Positions 1 through 64,000 of a stretch of 64,000 bases of DNA are shown here, piece by piece; the stretch's first letter is position 1, and every line of letters starts with the position of its first letter. Location of the stretch: NCBI GenBank assembly GCA_963281255.1, contig OY725489.1:5766523-5830522 (forward strand), read 5' to 3'. The DNA is from Aphrocallistes beatrix. Lineage: Eukaryota; Porifera; Hexactinellida; Sceptrulophora; Aphrocallistidae. A program made the translations under genes and the position numbers. The notes under the pieces are model-generated. The model saw only the letters and a program-made list of their open reading frames with translations, was not told where the DNA came from and made no database searches.

Positions 1-1131
1 ACCCCAAACCGGAGCAAAATTATCACTATATTCATTATCTAGTGTAAAAGAGAAATTAGAAATATTTAGCATATTATTTCGATCATAGGAGAGTCGAAAT
101 CTAGTCTCTAGCAAGATTATTTTAAAATGAGCCTACTTTATGTATCTATTGTAAACAAAATATGGATTATTTTTGTCAACCAGATCTACAAATACTTACT
201 TGAACATTCGTGAACCAAGTTTGCTCCTACAAAAAAAGCAACATAAAATAAAGAATCTATGAATTGCAGGTACTTAGGTATGTGGGTAGGTAGGTATCAG
301 TGCTCTACAGATTGCAGTTTATCCGATTTGGAGATTCTCTCAGTGAGGAGCTTTCTACAAGGTTTCGGAACTGCTCAACTTGGTTGAAAAATGATGAATA
401 GTATGAAGAGATGCGTTCAACCTAGAATCTCCAAAGTGAGATGACAAAGGCAACTGCCTCCCGTGCCTCAGGAGTTTTGCTCCTGCTCACTCTTTGGGTG
501 GAGAATTAAATATTTTTAATCTGTGATATTTACAAATATGTACTTGAATTCGAAAATAGAGAATAATTAGGGTATTTAAACTTGGGATTCTTAGGATTCC
601 TAGGATCCCGATGATGTTCAATGCTGTTTATATATGACACCTTTGTTGCAATGTATATTGTTTTGGCTATTACTAGTACTTCAATATCTACGCGTACAAT
701 ACGCTTTGATTAACATAGTGTACAAAAAGGTGTGGACAAATAATATTTTGAATTGAATTTACAAGGTTGCACTTCTAATGTTTTTATAAAATCGATTTGT
801 ATATCTTACGTACAGAATTTACGAATATCTATATGGAGGCTGAGAATTTTTTCAAAATTTTGAAGATACGGCAATTTGGCTATACTTCAAGCGTTCCCTC
901 CCTATGTGGAAAGTTAGCTGAGAGTAATTCTTGTGGAAAGCTGGATCGACCAAAGGATTACAGATTCATTTATATTATGCCATTAATTCATAATTAGTGA
1001 TGTTTTATTAAACGATATGGGGATTAAAATATATTATATAGCTAATATTGAAAAAATAGCGAAGGGTATTACTATGTATACGGGTATTCATTTCATACTC
1101 ATGTCATGTGGTATATTTATACTAAGCAATA
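1..1131. other. AT-rich spacer, no gene seen
   Basis: Only short reading frames without recognisable motifs. The frame at 797-997 (66 codons) shows no family features and is probably chance. No tRNA-like or long tandem structure was found. Confidence 0.5.
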
Positions 1132-1860
1132 CAGTGTGTCTAGAAAATATTGACACAAAACTTTAAATATAGTGAAACCTATGCTTGGGAAGAGTATTGT
1201 AATTTCAAGATGACTTAATTTAGGTATTTTCATCCTACACCAACCGGACAAAAGTACACAATAATAAATCGGATTTTTTTCATGAAGGGCAATATGTTCA
1301 AATTCAAAGAGATACTAAAAATCTGATTCCAGATTCGAAATCTACACATTCGAATTAGTCATAGTTGAACATAACTAATAAATTACTAAACTCAATGGAC
1401 AATCTTATCAGCCTGAGCCACCATAAGTAATTCATTGCCATCATGTATAGTGGTCAAAATGGGTTTATGTGGCATAAAGTAGCACTTATTGATAATTACA
1501 TAAAGTTAGGAATGGATGATTAATCAGAAAAATTAACCTGTGACTAATTTGAATGCGTATTATTCGAATCTGGAATCCGATCAGCTGTATCCCATACCGT
1601 TTAGAAGTAACCCTCTCGAATAGATTGCAATACTGTGGTAGACAGTTATAGGGGGGTTTTTTCTAAATTCTACAAAAAATGGGTTACCATTCCAGAAAAG
1701 GTGCGGACTAACCGCAAGGCATGATAGTGTGAAAATAGTGTATATATGTATGGGAAGAATACTCTAATTAAGTCATCTTGAATTTATAATACTCTTCCCA
1801 AGCATAGGCTTCACTATACGTAGAGTCGAAGCTTTGTGTCAATAATTTCCGGACACAACA
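1132..1860. mobile_element. Miniature element with long imperfect terminal inverted repeats
   Basis: The left arm (from 1132, CAGTGTGTCTAGAAAATATT) and the inverted right arm (ending 1860) can be aligned over more than 80 bp, sharing the motifs TATTGACACAAA, CCTATGCTTGGGAAGAGTAT and TTCAAGATGACTTAATT. A TA precedes the left end, as expected for Tc1/mariner-type insertion; the right TA is not clear. No transposase frame lies between the arms. The central part (about 1525-1640) is related to 24,905-25,020. Confidence 0.6.
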
Positions 1861-2096
1861 TTTGCCCCATTAAATCAAATATAAACAATTCTTTGCCAAG
1901 TTAGAGAATGATTCTAGCATGTTTAGATGCATCGGGTTAGGTTATAATCCCTTCTAGTCAATAAAATAAAGCCAATTGTACTGATTAAATTACTGGATTC
2001 TGATTGACTAATACAATTTGACACCTTTTGCGAAAGATGTGAAAATTTTGAAAAATTGAACACATGGTGCTAGCTAACCTGTACCACAGAAGGAAT

Positions 2097-2590
2097 ATAT
2101 GGCCCAAATTGGTCCAAATTAGTTCAATATAATTTCCAATAACGAGTGAAGTACGACGTTCCATATTGATCATGACATCTACATACTATACTATATAGTT
2201 GCATTAAAATATGTCATTTATTTCTTAATTTAGAAGATTAAAAAACTCACAGCTTCCCCTTCCTCCTCCCCACCGCCTCTGCGCCTCCTCTCACCTCCTC
2301 TGCGCCTCCTCCCACCTCCTCTGCGCCTCCTCCCACCGCCTCTGGGCCTCCTCCCACCGCCCCTGCTCCTCCTCCTGCCGCCTCTGCGCCTCCTCCTGCC
2401 GCCTGTGCCCATCCTCCCGCCGCCTCTGTCCTTCCTCCCACCGCTAAGGATTTCAAGAATCTGTTCCTAGATAAAAAATAAATATATAATACGCAATTGC
2501 AATTAAATTTATATCAATCGTACAATCTCGTTTCTATTATTTTTAATAAATAGTTAAATCTTTGGTATTTTTAAAGAAAGCTTGTATTAT
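2097..2590 (+). repeat. Dispersed repeat carrying a 21-bp C-rich tandem array (copy 1)
   Basis: Positions 2253-2446 are tandem units of about 21 bp (core CTCTGCGCCTCCTCCCACC). In the frame GCC TCT GCG CCT the plus strand reads as seven-residue units ASAPPPT/ASAPPPA and exits into KDFKNLFLDKK followed by a stop at about 2481. A second copy at 25,080-25,690 has different tandem units but the same flanks and the same exit, LKNLFLDLK-stop. Both arrays follow an acceptor-like TTAATTTAG (or CACAG here). Copy 1 has a stop just upstream in the repeat frame. Whether this is an exon or a decayed repeat is unknown. Confidence 0.6.
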
Positions 2591-3137
2591 AGGAGATGCC
2601 ATTTCAGGATGAAAGGTGTACGGCGCCCTGTGATCCATATTTTATGAAAGAAATGATATATCAACAGTGCAATATAATAATGCACTTTATCATGTGTAAA
2701 TTTCAGGATCCATACTTAGAAGGCTCTAAAATTAATATTCCTTAATTAATTGATCAAAATAATCATTGAGTTTATCCTTTAGTGAGTCCGGCACGTTTAG
2801 AGCTGCATGATTGATATGTAAACTTATATTTATTTTTTATTTAGAGGATAAATAAACTCACTCGTTGTAGAGATGTTGTTCCAGATTACTAGAAAAACAA
2901 ATATATATAAGATCAAACGCACACAATTTCTAATTTCAAATAACTATGGATTGTTACCAGGTTACTAATTTTCAAGTTGCCAAGTATTAGTCCTTATATC
3001 TATGGAAAATCATAACACGGTAACCCCCATTCAGATTGCAGGTAAGCAACTTTGATGGTACTGTACACTTCTAGGCGTAAGGCAAGGGATGCGTATAATA
3101 TTTTTTAACCCAATAATAGAATAATCATCTTCTCGAC
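2591..3137. other. AT-rich spacer, nothing recognised
   Basis: No coding or RNA features seen. The segment 2,815-2,870 (TTATTTAGAGGATAAATAAACTCACT) weakly recalls the acceptor-like flank of the neighbouring tandem-repeat element. Confidence 0.4.
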
Positions 3138-3144
3138 TCGATAT

Positions 3145-3235
3145 ATTATAATACAAGCGCGCGGTTGGGCTGCGCGGCTTGCGGACACTGTGTGTCAGCA
3201 GAGTCGCCCTGCGGGCGTATGAGGATATCAAAGAA
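3145..3235 (-). repeat. Decayed 3' end of Helitron-like family A
   Basis: The stretch around ACAAGCGCGCGG, TGCGCGGCTTGCGGACACTG and GCCCTGCGGGCG matches the GC-rich terminal part of the repeats at 28,504 and 29,512, but diverged. The body of the element is missing. Confidence 0.55.
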
Positions 3236-3239
3236 ATAA

Positions 3240-5320
3240 TTGAGTTTCTCTACAAAAAAGCTAGTTTTTACAATATTTTGGGATTGGTCTAATTAATTAA
3301 AATTATCATATAGATTCTAAAACACGTATTTAATATCTACACCCCCATTTTAACCGTTGCTTTATGTATTCTTGCTTTATATAAATCTACAAGTACCATT
3401 TTCATAAACATCATATTCTGCTTAGAGTAATAGTTATAAAATGGATCTATTTGATAATCAGGTCCCCATAATTATGGGACCGGATTATCAACAATTTACT
3501 TTTTCGTTACATTGTTCCACAAGTAAACATGGTTTTCAGTATAAACAATAAATTGCAAGGTAATATCTTAATATAATAAGTACTTACATTGTTTTCAATA
3601 AATTCACCCCAAGTATACTAGAAAATTAAAAAAAGAAGAATAAAATTTGCAAGTAAAAGAAATTTATAGTACAATATATCGTAGAATAGTAGCCGGGATG
3701 TTTAGCCCCATCTACCTCCAGATTAAAAATGATATTTCAGATAGAAGAGACTTTACAGTTAATGATACCACACGAGTGATTCGATAAATGGTAGAAGTGA
3801 AGATGTTGCTATCAGATAGTAAATAATTTGAGCGCCCTTTTGGCGGGAAAGAAATTTTCAGATATTTAGTAGTATATAAAGAAATAATAAAACAAACCAG
3901 TCCCCTTAATTTCAGGCTTTACAAAGATTAGTGTTATATGCTCCCATGGCAGAGAGAATCAACTATTACCTATTCCGAATCAAATTCCGTTCAAAAACAT
4001 AAATATTACTTTTTTAAACATGTTCCAGAACGAATATATACGACAGGTTTAAAAGAGAGGCTATTAAAGAACTTTCCTGCGCTCCATGCAAGTATAAAAG
4101 GTTCAAAATACGACATTCAAAATCTACACCCCTAAATCCTATTTGTCAACCAGTTGAAACTAGTCTCTACTATATTTTTCAAAATTCATCAAATGCCACC
4201 ACGCACATAAAGGTGTGAAAATATACACATAACTTTTTTTATCGCAGGTACACTACAATGATTTCTACTTTGAGGTAAAGCGATATATATATAGTATACT
4301 CTATATTGTATCGAAAAGGAGTGAAAAATGTTTCGATTTTTTGGAGTCAAAATTTCGTCTAGATCTTAATCGTAGACAATTTTCTTTCCGAAATAGGCCA
4401 GATCAATGGCACCTTGTTCAAAAATTTATCATGTCTCTTCTTATCATACAAATATTACATCAATTATTTGGATTCCTACAAGTATGGTATGTAAAACTGA
4501 AGGCACTCACATTTTGCGGGCAGGAGTGGATGTTGTGGATGATGTCGTTGATGAACTAATAAAAAAATTGTACAATACGCGCTGAAATGAGAGAGACCCA
4601 AGAAATAGTATATCTGGGGAGGCCATGGCCCACGTGTTTATAGAACACGACGCCACTGCTTAGCATTTCCTTGGAGGCACAATTGTAACGGAATGTAATA
4701 ATCTTAAATTGATCAAGCTATCCTAATGATTTAAGGTAAACTGATGCATTCCCTTGTACATACAACACTACATCATACAACATTACGCATTGACAAGTAT
4801 TTATTTGTATTACATTACGGGTTTAACAGGAGTTTCAAAGTTGCATATGTAGAGTATAAGTGTATTTCACTAACAACGAAATATTTCATACAAATACTGT
4901 CATGGGGAACATTTTGGGGGTTTAATAATGATAATAAATAATATACTATAGCTTTTGAAAATCATGCAGTGATGTATTGAGAAGCTCTATAGTTAATTCG
5001 TCATTCATCCATTTAAAATTACACAGCTAGCAGCTTTGATACTTTCAACTCGATTCTTTATTTCAATGTAAATACAGTATGTCAGATAATTATTTTCACA
5101 ATTAGGATTAGCATATTGTCGTGATGAGTGACACAAAGTTGATAATGTCACACCTAACAATAATTATTCAGGTTAAAAGATTCAAAACTGAGAAATTTCA
5201 ATAAAATATACATCGTAACACATAACATATTAGCTTTGATTTTTATCTCAAAAAAAAGTGAATTAAGGAAACTTACCCTGCAGCATCAATATTGCGAAAA
5301 AGATCTCTCAATTCAGATAA
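3240..5320. other. Spacer with short reading frames only
   Basis: Frames at 3938-4135, 4341-4559 and 4744-4941 are under 75 codons, AT-biased and show no family motifs. No terminal repeats were identified. I see nothing supportable in this 2-kb stretch. Confidence 0.4.
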
Positions 5321-5340
5321 AGATTCGATCGCCCGTGAGA

Positions 5341-5389
5341 GGAGAGGTACAGCCCTCTCCTGTAGGGAGCCCAGGTCTGGTGGGCTCCC
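5341..5389. repeat. Two adjacent GC-rich hairpins
   Basis: 5341-5360 folds as GGAGAGG...CCTCTCC and 5364-5389 as GGGAGCCCA...TGGGCTCCC, in otherwise AT-rich DNA. They could be the end of a mobile element or a structured RNA; no tRNA A/B boxes are present. Function not assigned. Confidence 0.5.
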
Positions 5390-5821
5390 TCTCCTCGACC
5401 TTTTTCGATTTTGAATTGCCATTTTTTGCTACATAAGGGTGTGTAAATGGTTTAAGGTATTAGTGCCAAGTGGATAACTCAGACCATTGGGTAGGGCAGA
5501 CCCCTTAGAAAATTTGAGCACCAGTTTTTTCGATAAGCTACATCGATATTATACATGTTATTAAAAAACAAGAGAACGCATAATTATACAGTAACCAGTG
5601 AGGCCATCGTTGTTTTACATATTTTGATCTATTTAACAATGTTTGATTGGAAAGGTGAGAAGTATGAGCTTTTTTGTAGACAATCTAAGCCTGGAAAAGA
5701 AATAAAATGAAATTAAAAAGACTTGCACATATCAAGGTGACATAATGCAGTACAAACAAATGACGTACATTATATCTCTCATCTGTAGGTGTGATGATAT
5801 CCTGGATATTGCACGACTAGA

Positions 5822-5841
5822 AGAGAGAGAGAGAGAGAGAG
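5822..5841 (+). repeat. (GA)n microsatellite
   Basis: About ten uninterrupted GA dinucleotides. Confidence 0.9.
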
Positions 5842-5912
5842 TAAGTAGCGATTATTTGTGAGGAAAATAATAACTTGGCTCGACAAATATAGTAACAGAA
5901 ATATAAAATATA

Positions 5913-6095
5913 CAGTGGAACCTGTATATAACGGCCACCCAAGGGACTGGACAAAATTGGCCGTTATACACAGGTGACCGTTTTATATATATAGGTGATA
6001 GGTGAATATACATAGGTTCAATATTATGGAATTTCGGATGGGGCTGTTCATTGGTGACCGCTATAGACAGGTGACCGTTATAGCAGGTTCGACTG
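5913..6095. mobile_element. pogo/Tigger-like MITE, 183 bp
   Basis: Ends CAGTGGAACCTGTATATAAC and, inverted from 6095, CAGTCGAACCTGCTATAACG. TA duplications lie at 5911-5912 and 6096-6097. The interior repeats the CCGTTATA/GGTGACCG theme of the ends. TIR style and TA target fit the pogo/Tigger branch of Tc1-mariner; no transposase is encoded. Confidence 0.8.
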
Positions 6096-6099
6096 TACT

Positions 6100-6535
6100 T
6101 TTATAGATGTAACAAAAGTATTTGGACATTCCAAAACTCTACAAATACATTCAAATATTTACAGTGTCAATGTACTACTACTACTACTTATGAAGTGAAA
6201 AACAAAATATAAATGATACCAGTAATGTATCTTATACATTAAAACAAAAATATATTAAAACAAAATTTTGTTTGTTTGTCCGAATTGATTGAAGAATTGT
6301 TAAGTCGTAGATATACAAAAATTGGCATGTAGGTATCAAATGATGAATCTAGGATTAAGTTCGAAAATCTAAGCGAAATTTTCAGAAATTATTGAAAACT
6401 TGTATGGATATCTTAATTTGATCATAGTGTATAGCAATAAAAGAGGTTATGTGTATATTTTCACACCTTTATTTCCATATTTTCACATCTTTTGTGGAAT
6501 TTTGAATTTTGAATTGTGTGAAGGTCAAAATTCTT
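6100..6535. other. Spacer, no gene seen
   Basis: AT-rich sequence with a short (CTA)n run near 6175. No coding or repeat signature beyond that. Confidence 0.4.
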
Positions 6536-6730
6536 TTTATTTAACTTGTACTTGTAGTATTTCAATTCTCGAAAATAATTTACATTACTGAAATAACTAA
6601 TGCAATAAATAATATAATTCTCAACCTGTGATTGCGTATCTCTTATCTGGCAATCGTATGAAACACGTGGCTGTATTAGGATGGCTTTTGTCTTGCTACA
6701 GGTCTTGTTGGTTCTCTTGCATTTGCTCAC
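6536..6730 (+). repeat. Dispersed repeat D, copy 1
   Basis: Nearly identical to 22,370-22,557 (shared landmarks TTTACATTACTGAAATAACT, GAAACACGTGGCTGTATTAG and GTTGGTTCTCTTGCATTTGC). A shorter relative lies at 7,840-7,905. The second copy abuts the Mutator/PHD pseudogene, so the repeat may be the end of that element. The overlapping 117-codon minus frame at 6461-6814 recurs in both copies and is probably a shadow. Confidence 0.7.
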
Positions 6731-8693
6731 TGCCAGAGTCAAGTCATGAACTAGATATTTTACTGGACATAAGATTATGCGCGCATAGGGGAATGGAATG
6801 CGAATGTTATACATATAATGTGACAGTTGAATTTAGCAAATTAAAATTAAAACAGCTGTGTTAAATTATCAAAAATAAAGTGAGCATGTAAACGATAATA
6901 AAAAGATAGCCCAATTTGCCTTCACCTTTATCAAGCAGTCGCCAGGCAGAGATCCCACCATTTTGTGAAATATAATTTGTGTAATATAATACCCCTGGCA
7001 CGTCCTGGAATGTTAACGTGAAAGTGGAAGTGGAAGTAGTACGTAAATTGAAAGTGAATTGAAAGTGAAAATGAAAGTGGGCGATTTCTATTTATACCTT
7101 TGACCCCATGTATTCTCACAGGGATTGTAATCATATAATATCCGACCTTATCTGCGGGTAAACAGGTCACACCTTTTGTCAAAACTTTCTTCTTGCACTT
7201 TGGTTATTCCCGTAAAAGCCGCTATGGAGGAAAATAAATATAGAGAGACAGTCATCTCAAAAGTTGGCCACTATACATAGTATAGTCGGCAAACTAAAAA
7301 TGGAACAATTCAAAATAAAACACTAATTGGACTATCTATTTTCATGTTATTGACATAGTATAAGAATTAAGTAAGTATAATATAAGTGATATAAAGATTC
7401 CAGAGTTCAGGAACTAGTTACGTAAAGAAAGTAAAATATGCAAGAACACGAATCTTGAAGATGATGATGATGATAACATTGTTATGACTGGTAATCATGG
7501 AAACAAGCATGAGAAAAACGTTTGATCGCATTGTGCAACAATTGTGCACAGGCATTCGTGAGGCGACTAGTCCATCACCGGAGTCAACAAATAGACCGCT
7601 TAACTCGGGGACCATAAATCAGCTTTGTGGGTTGTGCCCGACCTACAAAAAAATCCTGCCGAGCCCTTATTTGAGAACTGAACTCCCTTTTTGACCCTTG
7701 ACGTATGCCACTGTAGAATACAACAAACATTTCGGTTGTGTTCATGTATTAGGCTCATAAATGTAATTACAGAAAGGTATCCCTCTAATTTAGCAGTATC
7801 TATATACCATATTATACGGAGATGGTCGTGTAATACTTCTACATTACAGAAATAACTGAAAAATAAAGAGGAATTACCAACCTGTGATTGTGTATATCTT
7901 ATCCGAGTCTATCCTCCTAATTGATAGATTCCAGCTTCATCACATGCCTCGTAACAGGATTGGGCCCCGTGTGATCCTTCCTACCTTGCGGTCTTTCCCA
8001 CCACCAGTTTCCTATTTCTACCGATCTTCGCTTCGGTCATAAGAATATTTACTTGGGAGCGAGTGGAAAGTAAATATGTTAGGATAACGTCTGGAACTGG
8101 AAATATTTGGCAGTCGAATCTAGCAAACCAAAACAGCTGTTGTAAACAAAAGATTCAGTGCACACACACACATATATATACGTACATGACAAATCATACA
8201 AAACGGGAAAATGTTTGGATAGAGAACAGAACATATAATAATGATCAATTTTTCAATATTTAGTGAAATTGGTGAGCCTATTCAGTAAACTTGTATTTAT
8301 ATATTGCTGCCTATTCGCACATTCCAGAGATCCGAAACTAGATACAACAAACAAAGTAAAATATGCATGAACACGAATCTTGATGATGATATACATTATT
8401 ATGACAACTCAAAATTCATGGTAACAAGTATGATACTTGCGTCAAGCAATTACTAAGCAAGCTGTGGAGATTATTTATACTCACTTGAAATGCCACTGCT
8501 TTGATTGAATGTCTGTCTGGATGGAGTTTGCATGATAGTGCTAGAAGCAAACTGGGATAAACAATTAATTAATAGTCGCAAATATAGATCAATGTTCTTA
8601 TTTGCTGCGCACTCGTATCAATGGAAGTGCAAAAGTGCATTGAAATGTAATTAATCCCCCGTAATTTCCTGATCGGTTCCACCAAGTTTGGTT
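6731..8693. other. Spacer with a local duplication and (CA)n
   Basis: A block around 7,425-7,500 (AAAATATGCAAGAACACGAA, then GATGATGATGATGA) recurs at 8,358-8,435. A short (CA)n/(TA)n run is at about 8,160-8,180. The 65-codon frame at 7497-7694 has no recognised motif. No gene is supported. Confidence 0.45.
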
Positions 8694-8701
8694 ACTGAGG
8701 T

Positions 8702-8929
8702 CAGGGCTGCATCAACCCATTTTGAGTTGGCAAAAAATCATATCAATGAGTTGATTATAGCCGTCATATGAAAATGAATTGTTGAAACAAGTTCATTTAG
8801 TACAAATGAATCATTCTGAAAATGAGTGGGCTGTAGACAACTCATTTTTTGAAAGAGTTGAATGAGTTGTGGGCAAGGAATTTCCATGAAAAATGACTTG
8901 TTTTTGCCAACTGGGTTGATACAGCCCTG
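8702..8929. mobile_element. hAT-type MITE, 228 bp
   Basis: Ends CAGGGCTGCATCAACCC and GGGTTGATACAGCCCTG are inverted repeats. Flanks ACTGAGGT (8694-8701) and ACTGAGAT (8930-8937) form an 8-bp target duplication with one mismatch. The interior is built of ATGAGTTG/CAACTCAT motifs. No coding capacity. Confidence 0.8.
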
Positions 8930-9039
8930 ACTGAGATAATCTGGAATGGAGTATTCCGTAAATTAGGCAATTACAATTAGAATTCCGGAAAGTTTCCGGC
9001 AAGTTCCATATCTTAGTGACTCAGATTTCAAATAAAATT

Positions 9040-9203
9040 GACAATTTGGTGATTTTTCCAGTGATGTAGATTATAACAGTAAGACAGACATGATTAGAGT
9101 GATTATCAACCTTATAATTAACCAGTGTGAGCCCAGGCGCCCAAATGGCGCGTCTGGCGAACACAAAGTGTCCGCAAGCAAGCGAAGCGCGCCTGTGTTT
9201 CTG
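9040..9203 (+). repeat. Helitron-like family A, 5'-truncated copy
   Basis: Matches the 3' third of the family: the GATTATAACAGTAAGACAGA region, TTATAATTAACCAGTGTGAG, GGCGAACACAAAGTGTCCGC and the terminal hairpin with AGCAAGCGAAGCGCGC, ending CCTG before T. The first two thirds are absent. Confidence 0.7.
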
Positions 9204-9526
9204 TAAGTTAAAATGCAAGCCATCAAGTCCTAAACCTTCAAACAGGTTGCTACGTTTTAGGCATTATACGCATTGAAATTAATAACAAGCGCTAGTTTAG
9301 TCTAAAAATAGATATATTACATCTATAGAACATGTCTAAATTTAGCAACACTCATACACAGACACACAACGTACAATTACAACTGCAAATGGATAGCTAT
9401 TAAATAGATATAAATACAAAAAATTTGCTCAAATTATATCCAGAAGAAGTAAAATAATACAAGTCATTCTACAAAATACATCTGAAAATGTCTAATAAAA
9501 TGTTGGGAAAAATGAGTACACATTAA

Positions 9527-10040
9527 CGTGCATGTAATATCTTCCCTGGTGATGGTATCCAGTTTGTGCCAGGAAAGTTGCGAATTGGGGAGTGCAATCA
9601 GAACATAATAATTGAGAAGAGAGCCGGCCAAAAGAATATTCACTTGTGCAGAGACGTCATCGAACACATCTGGAGTGGAGGCGAGAGTAAACAGCTCCAG
9701 CTTACATTCCGAACAGAACGAAATACATTGACTACCCATATCCGTCGTAGACGCCATCATTCTGATTATTGGCTGGACATCTTCGCGTCCTACACTGATG
9801 AACAATTCATGCAAGAATTTGGTTGTGACCAGTTTCATGCATACAAAGAGCATGTTAAATCGTGCACTTTGTCAACGCTCGATCTCTCCACGATTCTTAA
9901 GATATCAGGCAATATCCTTGAAGAGTTAGTCGGATCAGTTTGTCAATCCCTAACAACTTCGAGACTTCAAGGCTGTACGAACCTAGTCGAGTTAGATTTG
10001 AGTGATAAAATTCTCTCAATTGGGGGGACACAAGTTGCCT
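9527..10040 (+). CDS. Unidentified reading frame with possible leucine-rich repeat character
   Basis: An open frame runs from after a stop at 9524-9526 to a stop at 10,040-10,042, about 171 codons with no credible ATG near its start, so it looks like an internal or terminal exon. Composition is more protein-like than the surroundings (balanced charged residues, Trp, His, Cys). The C-terminal half contains LSTLDLSTILKIS and NLVELDLSDKILSI, resembling two leucine-rich repeat strands. In the next frame after the stop, related-looking leucine-rich text continues (FLKNLQILRPSISS), suggesting a frameshift. I do not recognise the protein. It could be a host gene fragment, a pseudogene or part of an unknown element. 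Confidence 0.4.
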
Positions 10041-10042
10041 AG

Positions 10043-10402
10043 GAACTCTAGCCTCAATCCTGCCTTCTTAAAGAATCTACAAATACTAAGACCTTCAATT
10101 TCTTCGCATATTGTTCGATCCAAAATGTGGATCTTTCATTCGATGTCTTAATAATAAATACTTGTAACTTTTTGGTTTTGGTCCCTATATACAGTTAGAA
10201 TTGATATATAAATAAAGTAATAAATGTGCGGTCTAAATTGAGGGAGGTGAGCTTTGAGAGAAAATGAATTATAGGATATATTTTTGCACCGTCAATAACT
10301 GGATAGGATTTCGTGTATATAGGGATCATGTATAGATATAGTTCTTGTAGCTTAATTCTAATGTTTCTGATTAATGGGATTCCTGTGAAAAAAGAGAATG
10401 TT
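10043..10402. other. Spacer, no gene seen
   Basis: AT-rich with only short frames. Confidence 0.4.
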
Positions 10403-10410
10403 GTATGAAG

Positions 10411-10573
10411 CATGGGCGTAGCCATGGGGGGCCTCGGGGGGCCTGGAACCCAAACCTTTCACTCGGCCCCCCTAAAATAAATAAATAACTTTGAAATTAG
10501 AAATTTGATCTAAATAATGGCTCCCCTAATTATCTCAAGCCCCCCCAAATAATATTCGGTCGCTAAGCCCATG
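10411..10573. mobile_element. hAT-type MITE, 163 bp
   Basis: Ends CATGGGCGTAGCCATGG and, inverted, CATGGGCTTAGCGACC. A perfect 8-bp target duplication GTATGAAG lies at 10,403-10,410 and 10,574-10,581. The interior is rich in poly-C/poly-G runs. Non-coding. Confidence 0.85.
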
Positions 10574-10581
10574 GTATGAAG

Positions 10582-11181
10582 GTTGTGACATGAAGATAAT
10601 TATATACGCGTAGTTATTAATAAGTTACCCACGAAATATTACTTGTAGCAATTATTCAGAATGTAACTTTATTCAAAATTTTGCGCAAATTCCTACTTGG
10701 CTCGAAGCACTAAATATCAAATGAATCATAGTCTAGATAACCGTAAATGACAGGGCACGCCCCTCTAGATTTTCGTGATTTTTAGATCTTATATCTATTT
10801 TTATTAGATTTTTTTTAATATTTCAGGTTTTGATTGGCTACTAAAGCGCATACTTCACATTCGTCCAGCCAGACACTCTTAGATCCAATCTGAAGACTTC
10901 ATTATTGAATAATTAGCTAGACGAAAAAATAACTTTAAGCCAACATTTGGCTGAGCAAGTTGCGTTTAGCCAAGATTTAGCTATGATCACAAATCTTGAC
11001 CAATTTACACTTTGGTCCATGACAGATATACCAAGATTCTGCTTTCAGCTACGAAATAGCCAAGTTGAAGCTTTCTAATAAATTGATCGTCCCAAAAAAT
11101 AAATTATCAACCCACGACGGGAATTCATTACAGCCATGTATATTAGTTAAATACATAGACTCCTTTAACTAAGGACTGGAG
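10582..11181. other. Spacer up to Ginger element 1
   Basis: No gene. The last about 30 bases (CTCCTTTAACTAAGGACTGG) match, inverted, the repeat at 19,680-19,725 and form the left half of the target interrupted by the Ginger element. Confidence 0.5.
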
Positions 11182-12944
11182 GGTCTGTTGCGTGAGATTT
11201 CCACACCCGTGAGATTCTTACATTCAATTAGGAATAATATACAAGTAGTATTAGCGATACTATGATCGATATATATACATGAATGGTCCATTTTTGTATA
11301 ACGAAAATCTACATTGAAGCATTACAAACAGAACACAAACCAAACCAAACAAAGACAGAACAGACTAAAGTAGCAGATCAAAGCTCGTAAGATGTTAACT
11401 GAAGAATACGAAGCGATCTCGAACTTCCTTATTCAAGATGTATATCCCACATCTGTTCTCGAATCAAAGAAGAAGACGTGTCAGGTAAAGAGGAACTTTC
11501 GGGTCAAAGCCTCACAATATGTAGTCGGGAAAGATGATAAACTTTTCAAGGTAAATGCAATTTTGTTCTAACATTTTATCATTACTTTTATTTCTCAGCT
11601 ATCTAGAACAAGTAATAAGTTATAGAAATAAAGTGTATTATCACCTGTATTATTATCACCATCACGATGTATTATCACCTGACTTTGATAATCAAGTATG
11701 CTATTTGAATTTACATGAAGCCAAATTAGTTACTCAATACCACTTGTTCAACATTGTGATAAATGCCTTTCATTCAAGTCATCCCTTATTACAAAAATAG
11801 TTTCCCATTCACGCAATCATGTAATCGTAACTATCAAATAATTCCTGACAAATATCTCGCAACTTGAAGATGACTTTTGGAATCGGTAAACATCTTGTTA
11901 TTGCATTCCATTACTAATTATATCGTATGTCTTCTTTAGGTCAAAACTTGTCATGGCTGTCAAACTGAAGCTGCACTACCACCGCAACCTCAAAGAAAAC
12001 TGCATCCAATCCCTCCCCCAGATCAACCCTGGAAACATATTGGTATTGACCTTGTTTGCGATTTACAAGGTAACAAAGAAGGGTATAAACATCTCCTGGT
12101 AACAACATGTTACCTCAGTAAATTCTCTGCAGTCCGCCCTTTGAAAACAAAAACAAGTAGAGAAGTTTTGACACAGCTGGAGAGTATTTATTTTACTCTA
12201 GGAGTACCTCAGGTTATCCAGCATGATCAAGGTCCTGAGTTTGTTAGCAAGGTATGTGGCTCTTTGCAAGGAAAACTAATTCCAAAAAGTATTTTTTAAT
12301 TGTAAAGTTAAATTAATATATATCATTAGGAGTTTCAAGAATTTCACAGGAAATTGGGAGCTGATAATCGCAAGACAACTGCTTACCATCCAGAGAGTAA
12401 TGGTCTCGTCGAAGCACATAATAAAATAATTAAAACCAAGCTCCATAAAATGGTAAAAGAAACAGGAGAAGAATGGCCGAGCAAATTACAAGCTGCTGTC
12501 CTGGCTGCAAATACTTGTTGGAAGAGATCAACAGATTACTCACCATTTACCTGATGTATGGCAGAGAAGCTAACTGTATTGAACTATTTTCTCATACTAA
12601 TATACGTGTTGAAATTAAGATATTGAGGATCTAAACCAGTGGTTCTCAACCGGGGGTGCGAGGGACTATTCTAAGGGGTGCGAGAAAGTATAGCCACTTG
12701 ATTAATATTTACTGAGTATTAACACATTTGCTCCATTTTGCCTATTCAATGAAGTGCATTGTTTAGCTTTAGCACATTCTATTGTATTCTTGGAATTGCT
12801 TTTTCAAAATCATATAATGTGTAATCAATTCATTTTATTGAAAGGCGTAATGACGCATGGACTTTTAAACTACCTGGACAGTCCACTCTATTTTGACTCT
12901 ATACCAAGTTAGGCCAGTTTGTATCCTTACTATTAAAACTCGAT

Positions 12945-12948
<4 letters not shown>

Positions 12949-13006
<58 letters not shown>
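12949..13006 (+). repeat. (CT)n(AT)n compound microsatellite
   Basis: CT repeats to about 12,976, then AT repeats. It is the insertion site of the adjoining Helitron-like copy, as seen for other members that sit in AT runs. Confidence 0.9.
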
Positions 13007-13011
<5 letters not shown>

Positions 13012-13464
13012 TGATTTTTGGCATGTCGGAGTCTTTTGGCTATTGCTCCACTAGGTTCTGAGCTCAGAGCAAAATGTCGACTCATCATGGAATTATGACG
13101 TCATTGTCACATTTTTAAAAGTTAAGCAACACAGTTATTCGAGCATAACTCAGTCATTATAGGAGATAGAAGGCTGGAATTTTAATAGAATCTGTATACT
13201 AACATACCTCACATATGATGCAACTATCATCAAAAAATGATGACTCATCACTCTGTTATAATATCATCATTACGCATCAAAATTTTTTAAATTGACAAAT
13301 TTTGTGATTTCTCGAGTGATATATATTTTAACACTAAGATAGACATATGTAGAGATGTTATCTCCCTTATAATTAAAAAAGGTGATCCCAGACGACCGAA
13401 AGGAGCCTGGGGCGGACACAAAGTGTCCACCAACCGCGCAGCGCAAGCAAGCGAAGCGCGCTTG
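13007..13464 (+). mobile_element. Helitron-like family A copy, 5'-trimmed
   Basis: Starts within the family at AAAGCTGATTTTTGGCATGT (the first about 40 bp are missing) and ends with the hairpin GCGCAGCGCAAGCAAGCGAA and terminal CTTG before TATA. Internal landmarks: TGACTCATCACTCTGTTATA, TTATCTCCCTTATAATTA, GGCGGACACAAAGTGTCC. Non-coding; the minus-strand frame at 13,270-13,491 is a repeat-borne shadow. Confidence 0.8.
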
Positions 13465-13599
13465 TATATTGATATCTCGAAAACTATTCATTATATTTGT
13501 AGCAGTTATATGGTGTATCTGTAGTATGACCTATATGGTAAAACTATCTTCCTAGTAGTCATTCTGCCTAAACACAACCTAGGAAGGGATGTCAATGAC

Positions 13600-13870
13600 A
13601 TTACCATATATGAAATTGTGTGAAAACCGCAAAACTAAAAAACCATAAATATTTCAAGTATGCAGATGTGACCAATGAAATCCCCATAAACGATTTGCTA
13701 TTCAACATTAATATATTCACTACCAATATAATGAATAGTTTTTTCAACCTCTCAGAATTGTATTTCATCATTATCATTGAATTCGCCATCGTTTCAAACC
13801 TAGATATACGTAATTTCATTCTGATTGAACAAGTGTATTGGTTGTTATGGTAATGCATATTAGCATGCTC
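13600..13870. repeat. Dispersed repeat C, copy
   Basis: The block with GTGTGAAAACCGCAAAACTA, AATATTTCAAGTATGCAGA and GACCAATGAAATC recurs (both orientations) at 18,600-18,870, 19,505-19,640 and, more diverged, 53,720-54,060. The opposed frames at 13,601-13,906 and 13,620-13,853 are not conserved as proteins among copies. Confidence 0.65.
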
Positions 13871-15718
13871 TGGATAATTCGGAATTTCTGTTGTGTGAAT
13901 TATCAAAATTGATCAATTTTCATTGTTTTATTTTTAGCACTTGGAACTTCGAAAGCTGAATTCTTTTAATGCATACTGAAACATTTATATTTCAAGTATC
14001 AAATTTAAACCTTGAAAGCCATTGTTTTGTCTGGTTTCTGATGTGACAACTTAAAAATAAGAGTCTTTCGGCGTCTACAGCATATTTTGTTCTGAAACTT
14101 ATTGTGGCGTTTCGTTGCGTGAACTCTCATTGGTTTTTAAATGTAGGTTATAATAGTACTTTCAAAAAGAATAATAGTTTAGACCCGCCGGAGGGCGCCC
14201 AAAGTATCAAACTTTCATTTGAATGTATGTAACTTTATCGCGAAGACCTTGCCAGAAAAATGTCATTTTCTCTCAATACAAGATATATATTTTTACCACT
14301 GATGTGTAATAACGATTTTATCCTCAATGTCTATAGAAAATCTATGAAACCTAACAAGAAAAACAACTCTTCTGTACCTCCCGACCAAGAAATTATATTT
14401 ATGCGCAATAACCCATAAAAAATAATTGAGATATATGAGAAATTTTACCAAAAAATAAAAGGGTCATTATATTTCGATTAAGATACTATTAGAATGTAGG
14501 TATACTAAATGTGTGCTTGTGATTCATAATAAAATGCTTCTATTACCTCTAGTTACTGAATTTTAAAGCTTTAAACTATAATTTTTTGATTATGACGTCA
14601 TAACTTTTTAATGAGATAAGCTAGATTATTCTTTTCTGCAGAAATCGTTTTCTTGGGGTTGATATCCTATAGGTTAATAATACATTATGTATCTCTATCT
14701 TGCATAGTTTTCCTACTTCCATTTCACCCCCCAAAAATGCCCACTGTGCCATGAATGACGCCACCTTTATTAAAAAGGGGTGCCAGAGTTGATTTCGAAA
14801 GCTGAAGGGGTGCGGGATTCTAAAAAGGTTAAGAAACACTGATCTAAACAATATGCAAATTCTAACCAATCCAGATGAAGGAGCTGACACATTCTCCCAC
14901 AACTCCGAAAATCCTGATGAATGGATATGCCCACTAATGGAAGCTCGGTCTATATCACGGACAAATGCTCATGCTAACATCTTGAAAGAGCAATTAAAGC
15001 AGAAACATGTATTTGATAGTAAAGTGAAGAAAAACAGGTAATTTTGCATTAATAGAAGGTAATTGTAGCTGTTTTAATGGGATCTCTTTCAACAGTTCGA
15101 AAATCAATCAAGGAGATCCAATTCTTTTTCGGAATATACGAAAAGCCAAGAAAATGCCAGGAACTAAGACAGAACCTAAATATATTGGGCCTGTTATTGC
15201 AACTGAAGTGACGGATAGTCATGCACTAGTTGTTAAGGAAGGCAGTGACTCTAAAAGCAGAAAAATTCCGCTTCACCTCGCTAGGCCCTACTTTCCACGG
15301 TCAGAAGCCAAACTGACAAAGCGTAAAAACAGTGATCTCCCAACCAACGTTCAAACAAAGAAATACAAGGTAATATAATTATTTTATCATGTACTGACAA
15401 TAATTTTAATAGCCTTACTCCAACATTTAATTGCATTGAAAAACATCAGGATATCCAAACAATTAATTGAGCCTCCTAAACCACTAATATAATGAACTTT
15501 GACCCGATCGATCTTTCCTCCCTCATTTACTGGCTGAACTAAGTAACACTAAACACCAGACATCTCAAGTGAATTGCGGGAGGCAACGCAACTGAAGAGT
15601 CCAAGCCGGGACGAAACACATATTTAAACAGAAGACAAGTGAGTTTTTAAGAAATTCAACTTCTAAATTAACTGTCTGGGTGAGTATTCGCAAAGTGTCT
15701 AAAATATCTCTGTTGCTA

Positions 15719-15849
15719 AGTTGACTAATTCATTAAAAAATGATAAATAATTATGAATTATTCAAATAATGATATTTTCTTGTAAAGAAATCCATTTTGA
15801 ATAATTCTTCTCAGGAATTATTCATTATTTCGTGAATTAGTCAACTTAG
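15719..15849. mobile_element. Short palindromic MITE
   Basis: CTAAGTTGACTAATTCA at the left is inverted as TGAATTAGTCAACTTAG at the right, and the arms continue as AT-rich complementary sequence (AATTATTCAAA/TTTGAATAATT). Lies in the 3' untranslated part of Ginger 1. No clear target duplication. Confidence 0.65.
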
Positions 15850-16081
15850 GACTCTGTTGTGGTATCTAAATGTTTATTATATGCTATCAAGACGATAATC
15901 CAAACATAAAAAATAATTTGAGTAAAAAGATTTTTCTATCAAATGCATTTGAATTTGTTTTCAATTTCTAAATTTTTTAATATCTGTAAATTTTAGGGTA
16001 TTTTCTAGCATAGTAATAGACAATTAGATACCACAATTTGTATTTGTCTGTAATGTTGAATCGACCCTACTCTCGCTACTA

Positions 16082-16228
16082 CAGTAGACTCCGCTTAATA
16101 GGACCACATCGGTCAGAGGACATTTTGGATCAATTAACTAGAGAACCCTATTAAACATAAATATTTTGTATTAGCTATGTAGTATTCCAGTCCTGCCAAA
16201 AGGTTGCCCTATTAAGCGGAGTCAACTG
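16082..16228. mobile_element. pogo/Tigger-like MITE, 147 bp
   Basis: Ends CAGTAGACTCCGCTTAATAG and, inverted, CAGTTGACTCCGCTTAATAG, with TA on both sides (16,080-81 and 16,229-30). Related copies at 35,104 and 48,511 share ACATCGGTCAGAGGACATTTT. Non-coding. Confidence 0.85.
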
Positions 16229-16243
16229 TATTTATCATCAGTA

Positions 16244-16347
16244 CACTCGACCTACGGTACACTCGACCTGCGGTACACTCGACTGAGGGTACACTCGACC
16301 TGCGGTACACTCGACTGACGGTACACTCGACTGGCGGTACACTCGAC
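16244..16347 (+). repeat. Minisatellite, GGTACACTCGACC units
   Basis: Seven or so units of 13-17 bp sharing GGTACACTCGAC with a variable spacer (CTGC, TGAGG, TGACG, TGGC). A related array lies at the same side of the gene in Ginger 2 (42,895-43,112, read on the minus strand). Confidence 0.85.
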
Positions 16348-16919
16348 TATTGAAATACTAATCTTCCCAAAGTATTCGTACATCCTAATATTTTCCATAC
16401 AAATAATAACAATAAGTTAAGTATTTTTAGCAAATCTATACTAGTGGTGAGTGACAAACTTTTTAATTTGTCTTAAATTCATTCTCTAACTATTCAATTG
16501 CTATACTTCCTAAAAGCACTGCTTATAATTATCTATATGGAAATATTATTGTGTATTAATATTTTTGGCAGGACAGTAGCTATGCAACCATTGGTAATAA
16601 ACTCGATTTTGTCTGGAGAGAGCATAATTATTGTGTGTAGGAATGCCAATTCAAGCCAATCTATCATATTTAGATAATCGATCGCTCCATTTAGTTTTTC
16701 GAAAACAGGCACTTAATCAGGCTATTCTAGAAATGAATGAATATAATTCAAACGAAAAATGACTTTTTTTAACTGTCGACAATAGTAATTCTCTTTCATG
16801 GTAAAATTTCGAGCGTTAGAAATTAGTGATTCTATAAAATTTGAGTGGATTGGATTGGCATCCCAAACGGAGCGGGATAACTTGTTTAGACGAGGCGACG
16901 ATCACTTTTATACGTTACT

Positions 16920-17353
16920 ACATATTCGCATCGCAACCCTTATAAACAATTATCGTTGGAGTGGAACAGGATGGCTAGTGGGGGAGAAGCAAGGCCGTAG
17001 GAGCAAGTGTGGTAGGTGCGGTGGCTGTCGCACAAATATTTTTGTCCACCGCACCAGAATGGGAATTCATGCTCTCATCCCGACTAATTTCAATTCTGGA
17101 AACGCCACTTAGCCACACCAATAAATATTTGCTAACCACAGCCTTGGAGGAGGAGGCCATCATTTTCAATTAAATTACTATTTACTCGCATCGCACTCCT
17201 TGTAAATCTATCGCTGGAGAGGAACGGGATGGCTAGTGGGGGAGGAGGAGGCCATCACAATTATACCAAATCACTGTTTACTCGCATCGCACTCCTTGTA
17301 AATCTATTCACTGGAGAGGAACGGGATAGCTAGTGGGGGAGGAGGAGGCCATC
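16920..17353 (+). repeat. Tandem repeat of about 80-95 bp, three units
   Basis: Units contain ACTCGCATCGCACTCCTTGT, CTGGAGAGGAACGGGAT and GGCTAGTGGGGGAGGAGGAG; the second (about 17,180) and third (about 17,275) are close copies and the first (about 16,920) is diverged. The 104-codon frame at 16,798-17,112 overlaps the first unit and has no recognised motif. Confidence 0.6.
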
Positions 17354-17638
17354 ACATCTAAAATTAAGCACTAATTGGTGAATGCACACTGCTCTGTAAA
17401 CCTAAGTCTGAAGAAACCGAGATGTACATGTACAGAAGAATAATGCACAGAGACTTTTAGTAATATTTATCTATACTTTCGTAATGTTTGAATGTTACTT
17501 TTATTCGAACTAAATTATTATTTATATTTTAGTCATCAATTCTAGACATTTGGCTATTAGTTCTTAAAGAAATTAGCGTTACATGCCTTGGAAGTAGACA
17601 ATGTTAGCATCATTTTTAAGGGCAGAGTCATTGTATAC

Positions 17639-18021
17639 AGACTTTTCGTGACGATACATTTCGTAATGGACATTTCGTGACAAGATGGGTACACTTATAT
17701 TCTATAATTGTTGTGGTAAGGCGAAGTCATGATAATTATCTGTGAAGATAAAATACATATTGCACCTACATTATCAGTGTCATATAAATTAGTGAGAGAC
17801 AATTGGAAATTTTGTGCATTCTTTCTGGGATACAGACTTTTCGTATATCACTATTTTATCTTCACAGATAATTATCATGACTTCGCCTTACCACAACAAT
17901 TATAGAATATAGGTGTACCCATCTTGTCACGAAATGTCCCTGTCACGAAAAGTCTTGTCAAGAAATGTCCGTCACGAAATGTCTCGTCACGAAAAGTCCT
18001 GTCACGAAAAGTCTGTATCCC
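17639..18021. mobile_element. Foldback element with direct sub-repeats
   Basis: The arm with AGATGGGTACACTTATATTC, TTGTGGTAAGGCGAAGTCAT and AATTATCTGTGAAGATAAAA is repeated inverted at about 17,850-17,930. The right side adds short direct repeats GTCACGAAATGTCC/GTCACGAAAAGTC ending GTCTGTATCCC. A central GGGATACAGACTTTTCGT suggests a second end or a nested copy. No target duplication resolved. Confidence 0.65.
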
Positions 18022-18589
18022 ATTCATGGCTGCATGTTTAAAATTTAAGATTTATAAACAAACTTTAATCCAGATTCATCAACAAGGACATCACCAAACA
18101 TGAAGCTAAAAATAAATATTAGTTGAAACACTTGAAACCATAATATCAAAGGAATGAGAACATAATTATATGGTGACTCTTGATCTCAGGATATCATATA
18201 GAAGAGAGACGCAATTGGTATCAAAACAAACATCTTAAATCTACTGTGAATAGGAACATAGTATTTTCGTGAATAATTTAAGCTATGGTAAAGAGGAAGG
18301 CATTGTTAATGAAACAGTTGCGAACATCATTCAATGTCAGGAAATAGAGAGTATTGAATATTATTAGCATTGCCTAAGTTTTATTTGAGTGTGGGGGATG
18401 TAAATCTACGAAGATATTCCTGCATTATCAATTGAAGAGTGTAAGAATCTCACGCTACTATAATTTCCCTGGTTTACTAATATAAGGGTGTAAGAATCTC
18501 ACGGGTGTGGAAATCTCACGCAACAGGTCTCATACTCGGGTCTTGTAACTTGAGTCTATGGCCTATCACTATAACTAGTCGTTATTTCG

Positions 18590-18870
18590 ATGAGAAATGT
18601 ATTATTGTTGAATAGGAAGTTGCATATGGTGAATTCATTGGTCACATTGGAATACTTGAAATATTTGTGGTTCTTGAGTTTTGCGGTTTTCACACCTTTC
18701 CATATATGGTAATAATGTTGATAACTTGGAATTGGTTAGCGTTAGACATGGGAAATGTATTATTTATTGAATAGGAAGTCATTTATAAAGAATCAATTGA
18801 GCATATCGACTTATCCTAAATGCGCCTAGTTTTTTTTATTTTTGCGGTTTTCACACCTCCATATATGGTC
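18590..18870. repeat. Dispersed repeat C, two tandem copies
   Basis: Two successive blocks contain TTGCGGTTTTCACACCT followed by CCATATATGGT and preceded by GTATTATTGTTGAATAGGAA or a variant. They match 19,505-19,640 inverted. Non-coding. Confidence 0.65.
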
Positions 18871-19504
18871 ATATTATAGAATTCTTTAGAGAAGGACTGA
18901 AGCCTCCCATGCTCGGGGTTTGTAATTTGAGTCTGAAGGATTAACTGGAGTCCTGGGCTAAAATGACTTCTAGAAGGGCTAGAGACACGATCTCGGGTCC
19001 ATATAGGAGATTTTGAGGACGGCGAGTTCAATAGCGCAATTTTCAATACTGCCTGGTGTCATCTTAAAGGTCCAAAGGTCATATTTCAAGGTTAAATGGG
19101 TGAATTTTGCTAGTGTTTGCCCATTTTATCTGTCTAACTAATAAACGGTGAGATATGACTGATTGTAATGAGACGCAGTAGTGTATATGAGCCCAAATTT
19201 GATATTTATTGTCCTACATATAATTACATAAACATTATATGTATATCACAACACTGTCTATTACAACGTTGTATATGCTACCATTAGTTGGAGAGCTTGG
19301 CTTGCCTCCTGGGACATCCCAAAGACTATTCTTTTTCACTTCCATTGAGGACATGAGCTTTCAATAGAATGTTAGCTAAAGTAGTACATGCCGCCTTACT
19401 ACCTGCTAAAGGTACATCTACAAAGGATAATAGCTCAGCAAAATGAAAGCGGCAACGCATTTTAGCCTGGTCATGCAAATTATAGGCATTGTGTACAAAA
19501 AAAG

Positions 19505-19640
19505 ACATTATGTACAAAAAAGGTGTGAAAACCGCAAAACTCAAGAACCACACATATTTCAAGTACAACGTGACCAATGAATTCACCATATGCGACTCTT
19601 CCTATTCAACAATAATACATTTCTCACCGAAATAACGACT
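19505..19640. repeat. Dispersed repeat C, inverted copy
   Basis: GGTGTGAAAACCGCAAAACT and CTCAAGAACCACACATATTT mirror 18,640-18,720. With the following segment it forms the repeat unit into which Ginger 1 inserted elsewhere. Confidence 0.65.
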
Positions 19641-19725
19641 ATAGTGATAGGCAATAGACTCAAGTTACAGGACCCGAGTATGAGACCCTCCAGTCCTTAG
19701 TTAAAGGAGTCTATGGTTAAAAATG
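19641..19725 (-). repeat. Paralogous empty site of Ginger element 1
   Basis: On the minus strand this segment reads GACTGGAGGGTCTCATACTC, exactly what remains if Ginger 1 and one GGTC are removed from 11,171-18,540. Sequence further out on both sides also matches (CTCCTTTAACTAAGGACTGG and GTAACTTGAGTCTAT). Confidence 0.85.
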
Positions 19726-20424
19726 GCATATGTAGCACACAGCGGCACTAATTAATAATTTGAAAACTTTGGGAATGAATAGATTAGAAATCTTCTTCTA
19801 AGACTAATTTTAGCACTATTGGTATGTAAATAATCAATTGTTCAAATAATGTTTTGGTTAGTGTATATACTTATTACCTCTTTATAGCCAGCTATATTAG
19901 TTAACTCGATAAATTACAATTTCGAATAAATATCTAATGTATTTGGAAAGACAGAAGTTATATTGATGGATAATTGGACAGCTTGCAATCGAGATACTAA
20001 TTCTCGATAAATTACTGGTAGGGCTAATGCCCTGCCAACCCTACCGGAGCCTACGCCTTTATGTGTATTACAATTTTAATCAAGGGGGTCACTTATGTAA
20101 TCTGACTCGGGCCCCGAATGCGATTTGACATGAGGCCACTCCTGCTCTCGACGGCCCTGGCTGTGTAGCCATGACCCGACCGACCTGTCAAAACGACCCT
20201 TCGTTCAAATATGTTTCTCTTTTACACACAAATTTATCGATAACCTGTGAATAATTATCTTAGCATTAACATTGCCATACTACAAGTAATACATATACTG
20301 CTGCAACTATGGATCAATGCATATTCCTAAATGTCAAAATAACGACTTGCGACTTGATCAAAGGTAAGTAGTACATACATATAGTAATTATGTCAAAAAA
20401 ATAGTTCATTTTAGAAAAATAATA
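19726..20424. other. Spacer, no gene seen
   Basis: AT-rich. GC-rich patches at about 20,015-20,055 and 20,105-20,195 look like ends of an unidentified repeat, but no inverted pair was confirmed. Confidence 0.35.
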
Positions 20425-20432
20425 TCCTACAG

Positions 20433-20612
20433 CAGGCGTGTCAAACTGGTGTCCCGCAGGTTGCTCAGAGGTGGCCCGCCATCCAGTTGCAAAAAAATAT
20501 TATAATTGAATGAATCAGTAATTAAAATTTATTCATTTCTATCATGGCCCTGGGAAGAGCTGAGGATAATTATGAAATTGGCCCGCTATCCGATTCGAGT
20601 TTGACACACCTG
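20433..20612. mobile_element. hAT-type MITE, 180 bp
   Basis: Ends CAGGCGTGTCAAACTGG and, inverted, CAGGTGTGTCAAACTCG. Perfect 8-bp duplication TCCTACAG at 20,425-20,432 and 20,613-20,620. Internal TGGCCCGCCATCC and GGCCCGCTATCC fit the common hAT terminal theme. Non-coding. Confidence 0.92.
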
Positions 20613-20624
20613 TCCTACAGGTTA

Positions 20625-20950
20625 GGGAAAATTTTCTAATAGAATTTGAAATACATGATCCACCAACGCTTAAGAACATGTTGAAGAGAAATTAAATAGA
20701 AAGATAAGATTAGGTAGTCAAAATGCATTCTATGTTTGACATGATCGTGGCGATGTGGAACGAGTAACAAATGTACATACTTGAAAATAGGTCAGTTAAC
20801 AAATGTCATATCTTAGGAATTAGAAGAGATTTCTAAATAAAATTTGAATCACATAATCGACCAACGCTTAAGAACATGTGGTAGAGATATCAGAGCGAAA
20901 TAATAAGGACAAAGTAGTTAAATTGCACATTATGTTCGACATGGTCGGGT
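20625..20950 (+). repeat. Tandem duplication of about 185 bp
   Basis: 20,630-20,755 and 20,815-20,945 share CCAACGCTTAAGAACATGT, AGTAGTTAAATTGCA/AGTCAAAATGCA and GACATGRTCG. Divergence of roughly 20 per cent. Non-coding. Confidence 0.6.
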
Positions 20951-21142
20951 TATTTCTTAATGGCTTAATGCTAAGTCATCATACATATTTTGACAAATCT
21001 GATGTCATAAAAATAATCAAAGTTTATACCTCTAGCTAAACGGGAAGTGGGTTAAATATGTGATTGAAGCGAACATGGTTTTTGAAATTGAATTCGCTGC
21101 CAACTTCTTACTCGTGAATGTGGGAGGGTATTTGTATATATA

Positions 21143-22010
21143 TGTTGCAGTGTAAATGCGAAACTGGTGTTTTCGCGAATACACCGGTGGATTCGCGAAT
21201 ACACTGAATAGTTAGTGGATTCGCGAATACACCGGTGCAAATGCGAAACCTTTTTATTTTAAATCTTATGGTTGATTTATATTTCTCATAGGAACAACTA
21301 GATTACAACAAAACTTTTAATTAGGATCAATGAATGTAAAACCTTATTCTAAATCGTTTTCATGTAATCTTCAAGTATGATAAATTATTCTTACATTACA
21401 GACATCACTCCTCATGCTATGCTATATTATTTGCTTTTTGGTATGTTTTAAGTTTAGAAACTTTACTTTCTCACGCCAAAAATGTAGTTGTATAGTAGCT
21501 TTCAAAACCTTGTTTTGTTTACATGATCTTACTGTCAAATTTTTAGTTATGAAACAGCTGAGTATTACTAATAATAGTATTACTAATAATAGCCAGTAAA
21601 ATGACTTCTGCCAATGTTGGGGATACAGTCATCATTCCGATAGCTAAACCCGATGTCATGATTCCACTTGGGAGCAAAAACTTGATGGGTGTAATAATGG
21701 ACAAAAATGAAGACCTTTATGCAATCGGACTGATCAAGGAAGGTTGGAATCCAGATATATGTACACACAATCAGTTTGATGTTTGTCCGATAAAGTTACA
21801 GAAAATCGATTCTGTTCCTGATTCTGTAATCTCACAGACCACGCAATGCAGAATGCATCAATGTTTGTCTTGTAATCTTGTAAGTGCAAGAATTGCTCAA
21901 ATTTAAGATGCTTGTGTAAAAGAGCGAAGATGAGATGCAATTCGAGGTGCCATGATGGCAAAGCTTTCAAAAATAAGCACATAACACCTGTAGTGTAAAC
22001 TCTAGAACTA
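21143..22010 (+). mobile_element. Ginger-like remnant 4
   Basis: Begins TGTTGCAG directly after a TATATA run, the same start as Ginger 3 at 36,900. It is followed by three direct copies of TTCGCGAATACAC (21,172, 21,192, 21,220), which resemble subterminal repeats. Downstream is the C-terminal exon of a Ginger/KRBA2-type protein. No matching inverted end was found, so the copy is internally deleted or its right end is lost. Confidence 0.55.
21601..21999 (+). pseudogene. C-terminal exon of a KRBA2-like Ginger protein
   Basis: The frame opens SANVGDTVIIPIAKPDV and contains MGVIMDKNEDLYAIG, QFDVCPIKL and KIDSVPDSVIS, a segment found near the C-terminus of some KRBA2-like integrases. A cysteine-rich tail should follow: after CRMHQCLSC the frame shifts (about 21,875) and continues as KCKNCSNLRCLCKRAKM, then CNSRCHDGK, to a stop at about 21,999. 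The related tail in Ginger 3 lies at 37,425-37,520. The integrase core is absent. Start chosen at the in-frame ATG; a splice acceptor just upstream is equally possible. Confidence 0.65.
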
Positions 22011-22029
22011 GGTTTTCCAACCAGCAAAT

Positions 22030-22369
22030 AAGTGTGTAATATTATCTATTGTATACTTTCTAGTAATTTACAGTGGTCTTAAACACCCGCTTGTACTCTC
22101 CTCGATTTTTGAAATTTAGTGCGATACAATAATTAGTAGTAAATAATTCGAATTTTAAAAAAAATTATTCAAGAAAGAAATTCTATATCACTTGTTCTAT
22201 CTGATCTATCAAGTACGAATCAATGAATTCATATAAGCAAAAAATTTCTAGAATAAAAAAATATTAATACTTTATTCGGGGCACATTTTAGTAGACGATT
22301 TGCTATTCTACGAAATATCCTTTCGGTGTCAAGATATAAGATGGCGTGAAGATTAAAATCTATTTTTAT
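22030..22369. other. Spacer, no gene seen
   Basis: AT-rich, no motif recognised. Confidence 0.4.
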
Positions 22370-22556
22370 TTAACTCGTAGTATTTCAATTCTCGATAATA
22401 ATTTACATTACTGAAATAACTAATGCAATAAATAATATAATTCCCAACCTGTGATTGCGTATTTCTTATCTGGCAATCGTGTGAAACACGTGGCTGTATT
22501 AGGATGGCTTTTGTCTTGCTACAGGTTTTGTTGGTTCTCTTGCATTTGCTCACTGC
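22370..22556 (+). repeat. Dispersed repeat D, copy 2
   Basis: Nearly identical to 6,536-6,730 and directly adjoining the following pseudogene at GCTCACTGC. Confidence 0.7.
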
Positions 22557-23586
22557 GGTGAGGGAGTCAAAAGAAAATCTACTTTCACACCATCTACCAC
22601 GAAGCGATTACCCCTTCATACTAGCACTCCGAAATCTAAAACACTATTACAGCAAGTGAAGTTTCCTCAGCCCAATAAACGCCTCAGTATTATGGTACAG
22701 AAGGATGGAGCTCAATCATTTCGTGATCTCTACGTTCCTCATGGCTCGCAAATAATTGATATCGATATACTGAGTACGGTATTTTCTCTATTGAGATGCA
22801 CTGAGGCACACTGCACTGGTAAATTGAATCTGTATCAATACGCTTTTCGTGATGGGTTACAATCATATCTCTAATTGAAATGCAGTCGCTGCCATCTTGT
22901 GCTTGCTGAATTTCCCACATCCTGTCCGGTTGGAATGAAACCTAATGAAGCCGTGAACGATCCTCAAATGCTTTGCCGGAAAAAGTCGGAAGTCAACGTT
23001 AGAGCTTTACTAGCAGCACACTGTACTTCCATGAGCTGGAGTGATTTTACTTCAAGCCGCTGCTGCTATTGCTGTGTGCACTTTCAATGAAGGTTCAATG
23101 ATGCTCGCAGCTATTCTGTCAGATCAACATGTACAATGTAGCCGTATAACTCTTGAACACTTAGCATCGATGGATAAAGAAAGGAACCGCTGTAAACTTA
23201 AAGCCGTTATGGCTACTCAAAAGAGGCGTCGGAGAGTTCTCAAATCCCAATTCATTGCAGCCGAATCCTCCAGGCGTAGACGTGAAAAGGATACTACGAC
23301 CTATAAATCTGGAGGTTTTGGTACTGAGCTCTCATCTGTTGCCATGAAAGAATTACCTTCCACGAGTGTTAACCTTGATGACCCTGAAACAGTTTGCGAG
23401 GAATGTGAACAACACGACTGCCCAACCGGGGGAAAGAGGGCGAATGATGACTGGTTAGGTTGTGAGTTCTGCCTGAGATGGTTTCACTGTGGATGCGTCA
23501 ATACCAGTCTAAAGGAAGTGGGAGATGATCCTTATATCTGTAGGAAATGTGACTTGGAATTTGAGTCCTGTGTAGAAGCTGTATAA
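22557..23586 (+). pseudogene. Mutator-like transposase-related protein with C-terminal PHD finger, broken
   Basis: Three frame pieces on one strand: (1) from about 22,557 a basic Ser/Thr-rich lead, then LNLYQYAFRDGLQSYL to a stop at 22,873-22,875; (2) in the same frame, KCSRCHLVLAEFPTSCP and VNVRALLAAHCTSMSW; (3) after a shift near 23,045, LLQAAAAIAVCTFNEGS, a basic segment (TQKRRRRVLKSQF) and a PHD-type finger CEECEQHDCP, CEFCLRWFHCGC, CRKC, ending ESCVEAV-stop. Pieces 2 and 3 recall a family labelled Mutator-like transposase domain in arthropod proteomes; the central catalytic region is missing. PHD fingers read histone tails. The element lacks visible ends. Confidence 0.6.
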
Positions 23587-24904
23587 CTATCGTTTCTGTA
23601 GTAGCATGCCACCATTAGAATAGTATGATATACTTGTTTGCTCATTTATACTATAATAAATATCTATGCATCAATCTAGCTCAGGGAATTTGAAACTGCG
23701 TCACTAATATTAAAAATAATGGTCGACATACCGATAGAAAAGCACCACAAAAACAGTCAATAATAGTTTCGAAATTGGAAAAATACAGTCAGGGTCGCAT
23801 ATCATTATGAACCGCATGGGGGCCCAAAATATTTTCACAATAGAGAGAGAGTCATACATAGTAGCGAAATCGAAATAATAGAAATTCTATAGAACCGGTC
23901 AAATTGGGACCCAGAGGATTTGTTCATAATAAGCGACTCTGACTGTACATATTGATATATGTATGCTATTGCACCGTTCAATTTTGATATCAACATTTTA
24001 CAAGTGCGAATATCGAAATCTACTTTTACTAAATTACAATACAGGCTTATTTGCCGTTGAGATTTCTTATCTAGCAGAAAATACACGTCTACATAAAAAG
24101 GTGTGAAAATATGATTAAATTTTATGATATGATAAGCAGACGTGCGTTCGACACCGTCCATACGATAAAGAATCTCCTATAATAGGAGCTGCACTAGAAA
24201 TGAGAATTCTCAAAACAATACAACTGCATCACAACAGCAGGAAGCCGCAGGGGGGAAGATTGTGATTTTTGTGATTTTCATGTACAGAATTCAATCATTT
24301 TAGAAAGCAACATCAGAATGTATTTGTGGAAACAACTATCTCTAAGATTGGAATTTGGGATTTTTTCAATACACATAGCAATAGTTTTATTAATAAAGTA
24401 AACTTACATTCTTGCTGTAGGTGAAGTAGGCAAGTCACAGGTGTCCAAGACATAAAGTGATCGCTTTCATTTACTTGTCTGGATCATAGCGAATTGATAC
24501 AGCGAATTAGCTAATTGTTGAATCCTGGTGACAGAGAAAGATTATAACTATATACTATCTACATATCTATTTATAATATTTAATTTTAAGTTACACACAT
24601 ATGTTAAAAATAGGTATTGAAATGGCGTAAACCAAGTTCAAATGGGAGATTTTCATTCTGGATCAATTGTTTCTAATTTTCAACCTCAACTCGGAAATTT
24701 GGAAAAACATGGAACCAGGAGCACATGGTTGTGAAACAAGACTCCCCAATAAAGCCCATTTCGAATGAATACAGTAGACATTGGATCCTTGCATAAATGT
24801 AATGCCGATTCTTGGTAAAACTCGATCTGGTATATACTTTTTAGCCTCAAATCGCATGTGCGTTTACTTTCAATGCGATCCTATTACCAGAGATTTCTGT
24901 ACAA
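23587..24904. other. Spacer, no gene seen
   Basis: Short frames only. The AGGAGCTGCACTAGAAA motif at about 24,183 recurs at 41,675 (AGGAGCTGCACTAAAAACAT), hinting at a dispersed repeat whose limits I could not set. Confidence 0.4.
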
Positions 24905-25690
24905 TATATTAATTAGAAAAATTAATATGTGACTAATTTGAATGCGTATTATTCGAATCTGTAATCCAATTAGCTATATCACATACCGTTTAGAAGTAAC
25001 CGTCTTCATGAATAGACACATTTTAGCATTATTTGTATGGGAAAGAATCAAGTGTTGAAATACTTTTGTCCGCTTAGTGTATATGGCCCAAATTGGTCCA
25101 AATTAGTTCAATATAATTTCCAACAACGAGTGAAGCACGACGTTCCATATTGATCATGACAACTACTATACTAGGAGTTGCAGTAAAATATAAAATTTAT
25201 TGCTTAATTTAGAAGATTAAAACTCACATTCTTCCCCTCCTCCTCCCCTCTGCCCCCGCTTCTGCCCCTGCTTCTAACGCCCCCGCTTCTAACGCCCCCG
25301 CTTTTTCCCCCGCTTCTTCCCCCGCCTCTAACGCCCCCGCTTCTGCCCCTGCTTCTAACGCCCCCGCTTCTGCCCCTGCTTCTAACGCCCCCGCTTCTTC
25401 CCCCGCCTCTAACGCCCCCGCTTCTTCCCCGCCTCTAACGCCCCCGCTTCTGTCCCTGCTTCTAACGCCCCCGCCTCTGCCCCCGCCTCTAACGCCCCCG
25501 CTTCTTCCCCCGCTTCTGCCCCTGCTTCTGCCCCCACCACTTCTCCTGCCTCCCTCCCTCTCAAGAATCTGTTTCTAGATTTAAAATAAATATTTAATAC
25601 TGAATAGCAAGCAAATAAATTTCTATCTACTGAACACTCGTTTCTAATAGTTTTAATAATTAGTAACTTTCCAAGGAACCAAAGTGTTCG
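24905..25690 (+). repeat. Dispersed repeat carrying a 15-bp C-rich tandem array (copy 2)
   Basis: 24,905-25,020 matches 1,525-1,640. From 25,080 the segment parallels 2,097-2,590: shared flank TGGCCCAAATTGGTCCAAAT, then an array (25,240-25,555) of CCCCCGCTTCTAACG-type units, then AAGAATCTGTTTCTAGAT. After TTAATTTAG the plus strand reads KIKTHILPLLLPSAPAS and (A/S)PASNAPAS units. A single-base loss at about 25,429 shifts the frame; otherwise the array would exit into LPLKNLFLDLK-stop, equivalent to copy 1. Possibly a low-complexity Ala/Pro/Ser exon, or simply a variable repeat. Confidence 0.6.
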
Positions 25691-25753
25691 GATAACCGAG
25701 GATATGCACTGCCCTGTCTTGATCCAAGAGAAGTATACTAATTAAAATTAGTG

Positions 25754-26557
25754 ATGAGGCTAACAAAATATTTGAAATATTTTATATTTGTTCTGGCCTT
25801 ATATTATATATTTACATGTTTTGGTAAGAGAGATCCACAGCGATCTCTGAACCTAATTCTGCATTCCCTACCATCTAACTACAACACCTTTTACCTGCAT
25901 CCTGACTGCCTTCTGAATGGCAGTAGCAGTAAGCTCGTAACTCTAGCTACCTCCTTCATTGCAACTTCAGATCTTCTCTCCGACCTAGAGAAGCTGCACC
26001 GCCACAACGCACAGCTCAACTTTCTCCTAACGACTCAGTTCCCGTCTCTCCTGCCTTTGTCAACTTCGTCATATTCACAAATGATTCAGAATGGGTTCGG
26101 CTGATCAGAGCTGAGTACCAGTGTCACTCCCTGTCCCATACCCCCAACCCCGACCCCCTCGCCCCCTCTCCTCCGAGACTTGCTCCAGGCGGTGGACTGG
26201 TTTCTCCATTTGTTATTAGTCAAAAAACTTCTATCAAAAGTAATTAATCACTTGACCATTGGGAGGGTGTGAGAAGCTCCATGGGGAGGCGAATAATTTA
26301 GGTGGAAGAAATCCCCTTGTGGAGTTGAAGGTTTTGGATTATAGACACCCGGGGCTGTGAATACCCCAAGTGGCTGGTTGTGTATCTGGCCGGTTTGGCC
26401 GGAGAGTTTCGCACGGCTGGAGTGCGTCCTGCAGACAGAGGGGGACGTGCTGCAGTCACATTTTCTCAGTCCCACTGTAATTCCAAATGAAAGGAGTTTA
26501 CCTCTAAACAGTACAGGGAGCTCCGATTCATCCAAAATGCAGATATCAGATGTATAA
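25754..26557 (+). pseudogene. GC-rich possible host exons, identity unknown
   Basis: 25,840-26,540 has much higher G+C than its surroundings. From the ATG at 25,754 the frame starts with a hydrophobic, signal-like stretch (KYLKYFIFVLALYYIFTCFG) and continues about 115 codons to a stop near 26,102. An overlapping frame contains FTNDSEWVRLIRAEYQC, suggesting a shift near 26,045. A further block at 26,330-26,450 reads WIIDTRGCEYPKWLVVYLAG. These look like exons of a secreted or membrane receptor gene, but I cannot name it and no complete splice model was built. Confidence 0.35.
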
Positions 26558-26569
26558 TAAATGATCTAC

Positions 26570-26884
26570 ATATATCATTGCCGACTCAAAGCCAAATAAT
26601 CTACAATCAATTAGTTAGAAATAATATTGATCTCTCACATGTGAAGCATTTTGGACCATGGATAAGAACAATTGGCTTTGGAAAGTATTTTACTTTATCA
26701 TCATTCGTCATTGGACCATGGATAAATGACTTAAATTATATTTCCCGCTTCTGTATCTGAATGATCTTTTCATTCATTATTAGTATAAATATAATGAAGA
26801 TTTAACTCCAAACCCCTTGTAAATCGTTAAGGACTCCTTTTCTAACCTTCCTGTAAAAAGAAAATAAACTTGAAAATTTGAAAA
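26570..26884. other. Spacer with an internal short duplication
   Basis: ATTTTGGACCATGGATAAGA and TCATTGGACCATGGATAAAT are a local repeat. The 60-codon frame here is unsupported. Confidence 0.4.
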
Positions 26885-27485
26885 AAAATTCTTTATATAC
26901 AAATAATAGTAGTATACGGGAGCGTTAAGAATATAAAAGATTATATATTTTCAATAGTTTTTAAGATATGACATCGGCCTCTTTCGGGGCCTTAGAGGGA
27001 TATTGTGCCCGAACTTTACCTATAATAAGCGATATCTCACGAACAAATGGTCGGATCCGGGCAAATTATTCTTAAATCCAGTGATCTCTAAATATCTGAT
27101 ATCAAACAGGCGATTTCCCGAGCTTTTAATAAATGAACTCCCTTATAGAGTTATTTTGTTTGAATTTTATTTTGCCATTCTTCTAAATCATTGTGTTATA
27201 TAATCTCCAAAGGTGCCAAAACAATGTTAAGATACATATCATTAAAACATTATCAAATTAGTTAAAAACTACTAATTGGTAAATGAGTTAAAAACCTCCA
27301 ATAATTTTTCAATTTTTATTAACGCTAAACTTTAGGGGATTATCTCACAAAAAATTAAAAAAATACCGTCCAAATAGTGCTATCAGATGGTAGATCGATC
27401 AGTAATACAATGAAATTAGCAATAAAAAATATTGCCATTTTTTTTTACGCCAGGCAAGGTTTTTCAAGGGCGGTATCCTTAAGCA
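26885..27485. mobile_element. Repeat B, copy with a TTAA-type right end
   Basis: Shares with 58,260-58,878 the landmarks TTCAATAGTTTTTAAG, CTTTCGGGGCC, CCGAACTTTAC and the terminus GGGCGGTATCC followed by TTAA. The same end, inverted, occurs at 41,787 (TTAAGGATACCGCCCGTGAA). Ends abutting TTAA fit piggyBac- or Kolobok-type insertion. The left end is not identified; part of the interior recurs at 27,723-27,850. Confidence 0.55.
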
Positions 27486-27722
27486 CGAATAACTGTATTG
27501 CTTAACTTTTAAAAATGTGAAAATGACGTCATAATTCCATGATGAGTCGACATTTCGGTCTGAGCTCAGAACTTACTGGAGTCATAACCAAAAGACTCCC
27601 GCATGCCAAAAATCAGAATCTGTATACTAACATGCCTCACATATGATGCAACTATAATCAAAAAATGATGACTCATCACTTTTGTTATGACGTCATCATT
27701 ATGCATCTAAATTTGAAAAATT
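27486..27722. repeat. Rearranged Helitron-like family A fragment
   Basis: 27,486-27,613 matches family A in minus orientation (CTGTATTGCTTAACTTTTAA to CCCGCATGCCAAAAATCAG), while 27,614-27,722 matches it in plus orientation (AATCTGTATACTAACATGCC to ATGCATCTAAATTTGAAAAA). The two halves meet head-on, indicating an internal inversion or two truncated copies. Confidence 0.6.
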
Positions 27723-28503
27723 GATAGTTAAAAACTAATTCGTGAATGCTTCAAAAACCTCCAATAATTTTTCAATTTTAGCAACGCTAAACTTTAGGGG
27801 GGGCTAACTCATCAAAATCATAATAAATACTGTCCAACTACTACTATATATCCTTAGTAAAGCAGAAAATCTTCGAAATCCAGCGAGACCTATGCATTGC
27901 GCCACATTGCATTAAGCAAAATAATCTTAAACCAGATCCTTTAAATTAAATAACCAGTTCAAAATATTTATATTCATCCCTCGGAAATGTTAACGAACCA
28001 CTTTGAATAATTCTTAGAAAATCGAATTCTTCGTATTGAATATACTATAGGGCAGGGCTGTCCAACTATATTTACTTCGGGCCGAAACTGCTTCATACAA
28101 TTTAGTGACGTACCGCAATACAGGGGCGTGCACTCGCGATGGGTATGGATAGAGGCATTTGGACAATTTGTATCGTGAACAATAGAAGCTAATATCTATT
28201 GAAAAGAATTGGTAGGACCATGGTCTATCAGCCATATGTCCCTATGTCCCTACCAACGAGAAAACGAGATGCATGAAATGGAAAAATTTGGAAAATTTGT
28301 CTGAAAGTGGGTAAAAAAGGGGGAGATTGAAGCAGGCAACGCGGACCGCCAATTGGACAAGGCTGCTATAGGAGATGGGTATAGCCATCTGATTTAAATG
28401 TGAAAGCTACTTCGTTATATAAAGAATCAAATTTTTCTAAAACCTTTCAAATAGTGAGTTATCAGGAGAATTATAGAAGGCTCGATCTTCAAATCATTAG
28501 ATA

Positions 28504-28980
28504 CAAGCGCGCTTCGCTTGCTTGCGCTGCGCAGCTGGAAGACAATTTGTGTCCGCCAGAGGCGCCCTTTGGGCGCTTGTGGTCATCATTGATTAATTAT
28601 ATGGGATATAACATCTCTAAATAAGTCTGTCCCACTGTTATAATCGATATAGACGAAAAATCACCGAATTTGTCAATTTAAAAATTTTTGATGTTTAATG
28701 ATGACGTCATAACAAATTGGTGAGCCATCATTTTTTGATGATAGTTGTGCCATATGTTAGATATATTAATATACATAATCTGTTAACTTTTCAGCCTTCT
28801 ATCTCCTATAATGGTTGAGTTATGCTCGAATAACTGTATTGCTTAACTTTTAAAAATGTGACAATGACATCATAATTCCATGATGAGTCGACATTTTGCT
28901 CTGAGCTCAGAACTTACTGGAGCCATACCCAAAATTCAGTTTTTTGCGCCTGGCAGTTTCTTCAATCAATTCGTTACAGA
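28504..28980 (-). mobile_element. Helitron-like family A copy, near full length (477 bp)
   Basis: Read on the minus strand it begins TCTGTAACGAATTGATTGAA after A and ends with hairpin GCGCAGCGCAAGCAAGCGAA, then CTTG before TAT. No target duplication, insertion in an AT run. Internal landmarks match the copies at 29,512, 34,548 and 35,310. Non-coding. Confidence 0.8.
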
Positions 28981-29016
28981 TATATATATCCTTGCTATTA
29001 AAACTCGATTAATGTA

Positions 29017-29485
29017 AACTGCCTGAACAATAGTATTCGTACAACCCCATAATTCCCCAAACAAATAGTTATAATACTGATTTATTTAGCGAGTTAAGGT
29101 ATTTAGTTGGTAAGAGATACACTTAATTTCTCTTCAAATTCGAATTCTCCACATTCAAATTACCCACTTTATAAACTTTTAACTTAATTACTCTTCTTCA
29201 AAATTAAGTATTTTCGGCATTTGCTACCATATGACACATACTCGTATCACTAGTTATCACCATTGTATATGATGGCATAAGTGGTACGAGTTGGCACAGT
29301 CTGAGAATATTTAACCTTTTGGGAGATTAATCGATTGGAAAGATCATAAAATGAGTAATTCGAATTTGAAGCTAAATTAAGCGTATCTCTTTCCAATTAA
29401 ATACCTTGACTCGCTAAATAAATCAGTATTATAACTATTTGTATGGGAAATTATGGGGTGTACGAATACTTTTGTTCAGGCAGTG
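29017..29485. mobile_element. Tc1-like MITE with long TIRs (family ACTGCCTGAACA), 469 bp
   Basis: The left arm ACTGCCTGAACAATAGTATT continues through CCCCATAATTCCCCAAACAA and TTATAATACTGATTTATTTA; the right arm from 29,485 mirrors it. Arms of about 80 bp flank a core with TTGTATATGATGGCATAAGT. A second copy is at 63,254-63,739, and a relative runs off the window at 63,744. Ends lie in TA-rich sequence. Confidence 0.8.
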
Positions 29486-29511
29486 TATATTTATATATAT
29501 ATATATATATA

Positions 29512-29986
29512 CAATCGCGCTTCGCTTGCTTGCGCTGCGCGGCGCCGGAGACTCCCTTCGGTTTCCTGGGGCCACATTTGTTATTTATAAGGGAGATAAC
29601 ATCTCTAAATATCTCTGTCCTACTGTGATAATCGATATTCACTCGAAAAATCACAAAATTTGACAATTTTAAATTTTTTGATGCGTAATGATGACGTCAT
29701 AACAAAGTGATAAGTCATCATTTTTGATGATAGTTGCATCATATATTAAGCATGTTAGTATACAGATTCTATTAAAATTTGAGCTTCTATCTCTTATAAT
29801 GGCTGAGTTATGCTCGAATAACTGTATTGCTTAACTTTTAAATTCGTGACAATCACGTCATAATTCCATGATGAGTCTACATTTTCGTCTGAGCTCAGAA
29901 ATTAATGGAGCCATAGCCAAAATACTCCCACATGCCAAAAAGTAGCTTTCTGCACCCGGTAGTTTCTTCAATCAATTCGTTACAGA
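29512..29986 (-). mobile_element. Helitron-like family A copy, near full length (475 bp)
   Basis: On the minus strand it starts TCTGTAACGAATTGATTGAA and ends at the hairpin with AGCGAAGCGCGATTGT. It sits in a (TA)n run at 29,490-29,511. The overlapping frames of 60-75 codons (29,439-29,666) are repeat-borne shadows. Confidence 0.8.
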
Positions 29987-29990
29987 TATT

Positions 29991-31259
29991 CAGGGTGGCT
30001 CATAAGTTCTGCAACAAAATTTAAGATTGCACAAATACTTAATCTAATTATAAACATCTCTAGTATGGGACAATAATTCATGTTTAATGGGTAAACTAAT
30101 AGAATATAACAACCTGGATACTAAGCTGATTCAAATCGTTTTCCTTTTGCGTTTAGACATTTCCTCAATCGATCTTGGAAAGTTTCACATGCCCGTGCGA
30201 CTTCATTTGGGTCCAATTCTTTCCAAGCTTTTGTTAGAGCTCGTTTTAGAGCTGGAATGTTGTCATATGCTTTAGCATTGACCTATTCCTCTAATCTTCC
30301 CCACAAATAGAAGTCGCAAGGGTTGAAGTCTGGACTTGAAGGAAGCCAGTTGTCCCGTGATATAAAGTTGGGCACATTCTGAGACAACCAATCTAGGTTT
30401 GTTTTTGCCGTGTGTGAAGGCACCGTCTTGTTGAAAAGTCCAGTTCGTTTTTTTCATGAACGTCGAACCAATACGATTAAGATGTTTCTCCAATATTTTA
30501 TCTCGGTATATTTTAGCGTAATAACTTTAACTCCTTCAGGAATGAAAACTAATGGAGTTTTGCCCGAGACTGAAATTCCGCCCCATACCATTATACTTTT
30601 GGGATGTTGGCTCTTCTGGATGTTCTGAAATCTTTCTGAAACTTGGATATCTCATCAAAACAAAATATTTTTTCATCAGAAAAAACGATGGTTTCATGTT
30701 TAACATTTTTGAGCCAGTTCAAGAGTCTTCGGCATCTTTTAAGGAGAAAAATGTGTCCTAGCAAGCAGCAAAAATCGAGAATCAAGGTCACTGCTTCTGT
30801 AAAGAATATCTTCATAATCGATGTTCTATGACGATTTAGCACCAGATACCTTTCATTCACTATGGAAATATTTCAAAAGTCCATTGACTTCATTATCAGA
30901 AATGAGAGAAATTATTATTTCATGAGATCAAATAAGGTATATTTTGCAAAATCACCCAAAATTGCACTTTTCTTCACATCACCAGAAATCTGATCCTCTC
31001 AATATTTACTGATATAAACATCTTATATTTCTACAAATTTAGAGTGGCCATGAACCTCAATTTTCGCTGCGTGCAGGACACATTTCCCCATAAAAATCAC
31101 CATACAAAACACAGTTCCAGGTCTTAGACTAGAAATATCTTTTAAAATCATTGAGAATATTCGAATTACAATCTCTATAGACCCTAATAACTATTATTGT
31201 TTGAGTATAAGAAATTTTATATCTAATGAAGCTTGTCAGAGAACTTATGAGCCACCCTG
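29991..31259 (-). mobile_element. mariner-like element, 1.27 kb
   Basis: Left end CAGGGTGGCTCATAAGTTCT is perfectly inverted at 31,240-31,259. Length and single transposase fit mariner. The right flank is TA, the left flank ATT, so the target site is partly eroded. It lies between two Helitron-like A segments (29,512-29,986 and 31,260-31,330), suggesting insertion into one of them. Confidence 0.85.
30121..30860 (-). pseudogene. mariner-like transposase, decayed
   Basis: Readable pieces on the minus strand: HETIVFSDEKIFCFDE (first catalytic D in FSDEK), WTFQQDGAFTHGKNKPRL (second D in QQDG), a region corresponding to the third catalytic position at about 30,300-30,360, and a C-terminus GKRFESA-stop at 30,121. 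Several shifts break the frame, for example in the D-to-D spacer near 30,500-30,590 and after 30,400. The N-terminal helix-turn-helix half was not found between 30,860 and the right TIR. Catalytic protein would be nuclear, cutting at TA. Confidence 0.75.
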
Positions 31260-31330
31260 TAACAGTAAGAGAGACGTATTTAGGGACGTTATCTCCCTTA
31301 TAATTAATCAATGTGACCCCAGGCAGTTGT
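31260..31330 (+). repeat. Helitron-like family A fragment
   Basis: AACAGTAAGAGAGACGTATT, then CGTTATCTCCCTTATAATTA and ATGTGACCCCAGGC, match the family interior just right of the mariner. Confidence 0.65.
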
Positions 31331-31984
31331 ATCATTTTTGAGGAAATGTATATTAAATTATGTGGATTGCCCCAATTGGTCGAACTGGGGACAAGTGACT
31401 TCCCCTCCAATATTCATAGGACTTTGTACTATCAAGCAACAATGTGACTCTTAATTTATAAATATCAACAAACCAAGAAGCTTCCCCAAAGCATTATTCT
31501 TGATACAAGTCTGTATTTGTTCCATCAATCAATGCAATTCTATAGGTGCACACTACTAAATGAGTTTTGGCATCCGGCCAGCCATAATATCTGTGCTGAC
31601 AGGAGCTTAAGAGATATAGACTTGACTTTACTGCAGCTACTGAAAGGAACTGTACTATTGGCATGGATGACGTATGATCAACATCTGCCAAAAAGTTAGA
31701 CAATAATATTTTCCTATATTTCCATCCATAAATGATATGATCAGTTGTTGAAGGATTAATAATAGTAATAGTCAGTAGTCAGTTAATAGAGACAATAATA
31801 TGCGCCGAACCCAGGAGTTGGTGGGCTCGAGCCCCCTGGATTCGAAGATGGCCCATATACGCAACACAATATTAAAGGCTGAGCCCCCCTGGAACTCCGA
31901 AATTGTCCTTATAAATCGAAAAGTTAGGCGCCCTGGATACAATTATCCTTTAATTATTTTTTCAATAAATATGGGTCACTTTAG
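31331..31984. other. Spacer, no gene seen
   Basis: Overlapping opposed frames of 60-70 codons at 31,494-31,703 have no recognisable motif. Confidence 0.4.
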
Positions 31985-31992
31985 CTTGGAAT

Positions 31993-32321
31993 CATAGGCG
32001 TCGTAACTCACCCGGTTACTCGGCAATGGCCGGGCGGCCCAGAGTGAATGCCGGGTACACCCGGCAGGCCGGGTGCTACCCGGTCTAATGCCGGTGCTAC
32101 CCGGTAAAAAGACCGGGTACTACCCGGTAAAAAGCTTAGTGCTATTATGTACTGGTAATTAACCATTACTAATTCCACATGTAGATCAAGGGTGCACGGC
32201 CCATTTGGCTGACGGTGACGCTGGATCAGCTGAAGATACGGCCCGATTAACTGACTGAACGGCCCTGGATTATTGTAGCCGGGCAGTCCAAGGGTAGGAA
32301 ATAAAGTTTACGACGCCTATG
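31993..32321. mobile_element. hAT-type MITE with GC-rich core, 329 bp
   Basis: Ends CATAGGCGTCGTAACTC and, inverted, CATAGGCGTCGTAAACTT. Perfect 8-bp duplication CTTGGAAT at 31,985-31,992 and 32,322-32,329. The core has tandem CCGGGTRCTACCCGGT units (32,045-32,135). Non-coding. Confidence 0.9.
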
Positions 32322-32383
32322 CTTGGAATCATCATTTTGGTTTGTAATCACTCTGTTAAATGTATTAAATTAATTCATACATA

Positions 32384-33734
32384 CAGTCTGTCACGTAATT
32401 ATTTACAAAATATCCTTATTTTATCCAGAACCACAATTAACTAATAACTAATAATAAATGGTTATTCTAATTGTTTTTATGCTCCATTCGACTCTCAAAT
32501 AGAAACTTTCCATTGATAATAGAAAAACCATCTTTAATTTTTGTTTACAAATCCAATTTAGAAGCTTATATTATTTTTTCGTTATTTTTCAGTTGAAAGT
32601 TAGACCAACCATTCTAGATCGAATAATAGCTTCTGAATGCAGCAGAGTAGAAGAGAAGAAGTTGCTAGATACATTTTATTCCGGAAACACACAGTTAGAA
32701 ACATTGCAGAAGCCTGCCAAGTTTCTTTGAAGTCAGTATATAATGTGCGGGCTAAGTTGAGAAACGGCGAATCTTTGAATCCCAAAAAAGGTGCTGGCAG
32801 AAAATGGAAACTCGATAGCTCAAATCGTATTTCTTTGGAAAAAAAGTTAAAGAACCATCCAAGGATATCTCTCCGAGCTTTAAAAAGCCAATTCAAGGTA
32901 GAAAAGGGGATAGACATTTCTCATGAGAGCATTAGAAAGACGGCCAAAAAAATTGGATATTCCAAAAAGACCGCTATCAGAGGTCCATGGATAAGTCAAG
33001 CAAATGAGATCTAACGTGTTGCATGGGCTCACAAATACTTGAATATCATGTGGAGTAAGATTATTTTTAGCGATGAATGCTCTATATGGCTACAGAGTAG
33101 CAAAATTCAGGTGTGGACAAAGGGACAAAAACCAGTGATTAATATCCCAGGACACACTCCTAAACTCCACATATGGGGGGGAATTTCAGCTCGAGGAGCG
33201 ACTCCTATTAAAGTTTTTCGCCATAATTTCAACTCAGTACACTACTGTAACGTGTTAAATGAAGTTTTATTGGAAACAGCCAACGTCCTGTATCCTAATG
33301 GGTAGCGACTTCAGGAAGATAATTCCAGTATCCATAAATCAAAACGTCCGAAAGTTACAAAAAGTCTTTGAACATCCGTACAATAGAATGGCCACCAAAT
33401 AGTCCCGATCTCAACCCAATTGAAAATCTATGGGCAATACTAATGAAGAGGATACAAAACAAGTGTCCTAAAGACATAAAAGAGCTTGAATACCTAGTTT
33501 AGGAGGAGTGGGAAAACTTTGATCCACATTTTTTGGCCCACTTCGTACGCTCAATGAAGCGAAGGTGTCAATTAGTTATCTCTTCATCTGGGAAAAAGAT
33601 TGATTATTAGTCACTATTTTGTTAGATGCATTTATTTGTACACTTTCATGTTTCCTTTCAATTAGAACCATGGAAAAATTCAATTCATCAAAGTAGAAAA
33701 GTTTGAAAATTGTAAATAATTTCGTGACAGAATG
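32384..33734 (+). mobile_element. Tc1-like element, 1.35 kb
   Basis: Left end CAGTCTGTCACGTAATTATT; the right end, inverted from 33,734, reads CATTCTGTCACGAAATTATT. TA at 32,382-83 and 33,735-36. One transposase frame between. Confidence 0.88.
32637..33610 (+). pseudogene. Tc1-like transposase, broken
   Basis: N-terminal helix-turn-helix (NIAEACQVSLKSVYNVRAKL), GRKWKLD linker and second DNA-binding helix (ISLRALKSQFKVEKGIDISH). Catalytic domain: IIFSDECSIW (D1), EDNSSIHKSK (D2) and DLNPIENLW (E), a DDE triad with Tc1-like spacing, ending ISSSGKKIDY-stop at 33,610. Defects: stops at 33,012-33,014, about 33,303-33,305 and about 33,498-33,500, and a frameshift near 33,372. The length of about 320 codons is normal for the family. 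The start is inferred from family alignment; the first codon is not ATG-certain. Confidence 0.85.
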
Positions 33735-33739
33735 TACTG

Positions 33740-34540
33740 ACTTTCAAAGTCTAAACTGAATGTCGGCTTTATTATTGTGAAGAATGCACTAGAGAACATC
33801 AGGACTATTATGAGCTCTATCTTGTTGCAAAACGAAGGACCTCCCATGAAATATTGTTTGCCATAGGTTCTTCACAACCGGCCCTAAAATCAACGAACCG
33901 TAGGTAGGAGCGTTGATTTTAACCTCACTGGGGACAATGACCCGATGTGTTCGACCACAAGCGGATATTCCAGGCTGAGCATTTCTTTATTACTACGTGT
34001 CCACAGAGTGATTTTTTGATCAAAATACTCGAAATAATTCGCGCAAAAGTTATTACCATAAATATATTCTATATACCTAAGTAAATTAATATTACTATAT
34101 AAAAGCTTTCCAACGGTGGGAATTCTTGAAATATGACACCTAACGTCCGGAGGCGTCCGGAACCCTTTGGACGAAAATGACCGTCTTGAAATTTTTGTAA
34201 CTCCTTGATTTTTCGCTTCTTTTAGGTATACTAAATGCTTTCTAATCGAGATATAATGTTCATTGCTAACTCTAATTGTCATAAATACGAATATATCGAT
34301 AATGGAGTATACCCGGTGTGTGATTGTATTTACTCATAAGATTGGAGTTCACTCGACTATTTTTTTGGTAATTGAATTTATGCACTAGTTGTATGCCATC
34401 AATCATGTTAAATATTAATTAAACCGTAGTATTTCATGGCATTCTTGAGTAAATTCGAATTGAAATAAGAATTGGGGTACAGTGTGAGTTGTTACAAAAG
34501 TGATTAACTTCATATCTTGTTTCAAAAATATCGTCCATAA
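33740..34540. other. Spacer, no gene seen
   Basis: A 130-codon minus frame at 33,890-34,282 (GTG-type start) has no recognisable motif. It includes KISRRSFSSKGFRTPP and may be chance or part of an unidentified repeat. Confidence 0.35.
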
Positions 34541-34547
34541 TAGTATA

Positions 34548-35040
34548 CAAGCGCGCTTCGCTTGCTTGAGCTGCGGGGCTGGCGAACACTTTGTGTCCGC
34601 CAGAGGCGCACTTCGGGCGCCTGGGGTCACATTGATTAATTATTAGGGAGATAGCATCTCTAGATACCTCTGTCCAAATGTTATAATCGATATCGCACAA
34701 AAAATCACCAAATTTGTCAATTTTTAAATTTTAATGCGTAATGATGACGTCATAATAGAGTAATGAGTCATCATTTTTGGATGATAGTTGTATTACTTGT
34801 GAGATATATTAATATACACATTCTATTAAAATTCAGCATTCTATCCCCTAAAATGGATGAGTTACGATTGAAAAACTAAAATTTCTAATTATTAAAAAGG
34901 TGACAATAATGTCATAGTTCCATGATGAGTTGACATTTTCATCAGAGGTCTGAACTTAGTGGATCCATAGCCAAAATACTCCCATATGCCAAAAGTCAGC
35001 TTTCTGTGCCCGGCAGTTTATTCAATCAATTCGTTACAGA
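34548..35040 (-). mobile_element. Helitron-like family A copy, full length (493 bp)
   Basis: On the minus strand it begins TCTGTAACGAATTGATTGAA and ends AAGCAAGCGAAGCGCGCTTG before TATA. About 95 per cent identical to the inverted copy at 35,310-35,798 over the parts compared. Confidence 0.85.
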
Positions 35041-35103
35041 TATATATACTTGTATATACATATATGGTGTACTATTTACAATATTCGGGTTTTAATAGTG
35101 AGA

Positions 35104-35294
35104 CAGTCGACTCCGCTTAATAGGGTCACATCGGCGAGAAGACATTTTGAAATTTTAACGATTAAGCGGAAAACTCTATTTACCAAAAATATTCTGCATT
35201 AGCTTTTATGCTTGAGAGCTATTTCGGTCCTGCCACAAGTGGCCCGATTAAGCGGTTGACCCGATTAAACAGTGGTTCCTATTAACCGTAGTCG
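35104..35294. mobile_element. pogo/Tigger-like MITE, decayed right end
   Basis: Starts CAGTCGACTCCGCTTAATAG and shares ACATCGGCGAGAAGACATTTT and TTTCGGTCCTGCCACAAGTG with 48,511-48,701. It occupies the spacer between the two inverted Helitron-like copies. Confidence 0.75.
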
Positions 35295-35309
35295 ACATAT
35301 ATATATATA

Positions 35310-35798
35310 TCTGTAACGAATTGATTGAATAAACTGCCGGGCACAGAAAGCTGACTTTTGGCATAAGGGAGTCTTTTGGCTATGGATCCACTAAGCTCAG
35401 ACCTCTGATGAAAATGTCAACTCATCATGGAATTATGATATTATTGTCACCTTTTTAATAATTAGAAATTTTAGTTTTTCATTCGTAACTCATCCATTTT
35501 AGGGGATAGAATGCTGAAATTTTAATAGAATGTGTATATTAATATATCTCACAAGTAATACAACTATCATCCAAAAATGATGACTCATTACTCTGTTATG
35601 ACGTCATCATTACGCATTAAAATTTAAAAATTGACAAATTTGGTGTTTTTTTGTGCGATATCGATTATAACATTAGGACAGAGGTATCTAGAGATGCTAT
35701 CTCCCTAATAATTAATCAATGTGACCCCAGGCGCCCGAAGTGCGCCTCTGGCGGACACAAAGTGTTCGCCAGCCCCGCAGCTCAAGCAAGCGAAGCGC
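35310..35798 (+). mobile_element. Helitron-like family A copy, lacks last bases
   Basis: Starts TCTGTAACGAATTGATTGAA after an AT run and ends at GCAAGCGAAGCGC, missing the final GCTTG. It abuts a mariner fragment, which it probably interrupts. Confidence 0.8.
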
Positions 35799-35802
35799 CA
35801 AG

Positions 35803-36140
35803 TTATCTTTCACTTCTCAGTAATCTCTTTTCTTTAACCTGCTCACTAAGGAAATGAATCTTCTTTCTTTTATAAGCTCGCATCCCTAAACAGATTTCAC
35901 AACTTTGCGAATTGAAAACTCGCAATTTTTGAGTTCTAGAGCCATTTTTCTCAGGGAACGCCTGGGATTTCGACAAATCCGCTCCCACACAGCCTTGTTG
36001 AAGAGCCCTTATTGACGGCCAACGATCACTTGTCCGCAGCTCCTCCGATATCCTTGTATATCCTAATAGTACGATGGACAAACTTTCGCCTCGATTCAGG
36101 AAACTTCAACAGTTTCATTATTTCTGCATTTGTCCTGCCA
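35803..36140 (-). pseudogene. mariner/Tc1-type transposase N-terminal fragment
   Basis: In two alternating frames the minus strand encodes a helix-turn-helix region and its basic follow-on: RRKFVHRTIRIYKDIGG and then LGMRAYKRKKIHFLSEQVKE. The catalytic domain is cut off by the Helitron-like copy at 35,310-35,798. At least two frameshifts. Confidence 0.55.
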
Positions 36141-36335
36141 GTTTTGAATAATTCAATAATTCCACACCTCTTTTACCCCATTGGGATTTAAATTTCAGAA
36201 TCTGGGTATTTTGTGTAATTAAGTGAGATTTTTGCAGGAAAGTGTCATTATCCTTACTATTAAAACTCGATTAATGTATATTTATTTATTACCTTTTCGG
36301 CATCGAACTCCAATAGTTATGGAGGAAAAATCCAT

Positions 36336-36614
36336 CTAAACCTTCCCAAATTCGGAAAACAAAGAATAGAGTCGTAATGATGTATGTGGTGCTCTTCTAA
36401 TTTGTTGTGCCACACTATTTGCAATCATTGGAAATAATCTAGACGGTCTACCACTGCCTACTTTCCTTTCGCAAGATAAAATTTTCTTCAAGCGTGACAA
36501 AACGTCATAAACAGTCGATAAAGATACGCCCACAATACGTGAAATTTCTTTAGCTGAATGCTTTTTACCATCTAAACGTATCATCACGTGTTTACGCTTC
36601 TCAAATTCTGACAT
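36336..36614 (-). pseudogene. Tc1/mariner-type helix-turn-helix fragment
   Basis: The frame opens MSEFEKRKHVMIRLDGKKHS, followed by AKEISRIVGVSLSTVYDVLS, a clear DNA-binding helix-turn-helix, and KVGSGRPSRL, the GRPR-like hinge. Nothing catalytic follows in about 200 bp. It may belong with the fragment at 35,803-36,140 or be separate. Confidence 0.6.
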
Positions 36615-36899
36615 CCCGATTGAAATAAGATAGTCAGTAAGCAGAAAAATATAGATTACTGAATATGTTCAATAAATAGGTGCAAAAATAATTTATGATG
36701 ACGTAATCGCATTTAAAGAGCAAATATTTTGGAAAATAAACTTTAAAATGTTTGCTAAAATGATGCTTAGAATGAAGACTACTCTTTACACGCATATTCG
36801 AAGAGAGAATTAACCAATATCACTATCTTTGATAAAAGGAATATTATGGCTGTATATAAATCGAAATTCCAGATTTTTCTGAGACAGATTGTATATATA

Positions 36900-39881
36900 T
36901 GTTGCAGGCGAAATTCGTTTCGTCTGAAATATTACGCGAAACGCGTTTCGCCTAGGCGATGGGCGTTTTAATACAATCATGGGTAGCTAATATATGATTA
37001 TTCATGAAATGATACGAGATTGAATCTATTTTCGAATTAAAACAACAAACTGACTTATATCATGTTTCATTTCTTTATTTATTCACCATATATTAACCGA
37101 ATTACTGTATATTAACACCGAAGAAGGCCGGCAAATTGAAGGGGGATTTTTGAAGATTTCTCGTGAAATTACGGTACTCTTTAGCATGAATTGGACTAAT
37201 TCTGCTTTAATAACGCTACGAGCTGGTTTCCTCCTTTTTGTGATATAATGATGAGCGTAATCATTGCAACTCAAAGTCCGAATGGAATGTGAACTATAAA
37301 AACCTCAAAAATAAAAAGAAATTAAGCTATTATAAGTATGACTATGTTGGGAAAGAGTAAATAAATGTATAAATGTCATTATCAACCTCGACGAAACTGC
37401 TTGTTTCCATTACTCAGTTGTAATTTATTTATTATGGCAGGTAAGTGCTTTGTGGCATTTCGAACTGCAAGTTCTCTTTGACTGTTTACATTTACACTTT
37501 TTTGAAATTCATCCTCCTGTGCAGTTGCAGAACTGTTTGTATTTGCCCATAGACGAATGAAGGATGGCTTCACGCAAAGTCACGAATTTATTGGGCACTT
37601 CTTGCTGTGTAAGGAAGAGTAAGAGACAGTTCAAATTGGCCACCAGTATACTGGTTCTCCAATTTACTTGCGGCAGTCCCGATCTGATAAAAGCCCTCAT
37701 CGATCAGTACGATTCAAGACAACTCCAGGCAGATTTTGGGGTTCGAAGGGAGATCGTTTGTCGACTTGAGGAATTGACAACAGTACGTTTTCCCCAATAT
37801 CAATTATTTTTGATCTTTTCATTGACTGCTGATGAATCCTATTTATTTGTTGATCTTGGCCTCGTTTGGCTGCTCTTCGACCTTCCTGAAGTGTTATTGA
37901 TCTCTCCTCCAGCCAACATGATACACACCAAACTGGACATCCATATCCCTCCATGCCTTCAACTGGATGTCCACAAATTGCATGAATGGAACAATGGCAG
38001 CCTGGACAACGATGAACATCAGTACAGGGTGCTTCACAAACGATACACTTGAATCCGCCTGCTATTGTTGATGGAAAAGTTGATTCAATCGGTGAAATCA
38101 AGGAAGAATATTCTGAACCCGATGGAATATTATGGCTAATCAGCACATATTTTCTCATCCCCAAAGAGGGATCGTTTGGGGGAGTGGGATGGATTTGACT
38201 TGACTCGAAGATAGGAGAATTTTGAGAGCTTTCTAGAATTTGCTCAAAAGAACTGCAAGGTCTGTCCATGTTAAGACATGGCTTGATAAATGAGTTGAAA
38301 TGATTTTCACCTATGTCTCTCATGTAGGAATCAAAATAACATTCAGTCGAGATGTTGAGACCAGCTGAGATGCTCTGATTTATCTCCGTGTTATTGTAAT
38401 GCTCACCACCAGTGTCTGTTAGCTGAGAATCATTATTGGGTGATAATACAAGTTCAGAAAAGTCTTCATCGAATTCATTAGCCTGCTCATGTACACTAGA
38501 GGAAATGTAACATGATTTAGTAGATTAAGCTTGATGGTAAAGTAGGATTAAAATCAAGAAATATATAGTCTTAGGAGAATGTCTGGGTTTGTTTGCAATC
38601 TCAATTACTTATTGGCAGTAGTAAAGTAGTTCGTCGGTAGGCGACGAAATACTTTTGCGTAGCCTGGCCATAACTTTCTTATCATGCTGGCAAGATTAAT
38701 GTTCTTAAATTCGCGACCATTGTCACTCTGTAAGATATGAGAGGGACCAATCAGACCAAAAAAATTCATACACAATTCTCGAAACTTCTTCGGCAGTTTT
38801 TGTTCTTAGTGGACGAAGAATTATGAATTAGTTAGGTGGTCCTGGTATACTAAAGGAATTTGTATGGCAAATTTACTTCATTGAGAATCAATGAGATCTA
38901 CTTGACTACGAGATGCAAAATATTGACTACGTATGGGATGTATAACAATATTCTTCAAAGATTTTCTGCTCTTCTGAAGTTGGTATTCTTGACAAGAGTT
39001 AACGAATGATAAAAACATATCCCTGGAAAATCCTGTGTATTGAGTTTTCAATTCTGTAAAGAGTCGATCTCTCCCAAGATGTCTACCTCCGTCCGAGTGA
39101 ACTCAGTAAAATAAATCAAAAATATCCTCTTTAGCAACAATTCGCAAAGGATTTGGTAAATGGAATTCATTGAAGTACTTAGTATCATGAAACTCCTTGA
39201 TAATATATTTCTATTTCAGCCTATAGTACCTTTGCCGTTCTGCCCCTCGACTGGACGGACATGGTTGAGAGAGGACTTTGATAAAGTCTGAAATTTTCTC
39301 TTTAGTTAAAAGAGATGAACATGTATGATGCCCATCAAGGGATAAATAAAATTGCAGCTTTTAGTTTAGCATTCTAAGTTTTTGAACTGTGAATTGTTTT
39401 GTTGTGTTCTTGGAATTAGTATTTTTTACACACAATGAAGAAACCCTAATTTGTTTCGATAGGCATATTCCAATGATTGACATTACAATATGTTAAAGGA
39501 TGAAGCATGATGAAGATTATTTAACAAAACAGCTGTCAAAAATGTGTACTCCTATTCTAAACAGCCGTTAATTAATTAATTTACATTCTAAACTCTGTGT
39601 TTCCCACCTTCTAAATTCTACTAACATGCATTTGAATATTATATTTTAAAATATATTTTTCGTTTTTCTTCGGTTAATATACAGTAATTCGGTTAATATA
39701 TAGTGAATAAATAAAGAAATGAAACATTATATACTAAGTCAGTTTGTTGTGTTTATTCGAAAATAGATTCAATCTCGTGACATTTCCTAAATAATCATAT
39801 ATTAGCTACCCATGATTGTATTGAAACGCCCACCGCCTAGGCGAAATGCGTTTCGCGTTGAAACCCATTCCGACTGCAACA
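36900..39881 (-). mobile_element. Ginger-type DNA transposon 3 (2.98 kb)
   Basis: Both ends begin TGTTGCAG (at 36,900, and inverted from 39,881). The arms can be followed inward for about 215 bp through AAACGCGTTTCGCC, GGCGTTTTAATACAATCATG and ATTCACTATATATTAACCGA equivalents. TATA flanks each side, compatible with a 4-bp duplication but uninformative in the AT run. The gene inside is on the minus strand. Confidence 0.85.
37425..39370 (-). pseudogene. KRBA2-like Ginger integrase, decayed, with zinc-rich C-terminus
   Basis: Pieces in order on the minus strand: LTKEKISDFIKVLSQ, AERQRYYRLK, VHSDGGRHLGRDRLFTELK (HHCC finger start), SFVNSCQEYQLQKSRK, FASRSQVDLIDSQ (first catalytic D), SHILQSDNGREFKN (second D), then beyond the catalytic core a long ORF (37,697-38,323). 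This ORF has a zinc module CIVCEAPC, CPGCHCSIHAICG and GCPVWCVSC, and a tail IIDIGENVLLSIPQVD. A cysteine-rich end follows (CKCKQSKRTCSSKCHKALTC) to the stop at 37,425. Stops and shifts occur throughout the integrase; the catalytic-E region and GPY part were not located. Degenerate but clearly one gene. Confidence 0.75.
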
Positions 39882-39891
39882 TATATATATA

Positions 39892-40105
39892 CAAGCGGGC
39901 TTCGCTTGCATGCGCTGGCGAACACTTTGTGTCCGCCAGAGGAGTCCTTTGGGCGCCTGGGGTCACATTGAGTAATTATAAGGGAAATAACATCTCTAAA
40001 TACGTCTGTCCTACTGTTATAATCGATAACGCACGAAAAATCCCCAAATTTATCAATTTTTAAAAATTTGATGAGTAATGATGACGTCATAAAAAGTGAT
40101 GATAT
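39892..40105 (-). repeat. Helitron-like family A, truncated copy
   Basis: The 3' hairpin end (AAGCGGGCTTCGCTTG) directly follows the AT run at the right end of Ginger 3; similarity stops near AATGATGACGTCATAA. About half of the family length is present. Confidence 0.75.
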
Positions 40106-40109
40106 TCTG

Positions 40110-40554
40110 ATATATATATATATATATATCAGGCTATTATATAGCCTTCCAGAGAAACGCTCCTAATCCAAAATTTCTAAATTTTCATACGCCTAAATCG
40201 CTAAATAACATTACAATATTAGCTAAATTGGGTGTTTTTCTGAATTTTTACGCTCCTAAACACATTGCGGCTTAAAACCATACGCCAAAAAGAGCGTCTC
40301 GCGCTCCTAGATAATCCCCTGATATATATATATTCAAATTTACATTAATCCTTTATACGTTATATATGATTAATTAAGCATTTTAAGTGACCCCACTCAC
40401 AAATACGTATGACTATTAATTGTCAAGACATATTTTATCTTTGCAATTATCTTTATTCTGGAAAACAAATAGGACATAATATAGATATTAAGCTCATAAA
40501 TACAAAATAAACATTGGATTTCGAGAAGTACTAGAAATCATGGATTTTGATCAG
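40110..40554. other. AT-rich spacer with (TA)n and possible palindromic MITE
   Basis: ATCTGATATATA...TATATCAGG runs at about 40,108-40,132 and CTGATATATATA at about 40,319 bracket a segment with TTATACGCC-like motifs. Ends are not certain. No gene. Confidence 0.4.
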
Positions 40555-40860
40555 AATTTGAGTGGGATTTTGATCTGCGGCCGTATTCAGTAAGAACTTA
40601 AGATCGATCTTAAGATCGGTCTTAAGTTCTTAGTGAATACGGCCGCAGAAAACAGAAATTTACATTCTGATCAAATTCCATCAACTTTGGAGGAATTTGA
40701 TCAGAAAAATGGGATTGTAATCAGAAAAGTGGGATTTTGATCAGAAATGTCGGATTATGATCAGAAATTGTGTGGATTATGATCAGAAATGTCGGATTAT
40801 GATCAGAAATGTCGGATTATGATCAGAAACTGTGTGGATTATGAGCAGAACTTGTTTCTA
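40555..40860 (+). repeat. Tandem repeat of about 20 bp, GATTATGATCAGAAATGTCG
   Basis: Roughly ten units with the core GGATTATGATCAGAAA or GGGATTTTGATCAGAA; the first are diverged, the last six more regular. A 74-bp palindrome is inserted at 40,575. Confidence 0.8.
40575..40648. mobile_element. Near-perfect 74-bp palindrome
   Basis: CTGCGGCCGTATTCA at the left is inverted as TGAATACGGCCGCAG at the right, with AAGAACTTAAGATCG/CGGTCTTAAGTTCTT between. It interrupts the tandem array, so it probably arrived as a very short MITE. Confidence 0.75.
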
Positions 40861-41786
40861 GGAATAGTATTATACACATGCAGAAAATATCAAGTTTCTC
40901 CCATTTATCAATTCTTCAATCAATTCTGAACAACACAAAAAACCCGCAAAAAACAAAAAACAAATCATTGCTCTATAATATATAATAGGAGAGTCTCCAA
41001 CCCTTTATGCCTTGAGGGCGACATCATTAAATAAAAGTTTCATCGAGGGCCTCAACTTCCTCGATATGTATGCGAGATATTACGCTATAAGGCTATTTAC
41101 TTTATTGGATTCAGAAAATTGATAAAATACTCCGAGGGCCGGAAAGAATCCTTTATAAGGAGGGTATGAAACAAAAAAATAAAATGTCGGCCGACAGACC
41201 GATAGTGCAGCTCCGGGGCGAGAGAAATGTACATGAAATAAAAATGAGTGCTGAGATTAATCAGTAGCAATGATTGATTTTTTATTCGAAATTGATTTAT
41301 GAAAAAAGTGTGAAAATATATACATAAATATAGTATATACACATGCATATGCCCAGTGAATTGTTCACAATTCGGATTCTATGATGTAAGAATTGAATAC
41401 TACATGTGAATTACCCTACAATAGTCATTGAGATCTTATTTCTAGCATAAAATTGAATTTTAACTAAAATGTGTGAAAATATGAATATATAGATATACTA
41501 AAACCCGCAAAAAATGAAATTTCGAAAAAAGCCGGTGAGGTGCACATCTACACCATATAGAGATATAGTATGCCAAATTTGAAGTTAATCCGCCTGCTAG
41601 ATATCGCGAGCTGGCGCGTACGGACATACGTACGTACGTGTAGCACCATCCATGCCATTAGGGCATCTCCTTTTAGGAGCTGCACTAAAAACATTCTAAA
41701 CAACGAATTTCATTGTTTTATCAATAAACTTAAATTTCAAATGCTCGCATTGGTAGACAGGTAAATATTTCGAGGGCTTACTTAAG
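40861..41786. other. Spacer, no gene seen
   Basis: Short frames only; 41,525-41,700 resembles 24,080-24,190 (GGAGCTGCACTA). A TTAAGGATACCGCCC end related to repeat B is at about 41,787. Confidence 0.4.
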
Positions 41787-41845
41787 GATACCGCCCGTGA
41801 AACATCCATAGGTTTGGCTTACAGCATATTAGTCAGGTCAAAAAT

Positions 41846-42141
41846 AACCGACTACATTAAAATAAAAGAAACGTGAAACTGCCGACTAAAATGTGAAGCT
41901 GACGAATATATAGAAAATAATCGACAACATTAAAATAAAAGAAACGTGAAACTGCCGACGAAAATGTGAAGCTGACGAATATATTGAAAATAATCGACAA
42001 CATTAAAATAAAAGAAACGTGAAACTGCCGACGAATATATTGGAAATAACCGACTACATTAAAATAAAAGAAACGTGAAACTGCCGACTAAAATGTGAAG
42101 CTGCCGACTATATTGAAAATAACCGACTACATTAAAATAGT
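41846..42141 (+). repeat. Tandem repeat of about 80 bp
   Basis: Units contain ACATTAAAATAAAAGAAACG, TGAAACTGCCGAC and AAAATGTGAAGCTGACGAAT. About four units with small deletions. Confidence 0.8.
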
Positions 42142-42894
42142 GGGGGGGTGTCACACCCACCACACCCCCGTAGAACCGGTCCTGCCTTCAGTGGTCTCGA
42201 AATATACTATTTTGTTAGAAAAATTGTAATACAAGTAATATTGTAATATTGTAATATCAAAATTTTACTTAAAAGTAATATTCATGAATCTCCATCAAAA
42301 ACAATGAAATTAGTCTAAATATTTCGAAAATAAAGCAGATCGGCTAAACAATCCAAAATTTGTTTAACCGTTAACCGTGATTGACGGCGGTTAACCGGTT
42401 AACCGAATCCAGCCTTGCAGTTGGATTAATATTTCTCTTAGAAATATGACCCAGACCTATTTCATAGTTCTGTTTCATGGGATTTTGACCCGCACCAAAT
42501 AACATTGTAGACTATTAGCCGTGGGATTTTGACCCGCACCAAAATATTATCAGAATACTTTCGTCCGCGTATCATCAACTGGGTTGGATTGGCATCCCTA
42601 CTTACAGACATTCGCTCTCTTCAGACATGCCAATAGCATACATGCCAACCGTCCCGTTGTTTGCGGGACGTCCCGCTTTTTCACTCTTCTCCTGAGCTAA
42701 TTTTGATACGTGTCCAGTTTTTACATGAAATCTCCCCATTATGTCCCGTTTTTTTGGATTATGTGTATAATACTTTAATATTGCGTCCCGTCATGTCCCG
42801 CGAAATTCAACGCTGCGTCCCGCTTTTATCATGGCTCAGGTTGGCATGCATGTGATGTGTCAATGGTCGCATTGTTTTCGAATGTATCGCTAAT

Positions 42895-43112
42895 CGAGTG
42901 TACTGTCGATTGAGTGTTCCGTCAGTCGAGTGTTCCGGCAGTCGAGGGTACCGTTTTTTGAATGTGTGACAGTCGTATGCCGGCAGTCGAAAGTACGATA
43001 GCCGAATTTATGACAGTCAAATGTACGACCATCCAATTTAAGATAGTCGAATGTACCGAGAGTCGAGTGAACCGAAAGTCGAGTGAACCGAAAGTCGAGT
43101 GAACCGATCATT
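42895..43112 (-). repeat. Minisatellite, CGGTACACTCGACT-like units
   Basis: On the minus strand units such as CGGTTCACTCGACTTT and CGGTACATTCGACTAT repeat about 12 times, increasingly diverged. Same core and orientation relative to the gene as 16,244-16,347 in Ginger 1. The last codons of the Ginger 2 frame (RFTRLSVHSTFG) run into it. Confidence 0.8.
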
Positions 43113-46100
43113 GCATAGGTCCAAGGTACGTAGAAATTGAATGATATTACCCTCTGATCCGAAAAAGTCATAACATTTAACCAGCGACTGGTAGATAATT
43201 TTTAGTCCAATATGTGAAGCTATGTACTCTCGCAGTTCATCAAATTTCTTACTGGCGACAAGAGAATATATTTGATGGAATTTGCAGGTTGATGGTGTTG
43301 TTCCGATTATTTTCAGTGAATTAATGATTTTGTCCTGATTTAAACTTAGAAGTGCAACTATGTTGTCGACTGGGCAGGTGTTAAGTTGCAGGATGTTGTT
43401 GTATTCGCCCTCCCATTTAGGGAATGTTATAGATTGTAATGAGTCTTCAGTAGCGCTAGCGAGGTGTTCAGATGGTGATGATGGTGTTGATTCGATGGTA
43501 ATAATTTCTGGTTCTTTCGGGAAGATCAACTCAATCACTACAGGGAATAGAACTGCGAGAGGGTAATCGTAATCCCTTCTTTTCTCGAGTTGACTTTCGC
43601 TGGGATGGGAATTACGATATTCATTATACCATCGAGTGACAGTGATGGCAATGTATTCCTTAGTTATGTAATTGATGGTAGTTGATGGGTGGTGATCATA
43701 TAGTGTAGTGAGTGATGTTAGTGATTGAGCTTTAGTGGCAAGGGTTTCGTGAAGATCTGATAAGTAGGTGTTGTTGAGAAGTGATGTTAATACTTTGATG
43801 TCGTGAAATTTGTTGTATAGTCTTTCTCAATTCTGTCTCAGATAGTAGGTGTTCTTGGCTGTCAAATGTCTCTTCTGTCGCTCCCAAAGTTAAGGTATCC
43901 ATATCGTCATAGGATTCTAAGAATATAACCAATTTAACTTCAGACAAAGTAAATAACTTATCAATACTAATATTACTCACGAATAGAATTGATGGATGGC
44001 TCGAGTATTGCTTTGTTTACTGATGTCTCCGTATCCTAAAATAAAATTATCAAATTTGATTTTTAATAAAAATTACTAAAATTTCATTTTAATTAAAAAT
44101 TACTAAAATTTCACTTACTGCAGTGCGTTTATGATATATTCGAGAAAGGTGGATTGGTATCTTTGTTGTCTTTTTACTGTTGAGATCTGTATGTGCAATA
44201 ATATGGCTTGGTGTTACTCTATCTACTGAATATGGTCCAAGATATTTCTTTGCATTTTTGGTTCCGGGAAGATGTTTGGATTTTTTGATGTTGTGTACAA
44301 GTACTTGGTCTCCTTCCTCGAATTCCGACCAAAATTTAGCTACTTAGTTAAGTAAAGATTTTTGAGTCATGATGAATTGAATTTACGTCAACAGAAAATA
44401 TTTAAGTGTGAGATGAGAAGACATACGAATTGCAAAGCTTCTTTGAGAAAATATGCTCTGGTGATGTTATCATCATTGTCATTACTTTCTGTTATTGGAA
44501 CCAAACACTAAAAATAAGAATTACTCACCTATTACGTTTTAGTTTACGGTCAAAATTCCGTTTTTGAATCTTCTGTTCTTTTTTGATGTTGTCGATAGCA
44601 AACATTCTGTCAGTATCACGAGTTCATCTATTTCTTGCATCCACTCATCATCATTATTTAGTAACTCATAGGGATCTGCTTCGTCAATGGTCATTGAAAT
44701 GGTATCAAGTTGGGGGGATCCTGGATCAGAGGTACAACCGTCTTCATTTGGCTCAGAACGGTCGTCGTTATTTGATGATGAGGTAATCAAGTTGAGAAGG
44801 TTAGAGGAATCATAATCCCTTCCGAACATAAGATAGAATGGAGTGTACCCTGTAGAGCGTTTTTTCTGAGTGTTTGCTGACAAAACTGCCGGTTGTAGTT
44901 TTGATGTCCATTCTGTATCTGCATTACTCCTCAATTTGTAAATTTTACTATAATTCAAAGTTAATTAAATAAATAGAGAGTAACCAATAATATGAGGTGA
45001 GATAGATAAATAAGACTTACTTTTTGATAATTTTATTGTGCGCTTCAACAAGTCCATTACTTTGTGGATGGTAAGCAGTGGTTCTTCTAAGCTCAACATC
45101 AAGTTGTGAGTGGAAATCTTGAAATTCCTAAAACAATCAAAATATTCCTAAGTATGCCACCTGATACTTTCACATTTATTCAATGGCTTAATTGGGACGT
45201 TAGCTAAAAAAAAAAGGAGTGCACAGCTAATTTAGCTAATTTAGAGTTTCCACTACATTGAAGCTGGTGAATATCAAATAATGTCAATGTATACCAGACG
45301 TACTTAATTAAGATAGTAAAGAGGGTGTATTTTCTTGTTTATTCTTTAAATATGATACAATTAACTTTTAAATTAACTATATATGTATAAGTATCAGCGG
45401 GTGTACTTAACAAAAATATATGTTTATACCTTGCTAGAGAATTCTTTGCCTTGGTCGCTCTGGATAACTTTAGGAACTCCGAATGTAAGATAGATATCTT
45501 GTAAGCGATTCAATACCTCCCTGGATGTTTTAGTTTTGAGAGGGCGTGCGACTACAAATTTGCTCAGGTAGCAGACAATGACCAAAATATGCTGAAATCT
45601 GAAAGAATCTGGGGTCATATTGCAAATTAGATCAATTCCACAGTGATGCCAGGGGTTTTGTGGAGGTGGAATGGGTTGGAGTTCTCGTTGGGGCTGAGGT
45701 GGGAGTGCTGCATTAGAAATTTATTAGTGTTATTATAATTCATTGAATGGGAATTTCTTACATATTGTCGAACATCTTCGTGAATGCCGATCCAGTCGTA
45801 TTTGTTACGAATGCCATCAATGGTAGCATTGATACCAGTGTGAGTAGTATCATGGTAGAAACTGATGATATCATTGATTTCTGATAGTGGAATCTCAAGG
45901 TATTTCACGACTCCATTCTTCCTCACACTCTGAAATATGGACAGTAAAAACGAATGGATACATACGATTTGGATTATTAGTAAATAAACCACCTCCACAG
46001 ACAGTAAAATTGAAAAACATTGAAGCGGAAATATTGGTAGCCAAGATCCAATAATAGCAATGGTGAGGTAAAAGCTAGTTTGAATGCCGTCGTAATTTAT

Positions 46101-46260
46101 TCTACTTTACCTTTACAAGTTTGTTGTTTCGGAGATAATACTCTCTGCACCTTCTGACAAAATTCTTTTTCTCATATCGATCACTTGAATCCTTGATCTC
46201 CAGAGGAATGACATTAGTCAAGAGATAACTCTGAATCTGCTGGTACTCGTTCACGTTCAT
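43038..46260 (-). pseudogene. KRBA2-like Ginger integrase gene, spliced, lightly broken
   Basis: Exons with GT-AG borders: 46,260-46,111 (MNVNEYQQIQSYLLTN), 45,929 to 45,431, 45,127-45,021, 44,947-44,529, about 44,345-44,119, 44,035-43,981 and 3' exons to 43,038. Exon 2 has the zinc-finger His pair (YHDTTHTG), but the CxxC pair is lost (VRNSHSMN), and a shift near 45,710. Integrase core: WHHCGIDLICNM (D1), VIQSDQGKEF (D2), SNGLVEAHNKIIKK (E); then TPFYLMFGRD and the EEGDQVLVHN / IPIHLSRIYHK region. A shift near 44,610 occurs in the coil after the core. The last exons carry an acidic Ser-rich region and NTCPVDNIVALLSLNQDKI, absent from Ginger 1. Exact 3' splicing is uncertain. Confidence 0.85.
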
Positions 46261-46461
46261 GATAGAGTCAATGTCAGTTCGAAGTAAATTCTTAAATAGA
46301 AGTTGAAAGAAATCTAAAAAAAGAGATAAAGTTAGGGTGAGAGTTTATGATATGAAGGTAATTATATAATAAATAGCAAGTTACCATGGACGAAATGTTA
46401 CTTAGTCTAAAATGAAAAAGCTATCGGTGGGTCAAAATCTCATGCAACAGTTCTGTCACTG

Positions 46462-46625
46462 GAAAAATGGTCCGCGAAAATTTTGGTCCGGGGGACCAAC
46501 TTTCCATGGAATTTTGGTCCGGGGGACAATTTTTTCATGGAAAATTGGTCCCGGGGACCATTTTTTTCAGGGAATTTTTGTCCGTGGGGGACCAATTTTC
46601 CATAAGGAATTTTGGTCCGCCATAA
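46462..46625 (+). repeat. Palindromic minisatellite, GGTCCGGGGGACCA units
   Basis: About five units of 30-34 bp alternating AATTTTGGTCCGGGGGACCA and TTTTCCATGGAA. Each unit is itself partly palindromic. Confidence 0.8.
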
Positions 46626-46629
46626 CCAA

Positions 46630-47230
46630 TATTTCAATGAAAAATGCATCACCATTTGGAAAGGATGTCAAGCCCCAGTGGCGCTGCGGTAGCTGTTATT
46701 AGGTCTAGTTATTATAGTTGGAATAGATAGGCACTCAATAGGAAGAGAGTTCAGATTTTAGAGAGCAGAATAAATAAAATACATAAGTAAATATGTATCA
46801 GGGTTTCCGTGGGAATGAAATTTCAATTCACATTCCCATAGAAATCCTATGGGGATCCCCACCGGTGGAAAATTCATTCTCATTCCCACAGCAACCCTGG
46901 TCTATTGGGACATGTCCAGTATTTTAGTTAAACCGGGGATATTCTGCAGCTGTCCCGTCCTGTCCCTGATATTAGTAACAACCATTGTTTAAGTGTCGGT
47001 ATGACTAGAATGAGTGACTTCTTAGTATCATGCTGTGATATAACAAATCCATAACAATACAGTATTAGTATGCAATTGGGGATAAGTATATTCAGGAATT
47101 TTGAACGCCTGAGTATTGTATTGAATACTAAAATATGAATTGTCAGTCCCTGGTCAAACAACTTGGTTGTTCGACAATTGAAAAGTATCAAAAAATCGAG
47201 GATGTCAAATGATTGATAAAATCTAATTTT
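46630..47230. other. Spacer between two inverted minisatellite arrays
   Basis: No gene. Contains a small inverted-repeat segment (46,799-46,899) with ends CAGGGTTTCCGTGGGAATG and CATTCCCACAGCAACCCTG, probably a MITE without a clear target duplication. Confidence 0.5.
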
Positions 47231-47234
47231 CCAT

Positions 47235-47475
47235 GAAAGAATTAGTCTCCCAGACAATTTTTTCTGGAAGAAATGGTCCCCTGACCAATATTATCTGAAA
47301 AAAATGGTCCCCCAGGACCAATATTCCCTGAAAAAAATGGTCCCCCGGACCAATATTCCCTGAAAAAAATGGTCCCCCCGGACCAAAATTCCATGGAAAA
47401 TTGGACCATAGTAGGACCAAAATTTTCAGGGGAGGACCAATTTTCCATGAAAAATTGGTCCCCCGGACCAAAATT
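47235..47475 (-). repeat. Palindromic minisatellite, second array
   Basis: Units GGACCAATATTCCCTGAAAA and TGGTCCCCCGGACCAA repeat about seven times. It is the inverted counterpart of 46,462-46,625, so the two could be arms of one foldback element of about 1 kb. Confidence 0.75.
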
Positions 47476-47579
47476 TTCGTGACAGTTCCTTTTAGAGATC
47501 AAAATTAACCGACGGTCCCTTTCATGGGTAGGTAGAGATATTATTACTGGGCCGATATTATTATAGTAAGCTTTTGAAA

Positions 47580-48221
47580 TACTAGCCTTTTTACGTATTT
47601 TCGCCCCCCCCCCAATATATTTATTGGGGGGCAAGCGCCCCCCTTGCCCCCTCAGGATCGACGCCCCTTGTCTCCTTATAGAGTTGCACTAAAAATCGTT
47701 GAGTTTTAAATTTTTAATAAATTAGATAATAATATATACGTATTTTGCTAATAAGTGACTTGATAATAGGATAAAGCATATTGACTTCCTGTCGCATGGT
47801 AGGTGCCTGTATCTCAAAGGTCCGGCTCAGAGAGGTTCGAGTGTGCAAAGTATGAACTTAACTTCTAGTGAATACGAGATCGATAGTCACATGACATCAA
47901 TCTCCTTACAAGTGAAAGTATGCTAACAGCGAAATATAATTTGTTCCAAGGTGTGGACTCATACACATACTTTGAGTTTTTTCAGAATTTATGGTTAAGA
48001 CTAGTATAACTAGCAAGCTGGAGATTTCAACACAGGTGTATTTGTAGACAATCCATTGGTTTTAGATCGAAATCTTGACCTCATTTGTTAGATATTACGT
48101 ATTTATAGTATAAGAGATAACGCCACTGTTATTTAGAAACTTGTTTCAGCTCCACCGCCCGCATCTTACGTAATCATTATCATTATTTTGTCATATTCTT
48201 ATTATCTTTCAACAAATAGAT
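47580..48221. other. Spacer, no gene seen
   Basis: A poly-C/poly-G palindrome (CCCCCCCCCAATATATTTATTGGGGGGC, shown here only as a fold) spans about 47,605-47,635. No coding feature. Confidence 0.4.
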
Positions 48222-48229
48222 AGTTAGAC

Positions 48230-48379
48230 CAGAGGCGGATCCAGACCCAAATCCTAGGAGGGCCAAGGGGGGCAGAGAATTTTTAGGGTGGGGTACCTTC
48301 TGAAATTTATAAATAACTCTGTTATTTTGCCCCAGGGGCAGGCCATATTTCAGGGGGGGCTCCTCTGAATCCGCCACTG
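48230..48379. mobile_element. hAT-type MITE, 150 bp
   Basis: Ends CAGAGGCGGATCCAGA and, inverted, CAGTGGCGGATTCAGA. Flanks AGTTAGAC (48,222-48,229) and AGTTGGAC (48,380-48,387) give an 8-bp duplication with one change. Non-coding. Confidence 0.85.
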
Positions 48380-48510
48380 AGTTGGACTAATATAGTATCT
48401 ACTAAAACCGTACAAGCCACCTGACAGTGTAAATTATGTATTTCAACATAATTTACAATATTTTAGATTCATTTGTATCTGAAAACTAACCGATGACGAG
48501 TCATCAAATA

Positions 48511-48701
48511 CAATCGACTCCGCTTAATGGGTCACTCACTGTTTAATCGGGTCAGCCGCTTAATCGGGCCACTTTTGGCAGGACCGGAATAGCTTTCACA
48601 CATAGAAGCTAATACAAAATATTTTCGGTTAATAGGGTCCTCCGCTTAATCGGGGCAAAATGTCCTCTGACCGATGTGGCCCTATTAAGCGGAGTCGACT
48701 G
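48511..48701. mobile_element. pogo/Tigger-like MITE, 191 bp
   Basis: Ends CAATCGACTCCGCTTAATGG and, inverted, CAGTCGACTCCGCTTAATAG; TA on both sides. Contains extra internal copies of the CCGCTTAATCGGG motif. Same family as 16,082 and 35,104. Confidence 0.85.
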
Positions 48702-48888
48702 TAATTAGATAATGATAATGAAATACCGCCCACCCGCGTTCTAATGGAACGATCTCGGGAGCTGAAACAAGTTTCCCACTAACAGTGGCCTAATGTGTTG
48801 TTTTAGTTTTGTAGAAAAATACGTGCTTAAATCCGTAGGGCTCGTATTTAGTGAAATGTCTTTTTGTAACATATTCATGTTAGGGCAG

Positions 48889-49286
48889 AATCGAATCCTG
48901 GTATTGATGATTCAACTGCATTCACTAGACCGAGACCAAAGAGAAAAAGAACACCCACTTACAAAGCGAAAGCATTATTTGAAAATTTATCGGATGTAAC
49001 TGATTCCGATGAAGACCTTAGTTCTGATTCTTTTGTCCCCAATTCTTCTGAAGATGTTTCTGAGTCAGAGAATGTTCTTTATACTAGTGAATCGGATATT
49101 GGCTCTACTCATTCTCTGATGGATACATGCTTAAGTGACACCGATGATGTTGTGCATATAGCTCGGGACAAATCCAGATGGAGTGAGCTCGTTCCAGATC
49201 ATGATATGTTTGTTGATGAACACACAAGTTTTAGCTCAAGTATTCCAGAATCTATTGGCGAAATCAACTCGATATCAGGTTGTTGA
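48889..49286 (+). pseudogene. Acidic N-terminal fragment, probably piggyBac-like transposase
   Basis: An open frame of 132 codons after an AG at 48,887-88, reading FTRPRPKRKRTPTYKAKALF and then an Asp/Glu/Ser-rich stretch (VTDSDEDLSSDSFVPNSSED), ending RWSELVPDHDMFVDEHTSF and a stop. A basic patch followed by an acidic low-complexity region and an RWxxxxP-type entry is usual ahead of the piggyBac catalytic domain. The matching catalytic part lies 3.5 kb downstream (52,771), same strand. The link is inference. Confidence 0.45.
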
Positions 49287-49792
49287 AAAAAGTCTATCAT
49301 ATCATGCTTGCGTATTTTCACCTTTAAATATATTCCAATCAGACATTACCGACTCTGAAAACGATGTTTGAAAACAGTTTTGAAACTGCATTTGCTATAC
49401 TAAAAATGGCAGTTTCCGCGTGCCATATGATGACTAATCACATTTTGAGGCATATATCTATATGTTATGTCGATTTTGTAAAATGTTGATTTGTAAAACT
49501 GTCGATTTTATAAAATAAACCATTATCAGGTAATCGGAATTCGTCTGAAGGATTTTTCGTCGACGAAATTTTGGCCGAAAGCAGGAGTTAGAATTTGATC
49601 GAAAATTTTGTTAAAGTCAGAATGAGTTTTTATGGATTTTTAAGGGATATTTTAGAAAATTTGACTTATTTGGAAAATTGTCATTTTTTATGGGAATTTA
49701 TATGGGTTTTTTTGCAGCTACATACAAATTTGCTGTGGTTAAATAAGGGGAATAGTGTTTTTTTTGTCATTGAAATTGGATTTTATACTTAA

Positions 49793-50977
49793 GGTTGGCC
49801 CTTCCTATGGGCATTTTGTTTTTTATCTAAAATTTGCCAAAAGACCTTTTTATTCATTTTTAGATCCCTAAAGGGGTTCTTAACATTAATTTCGACTTTT
49901 AGAATTTCAATGCTAATATTTCACCACTTAGAGCCATTTCTACCACCTGGTGTCGCCCAAAGAAGGACACATTTTTGAAACGGAAAATCTCATATCCATA
50001 ACTTCTTTGAACCTGTTAGATCATCATTTAAATGCTAAATTCGTGCTCAGCACTAAATTTCCAGCAATTTGATATATATATTGGACATATTTGGAGAAAT
50101 TCTTTGGCTGCGGGTTTCTAGCAACAGCCAGGAATGTGAAAAAATTCCTGGCCGTTAATATGCACGAACATCCAAAAAATTCTCCAAATATGGTCAATAT
50201 ATATATCAAATTGCTGGAAATTTAGTGCTGAGCACGAATTTAGTATTAAAATGATAATCTGACATGGTTGAAAGAAGTTTTTGATCTCGGATTCCTGCGG
50301 ACACTATCGAATGTGGTCATTTTTGGGTGGCCAGTCAGCAATGACCCGTTTTTCCCACTTTTGATGGAGAAAATTTTGATATACCATATTTTGAAGTTAG
50401 GTACTGCTATATGTTGTCGAATAAGGATATTTGCATGTTATTTAATATTCCAAAGCAGTTAATACTAATGGCAATTGAGGTACATATATAAATATTTTCT
50501 GGGACTTTTTTTTAAGCAATTATAAAGTTGATAACTTTTTGTAAATTCAACCTAGGGGCGAAAACTCAACGGTTTCTGATAGATCTCGAAGAGTAGAACA
50601 TAATGAACAGACAGAATTTGATATTAGGAATAAAAAGAGAATTATGAAAAAAATAGTTTCAAAATTACTAAAAATAAACTTCCTGGGATGTTTTGGTGTG
50701 AATTTTTAACAATATTCAAAATTTCAAAAATATGTCTGTTCATTAGTTAGATCATCGATTTATGAATGAATTTGAAAAGTTTCTAAAGGATTGTGAGCAT
50801 ATTGTGTTCGATATTTTCCTTGTAAAATGCTCAAATTTTTTTGATTTTTTTATCTGTTGCATTATTTCAATTATTAATGCAGTTTTGCAGATATCTCTGC
50901 GAATCAAATCTGCACTGAAAAAATTAAATGAATCGGTTGAAAATGTCAAAAGTTAGCGATTATAGGAAAGGCCAACC
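49793..50977. mobile_element. TTAA-flanked non-autonomous element, 1.18 kb, with internal hairpin
   Basis: TTAA at 49,789-49,792 and 50,978-50,981. Ends GGTTGGCCCTTCCTAT and, inverted, GGTTGGCCTTTCCTAT. The centre (50,031-50,275) is a long imperfect hairpin: CGTGCTCAGCACTAAATTTC pairs with GAAATTTAGTGCTGAGCACG. No transposase. The TTAA target fits piggyBac or Kolobok machinery. Confidence 0.8.
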
Positions 50978-50989
50978 TTAAGTACAAAA

Positions 50990-52244
50990 TCAACATAACA
51001 TATACAGTGCCACACGGAACGCGCCGCAATTGGTGCAGTTAAATCTGGGGCGGATTATCAAAAAATACCATTATACATCCTCCGGTTGAGCGAAACCCAC
51101 TTGAGCAAACTTCTAAATGTATACAAGATCACATGAATGGATTATAGAAAGAGGTAGCTTGAATTTGATCCAGTAATTTTTTGAAATTAAAATTTGATCA
51201 AAATTAAAAAATGAAAAAAATAACTGCAAAAAAAAACATTAAAAATTCCCATAAAAATGACACTTTTCCCAAATAACCCACATTTCTCACAAATATCCCT
51301 TAAAAAATAATTAGCAAACTTTTCGATCAAATTCCAACATAACACATTTTCGATCTTCTTTGATTAATTCATATTAATCAAGGAAAATTATCAAATATCT
51401 GGCAAATCTGAGAATAAATTCCTTACCAATAAATTTCTTGACCAATGTGTTTATAAAATAAAGGTACCGTAACCGATAATAACTCAATATCGTTATTAAA
51501 TGCCTATTACATTCGTTAGTTGTGTACATGTTTATCTGCTAACGGGGGGACAATTTTTAAATTTATTGTATGCAAATTCATACTCAGTCCCCTTGATAAA
51601 TATTGGACCTCAGATTCTTCTATACGCCGAGTTGTATTGCAGGTTGGTTAGTTCCTACCAGAGCTGCAATTGGGTCATATAAAGTGGCCCATGACCCATG
51701 TGACCCATCGAAGTAGTGACCCATGACCCATTCATGATTATCTGACCCATTCTGACCCATTATGATTCCATTATTAGGAACAAGTAATTGTAAATATTTA
51801 GTCTAACACAATCAGTAAATAAATTTGTTTTTATAACCTTATAACACAACAGACACAGCTTCAATAGTCTCTGGCAACATTGCATTCTTAACCCGTCCTG
51901 TCACATAAATTAGACATGCCCTACTAATTCATTAGTTGCTTTGATTTTAATCAACCAGAATTTCTTCCACACATCCGCTTTGCAGTTTGGGGCGTCGTTG
52001 ATGCATAAGAACATATCACCATAGTGGAGAGCAGCCTTTAGATCTTCACAGTTGTTGGAGAACATTTACGACATTAAATAGATCTCAGAGGAATAATATA
52101 TACAAATGGAAACTGTCAGTCTAGATTTATATATACTGATGTATATTTGAATTGCAATCCTAGGTTTCCAGTAATATTGTACATAATAGGTTTACCGATA
52201 AGATGAAGGTACGAAAAATTAATGGTTAGTTACTATACCTGAAG
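50990..52244. other. Spacer with a short GACCCATT tandem
   Basis: 51,680-51,765 repeats TGACCCAT(T/G) motifs, probably the core of a small MITE. No gene. Confidence 0.5.
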
Positions 52245-52737
52245 GGGATACCGACAGTTCGAGACGCGACATTTTGAGACGCGACAGTTTGATACCGACA
52301 ATTCGAGATGCCGACATTTCGATACGCGACATTTCGATACGAGACAGTTCGATACGAAACAGTTCGATACTACATTAAACAAAATGTAAATGAATTAAGA
52401 CGAAAAGATAACTCAAATTTAATGATTTTAGCTATTCTAAAGATGTAATGCAAATGAGAATTTTAAGGCCTGAATAAATTTCCAAATAGTTGGGTGACAA
52501 CAACCAACGGTGGCGTTAAACGAACGATGCCAGGCCTCGATTGAATTTGTCGTTCTTGGGTGAAAATATTTTGAATTGTCATTTGTGAAAAGGAGTACAA
52601 TCTAATAACATTGATTGAAAAAGAAATCGAGTCTATTTGTCACTGATTTATATGAATTCACATTTTATCAAATTTTGGATATTCTCACATCAAACTGTCG
52701 CGTATCGAAATGTCGCGTCTCGAACTGTCGGTATCCC
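52245..52737. mobile_element. MITE with about 47-bp TIRs built of short repeats
   Basis: Left GGGATACCGACAGTTCGAGA, continuing as CGCGACATTTTGAGACGCGA; the right end, inverted, is nearly the same. Units such as GACAGTTCGATAC continue at the left side. It stands immediately upstream of the piggyBac catalytic fragment. Target duplication not resolved. Confidence 0.7.
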
Positions 52738-52770
52738 ATATAAATAAAATATCTTATTTCTTAAAATGAA

Positions 52771-53294
52771 ATGACAGCATTTTTTGGTTTAATGTTATTA
52801 ATTGGTGTATTTCGTGCTTCTCGAGATCCCGTAAACTGTATTTATTCAGATGATCCAAATTATTCGAGACCGATATTTAGGGATACTATGCCTAGAGACC
52901 GATTTAAGCTGATTCTTCGTTTTCGAGATTCGATTACTATAAGACAAGATTAGAGAGGCAAATGACTGATAAGCTGGCACATATACGATTTGTTTTAGAT
53001 TCTATTGTTTCTTCTCTTAAAAATTCATATAATCCTAGCAAACAACTCACTATTGATGAGCGTTTATGCAGATATCGCGGTCATTGTCCTTTTAGGCAAT
53101 ATATGCCTTCAAAACCTGATAAATATGGCATTAAAATGTTTATTATTGCAGATTCCCTGAATTATTTTCCAATAAATATTGAAGTTTACACGGGGGCTCT
53201 AAAAGGTTGCACAACTGAGGATACAGTATACGACTTGCATCTCATCTCAAACCTGGGCACACATTGTTTGGAGATAACTTTTTCACTTCAGTAA
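52771..53294 (+). pseudogene. piggyBac-like transposase catalytic fragment
   Basis: TAFFGLMLLIGVFRASRDPV, MPRDRFKLILRFRDS, then a stop at about 52,951. After a shift: LAHIRFVLDSIVSSLKNSY, QLTIDERLCRYRGHCPFRQY (first catalytic D in TIDE) and MPSKPDKYGIKMFIIADS (second D in IADS), ending soon after TEDTVYDL. The third catalytic D and the C-terminal cysteine region are missing. Piggybac enzymes cut at TTAA. Confidence 0.85.
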
Positions 53295-53559
53295 ATCTAT
53301 TAATTAGTGAATATGATTTCTGATCATTTGTTCTTCGGATTCTTTTTCTTCAGATTTCTCATTTCTCAAATTTATCATAATTTACTGTATTAACCTTGAT
53401 TTTTCATATTTATTATTGTATAAAACAGCTGATTCGCTTAATCGGGACAACCACCTAATTGAAACAAGTCACTAGGAATTGTTGTGCGCTCTACCCGGGC
53501 AAAATTTTACTTTTTTAATCTCACATAAAAATCCTGATTTCTTGTTTAAGGGTACGTAG

Positions 53560-53655
53560 TACTTGCCGTGAATTTTGTATTACGGTATGGGATTTTCGGC
53601 CAAAGGCCCGAGTGCAACCGCGTAGCGAGAGCAAGCGAAGCGCGCTAGTACTTTA
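53560..53655 (+). repeat. Helitron-like 3' terminus, family E (CTAG end)
   Basis: GGCCCGAGTGCAACCGCGTA then GCGAGAGCAAGCGAAGCGCG, closed by CTAG before T: a GC hairpin followed by CTRR|T, the classic Helitron 3' signature. A second such end is at 54,238-54,303. Confidence 0.6.
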
Positions 53656-53719
53656 ATAAAGGGCGTGGGCTGTCAGGTCGGGTCTTGGAACTTCCATTGT
53701 GTATTTATCGATATCTCGT

Positions 53720-54060
53720 AAACCGCTACAATTAGGTATCAAAAATGTTTTCATGTTGAATGGGAAGTTGTATATTTAGAACACATTGGTCATGCTGCCT
53801 GAAATACTACTTGTGGAATGTGATTTATGTGGTTTACACACCCTTCTATATTATGATGATAATGATGTCATATATCGCTTCCAGTTAAAGTTAGACATAA
53901 TAAAAGTGTTATTTGACGATGGGCATTCATAGATAAGGAGTTATTTAGTCATATTTCTTTATCTCAAATATTTGTGGGATGTGTCTTATGTAATTTCACA
54001 CCTCTTCCTTATCGAGTATGTTGATTCTGAATATGATACTTTCAGCACCATATGGTAAAT
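53720..54060. repeat. Dispersed repeat C, diverged tandem copies
   Basis: Two or three blocks with CACATTGGTCATGCTGCC/ATTTGTGGGATGTGTCTTAT and TTACACACC...TATGATG motifs recall 18,600-18,870, at lower identity. Confidence 0.5.
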
Positions 54061-54237
54061 ATTTGTTGTTGTTTAGGTGCATAAAGTAAACAAATTTCAA
54101 AAATGTACTAGAATCATGCTTCCAACAGCTTACTGCAGTAATCAAGTATACTGATTCCGAATATGATATTATCAGCATCATATGATCAATGTTGATTATT
54201 TTTATGTACAGACATACAGTTGATATCAACTCGAGGA

Positions 54238-54303
54238 CTGGAGGCCCGAGTGCGGATGCGAAGCGTTCGCAACCGCGTAGCGAGAGCAAGCGTATCGCGC
54301 AAG
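54238..54303 (+). repeat. Helitron-like 3' terminus, family E, second copy
   Basis: GGCCCGAGTGCGGATGCGAA, GCGTTCGCAACCGCGTAGCG and AGAGCAAGCGTATCGCG then CAAG before T. Same orientation as the copy at 53,560. Confidence 0.6.
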
Positions 54304-54309
54304 TTAAAC

Positions 54310-55089
54310 TAAAATTTCAACCGTACAAACATAATTAAGATTGTAAAGCGTTTCAAGAGACACCAGACACAACAAAGAAATATGCGTTAAGTCTCATCAT
54401 TTTAGAGAAACAAATGTATTAAATAAACTACCTTGTCACTGAAATTGGCATCCGAGATTAACTTTTTACGTAAAATGAAACAGAAATATTGAATCTTAGG
54501 ACCAAATATTCAAACCAACCTGAGAGGCATACCAAATTCTAAAACATGAAGTCATCTGGACGGACCAAATATTTGTTGACAGGTATAAATATCGAATAGT
54601 GATTCAAAGACAAGGATGATAGAATATGAAAGGGGGGTATCAGTTTCATAACAAATACCACAAATAGGCTTAAACTTTAAAATTATTAACTATTCGATAT
54701 TCATATCATTTCAATGTCTAACTCTACCATTAAATTCAAGATATCCAGAGGAGAGCAATGAGGATAATCAACCTGAGTTGGATTATGATGCGGCATGCTT
54801 GAAACACAACCTCGATAAAGCTTCTGTCAGGAGGGAGAAATTGTCTAGGAAATTTTCACTGCCATGAAGACCGCATCACTTACAGTTTGCTACCGAAACC
54901 GAAACATACCCGCTAATCCCTCCATATTCTTCTAAATTACCTCTTCCTAAAACCACTACCAACCGGTTTAAGAACTCGTTGATATCATATGGAGTGTATA
55001 AATTTGAATAATCCCTACTAACACACCTTAGTTTTTTTATAGATATCAGGATGGGTCTTAGAGGGAGATGAAGAAGGGAAGGTGACAGC
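54310..55089. other. Spacer, no gene seen
   Basis: The 77-codon minus frame at 54,876-55,109 ends in the hAT flank and has no recognised motif. Confidence 0.4.
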
Positions 55090-55097
55090 ATCTCACC

Positions 55098-55654
55098 CAG
55101 GGTTACCATACGTCCTTTTTTAGAAAGGACAGTCCTTCTTTTTTGCTACCTGTCCTTTTTAAAATATGCTGTCCTTTTAGTCCTTTTTTTTCGCTTTTTG
55201 TCTTTATTGTCCTTTTCTTTTCGCTTTTAGTCCTTTTTGTTCTTATAAACTCATTCTTGTCCTTTTACGTTTTACTTGTATATTATATACTAGAATGGCT
55301 ATCATGATGATTAGCATATTTTGGAAATCGAAACCCTAGGTGAGAATTTACATATATGTCCGCAGCTTCACAAAGAAATTCAAACCGATATCTCTTAAAC
55401 TCAGGTCTGTACACCACATACGGCCGGACATCAGCACTCATTTTAGAACTGTGCTACTATAACATTATATTGGATCAGAGATCCAATATAATGATATAGA
55501 AGCACACTAAAAACATTCAAAACAATTCCTTGGGGTGCTAGCACCCAGACAGCCATTATTGTCGTTCGCTACGCTCTCTCTTTACATCGTTTTTCTAAAT
55601 CTTCGATCTATCCCTGAGTGTCCTTTTTTTATGACTGAGGAGATGGCAACCCTG
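55098..55654. mobile_element. Non-autonomous hAT element, 557 bp
   Basis: Ends CAGGGTTACCATACGTCC and, inverted, CAGGGTTGCCATCTCCTC. Perfect 8-bp duplication ATCTCACC at 55,090-55,097 and 55,655-55,662. The left third repeats TGTCCTTTT / AGTCCTTTT motifs. No transposase. Confidence 0.92.
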
Positions 55655-55994
55655 ATCTCACCCGTGTTTGTTTTATGTTTTACTGTATTGTCGTGTTTAT
55701 GTAAACGTGTTGTATCTGTTTGTTCTGTAGCTTCTGTCTTAGAGGTGCTATCTGGATGAACCACAACCTGATCAGATAGCTCGTTGGATCTAATCCGATT
55801 TAGAACAGCGGAAACCCTCCAGGGGATTAGAAGCGGGGCTCCGTTACAGCCTTTTTTCTTTTTTTTAAGAATATCTTTTTATAGATATTATTTTTACAAT
55901 TTCTTAAGATCGTTTTTAAGCTTTTGTGTAAAGGAAATCTAGCCTAAGGGCAACAATAAAACTTATTCTTCCTTTTATTTAATAGTCGTAAAGG

Positions 55995-56335
55995 GCGTCA
56001 TAATCGCAGTGTGGTACAAATGGACCCCAGGGAATATGACATCCTAGTCGCAGTGGGGTACAAATGGACCCCAGTGAATATAACGTCCTAGTCGCAGTGA
56101 GGTACAAATGGACCCCAGTGAATATAACGTCCTAGTTGCAGTGGGGTACAAATGGACCCCAGTGAATATAACGTCCTAGTCGCAGTGGGGTACAAATGGA
56201 CCCCAGTGAATATAACGTCCTAGTCGCAGTGGGGCACAAATGGATCCCAAAAATTGTATGTCGTGCTAGTCTTAGTGGGGTCTTTTTGGACCCCAAGATT
56301 GCCTGGGGTCCACTTGGACCCCAGGGTGTCATTGG
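55995..56335 (+). repeat. Minisatellite of about 45 bp
   Basis: Five close units with CGCAGTGGGGTACAAATGGA, CCCCAGTGAATATAACGTCC, then diverged units ending in GGGTCCACTTGGACCCCAGG. Units contain inverted GGGGTCC/GGACCCC. The minus-strand frame through it is a repeat shadow. Confidence 0.85.
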
Positions 56336-56339
56336 TGGG

Positions 56340-58259
56340 ATAATTATTAATTAAAGAAGGAATTGCACCGGATGATGAAACCGAAGTTGAAATTAAAATG
56401 TGAACATATCAATCCATCTACGTATATATCCATCAATGCAACCTAAATTCACATGTTTATATTTCATAGGAGTTAGAGGGACAAAAAAAAATTTAGAGTA
56501 TGTTTACCAATAAAAATACATGAATACATCCAACCGCAAACCATAATATTTTAAAACTAACCCTTCTGGACTATTTATATTAAGAAATTCATACTCAGCA
56601 AGCATAGCCGAGAAAAAGAAGAGGTCAGTCGATATGGTTTACAGCAAATTTGGAGATCGGAATTTTACATTCCAGGCTATTGATAGGGAGTGCCCAGAAA
56701 TATTTGCTCAAAATATAGTCAATATATATATCAAATTTCCAGGAAATTTGATGTCGAGCACGAATATGACAATAAAAACTGATTTACAATCATTTGAAAG
56801 GTTAATTCTCAGTTTTCAAAACCGGCGATTTTTATAGTCTGGGGTCAAAGACGGGGTCGTGCGAAATCACTTTCGGAAATTCCGATTTCGGTAAACTTTA
56901 GTATGTTACTCCTAATGCATGATACTACGGAAAAACGCAATAAAACAATTTCTTGCAATTTTTGGGGGTGATGCATCATATTGACCTGACTATATATCAA
57001 GAATAGAGATATATAAGATGTTAAGCGTGGACAGGTAGTGCAATTAAAAAATATTGAGACTTGCCAAACATTTTTTGGTTAACATTTATAGTTTTTGAGA
57101 TACAGCGTCTCAAAGTCGTTTTTTTTCCGTTTTATCCTAGCACATCTTAATGGAAAGCACTCCTCCACTCTGTGATTTTTTTGAAACACATGTTTGGATC
57201 AAATGCTTCGAAAATTTATTCATATATAGTCTATAAAATTTGCAATCGCATAGAACCAAAAGAAAGTTAAAATAACCAAAATTGTTAATTTTATAGGGGT
57301 TGATAAAAAATTACCAAAAAACGGCCAAAAAAGCACGATTTTCTTTAAAAATCAGAATAAAATCACAAATTTATAAGATATCGAAAATCGAGTGGTCCTA
57401 CGCTCATCGCCTAATGATACGGAACAACTCCTGAAATTTTCAAACCTCTATCTCAAAGCAATTTTGAGTTAAAATTTTTGAAAGACAGTCAATTTTGGAA
57501 TTTTAAAGTCCCGAGATTTAGGGATTTGAAGTTTTGATGTTAAGAACGATGTAAAATGAGCTATTAACGATAAATAAAAGCATCCATGGGCATTTAATCG
57601 CATGTATACTAATGAATTAGATGAATTCCAACAGATTTTGGTGAAAATAGCAAAATTATACTGAAAATTCACAAATTACCTTGAGGCCTCTAATCCCGAA
57701 TATTTTGAACCAATTGGGGAATATAATTCATTTTCCTAGCACTACAAAGTATAATTCATCGGTTTAGAATGAATAAAGAGCTTCTAAAAAGTATATTAGG
57801 AAGTTAGAGCGAGAGTCTACGACTCTTTTAGTTTACAATTTAGGATTTTCGAAAAATGCTACGTCATCACGTGTTAAAATTTAAAACTTAGCATTCCATT
57901 CCATGTGGTACACTTATTATTTAAGAATCAAATATATACCGTCTTGAAAAGTATATTAGGAATTGAGAGCTAATACTTTGGGTGTATATTTCCCGAGATA
58001 TGGAGGAATCTGTTTTTGGACCATAAATGGGGGCTTTGAACGAATTTTGGAGATAAATGCTTTGAACTTCCAAAATAATCATGTTGACTGCTTCAAAATT
58101 TCTGTATACATTGCTAGTGACTATTGTGTTGTTTTTTGAGTATAATAGTAATTTGGGAACTTAATTCATGACAAGATTCGCTATTTTCTAATATATTTAA
58201 AGTTCTCCATAGAATTTGTTTTACAATGAAATCGATGATAAGTCAAGAAATATTTACTT
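56340..58259. other. AT-rich DNA, probably the body of the repeat B element
   Basis: 56,690-56,770 resembles the hairpin arm of the TTAA element at 50,150-50,240 (GTCAATATATATATCAAATT). Sequence style is uniform up to 58,878, with no frame above 70 codons. Boundaries on the left are unknown. Confidence 0.45.
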
Positions 58260-58878
58260 TTTGACAAAGAGATGTTTGAGGAACCTATATATTATCATAT
58301 ATATCCTTTCATTTAAGATTATAATAGGTTAAATATCTTCAATAGTTTTTAAGCATTGACATCGAGCACTTTCGGGGCCATAGAGACGTTTGATGTCCGA
58401 ACTTTACGTACAATATACTATAACTTACGAACTAATGGTCGGATCTGAACAAATTTTTTTTAAATTGTTCAGAATTCTTTTCTATACACAATAGCTAATA
58501 TCACAACGGCCATTTCCCGAGCATTTTAGAAATGAAGTCCCTCATAAAGATATTTTTGTATGGATTTTAAGTCCCTCTTTTTCTAAATTCATCTGTTTTA
58601 TAATATTTAAAGGTGCCAAAACCATTTTGAGGTTCATATAATTGAAAAAATATCAAGCTAGAAAATAATTGATGAATGCGCCGCAAAACCACGAATAACT
58701 TTCCGATTTTTAGTACGACTGAACTTTAGGTGCTCAGTTCTAGAATATCAAAATAAATACCGTCCAACAAGTACGATTAGATTCTAGATTACTCAATAAT
58801 CCGATGGAATTAGCAATACAAAATTTCACCATTTTTTTTAATGTCAGGCGATGTTTTTAGAGGTCGGTATCCTTAAAT
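58260..58878. mobile_element. Repeat B, second copy with TTAA-type right end
   Basis: Aligns over about 600 bp with 26,885-27,485; shared TCTTCAATAGTTTTTAAG, CACTTTCGGGGCC, AAATACCGTCCAA and the terminus GGTCGGTATCC-TTAA. Confidence 0.6.
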
Positions 58879-58880
58879 AG

Positions 58881-59109
58881 CGGCCGCCGATACCATCGGC
58901 GAGAAATAAAATCCATAGACTTACTATTATGCTAAAAATAAACCCTTGACACCTTTTAGGATGATGCAGCACTCTCTATGGGAAAAAACCATACAAAAAT
59001 TCTCGCCGATAGTATCGGCGGCCGACATATAAGTATTCTCATATTTCAAATCGCAATAATATTTGGCGGGCCGCATTTGGCCCCCGGCCCGCAGTTTGGG
59101 GACCCCTGA
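58881..59109. mobile_element. Inverted repeat with GGCGGCCG core and hAT-like right end
   Basis: GGCGGCCGCCGATACCATCG at about 58,881 is inverted at 59,003-59,027. The right end, inverted from 59,109, reads CAGGGGTCCCCAAACTGCGG, a typical hAT terminus. The matching left hAT end is missing, so two elements may overlap. Confidence 0.55.
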
Positions 59110-59238
59110 TATATAAGATACTACGAATACAAATTTCATATATAAGAAATTAGAATAGAAAGAATGAGTAGATAAATGTAAATGTTCTGAAACACTACCT
59201 TATCGAAGCGCTATTTTTCGAATTCCTAAATGTTAGTG

Positions 59239-59922
59239 TTACTCAAAAATTCTAAATTTGTCAGAAATATCCATTCTACAACTAGGACACGTCATACCAA
59301 TCTCAAAATGTTCTGCACATTCTCCACATATATTAACATGTGCACATGGGATAAGGACATATGTTGTAGTTCTTTCACATAAACAGAAAACACACTTTTT
59401 ATCTCCAGGCACTTCTTCATCTGAGCTTTCACTAGAATAACCATCAGAAGAATCGTACTCTATGTAGGCGGGTTTACCAACGGTGGTACTAATTTCCCTT
59501 AAATATTCCATCGGAGTATAATCCTTGCTCTCTAATTTAGTCTTACAAGCATCTCGCTTTTTGCTTTTTGCCAAATTTTCTTTCTTCTGATAGTTACTGA
59601 TATCAAGACCATTTTTTAAACGTTGGAATTCAAGATCGTATTTCTTCATGATATTTTCTAGATGTTCCATAAAGCTCCAAACATTGGGGTTTCTCACACG
59701 AACTAATGATTTTAGTCCCTTATGATATAATTCACATTAATTATTTGTTTTATTACTTGATTCATATATTGATACTCCCTCTTTACAAGTCCATTCTGTA
59801 TATAAATATTTTACCAATTTCTGTTTAGACTTTTTAGCATCGTTAGCCAATTCAATATTCTCTTCGGAAAGCTGTTTAAATATAAGGTCAATCTCTTGTT
59901 GTGGGAGTAGAGCTAGAGCCAT
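59239..59922 (-). pseudogene. C-terminal part of a MULE-like gene with RING finger
   Basis: 59,922-59,737 reads LLPQQEIDLIFKQLSEENIE, and 59,697-59,239 continues NVWSFMEHLENIMKKYDLEF, both resembling the region after the MULE catalytic domain. Next come a basic coil, an acidic serine stretch (YDSSDGYSSESSDEEVPGD) and a C3HC4 RING: CVFCLCERTTTYVLIPCAHV, NICGECAEHFEIGMTCPSCR, ending KFRIFE-stop at 59,239. The RING resembles IAP-type E3 ubiquitin ligase fingers and looks intact (all eight ligands). A frame break lies between the two ORFs near 59,720. Continues from the FLYWCH part upstream. Confidence 0.6.
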
Positions 59923-60545
59923 AACACATTTGAGCCATTTGTTAAATTGTTCATTTCTAGAATAGGAATAAGAAAGAAAAAGGTTGCATCATAGTTAATT
60001 TTCATCGCATTAACAAGTATGGTCATCATCAAGTCTGATATAAATATGACAGCAGTACCTTCGTTTTCTGACAAAGTCACACTACCCCGAAAACAATCTA
60101 TGAAACGTGATTGTAAAATCTTTGCTTGAAACGCCTCAGGCGTATTTGGCAATCCCGGAAATTGGGTTTTTCGTCGTTTCGCCATTGTACTTCTTACCTT
60201 AGGAAATGAAATTGATTCTCCTGCTGCATCATTTCTTGTTTGTTCGTCAAATATCTCCCTCAATTTGAGAAGAGTTGAGTTTTCAGCGGCACGTTTCAAT
60301 TTGTTCTTGAGATCGATTGATTCAGAATTATAAGCTTCTATAGAGTGATTGTGACCCTTTTTCACAATAAGTATGCTACTCATATCATGTATATGAGCCT
60401 CTCCTGGGCAATTCCATGGGTTTGTTTTCCATAATGTGCAACGTAAATATTTAGTGCCAGAATATATTTGCGTTAAGGAATATCTAAAACCTTGAGAAAG
60501 ATAGTGCAGAGAAGTACCCTTTTTACCTGCAGTTATAGTAAAATC
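59923..60545 (-). pseudogene. N-terminal part of a MULE-like gene with FLYWCH-type finger
   Basis: From about 60,545 the minus strand reads LHYLSQGFRYSLTQIYSGTK, RCTLWKTNPWNCPGEAHIHD and KKGHNHS, a FLYWCH-like zinc finger (Cys, Cys, His, His). A helical linker (LKLREIFDEQTRND) and KINYDATFFFLIPI follow, where D is the first catalytic residue position of a MULE transposase. The remaining catalytic core is deleted: the frame passes within about 20 codons to the C-terminal region at 59,922. Start uncertain. Confidence 0.6.
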
Positions 60546-60704
60546 CCTTTAAATAGAACAGTAAATTTGCTAATACAACTACCTTATTATAAGAAATTAA
60601 CGCTAAAAAAATACAAATAAATATTTCCGGATAAGAGACAAAATTTGAACGGGCTGAGAATATTACTTTACATGGCATAAGCAATATTTATAGGAACATG
60701 TTTA

Positions 60705-61771
60705 AATGGAAACAATATAGTGCAGGGAGTTTCTTGGGCCAAATTTTCCAGAATGACTCAAACATTTCACAGGCAAACAACATAGTTCTCGCATTGAAAG
60801 CAGAATGTGTAAAGAAAGAAGCCAGATCGAATGATGGATCATTTTAGCATATTTTCTCCATTGAACTCCATTGAACTCCAAGCCGCATAAAAACTTCCAC
60901 AAATCTGTTATTTCTTTCAACGACTTGCCAACAATGGCTCTTTGACTTTCTAAAGAAAGATGAAACGTAGTCATTCCCCGTAAACGAATGGAAACCGATT
61001 AGTGCTTTCTTGCGTTCAAGGCTCATATCAACTGAACTTAATTGTAAAATTCTTCTGCAATTTCCACTACCATAATCGATGAATATCTTCTCCGGATGTT
61101 CTAAAAACACACTGAGGAACAAGATGTTAAGATCGACGTCCCCTGAAGGCGAACGGACAACTATTGATCCACAAGGATTTTCAACAAGCGAATGTTTAGT
61201 ATTCAGTAACAATTTTGTGTCTGCCTCTTCTTGATTGCTACTCAATTCCTCAATAGTTACAATTTCCGAGCTTGTGATTTTGTAACAAAACTGATCCATC
61301 GAGAACATTATTTGTTGGCATTGTAATTTCTGAAGCAGTGCTTCATTATTAGCTATAAGGTACTCTTTCAAGATTTCTATTAGTTGTGTCTTATTTTCCC
61401 CATTTTTCAAAAAAGTTGAGGAATTTCGTGGAACTTTTGATTGAGAAGACTTCACAATAACTCTGTCAGCAATACCACGTATTTCACGCTCTGGATCTTT
61501 TAAAGAATTATTTCTATAAGTATCTGCCACAATGTCAATACGACTAAGTCAAAAAGTTATTCAAACTTGATGGATAGTCTTTTTCACCTTCTTTAAGAGA
61601 TTCAGCTGTAGGTGGCCATGTCGTTTTATCAACTTTAGCGGCATATTCTAGAATATCTTCTCTAATATATCCAGCAGCTTCTTTCAAAATTAAATTTTTA
61701 TCTCTAATGATTGTCGTTGAGTCCAACGCTATTGTGCTCACAACTATTTCTGGCGTTACTCCATCAATCAT
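60705..61771 (-). pseudogene. PIN/XPG-like domain protein of transposon-associated type, broken
   Basis: Pieces: 61,771-61,544 (MIDGVTPEIVVSTIALDSTT to PTAESLKEGEKDYPS), 61,530-60,844 with SSNQEEADTKLLLNTKH and ALIGFHSFTGNDYVSSFFRK, and after a shift at about 60,880 the piece KEITDLWKFLCGLEFNG. The EEAD and TGNDY motifs resemble the acidic sites of 5'-nuclease (XPG/FEN1-like PIN) domains, and the set occurs in uncharacterised repetitive metazoan proteins. Same strand as, and 160 bp upstream of, the MULE-like gene; it could be a second gene of that element or an independent insertion. Confidence 0.5.
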
Positions 61772-61885
61772 CAGAAATGTTAATAAGACTCCGAACTCAC
61801 TAACAATCCTCGCTTTGAGTTTCTTCCGGTGAAATCTCTCATTCTCGTGACCAAAGCCTGGGCCATAAATCTTATGAAGGGCTTA

Positions 61886-62225
61886 CGCATTTGAATTACC
61901 TATTTTCGAAGTTTCAAATCAATTCTAATTGCCAAGGTTAAAATTCCCGACCTGTACCACCATGTACCACTTTTCTAGAGCCTCAACCACCGTAGCAGAT
62001 GGTGAGGTGACACAGGGTAGCACAGGATGATAAATTTCGGCATAGTTAAAACTTAATTGATTTGAAAACTCTAAAATAGGTAATTCAAATGCGTAGAATA
62101 CGAATCTGAAATCAAATATACTGTATCTCGTCTAGTTTACTGCATGACAGTTCAGTAATAGACGCATTTAGTACTATTTTAATGGGAAATATTGAGGTGT
62201 ACGAATACTTTTGGTAGGGTAGTGT
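61886..62225. mobile_element. Decayed MITE related to the ACTGCCTGAACA family
   Basis: ACGCATTTGAATTACCTATT (61,887) is inverted at 62,070-62,095. The right end, inverted from 62,225, reads ACACTACCCTACCAAAAGTA then TTCGTACACC, like 29,017 and 63,254. The left terminus is missing. Confidence 0.55.
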
Positions 62226-62236
62226 ATATATATATC

Positions 62237-63172
62237 TGTAATTCGGACACGTTTTTTTAACTTGCAGTGCCATTCCTGAGAAACCTTTGGTACGCAAACT
62301 TCAGAATACCATTCTGAGTTGACAGTTTTCCTTTCAACTAATGGAATTGTGGTCACATGCCTCCATTTAGCGAAAAAAGTTGCAATCATCTGCTTTCCGG
62401 CGCTTTTCTGGCGTTTCACTTTGGTTGGGTTATGCTCCCCGGGAAATCTCCAGACCGATGACTGCTTTTTACTCTCAGGATCATATTGGTAGGTCCATGT
62501 TTCATCCCCAGTAGCAACATGATCCAGTAATTTCGATTTTCCATTGTCAAATTTCTGGATCATGAACTTGCACCATGAGCACGCCGGTCTTTTTGGTCCT
62601 CAGTCAAGCGATGTGGGATCCACCTAGCACACACTTTAGATACTTTCAAGTGCTGATGAAGTATTTCGTTTAGAGTAGGTGGGGAGAGTGATTTAATTTC
62701 TTCCAGAATAAGTTCGTAAGTGATTCTTCGATCCTCTTTTATCAGTTTTTTGACATCACAGACGTTGGATTCATTAACCGCTGTTGGAGGACGGCCGCTC
62801 CTTCTATCGTCGTCTATACTGGTTCTTCCCCACTTAAATTCATTAAACCAGCGATAAACTGTTGCTTTATCAGGTAATAAATCAGCAAAAGCAGTAGTAA
62901 GCTGATCTAGACATTCCTTCGGACTTAAATTTTTGCTGTAATCGTAATAGATCATTGCTCGAAAATCTCTTCTTTCAAGTTGCATTTCATAACAAATTCA
63001 AAATGATACTAAATATCTCTAGTATAAAGATATAAAACTCAAAAACGCGTGAATCGATCAGTTAGAAAATTATACTCTAATCTTCAGATATGTAGAGTAT
63101 TCTATTAGAACACTAATAACAACAGTGTGGTATGATTTTAATAGTGAGTCGCAAAACTTTCCTAGTGACCCT
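62237..63172 (-). mobile_element. mariner element, truncated at its 3' end
   Basis: The right (5') end, on the minus strand, begins CGAGGGTCACTAGGAAAGTT in a TA run. The opposite TIR is absent: the transposase frame stops abruptly at about 62,240 against a TATATATATCTGTA sequence. Confidence 0.65.
62240..62985 (-). pseudogene. mariner transposase, frameshifted and C-terminally truncated
   Basis: Starts MQLERRDFRAMIYYDYSKNL. First helix-turn-helix (SPKECLDQLTTAF, KATVYRWFNEFKWGRTSIDD), GRP hinge (RRSGRPPTAV), second helical unit (RITYELILEEIKSLS) and KVCARWIPHRLTEDQK, as in mariner. A one-base change near 62,575 shifts the frame; it resumes as WCKFMIQKFDNG, VATGDETWTYQYDPE (first catalytic D) and PGEHNPTKVKRQKSAGK. 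The region that should carry the other two catalytic aspartates is missing. Normal length is about 345 codons; about 245 remain. Confidence 0.88.
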
Positions 63173-63173
63173 C

Positions 63174-63174
<1 letters not shown>

Positions 63175-63229
<55 letters not shown>
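63175..63229 (+). repeat. (TA)n microsatellite
   Basis: About 27 uninterrupted TA units between the mariner end and a MITE. Confidence 0.92.
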
Positions 63230-63232
<3 letters not shown>

Positions 63233-63253
63233 CATTAGTCGAGTTTTAATAGT

Positions 63254-63739
63254 TAGTATATACACTGCCTGAAGAAAAGTATTCGTGCACCCCATAATTC
63301 CCCAATACGAATAGTTATAATACATATTTATTTATCAAGTCAAGGTATATTTAGATACCAGTAATTTTTAATTTGACTTCATAATTCGAATTCTCCATAT
63401 TCAAATTACCCACTTTATAAGTTTTCAACTTAATTACTCTTCTTCAAGATTAAATATTTTCAGCATTTGCTTTCCTATGCCACATATTGTGAGTGATCAC
63501 CATTGTATATGATGGCATTGGTGGTATAAGGTGGCAGAGTTTGAAAAGTCTTAACCTTGTGGGAGTGTAAACAAGTTGAAAGATTAAAAAGTGAGTAATT
63601 CGAATATGAAGAATTCGAATTTGAAGTTAAATTAAGCGTATCTCTTACCAATTGACTCGCTAAATAAATCAGTATTATAACTATTTGTATGGGGAATTAT
63701 GTGGTGTACGAATACTTTTGTTCAGGCAGTATATATATA
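63254..63739. mobile_element. Tc1-like MITE with long TIRs (family ACTGCCTGAACA), second copy
   Basis: Ends ACTGCCTGAAGAAAAGTATT and, inverted, ACTGCCTGAACAAAAGTATT; arms continue through CCCCATAATTCCCC. The core TTGTATATGATGGCATTGGT matches 29,017-29,485. TA-rich flanks. Non-coding. Confidence 0.82.
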
Positions 63740-63743
63740 TATA

Positions 63744-64000
63744 CTGCCTGAACAAAAGTATTCGAATTACTCATAATTGAGATCGTCAACTTAATTACTA
63801 ACTTCCAATTTAATAAATATCAACATCTGATACTTGATGCTACTTGTCCCAAGTCACAGCCATTATATATGATGGCGATTAGTGGCACAAAGTGTCAGAG
63901 GTTGATAATTTTCTCATAAGAATAAGTAAATGATTTGAGACTCTCAATTATGAGTAATTAGAATTTGTATATTACGAATTTGAAATTTAAAAAAGAGTTT
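63744..64000. mobile_element. Related MITE, cut by the window end
   Basis: Begins ACTGCCTGAACAAAAGTATT at about 63,750 and has a core TTATATATGATGGCGATTAG; the remaining arm lies beyond 64,000. Diverged from the previous copy. Confidence 0.7.

Follow-up and report, generated by a model that had tools for sequence, protein, structure and literature searches.

The window, the whole 64,000-nucleotide stretch of Aphrocallistes beatrix DNA that was analysed, carries three integrase-type elements (E1, E2 and E3), and the question it raises is what kind of transposons these are and whether they belong together. The initial annotation had read them as three Ginger transposons with readable ends. Checking in the letters confirmed the ends and flanks of all three, each of which starts with TG, ends with CA and is bordered by a perfect 4-bp duplication (Table 1), and terminal inverted repeats (TIRs), duplications and integrase domains together support a Ginger-type anatomy. 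Despite both ends being readable, the window copies of E1, E2 and E3 are all defective. The proposed expansion with several families stood, and is far larger than three, but not the idea of three families of one kind, E2 being Ginger2-like and E1 and E3 Ginger1-like. We read E1 and E3 as dead members of two families within a single large Ginger1-like clade and E2 as a dead Ginger2-like copy, and give this, jointly with the whole explanation developed below, a probability of roughly 0.7.

Table 1 Positions of the three elements and their features in the window
Feature	Position	Strand	Remarks
E1, Ginger1-like element, 7340 bp	11186..18525	+	ends, duplication; same ends at 27 genomic places
E1 TIRs, perfect, 37 bp	11186-11222 and 18489-18525		38th pair falls outside element
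E1 target site duplication GGTC	left 11182..11185, right 18526-18529		empty site restored
E1 frame, YPYY-like stretch	11374..11568	+	by eye, no Pfam match
E1 integrase core, two exons, DD35E	11940..12551	+	predicted intron: donor just after 12251, acceptor near 12330
Insert within E1, hAT-like, 2205 bp	12637..14841	.	8-bp duplication ATCTAAAC
E1 frame, GPY-like stretch (KYIGP)	15028..15375	+	by eye, no Pfam match
Palindromic host element of E1	11154..19715	.	11154-11185 plus 18530-18713 against 19519-19715
E2, Ginger2-like element, 2982 bp	36900..39881	-	same ends at 55 genomic places
E2 duplication TATA	36896-36899 and 39882-39885		
E2 ORF, 275 aa, Znf_SCAND3	37697..38524	-	2.8e-6
E2 frame with SDNGREF, probable fragment of broken catalytic core	38608..38805	-	by eye, no Pfam match
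E2 H2C2 zinc-binding stretch, weak	38881..39102	-	0.0087, below Pfam cut-off
E3, Ginger1-like element, 3979 bp, internally deleted	42471..46449	-	E3-like ends at 85 genomic places
E3 duplication GTTC	42467-42470 and 46450-46453		
E3 USP-like C-terminal domain, residues 1-120 of 266 only	43071..43427	-	
E3 frame, GPY-like stretch (KYLGPY)	44092..44343	-	by eye, no Pfam match
E3 integrase core, two exons 45427-45720 + 45020-45127, DD35E	45020..45720	-	predicted intron placed as in E1
E3 ORF with H2C2 zinc-binding domain	45627..46106	-	2.7e-10 (Pfam)
E3 frame, YPYY-like stretch	46105..46344	-	by eye

The integrase that had been proposed for each element was recovered as an rve core in E1 (Pfam, 1.2e-10 with the exons joined by hand) and as H2C2 and rve in E3 (rve 1.4e-7, 0.5 bit below the curated cut-off), but E2 gave only a weak H2C2 match and a core fragment without a Pfam match. 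For the putative likeness to KRBA2 put forward in the initial annotation, the one sign in these elements is the Znf_SCAND3 domain of E2. The H2C2 domain has been lost from the window copy of E1 and is present in the copy at C7:2996174, and E1 is interrupted by an insert that we take to be hAT-like from the appearance of its ends. The flanks of E1, once joined, rebuild an interrupted palindrome, which is the restored empty site. E3 has a short and imperfect TIR (20/23 bases), with TGTTG at its right end and TGTTT at its left; the genomic match of its integrase core contains two in-frame stop codons, and its deletion removes the remainder of the USP-like domain, including the second CxxC and the His box.

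The genome holds many relatives. End-pattern searches found the three types of ends at the numbers of places given in Table 1, and backwards-control patterns gave 0 genome matches each; the genomic copies carry the same ends as the window copies, in agreement with the boundaries first drawn. At least 150 related integrase matches were found, the E1 and E3-type cores being about 65% identical, and E3-type genomic copies are 98-100% alike across the C-terminal domain. Three places have E1 ends within the same palindrome. The pair at C12:2542180 was considered as a separate insertion into the palindrome and rejected, since a copied segment (99.8%) explains it, and it was therefore left out of the target count below, as was the single end at C2:5557872, whose flank is alike at 93-99% in pieces.

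The TIRs of E2 are imperfect and about 215 bp long (93% across 124 nt, 97% across 61 nt and 87% at the extreme ends). Because it lies within a TATATA run, the TATA flank of E2 alone proves little. Among 14 E2-type pairs (13 genomic pairs and the window copy), 11 have a perfect duplication, with R before and Y after in 11/11 and TATA as the duplicated sequence in 6/11. E2-type pairs thus show the RTATAY target and 4-bp duplication of Ginger2/Tdd. In the available text of PMC2836005, Ginger2/Tdd elements resemble E2 in their TGTTG ends, long TIRs, 4-bp duplication and RNNNNY target, often TATA as in RTATAY. Their integrase is described there as H2C2 plus DDE without GPY/F and YPYY; since E2 is decayed, the absence of these motifs from it carries little meaning. 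Unlike the published elements, E2 is decayed and has a SCAND3-like zinc finger, for which we saw no mention in that text.

For E1 and E3 the comparison is with Ginger1 as described in the accessible part of Bao, Kapitonov and Jurka (2010, PMC2836005), where TIRs are about 40-270 bp and 5' ends are TGTNR. E1 and the right end of E3 conform to TGTNR, and the left end of E3, TGTTT, departs from it. TIRs, 4-bp duplication, introns (predicted here), H2C2 and rve are shared, as is, in E1-like families, a C-terminal OTU domain, and look-alikes of the YPYY and GPY/F motifs were recognised by eye; the 4-bp duplication and the H2C2 plus DDE rve core are found in E1/E3-type elements. The host genes Gin-1/Gin-2 and Imagin (PMC2836005, PMC12863088, as far as these texts were available) also derive from Ginger1 integrase and have introns, with YPYY conserved in Imagin, but they are single genes without TIRs, and here there are many mobile-looking, TIR-bearing copies. 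A reading of the elements as relics of Gypsy-type LTR retrotransposons, or of Polintons, with an integrase that looks like that of Ginger is very improbable. The integrase core family (rve, H2C2) is common to Gypsy and retroviruses, and TG...CA ends are found in all the elements, but the terminal repeats are inverted, not direct, and recur around integrase-bearing elements, and an OTU or USP-like domain lies downstream of 74/150 listed integrase matches. The Pfam domain scan found no reverse transcriptase or polymerase among the ORFs scanned, including between the ends, and on these three grounds an LTR or Polinton origin is disfavoured.

Two points are unusual and go beyond the initial annotation, namely the target sequence and the USP-like domain; the titles and abstract openings of the papers listed give neither a GNNC target nor a USP-like domain in Ginger, though their full texts may. 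The 4-bp duplication was perfect in 16/19 Ginger1-like TIR pairs and imperfect or absent in 3/19. GNNC was the duplicated sequence in 14 of the 15 independent perfect duplications, mostly within AGNNCT (14 preceded by A, 12 followed by T), the exception being GTAT; the bias has a P of 1.5e-20 against base composition, and single ends gave GNNC at 12/13. The target given for Ginger1 in the portion of PMC2836005 at hand is CCGG or CCGT, and CCGG or CCGT/ACGG was found in 0/15 of the perfect E1/E3-type duplications. That rule was described there for hydra elements, so we regard GNNC as the mark of a variant and weigh the other Ginger1 features separately.

The second point concerns the 3' part of the gene. 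Among the 150 integrase matches listed, a protease domain lay at most 6 kb downstream in 74, being USP-like in 26 and OTU in 48, with 0 having both and 76 neither; the controls among the matches listed gave 1 upstream and 0 on the opposite strand. OTU was identified in the full E1 copy (Pfam, 3.6e-8), and the OTU copy that was read has Ser where the catalytic Cys is expected (DNGNS). Since 76/150 listed integrases had no OTU or USP-like domain within 6 kb and 116/147 USP-like matches had no listed integrase upstream, other carriers are possible. USP-like matches also occur in long open frames of 653 to 911 aa, which are perhaps intron-free Ginger or other elements.

We infer from profile comparison and invariant residues that the E3-type C-terminal domain is a remote relative of the USP (C19) deubiquitinases. 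Its profile scored 38.3 (local) and 30.7 (global) against maxima of 23.2 and 9.7 for 60 column-shuffled decoys, all of which it beat, in a collinear alignment to the USP profile that spans both zinc-binding CxxC pairs, one strand and the His box, and an unrelated OTU ORF used as control scored 11.9. The Cys box, CxxC pairs and His box are present in the same order as in USPs, and NTC..DN, two CxxC and HF are invariant in 6 USP-like members; the differences are NTC[SPN]..DN where USPs have NTC[FY][ML]N, HF where they have GHY, and no Pfam UCH match. The probability of the profile match was 0.5% against USP2 alone and 53-64% against four USPs. That the domain is instead a zinc-binding cysteine domain of another kind, not kin to USP and possibly not acting as a protease, we consider unlikely: it fits the Pfam result, with weak zinc-ribbon matches (best 0.00022, below cut-off) and no UCH or C98 match, and PDB sequence searches that returned chance matches only, but it does not readily account for the collinear match or the invariant Cys and His. 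None of the 76 UCH matches in the genome lay within 3 kb of any of the 147 USP-like matches. SUMO protease C98 (PF15499) was considered as an identity and rejected, with no match in the genome. Viral and prokaryotic contigs gave 44 and 73 pattern matches to USP-like relatives, 0 of them confirmed. The predicted fold of the half-domain 43071-43427 alone was all-helical at low confidence (pLDDT 51.6) and uninformative.

Comparing one full E1 copy (OTU) with one full E3 copy (USP-like), we found 127 bp at 91% identity directly after the unrelated protease ORFs, against 68-82% for the integrase segments. This stretch occurred in only four entries of the fetched set, which is mostly Ginger loci, all with E1/E3-type copies. 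Noncoding DNA common to both directly after unrelated protease ORFs makes the protease look like an exchanged cassette, and suggests that OTU and USP-like domains are alternatives that may have been swapped by recombination. It is also conceivable, though we think it rather doubtful, that there was no exchange and that OTU- and USP-type families split long ago, the 3' exon being kept or replaced once in each and the noncoding repeats remaining alike through descent. The cores at about 65% identity make common descent certain, so the two families are related anyway; tandem repeats may stay alike or spread independently; and a single full copy of each type was compared. Against this stand the excess of 91% over the integrase segments and the confinement of the stretch to E1/E3-type entries.

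We put it at somewhat better than even that Ginger1-type elements here recruited a third ubiquitin-type protease, the USP-like one, which is swapped with OTU as a cassette in homologous elements that have their own target, AGNNCT. In a working E1/E3-type element, a presumably spliced gene would encode an integrase-type transposase with YPYY-like, H2C2, DD35E and GPY-like parts, which would bind the TGTTGC-type ends, move the element as DNA (if it is still mobile) and insert it into the target through joints staggered by 4 bp, AGNNCT being preferred and GNNC duplications resulting. The 3' part would encode a cysteine protease of the ubiquitin type, which is OTU in E1-like elements and a USP-like C19 one, of predicted fold and activity, in E3-like elements. 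Such alternative, exchanged cassettes suggest that transposition benefits when ubiquitin or a ubiquitin-like tag is removed, for example because the transposase is spared or because chromatin or repair factors are acted upon.

According to the consulted part of PMC2836005, Ginger stands between DNA transposons and the Gypsy/retrovirus integrases, its excision mode is not known, and the C-terminal domains given for Ginger1 are OTU, Ulp1 and PHD only; E3-type elements carry a USP-like one. The recruitment of several kinds of deubiquitinase-type domain to a single position, together with signs that they are exchanged within one genome, points to a shared requirement that is testable, and a distinct target in an integrase closely related to the retroviral type offers a natural pair for mapping the determinants of target choice. 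With its many integrase matches and E3-type copies near-identical in the C-terminal domain, this genome is good material for both. If the reading is true, then, alongside the published OTU and Ulp1 forms, it would make ubiquitin/SUMO stripping a general need of the Ginger1 transposition pathway.

All three elements lie where the initial annotation had placed them, and their ends and 4-bp flanks agree with it; the genome holding the window comprises 100.5 Mb in 28 contigs. E1 offers the best proof of insertion among the three: when its flanks were joined and one GGTC was removed, they gave an unbroken run along the opposite arm of the palindromic host element (189 identical columns, 216 versus 197 nt, 2 mismatches ahead of the first gap), and the junction retaining both GGTC copies scored 330 versus 337 with one dropped. 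The flanks of E3 form a perfect GTTC pair. The TATA flank of E2 sits within a TATA run, so it gains weight only through the relatives of E2. The segment around E1 has a second copy on contig C12, which was 99.8% identical over the parts compared, and no inverted repeats were evident at the borders of the duplicated segment.

Table Coordinates of features in the window
Feature	Position	Strand	Basis
E1, Ginger1-like element	11186-18525	+	
E2, Ginger2-like element	36900-39881	-	
E3, Ginger1-like element	42471-46449	-	
E1, hAT-like insert and palindromic host; duplicated at C12 near 2541284-2550844	9855-19419		
Inverted repeats with GGTCCGGGGGACCAATTTTCC-type units, adjoining the E3 end	46475-47479		
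Tc1/mariner-like transposase piece	32637-33014		Pfam HTH_Tnp_Tc3_2
Tc1/mariner-like transposase piece	62174-62997		by eye
ORF ending in RING-like CVFC...CPSC stretch	59239-59736	minus	by eye

The integrase cores of E1 and E3 are about 65% identical, both have DD35E spacing, and they have an intron place in common, after ...DQG.EF.SK. A clear H2C2 is found in E3 as well as in the full copies of either type; YPYY-like and GPY-like stretches were recognized by visual inspection. Introns, DDE, H2C2, YPYY and GPY are Ginger1 traits (PMC2836005), and the E1 and E3 types resemble Ginger1 as described there in core, intron and H2C2, with the YPYY-/GPY-like stretches seen by eye. E2 carries a SCAND3-like zinc finger and a weak H2C2. 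Its type was represented by 13 pairs with both flanks plus the window copy, and the duplication was perfect in 11 of these 14; each of these 11 is preceded by R and followed by Y, and six of them read TATA, which is the Ginger2 target (R, 4-bp duplication, Y, often TATA). Some E2-type elements are tiny, with little beyond two ends: L061 (G000:C6:5129409-5129474) is a 66-bp perfect palindrome (66/66 bases self-complementary) with a TATA duplication, L063 is 66 bp long with 64/66 such bases, and of the 49-bp elements L051 and L043 one has a TGTG duplication and the other no perfect duplication. The E1, E3 and E2 families may already have Repbase names.

The target of E1/E3-type elements was sampled from 22 of 27 places with E1-type ends (five subterminal repeat units were left out) and from the 30 of 85 places with E3-like ends that had loci. 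This gave 19 TIR pairs, 16 with a perfect duplication and three imperfect (GACC/GTAC, GTCC/CTAC and GTTA/GTTC). The perfect pair C12:2542180 was dropped because it lies inside the 99.8% copy of the window locus. GNNC was found in 14 of the remaining 15 (the other is GTAT), with A before in 14 and T after in 12, and none of the 15 was CCGG or CCGT. GNNC also stood at 12 of 13 single ends (14, less one duplicate). At L003-L006 (G000:C1:26955-27915), a small Ginger-like element (TGTTGCGTGGTATTTTGAG end) is nested in another; both have TGTTGCGTGGTATT ends, with duplications GTAC and GAAC. The target differs from the CCGG of hydra Ginger1, a rule based on 112 hydra elements (PMC2836005).

The window copies are defective; E1 was compared with one full E1-type copy (L097, C7:2996174-3003185) and E3 with one full E3-type copy (C9:1173779-1180543, 6765 bp). 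In E1 the H2C2 stretch is missing, as is most of the OTU ORF, and there is a 2205-bp insert, which we take to be hAT-like; E3 retains 3979 bp, its core exon has two in-frame stops, and its C-terminal domain stops at residue 120 of 266; the E2 integrase is scattered across short frames. Elsewhere in the genome, five E3-type domains (the query's own included) are 98-100% alike in stop-free 444-aa frames. The OTU ORF of L097 reads DNGNSLFRC, with Ser at what we take to be the catalytic-Cys position, a substitution that argues against this copy being active.

At its end the full E3 copy has an ORF of 444 aa, whose last 266 residues matched the genome at 147 places; six members, 29-53% identical to the first, conserve NTC..DN, both CxxC pairs and HF. 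Pfam gave only weak zinc ribbons for this domain, a PDB sequence search only chance hits, the Pfam model C98 had no match in the genome, and all of the genome's 76 UCH matches lay more than 3 kb from each of the 147. Profile-profile comparison of seven members with four human USPs scored 38.3 local (53%) and 30.7 global (64%), versus maxima of 23.2 and 9.7 for 60 column-shuffled decoys and 13.4 and 4.3 for the reversed profile; the OTU ORF, an unrelated control, scored 11.9, and six members against USP2 alone gave 0.5%. We put the probability that this domain is a remote homologue of USPs at about three in four. Some USP-like matches lie in long open frames (G000:C3:5436684, 911 aa; C13:2800611, 813 aa; C1:5148084, 653 aa); these may be Ginger elements that lack introns, or the domain may have other carriers there. 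An ordinary UCH (USP) gene cluster at G000:C17:3630818-3668145 holds 21 of the 76 UCH match rows.

Protease domains were paired with integrases when they shared the strand and lay downstream by at most 6 kb, using the 150 scored of 689 integrase candidates (a few being pieces of one exon), 147 USP-like matches and 148 of 149 OTU matches. Among these 150 integrases, 26 were followed by a USP-like domain, 48 by OTU, none by both and 76 by neither, so the two exclude each other in this set; controls gave 1 pairing upstream and 0 on the opposite strand. Conversely, 31/147 USP-like and 48/148 OTU matches had one of these integrases upstream, and the others may be fragments, neighbours of integrases below the cut of this set, or parts of other genes. 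The noncoding DNA of the two full copies is collinear, including 92/96-bp repeats (about 76%) and a 16-bp minisatellite (about 70-79%). The two unrelated protease ORFs are each followed immediately by 127 bp at 91% identity, versus 68-82% for the integrase segments aligned in that comparison. This 127-bp piece occurs in four entries of the fetched loci plus window, all with E1/E3-type copies, which says little on the remaining genome since the fetched loci are mostly Ginger. The simplest reading of these alignments is that the protease exon was exchanged by recombination; shared descent with one replacement of the protease is possible.

The elements probably work as follows. An integrase-kind transposase would act on TGTTGC-type ends, and insertion would occur at AGNNCT. 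The full copies have repeated end units (E3: 44 bp x 7.4; E1: 69 bp x 2.1 and 52 bp x 2.2) that could serve as additional binding sites. The attached ubiquitin-type protease, whose activity is predicted, would shield the transposase or else have chromatin or repair as its target; Bao and colleagues (PMC2836005) put forward a similar role for OTU and Ulp1. Two protease types at one position would fit a shared need.
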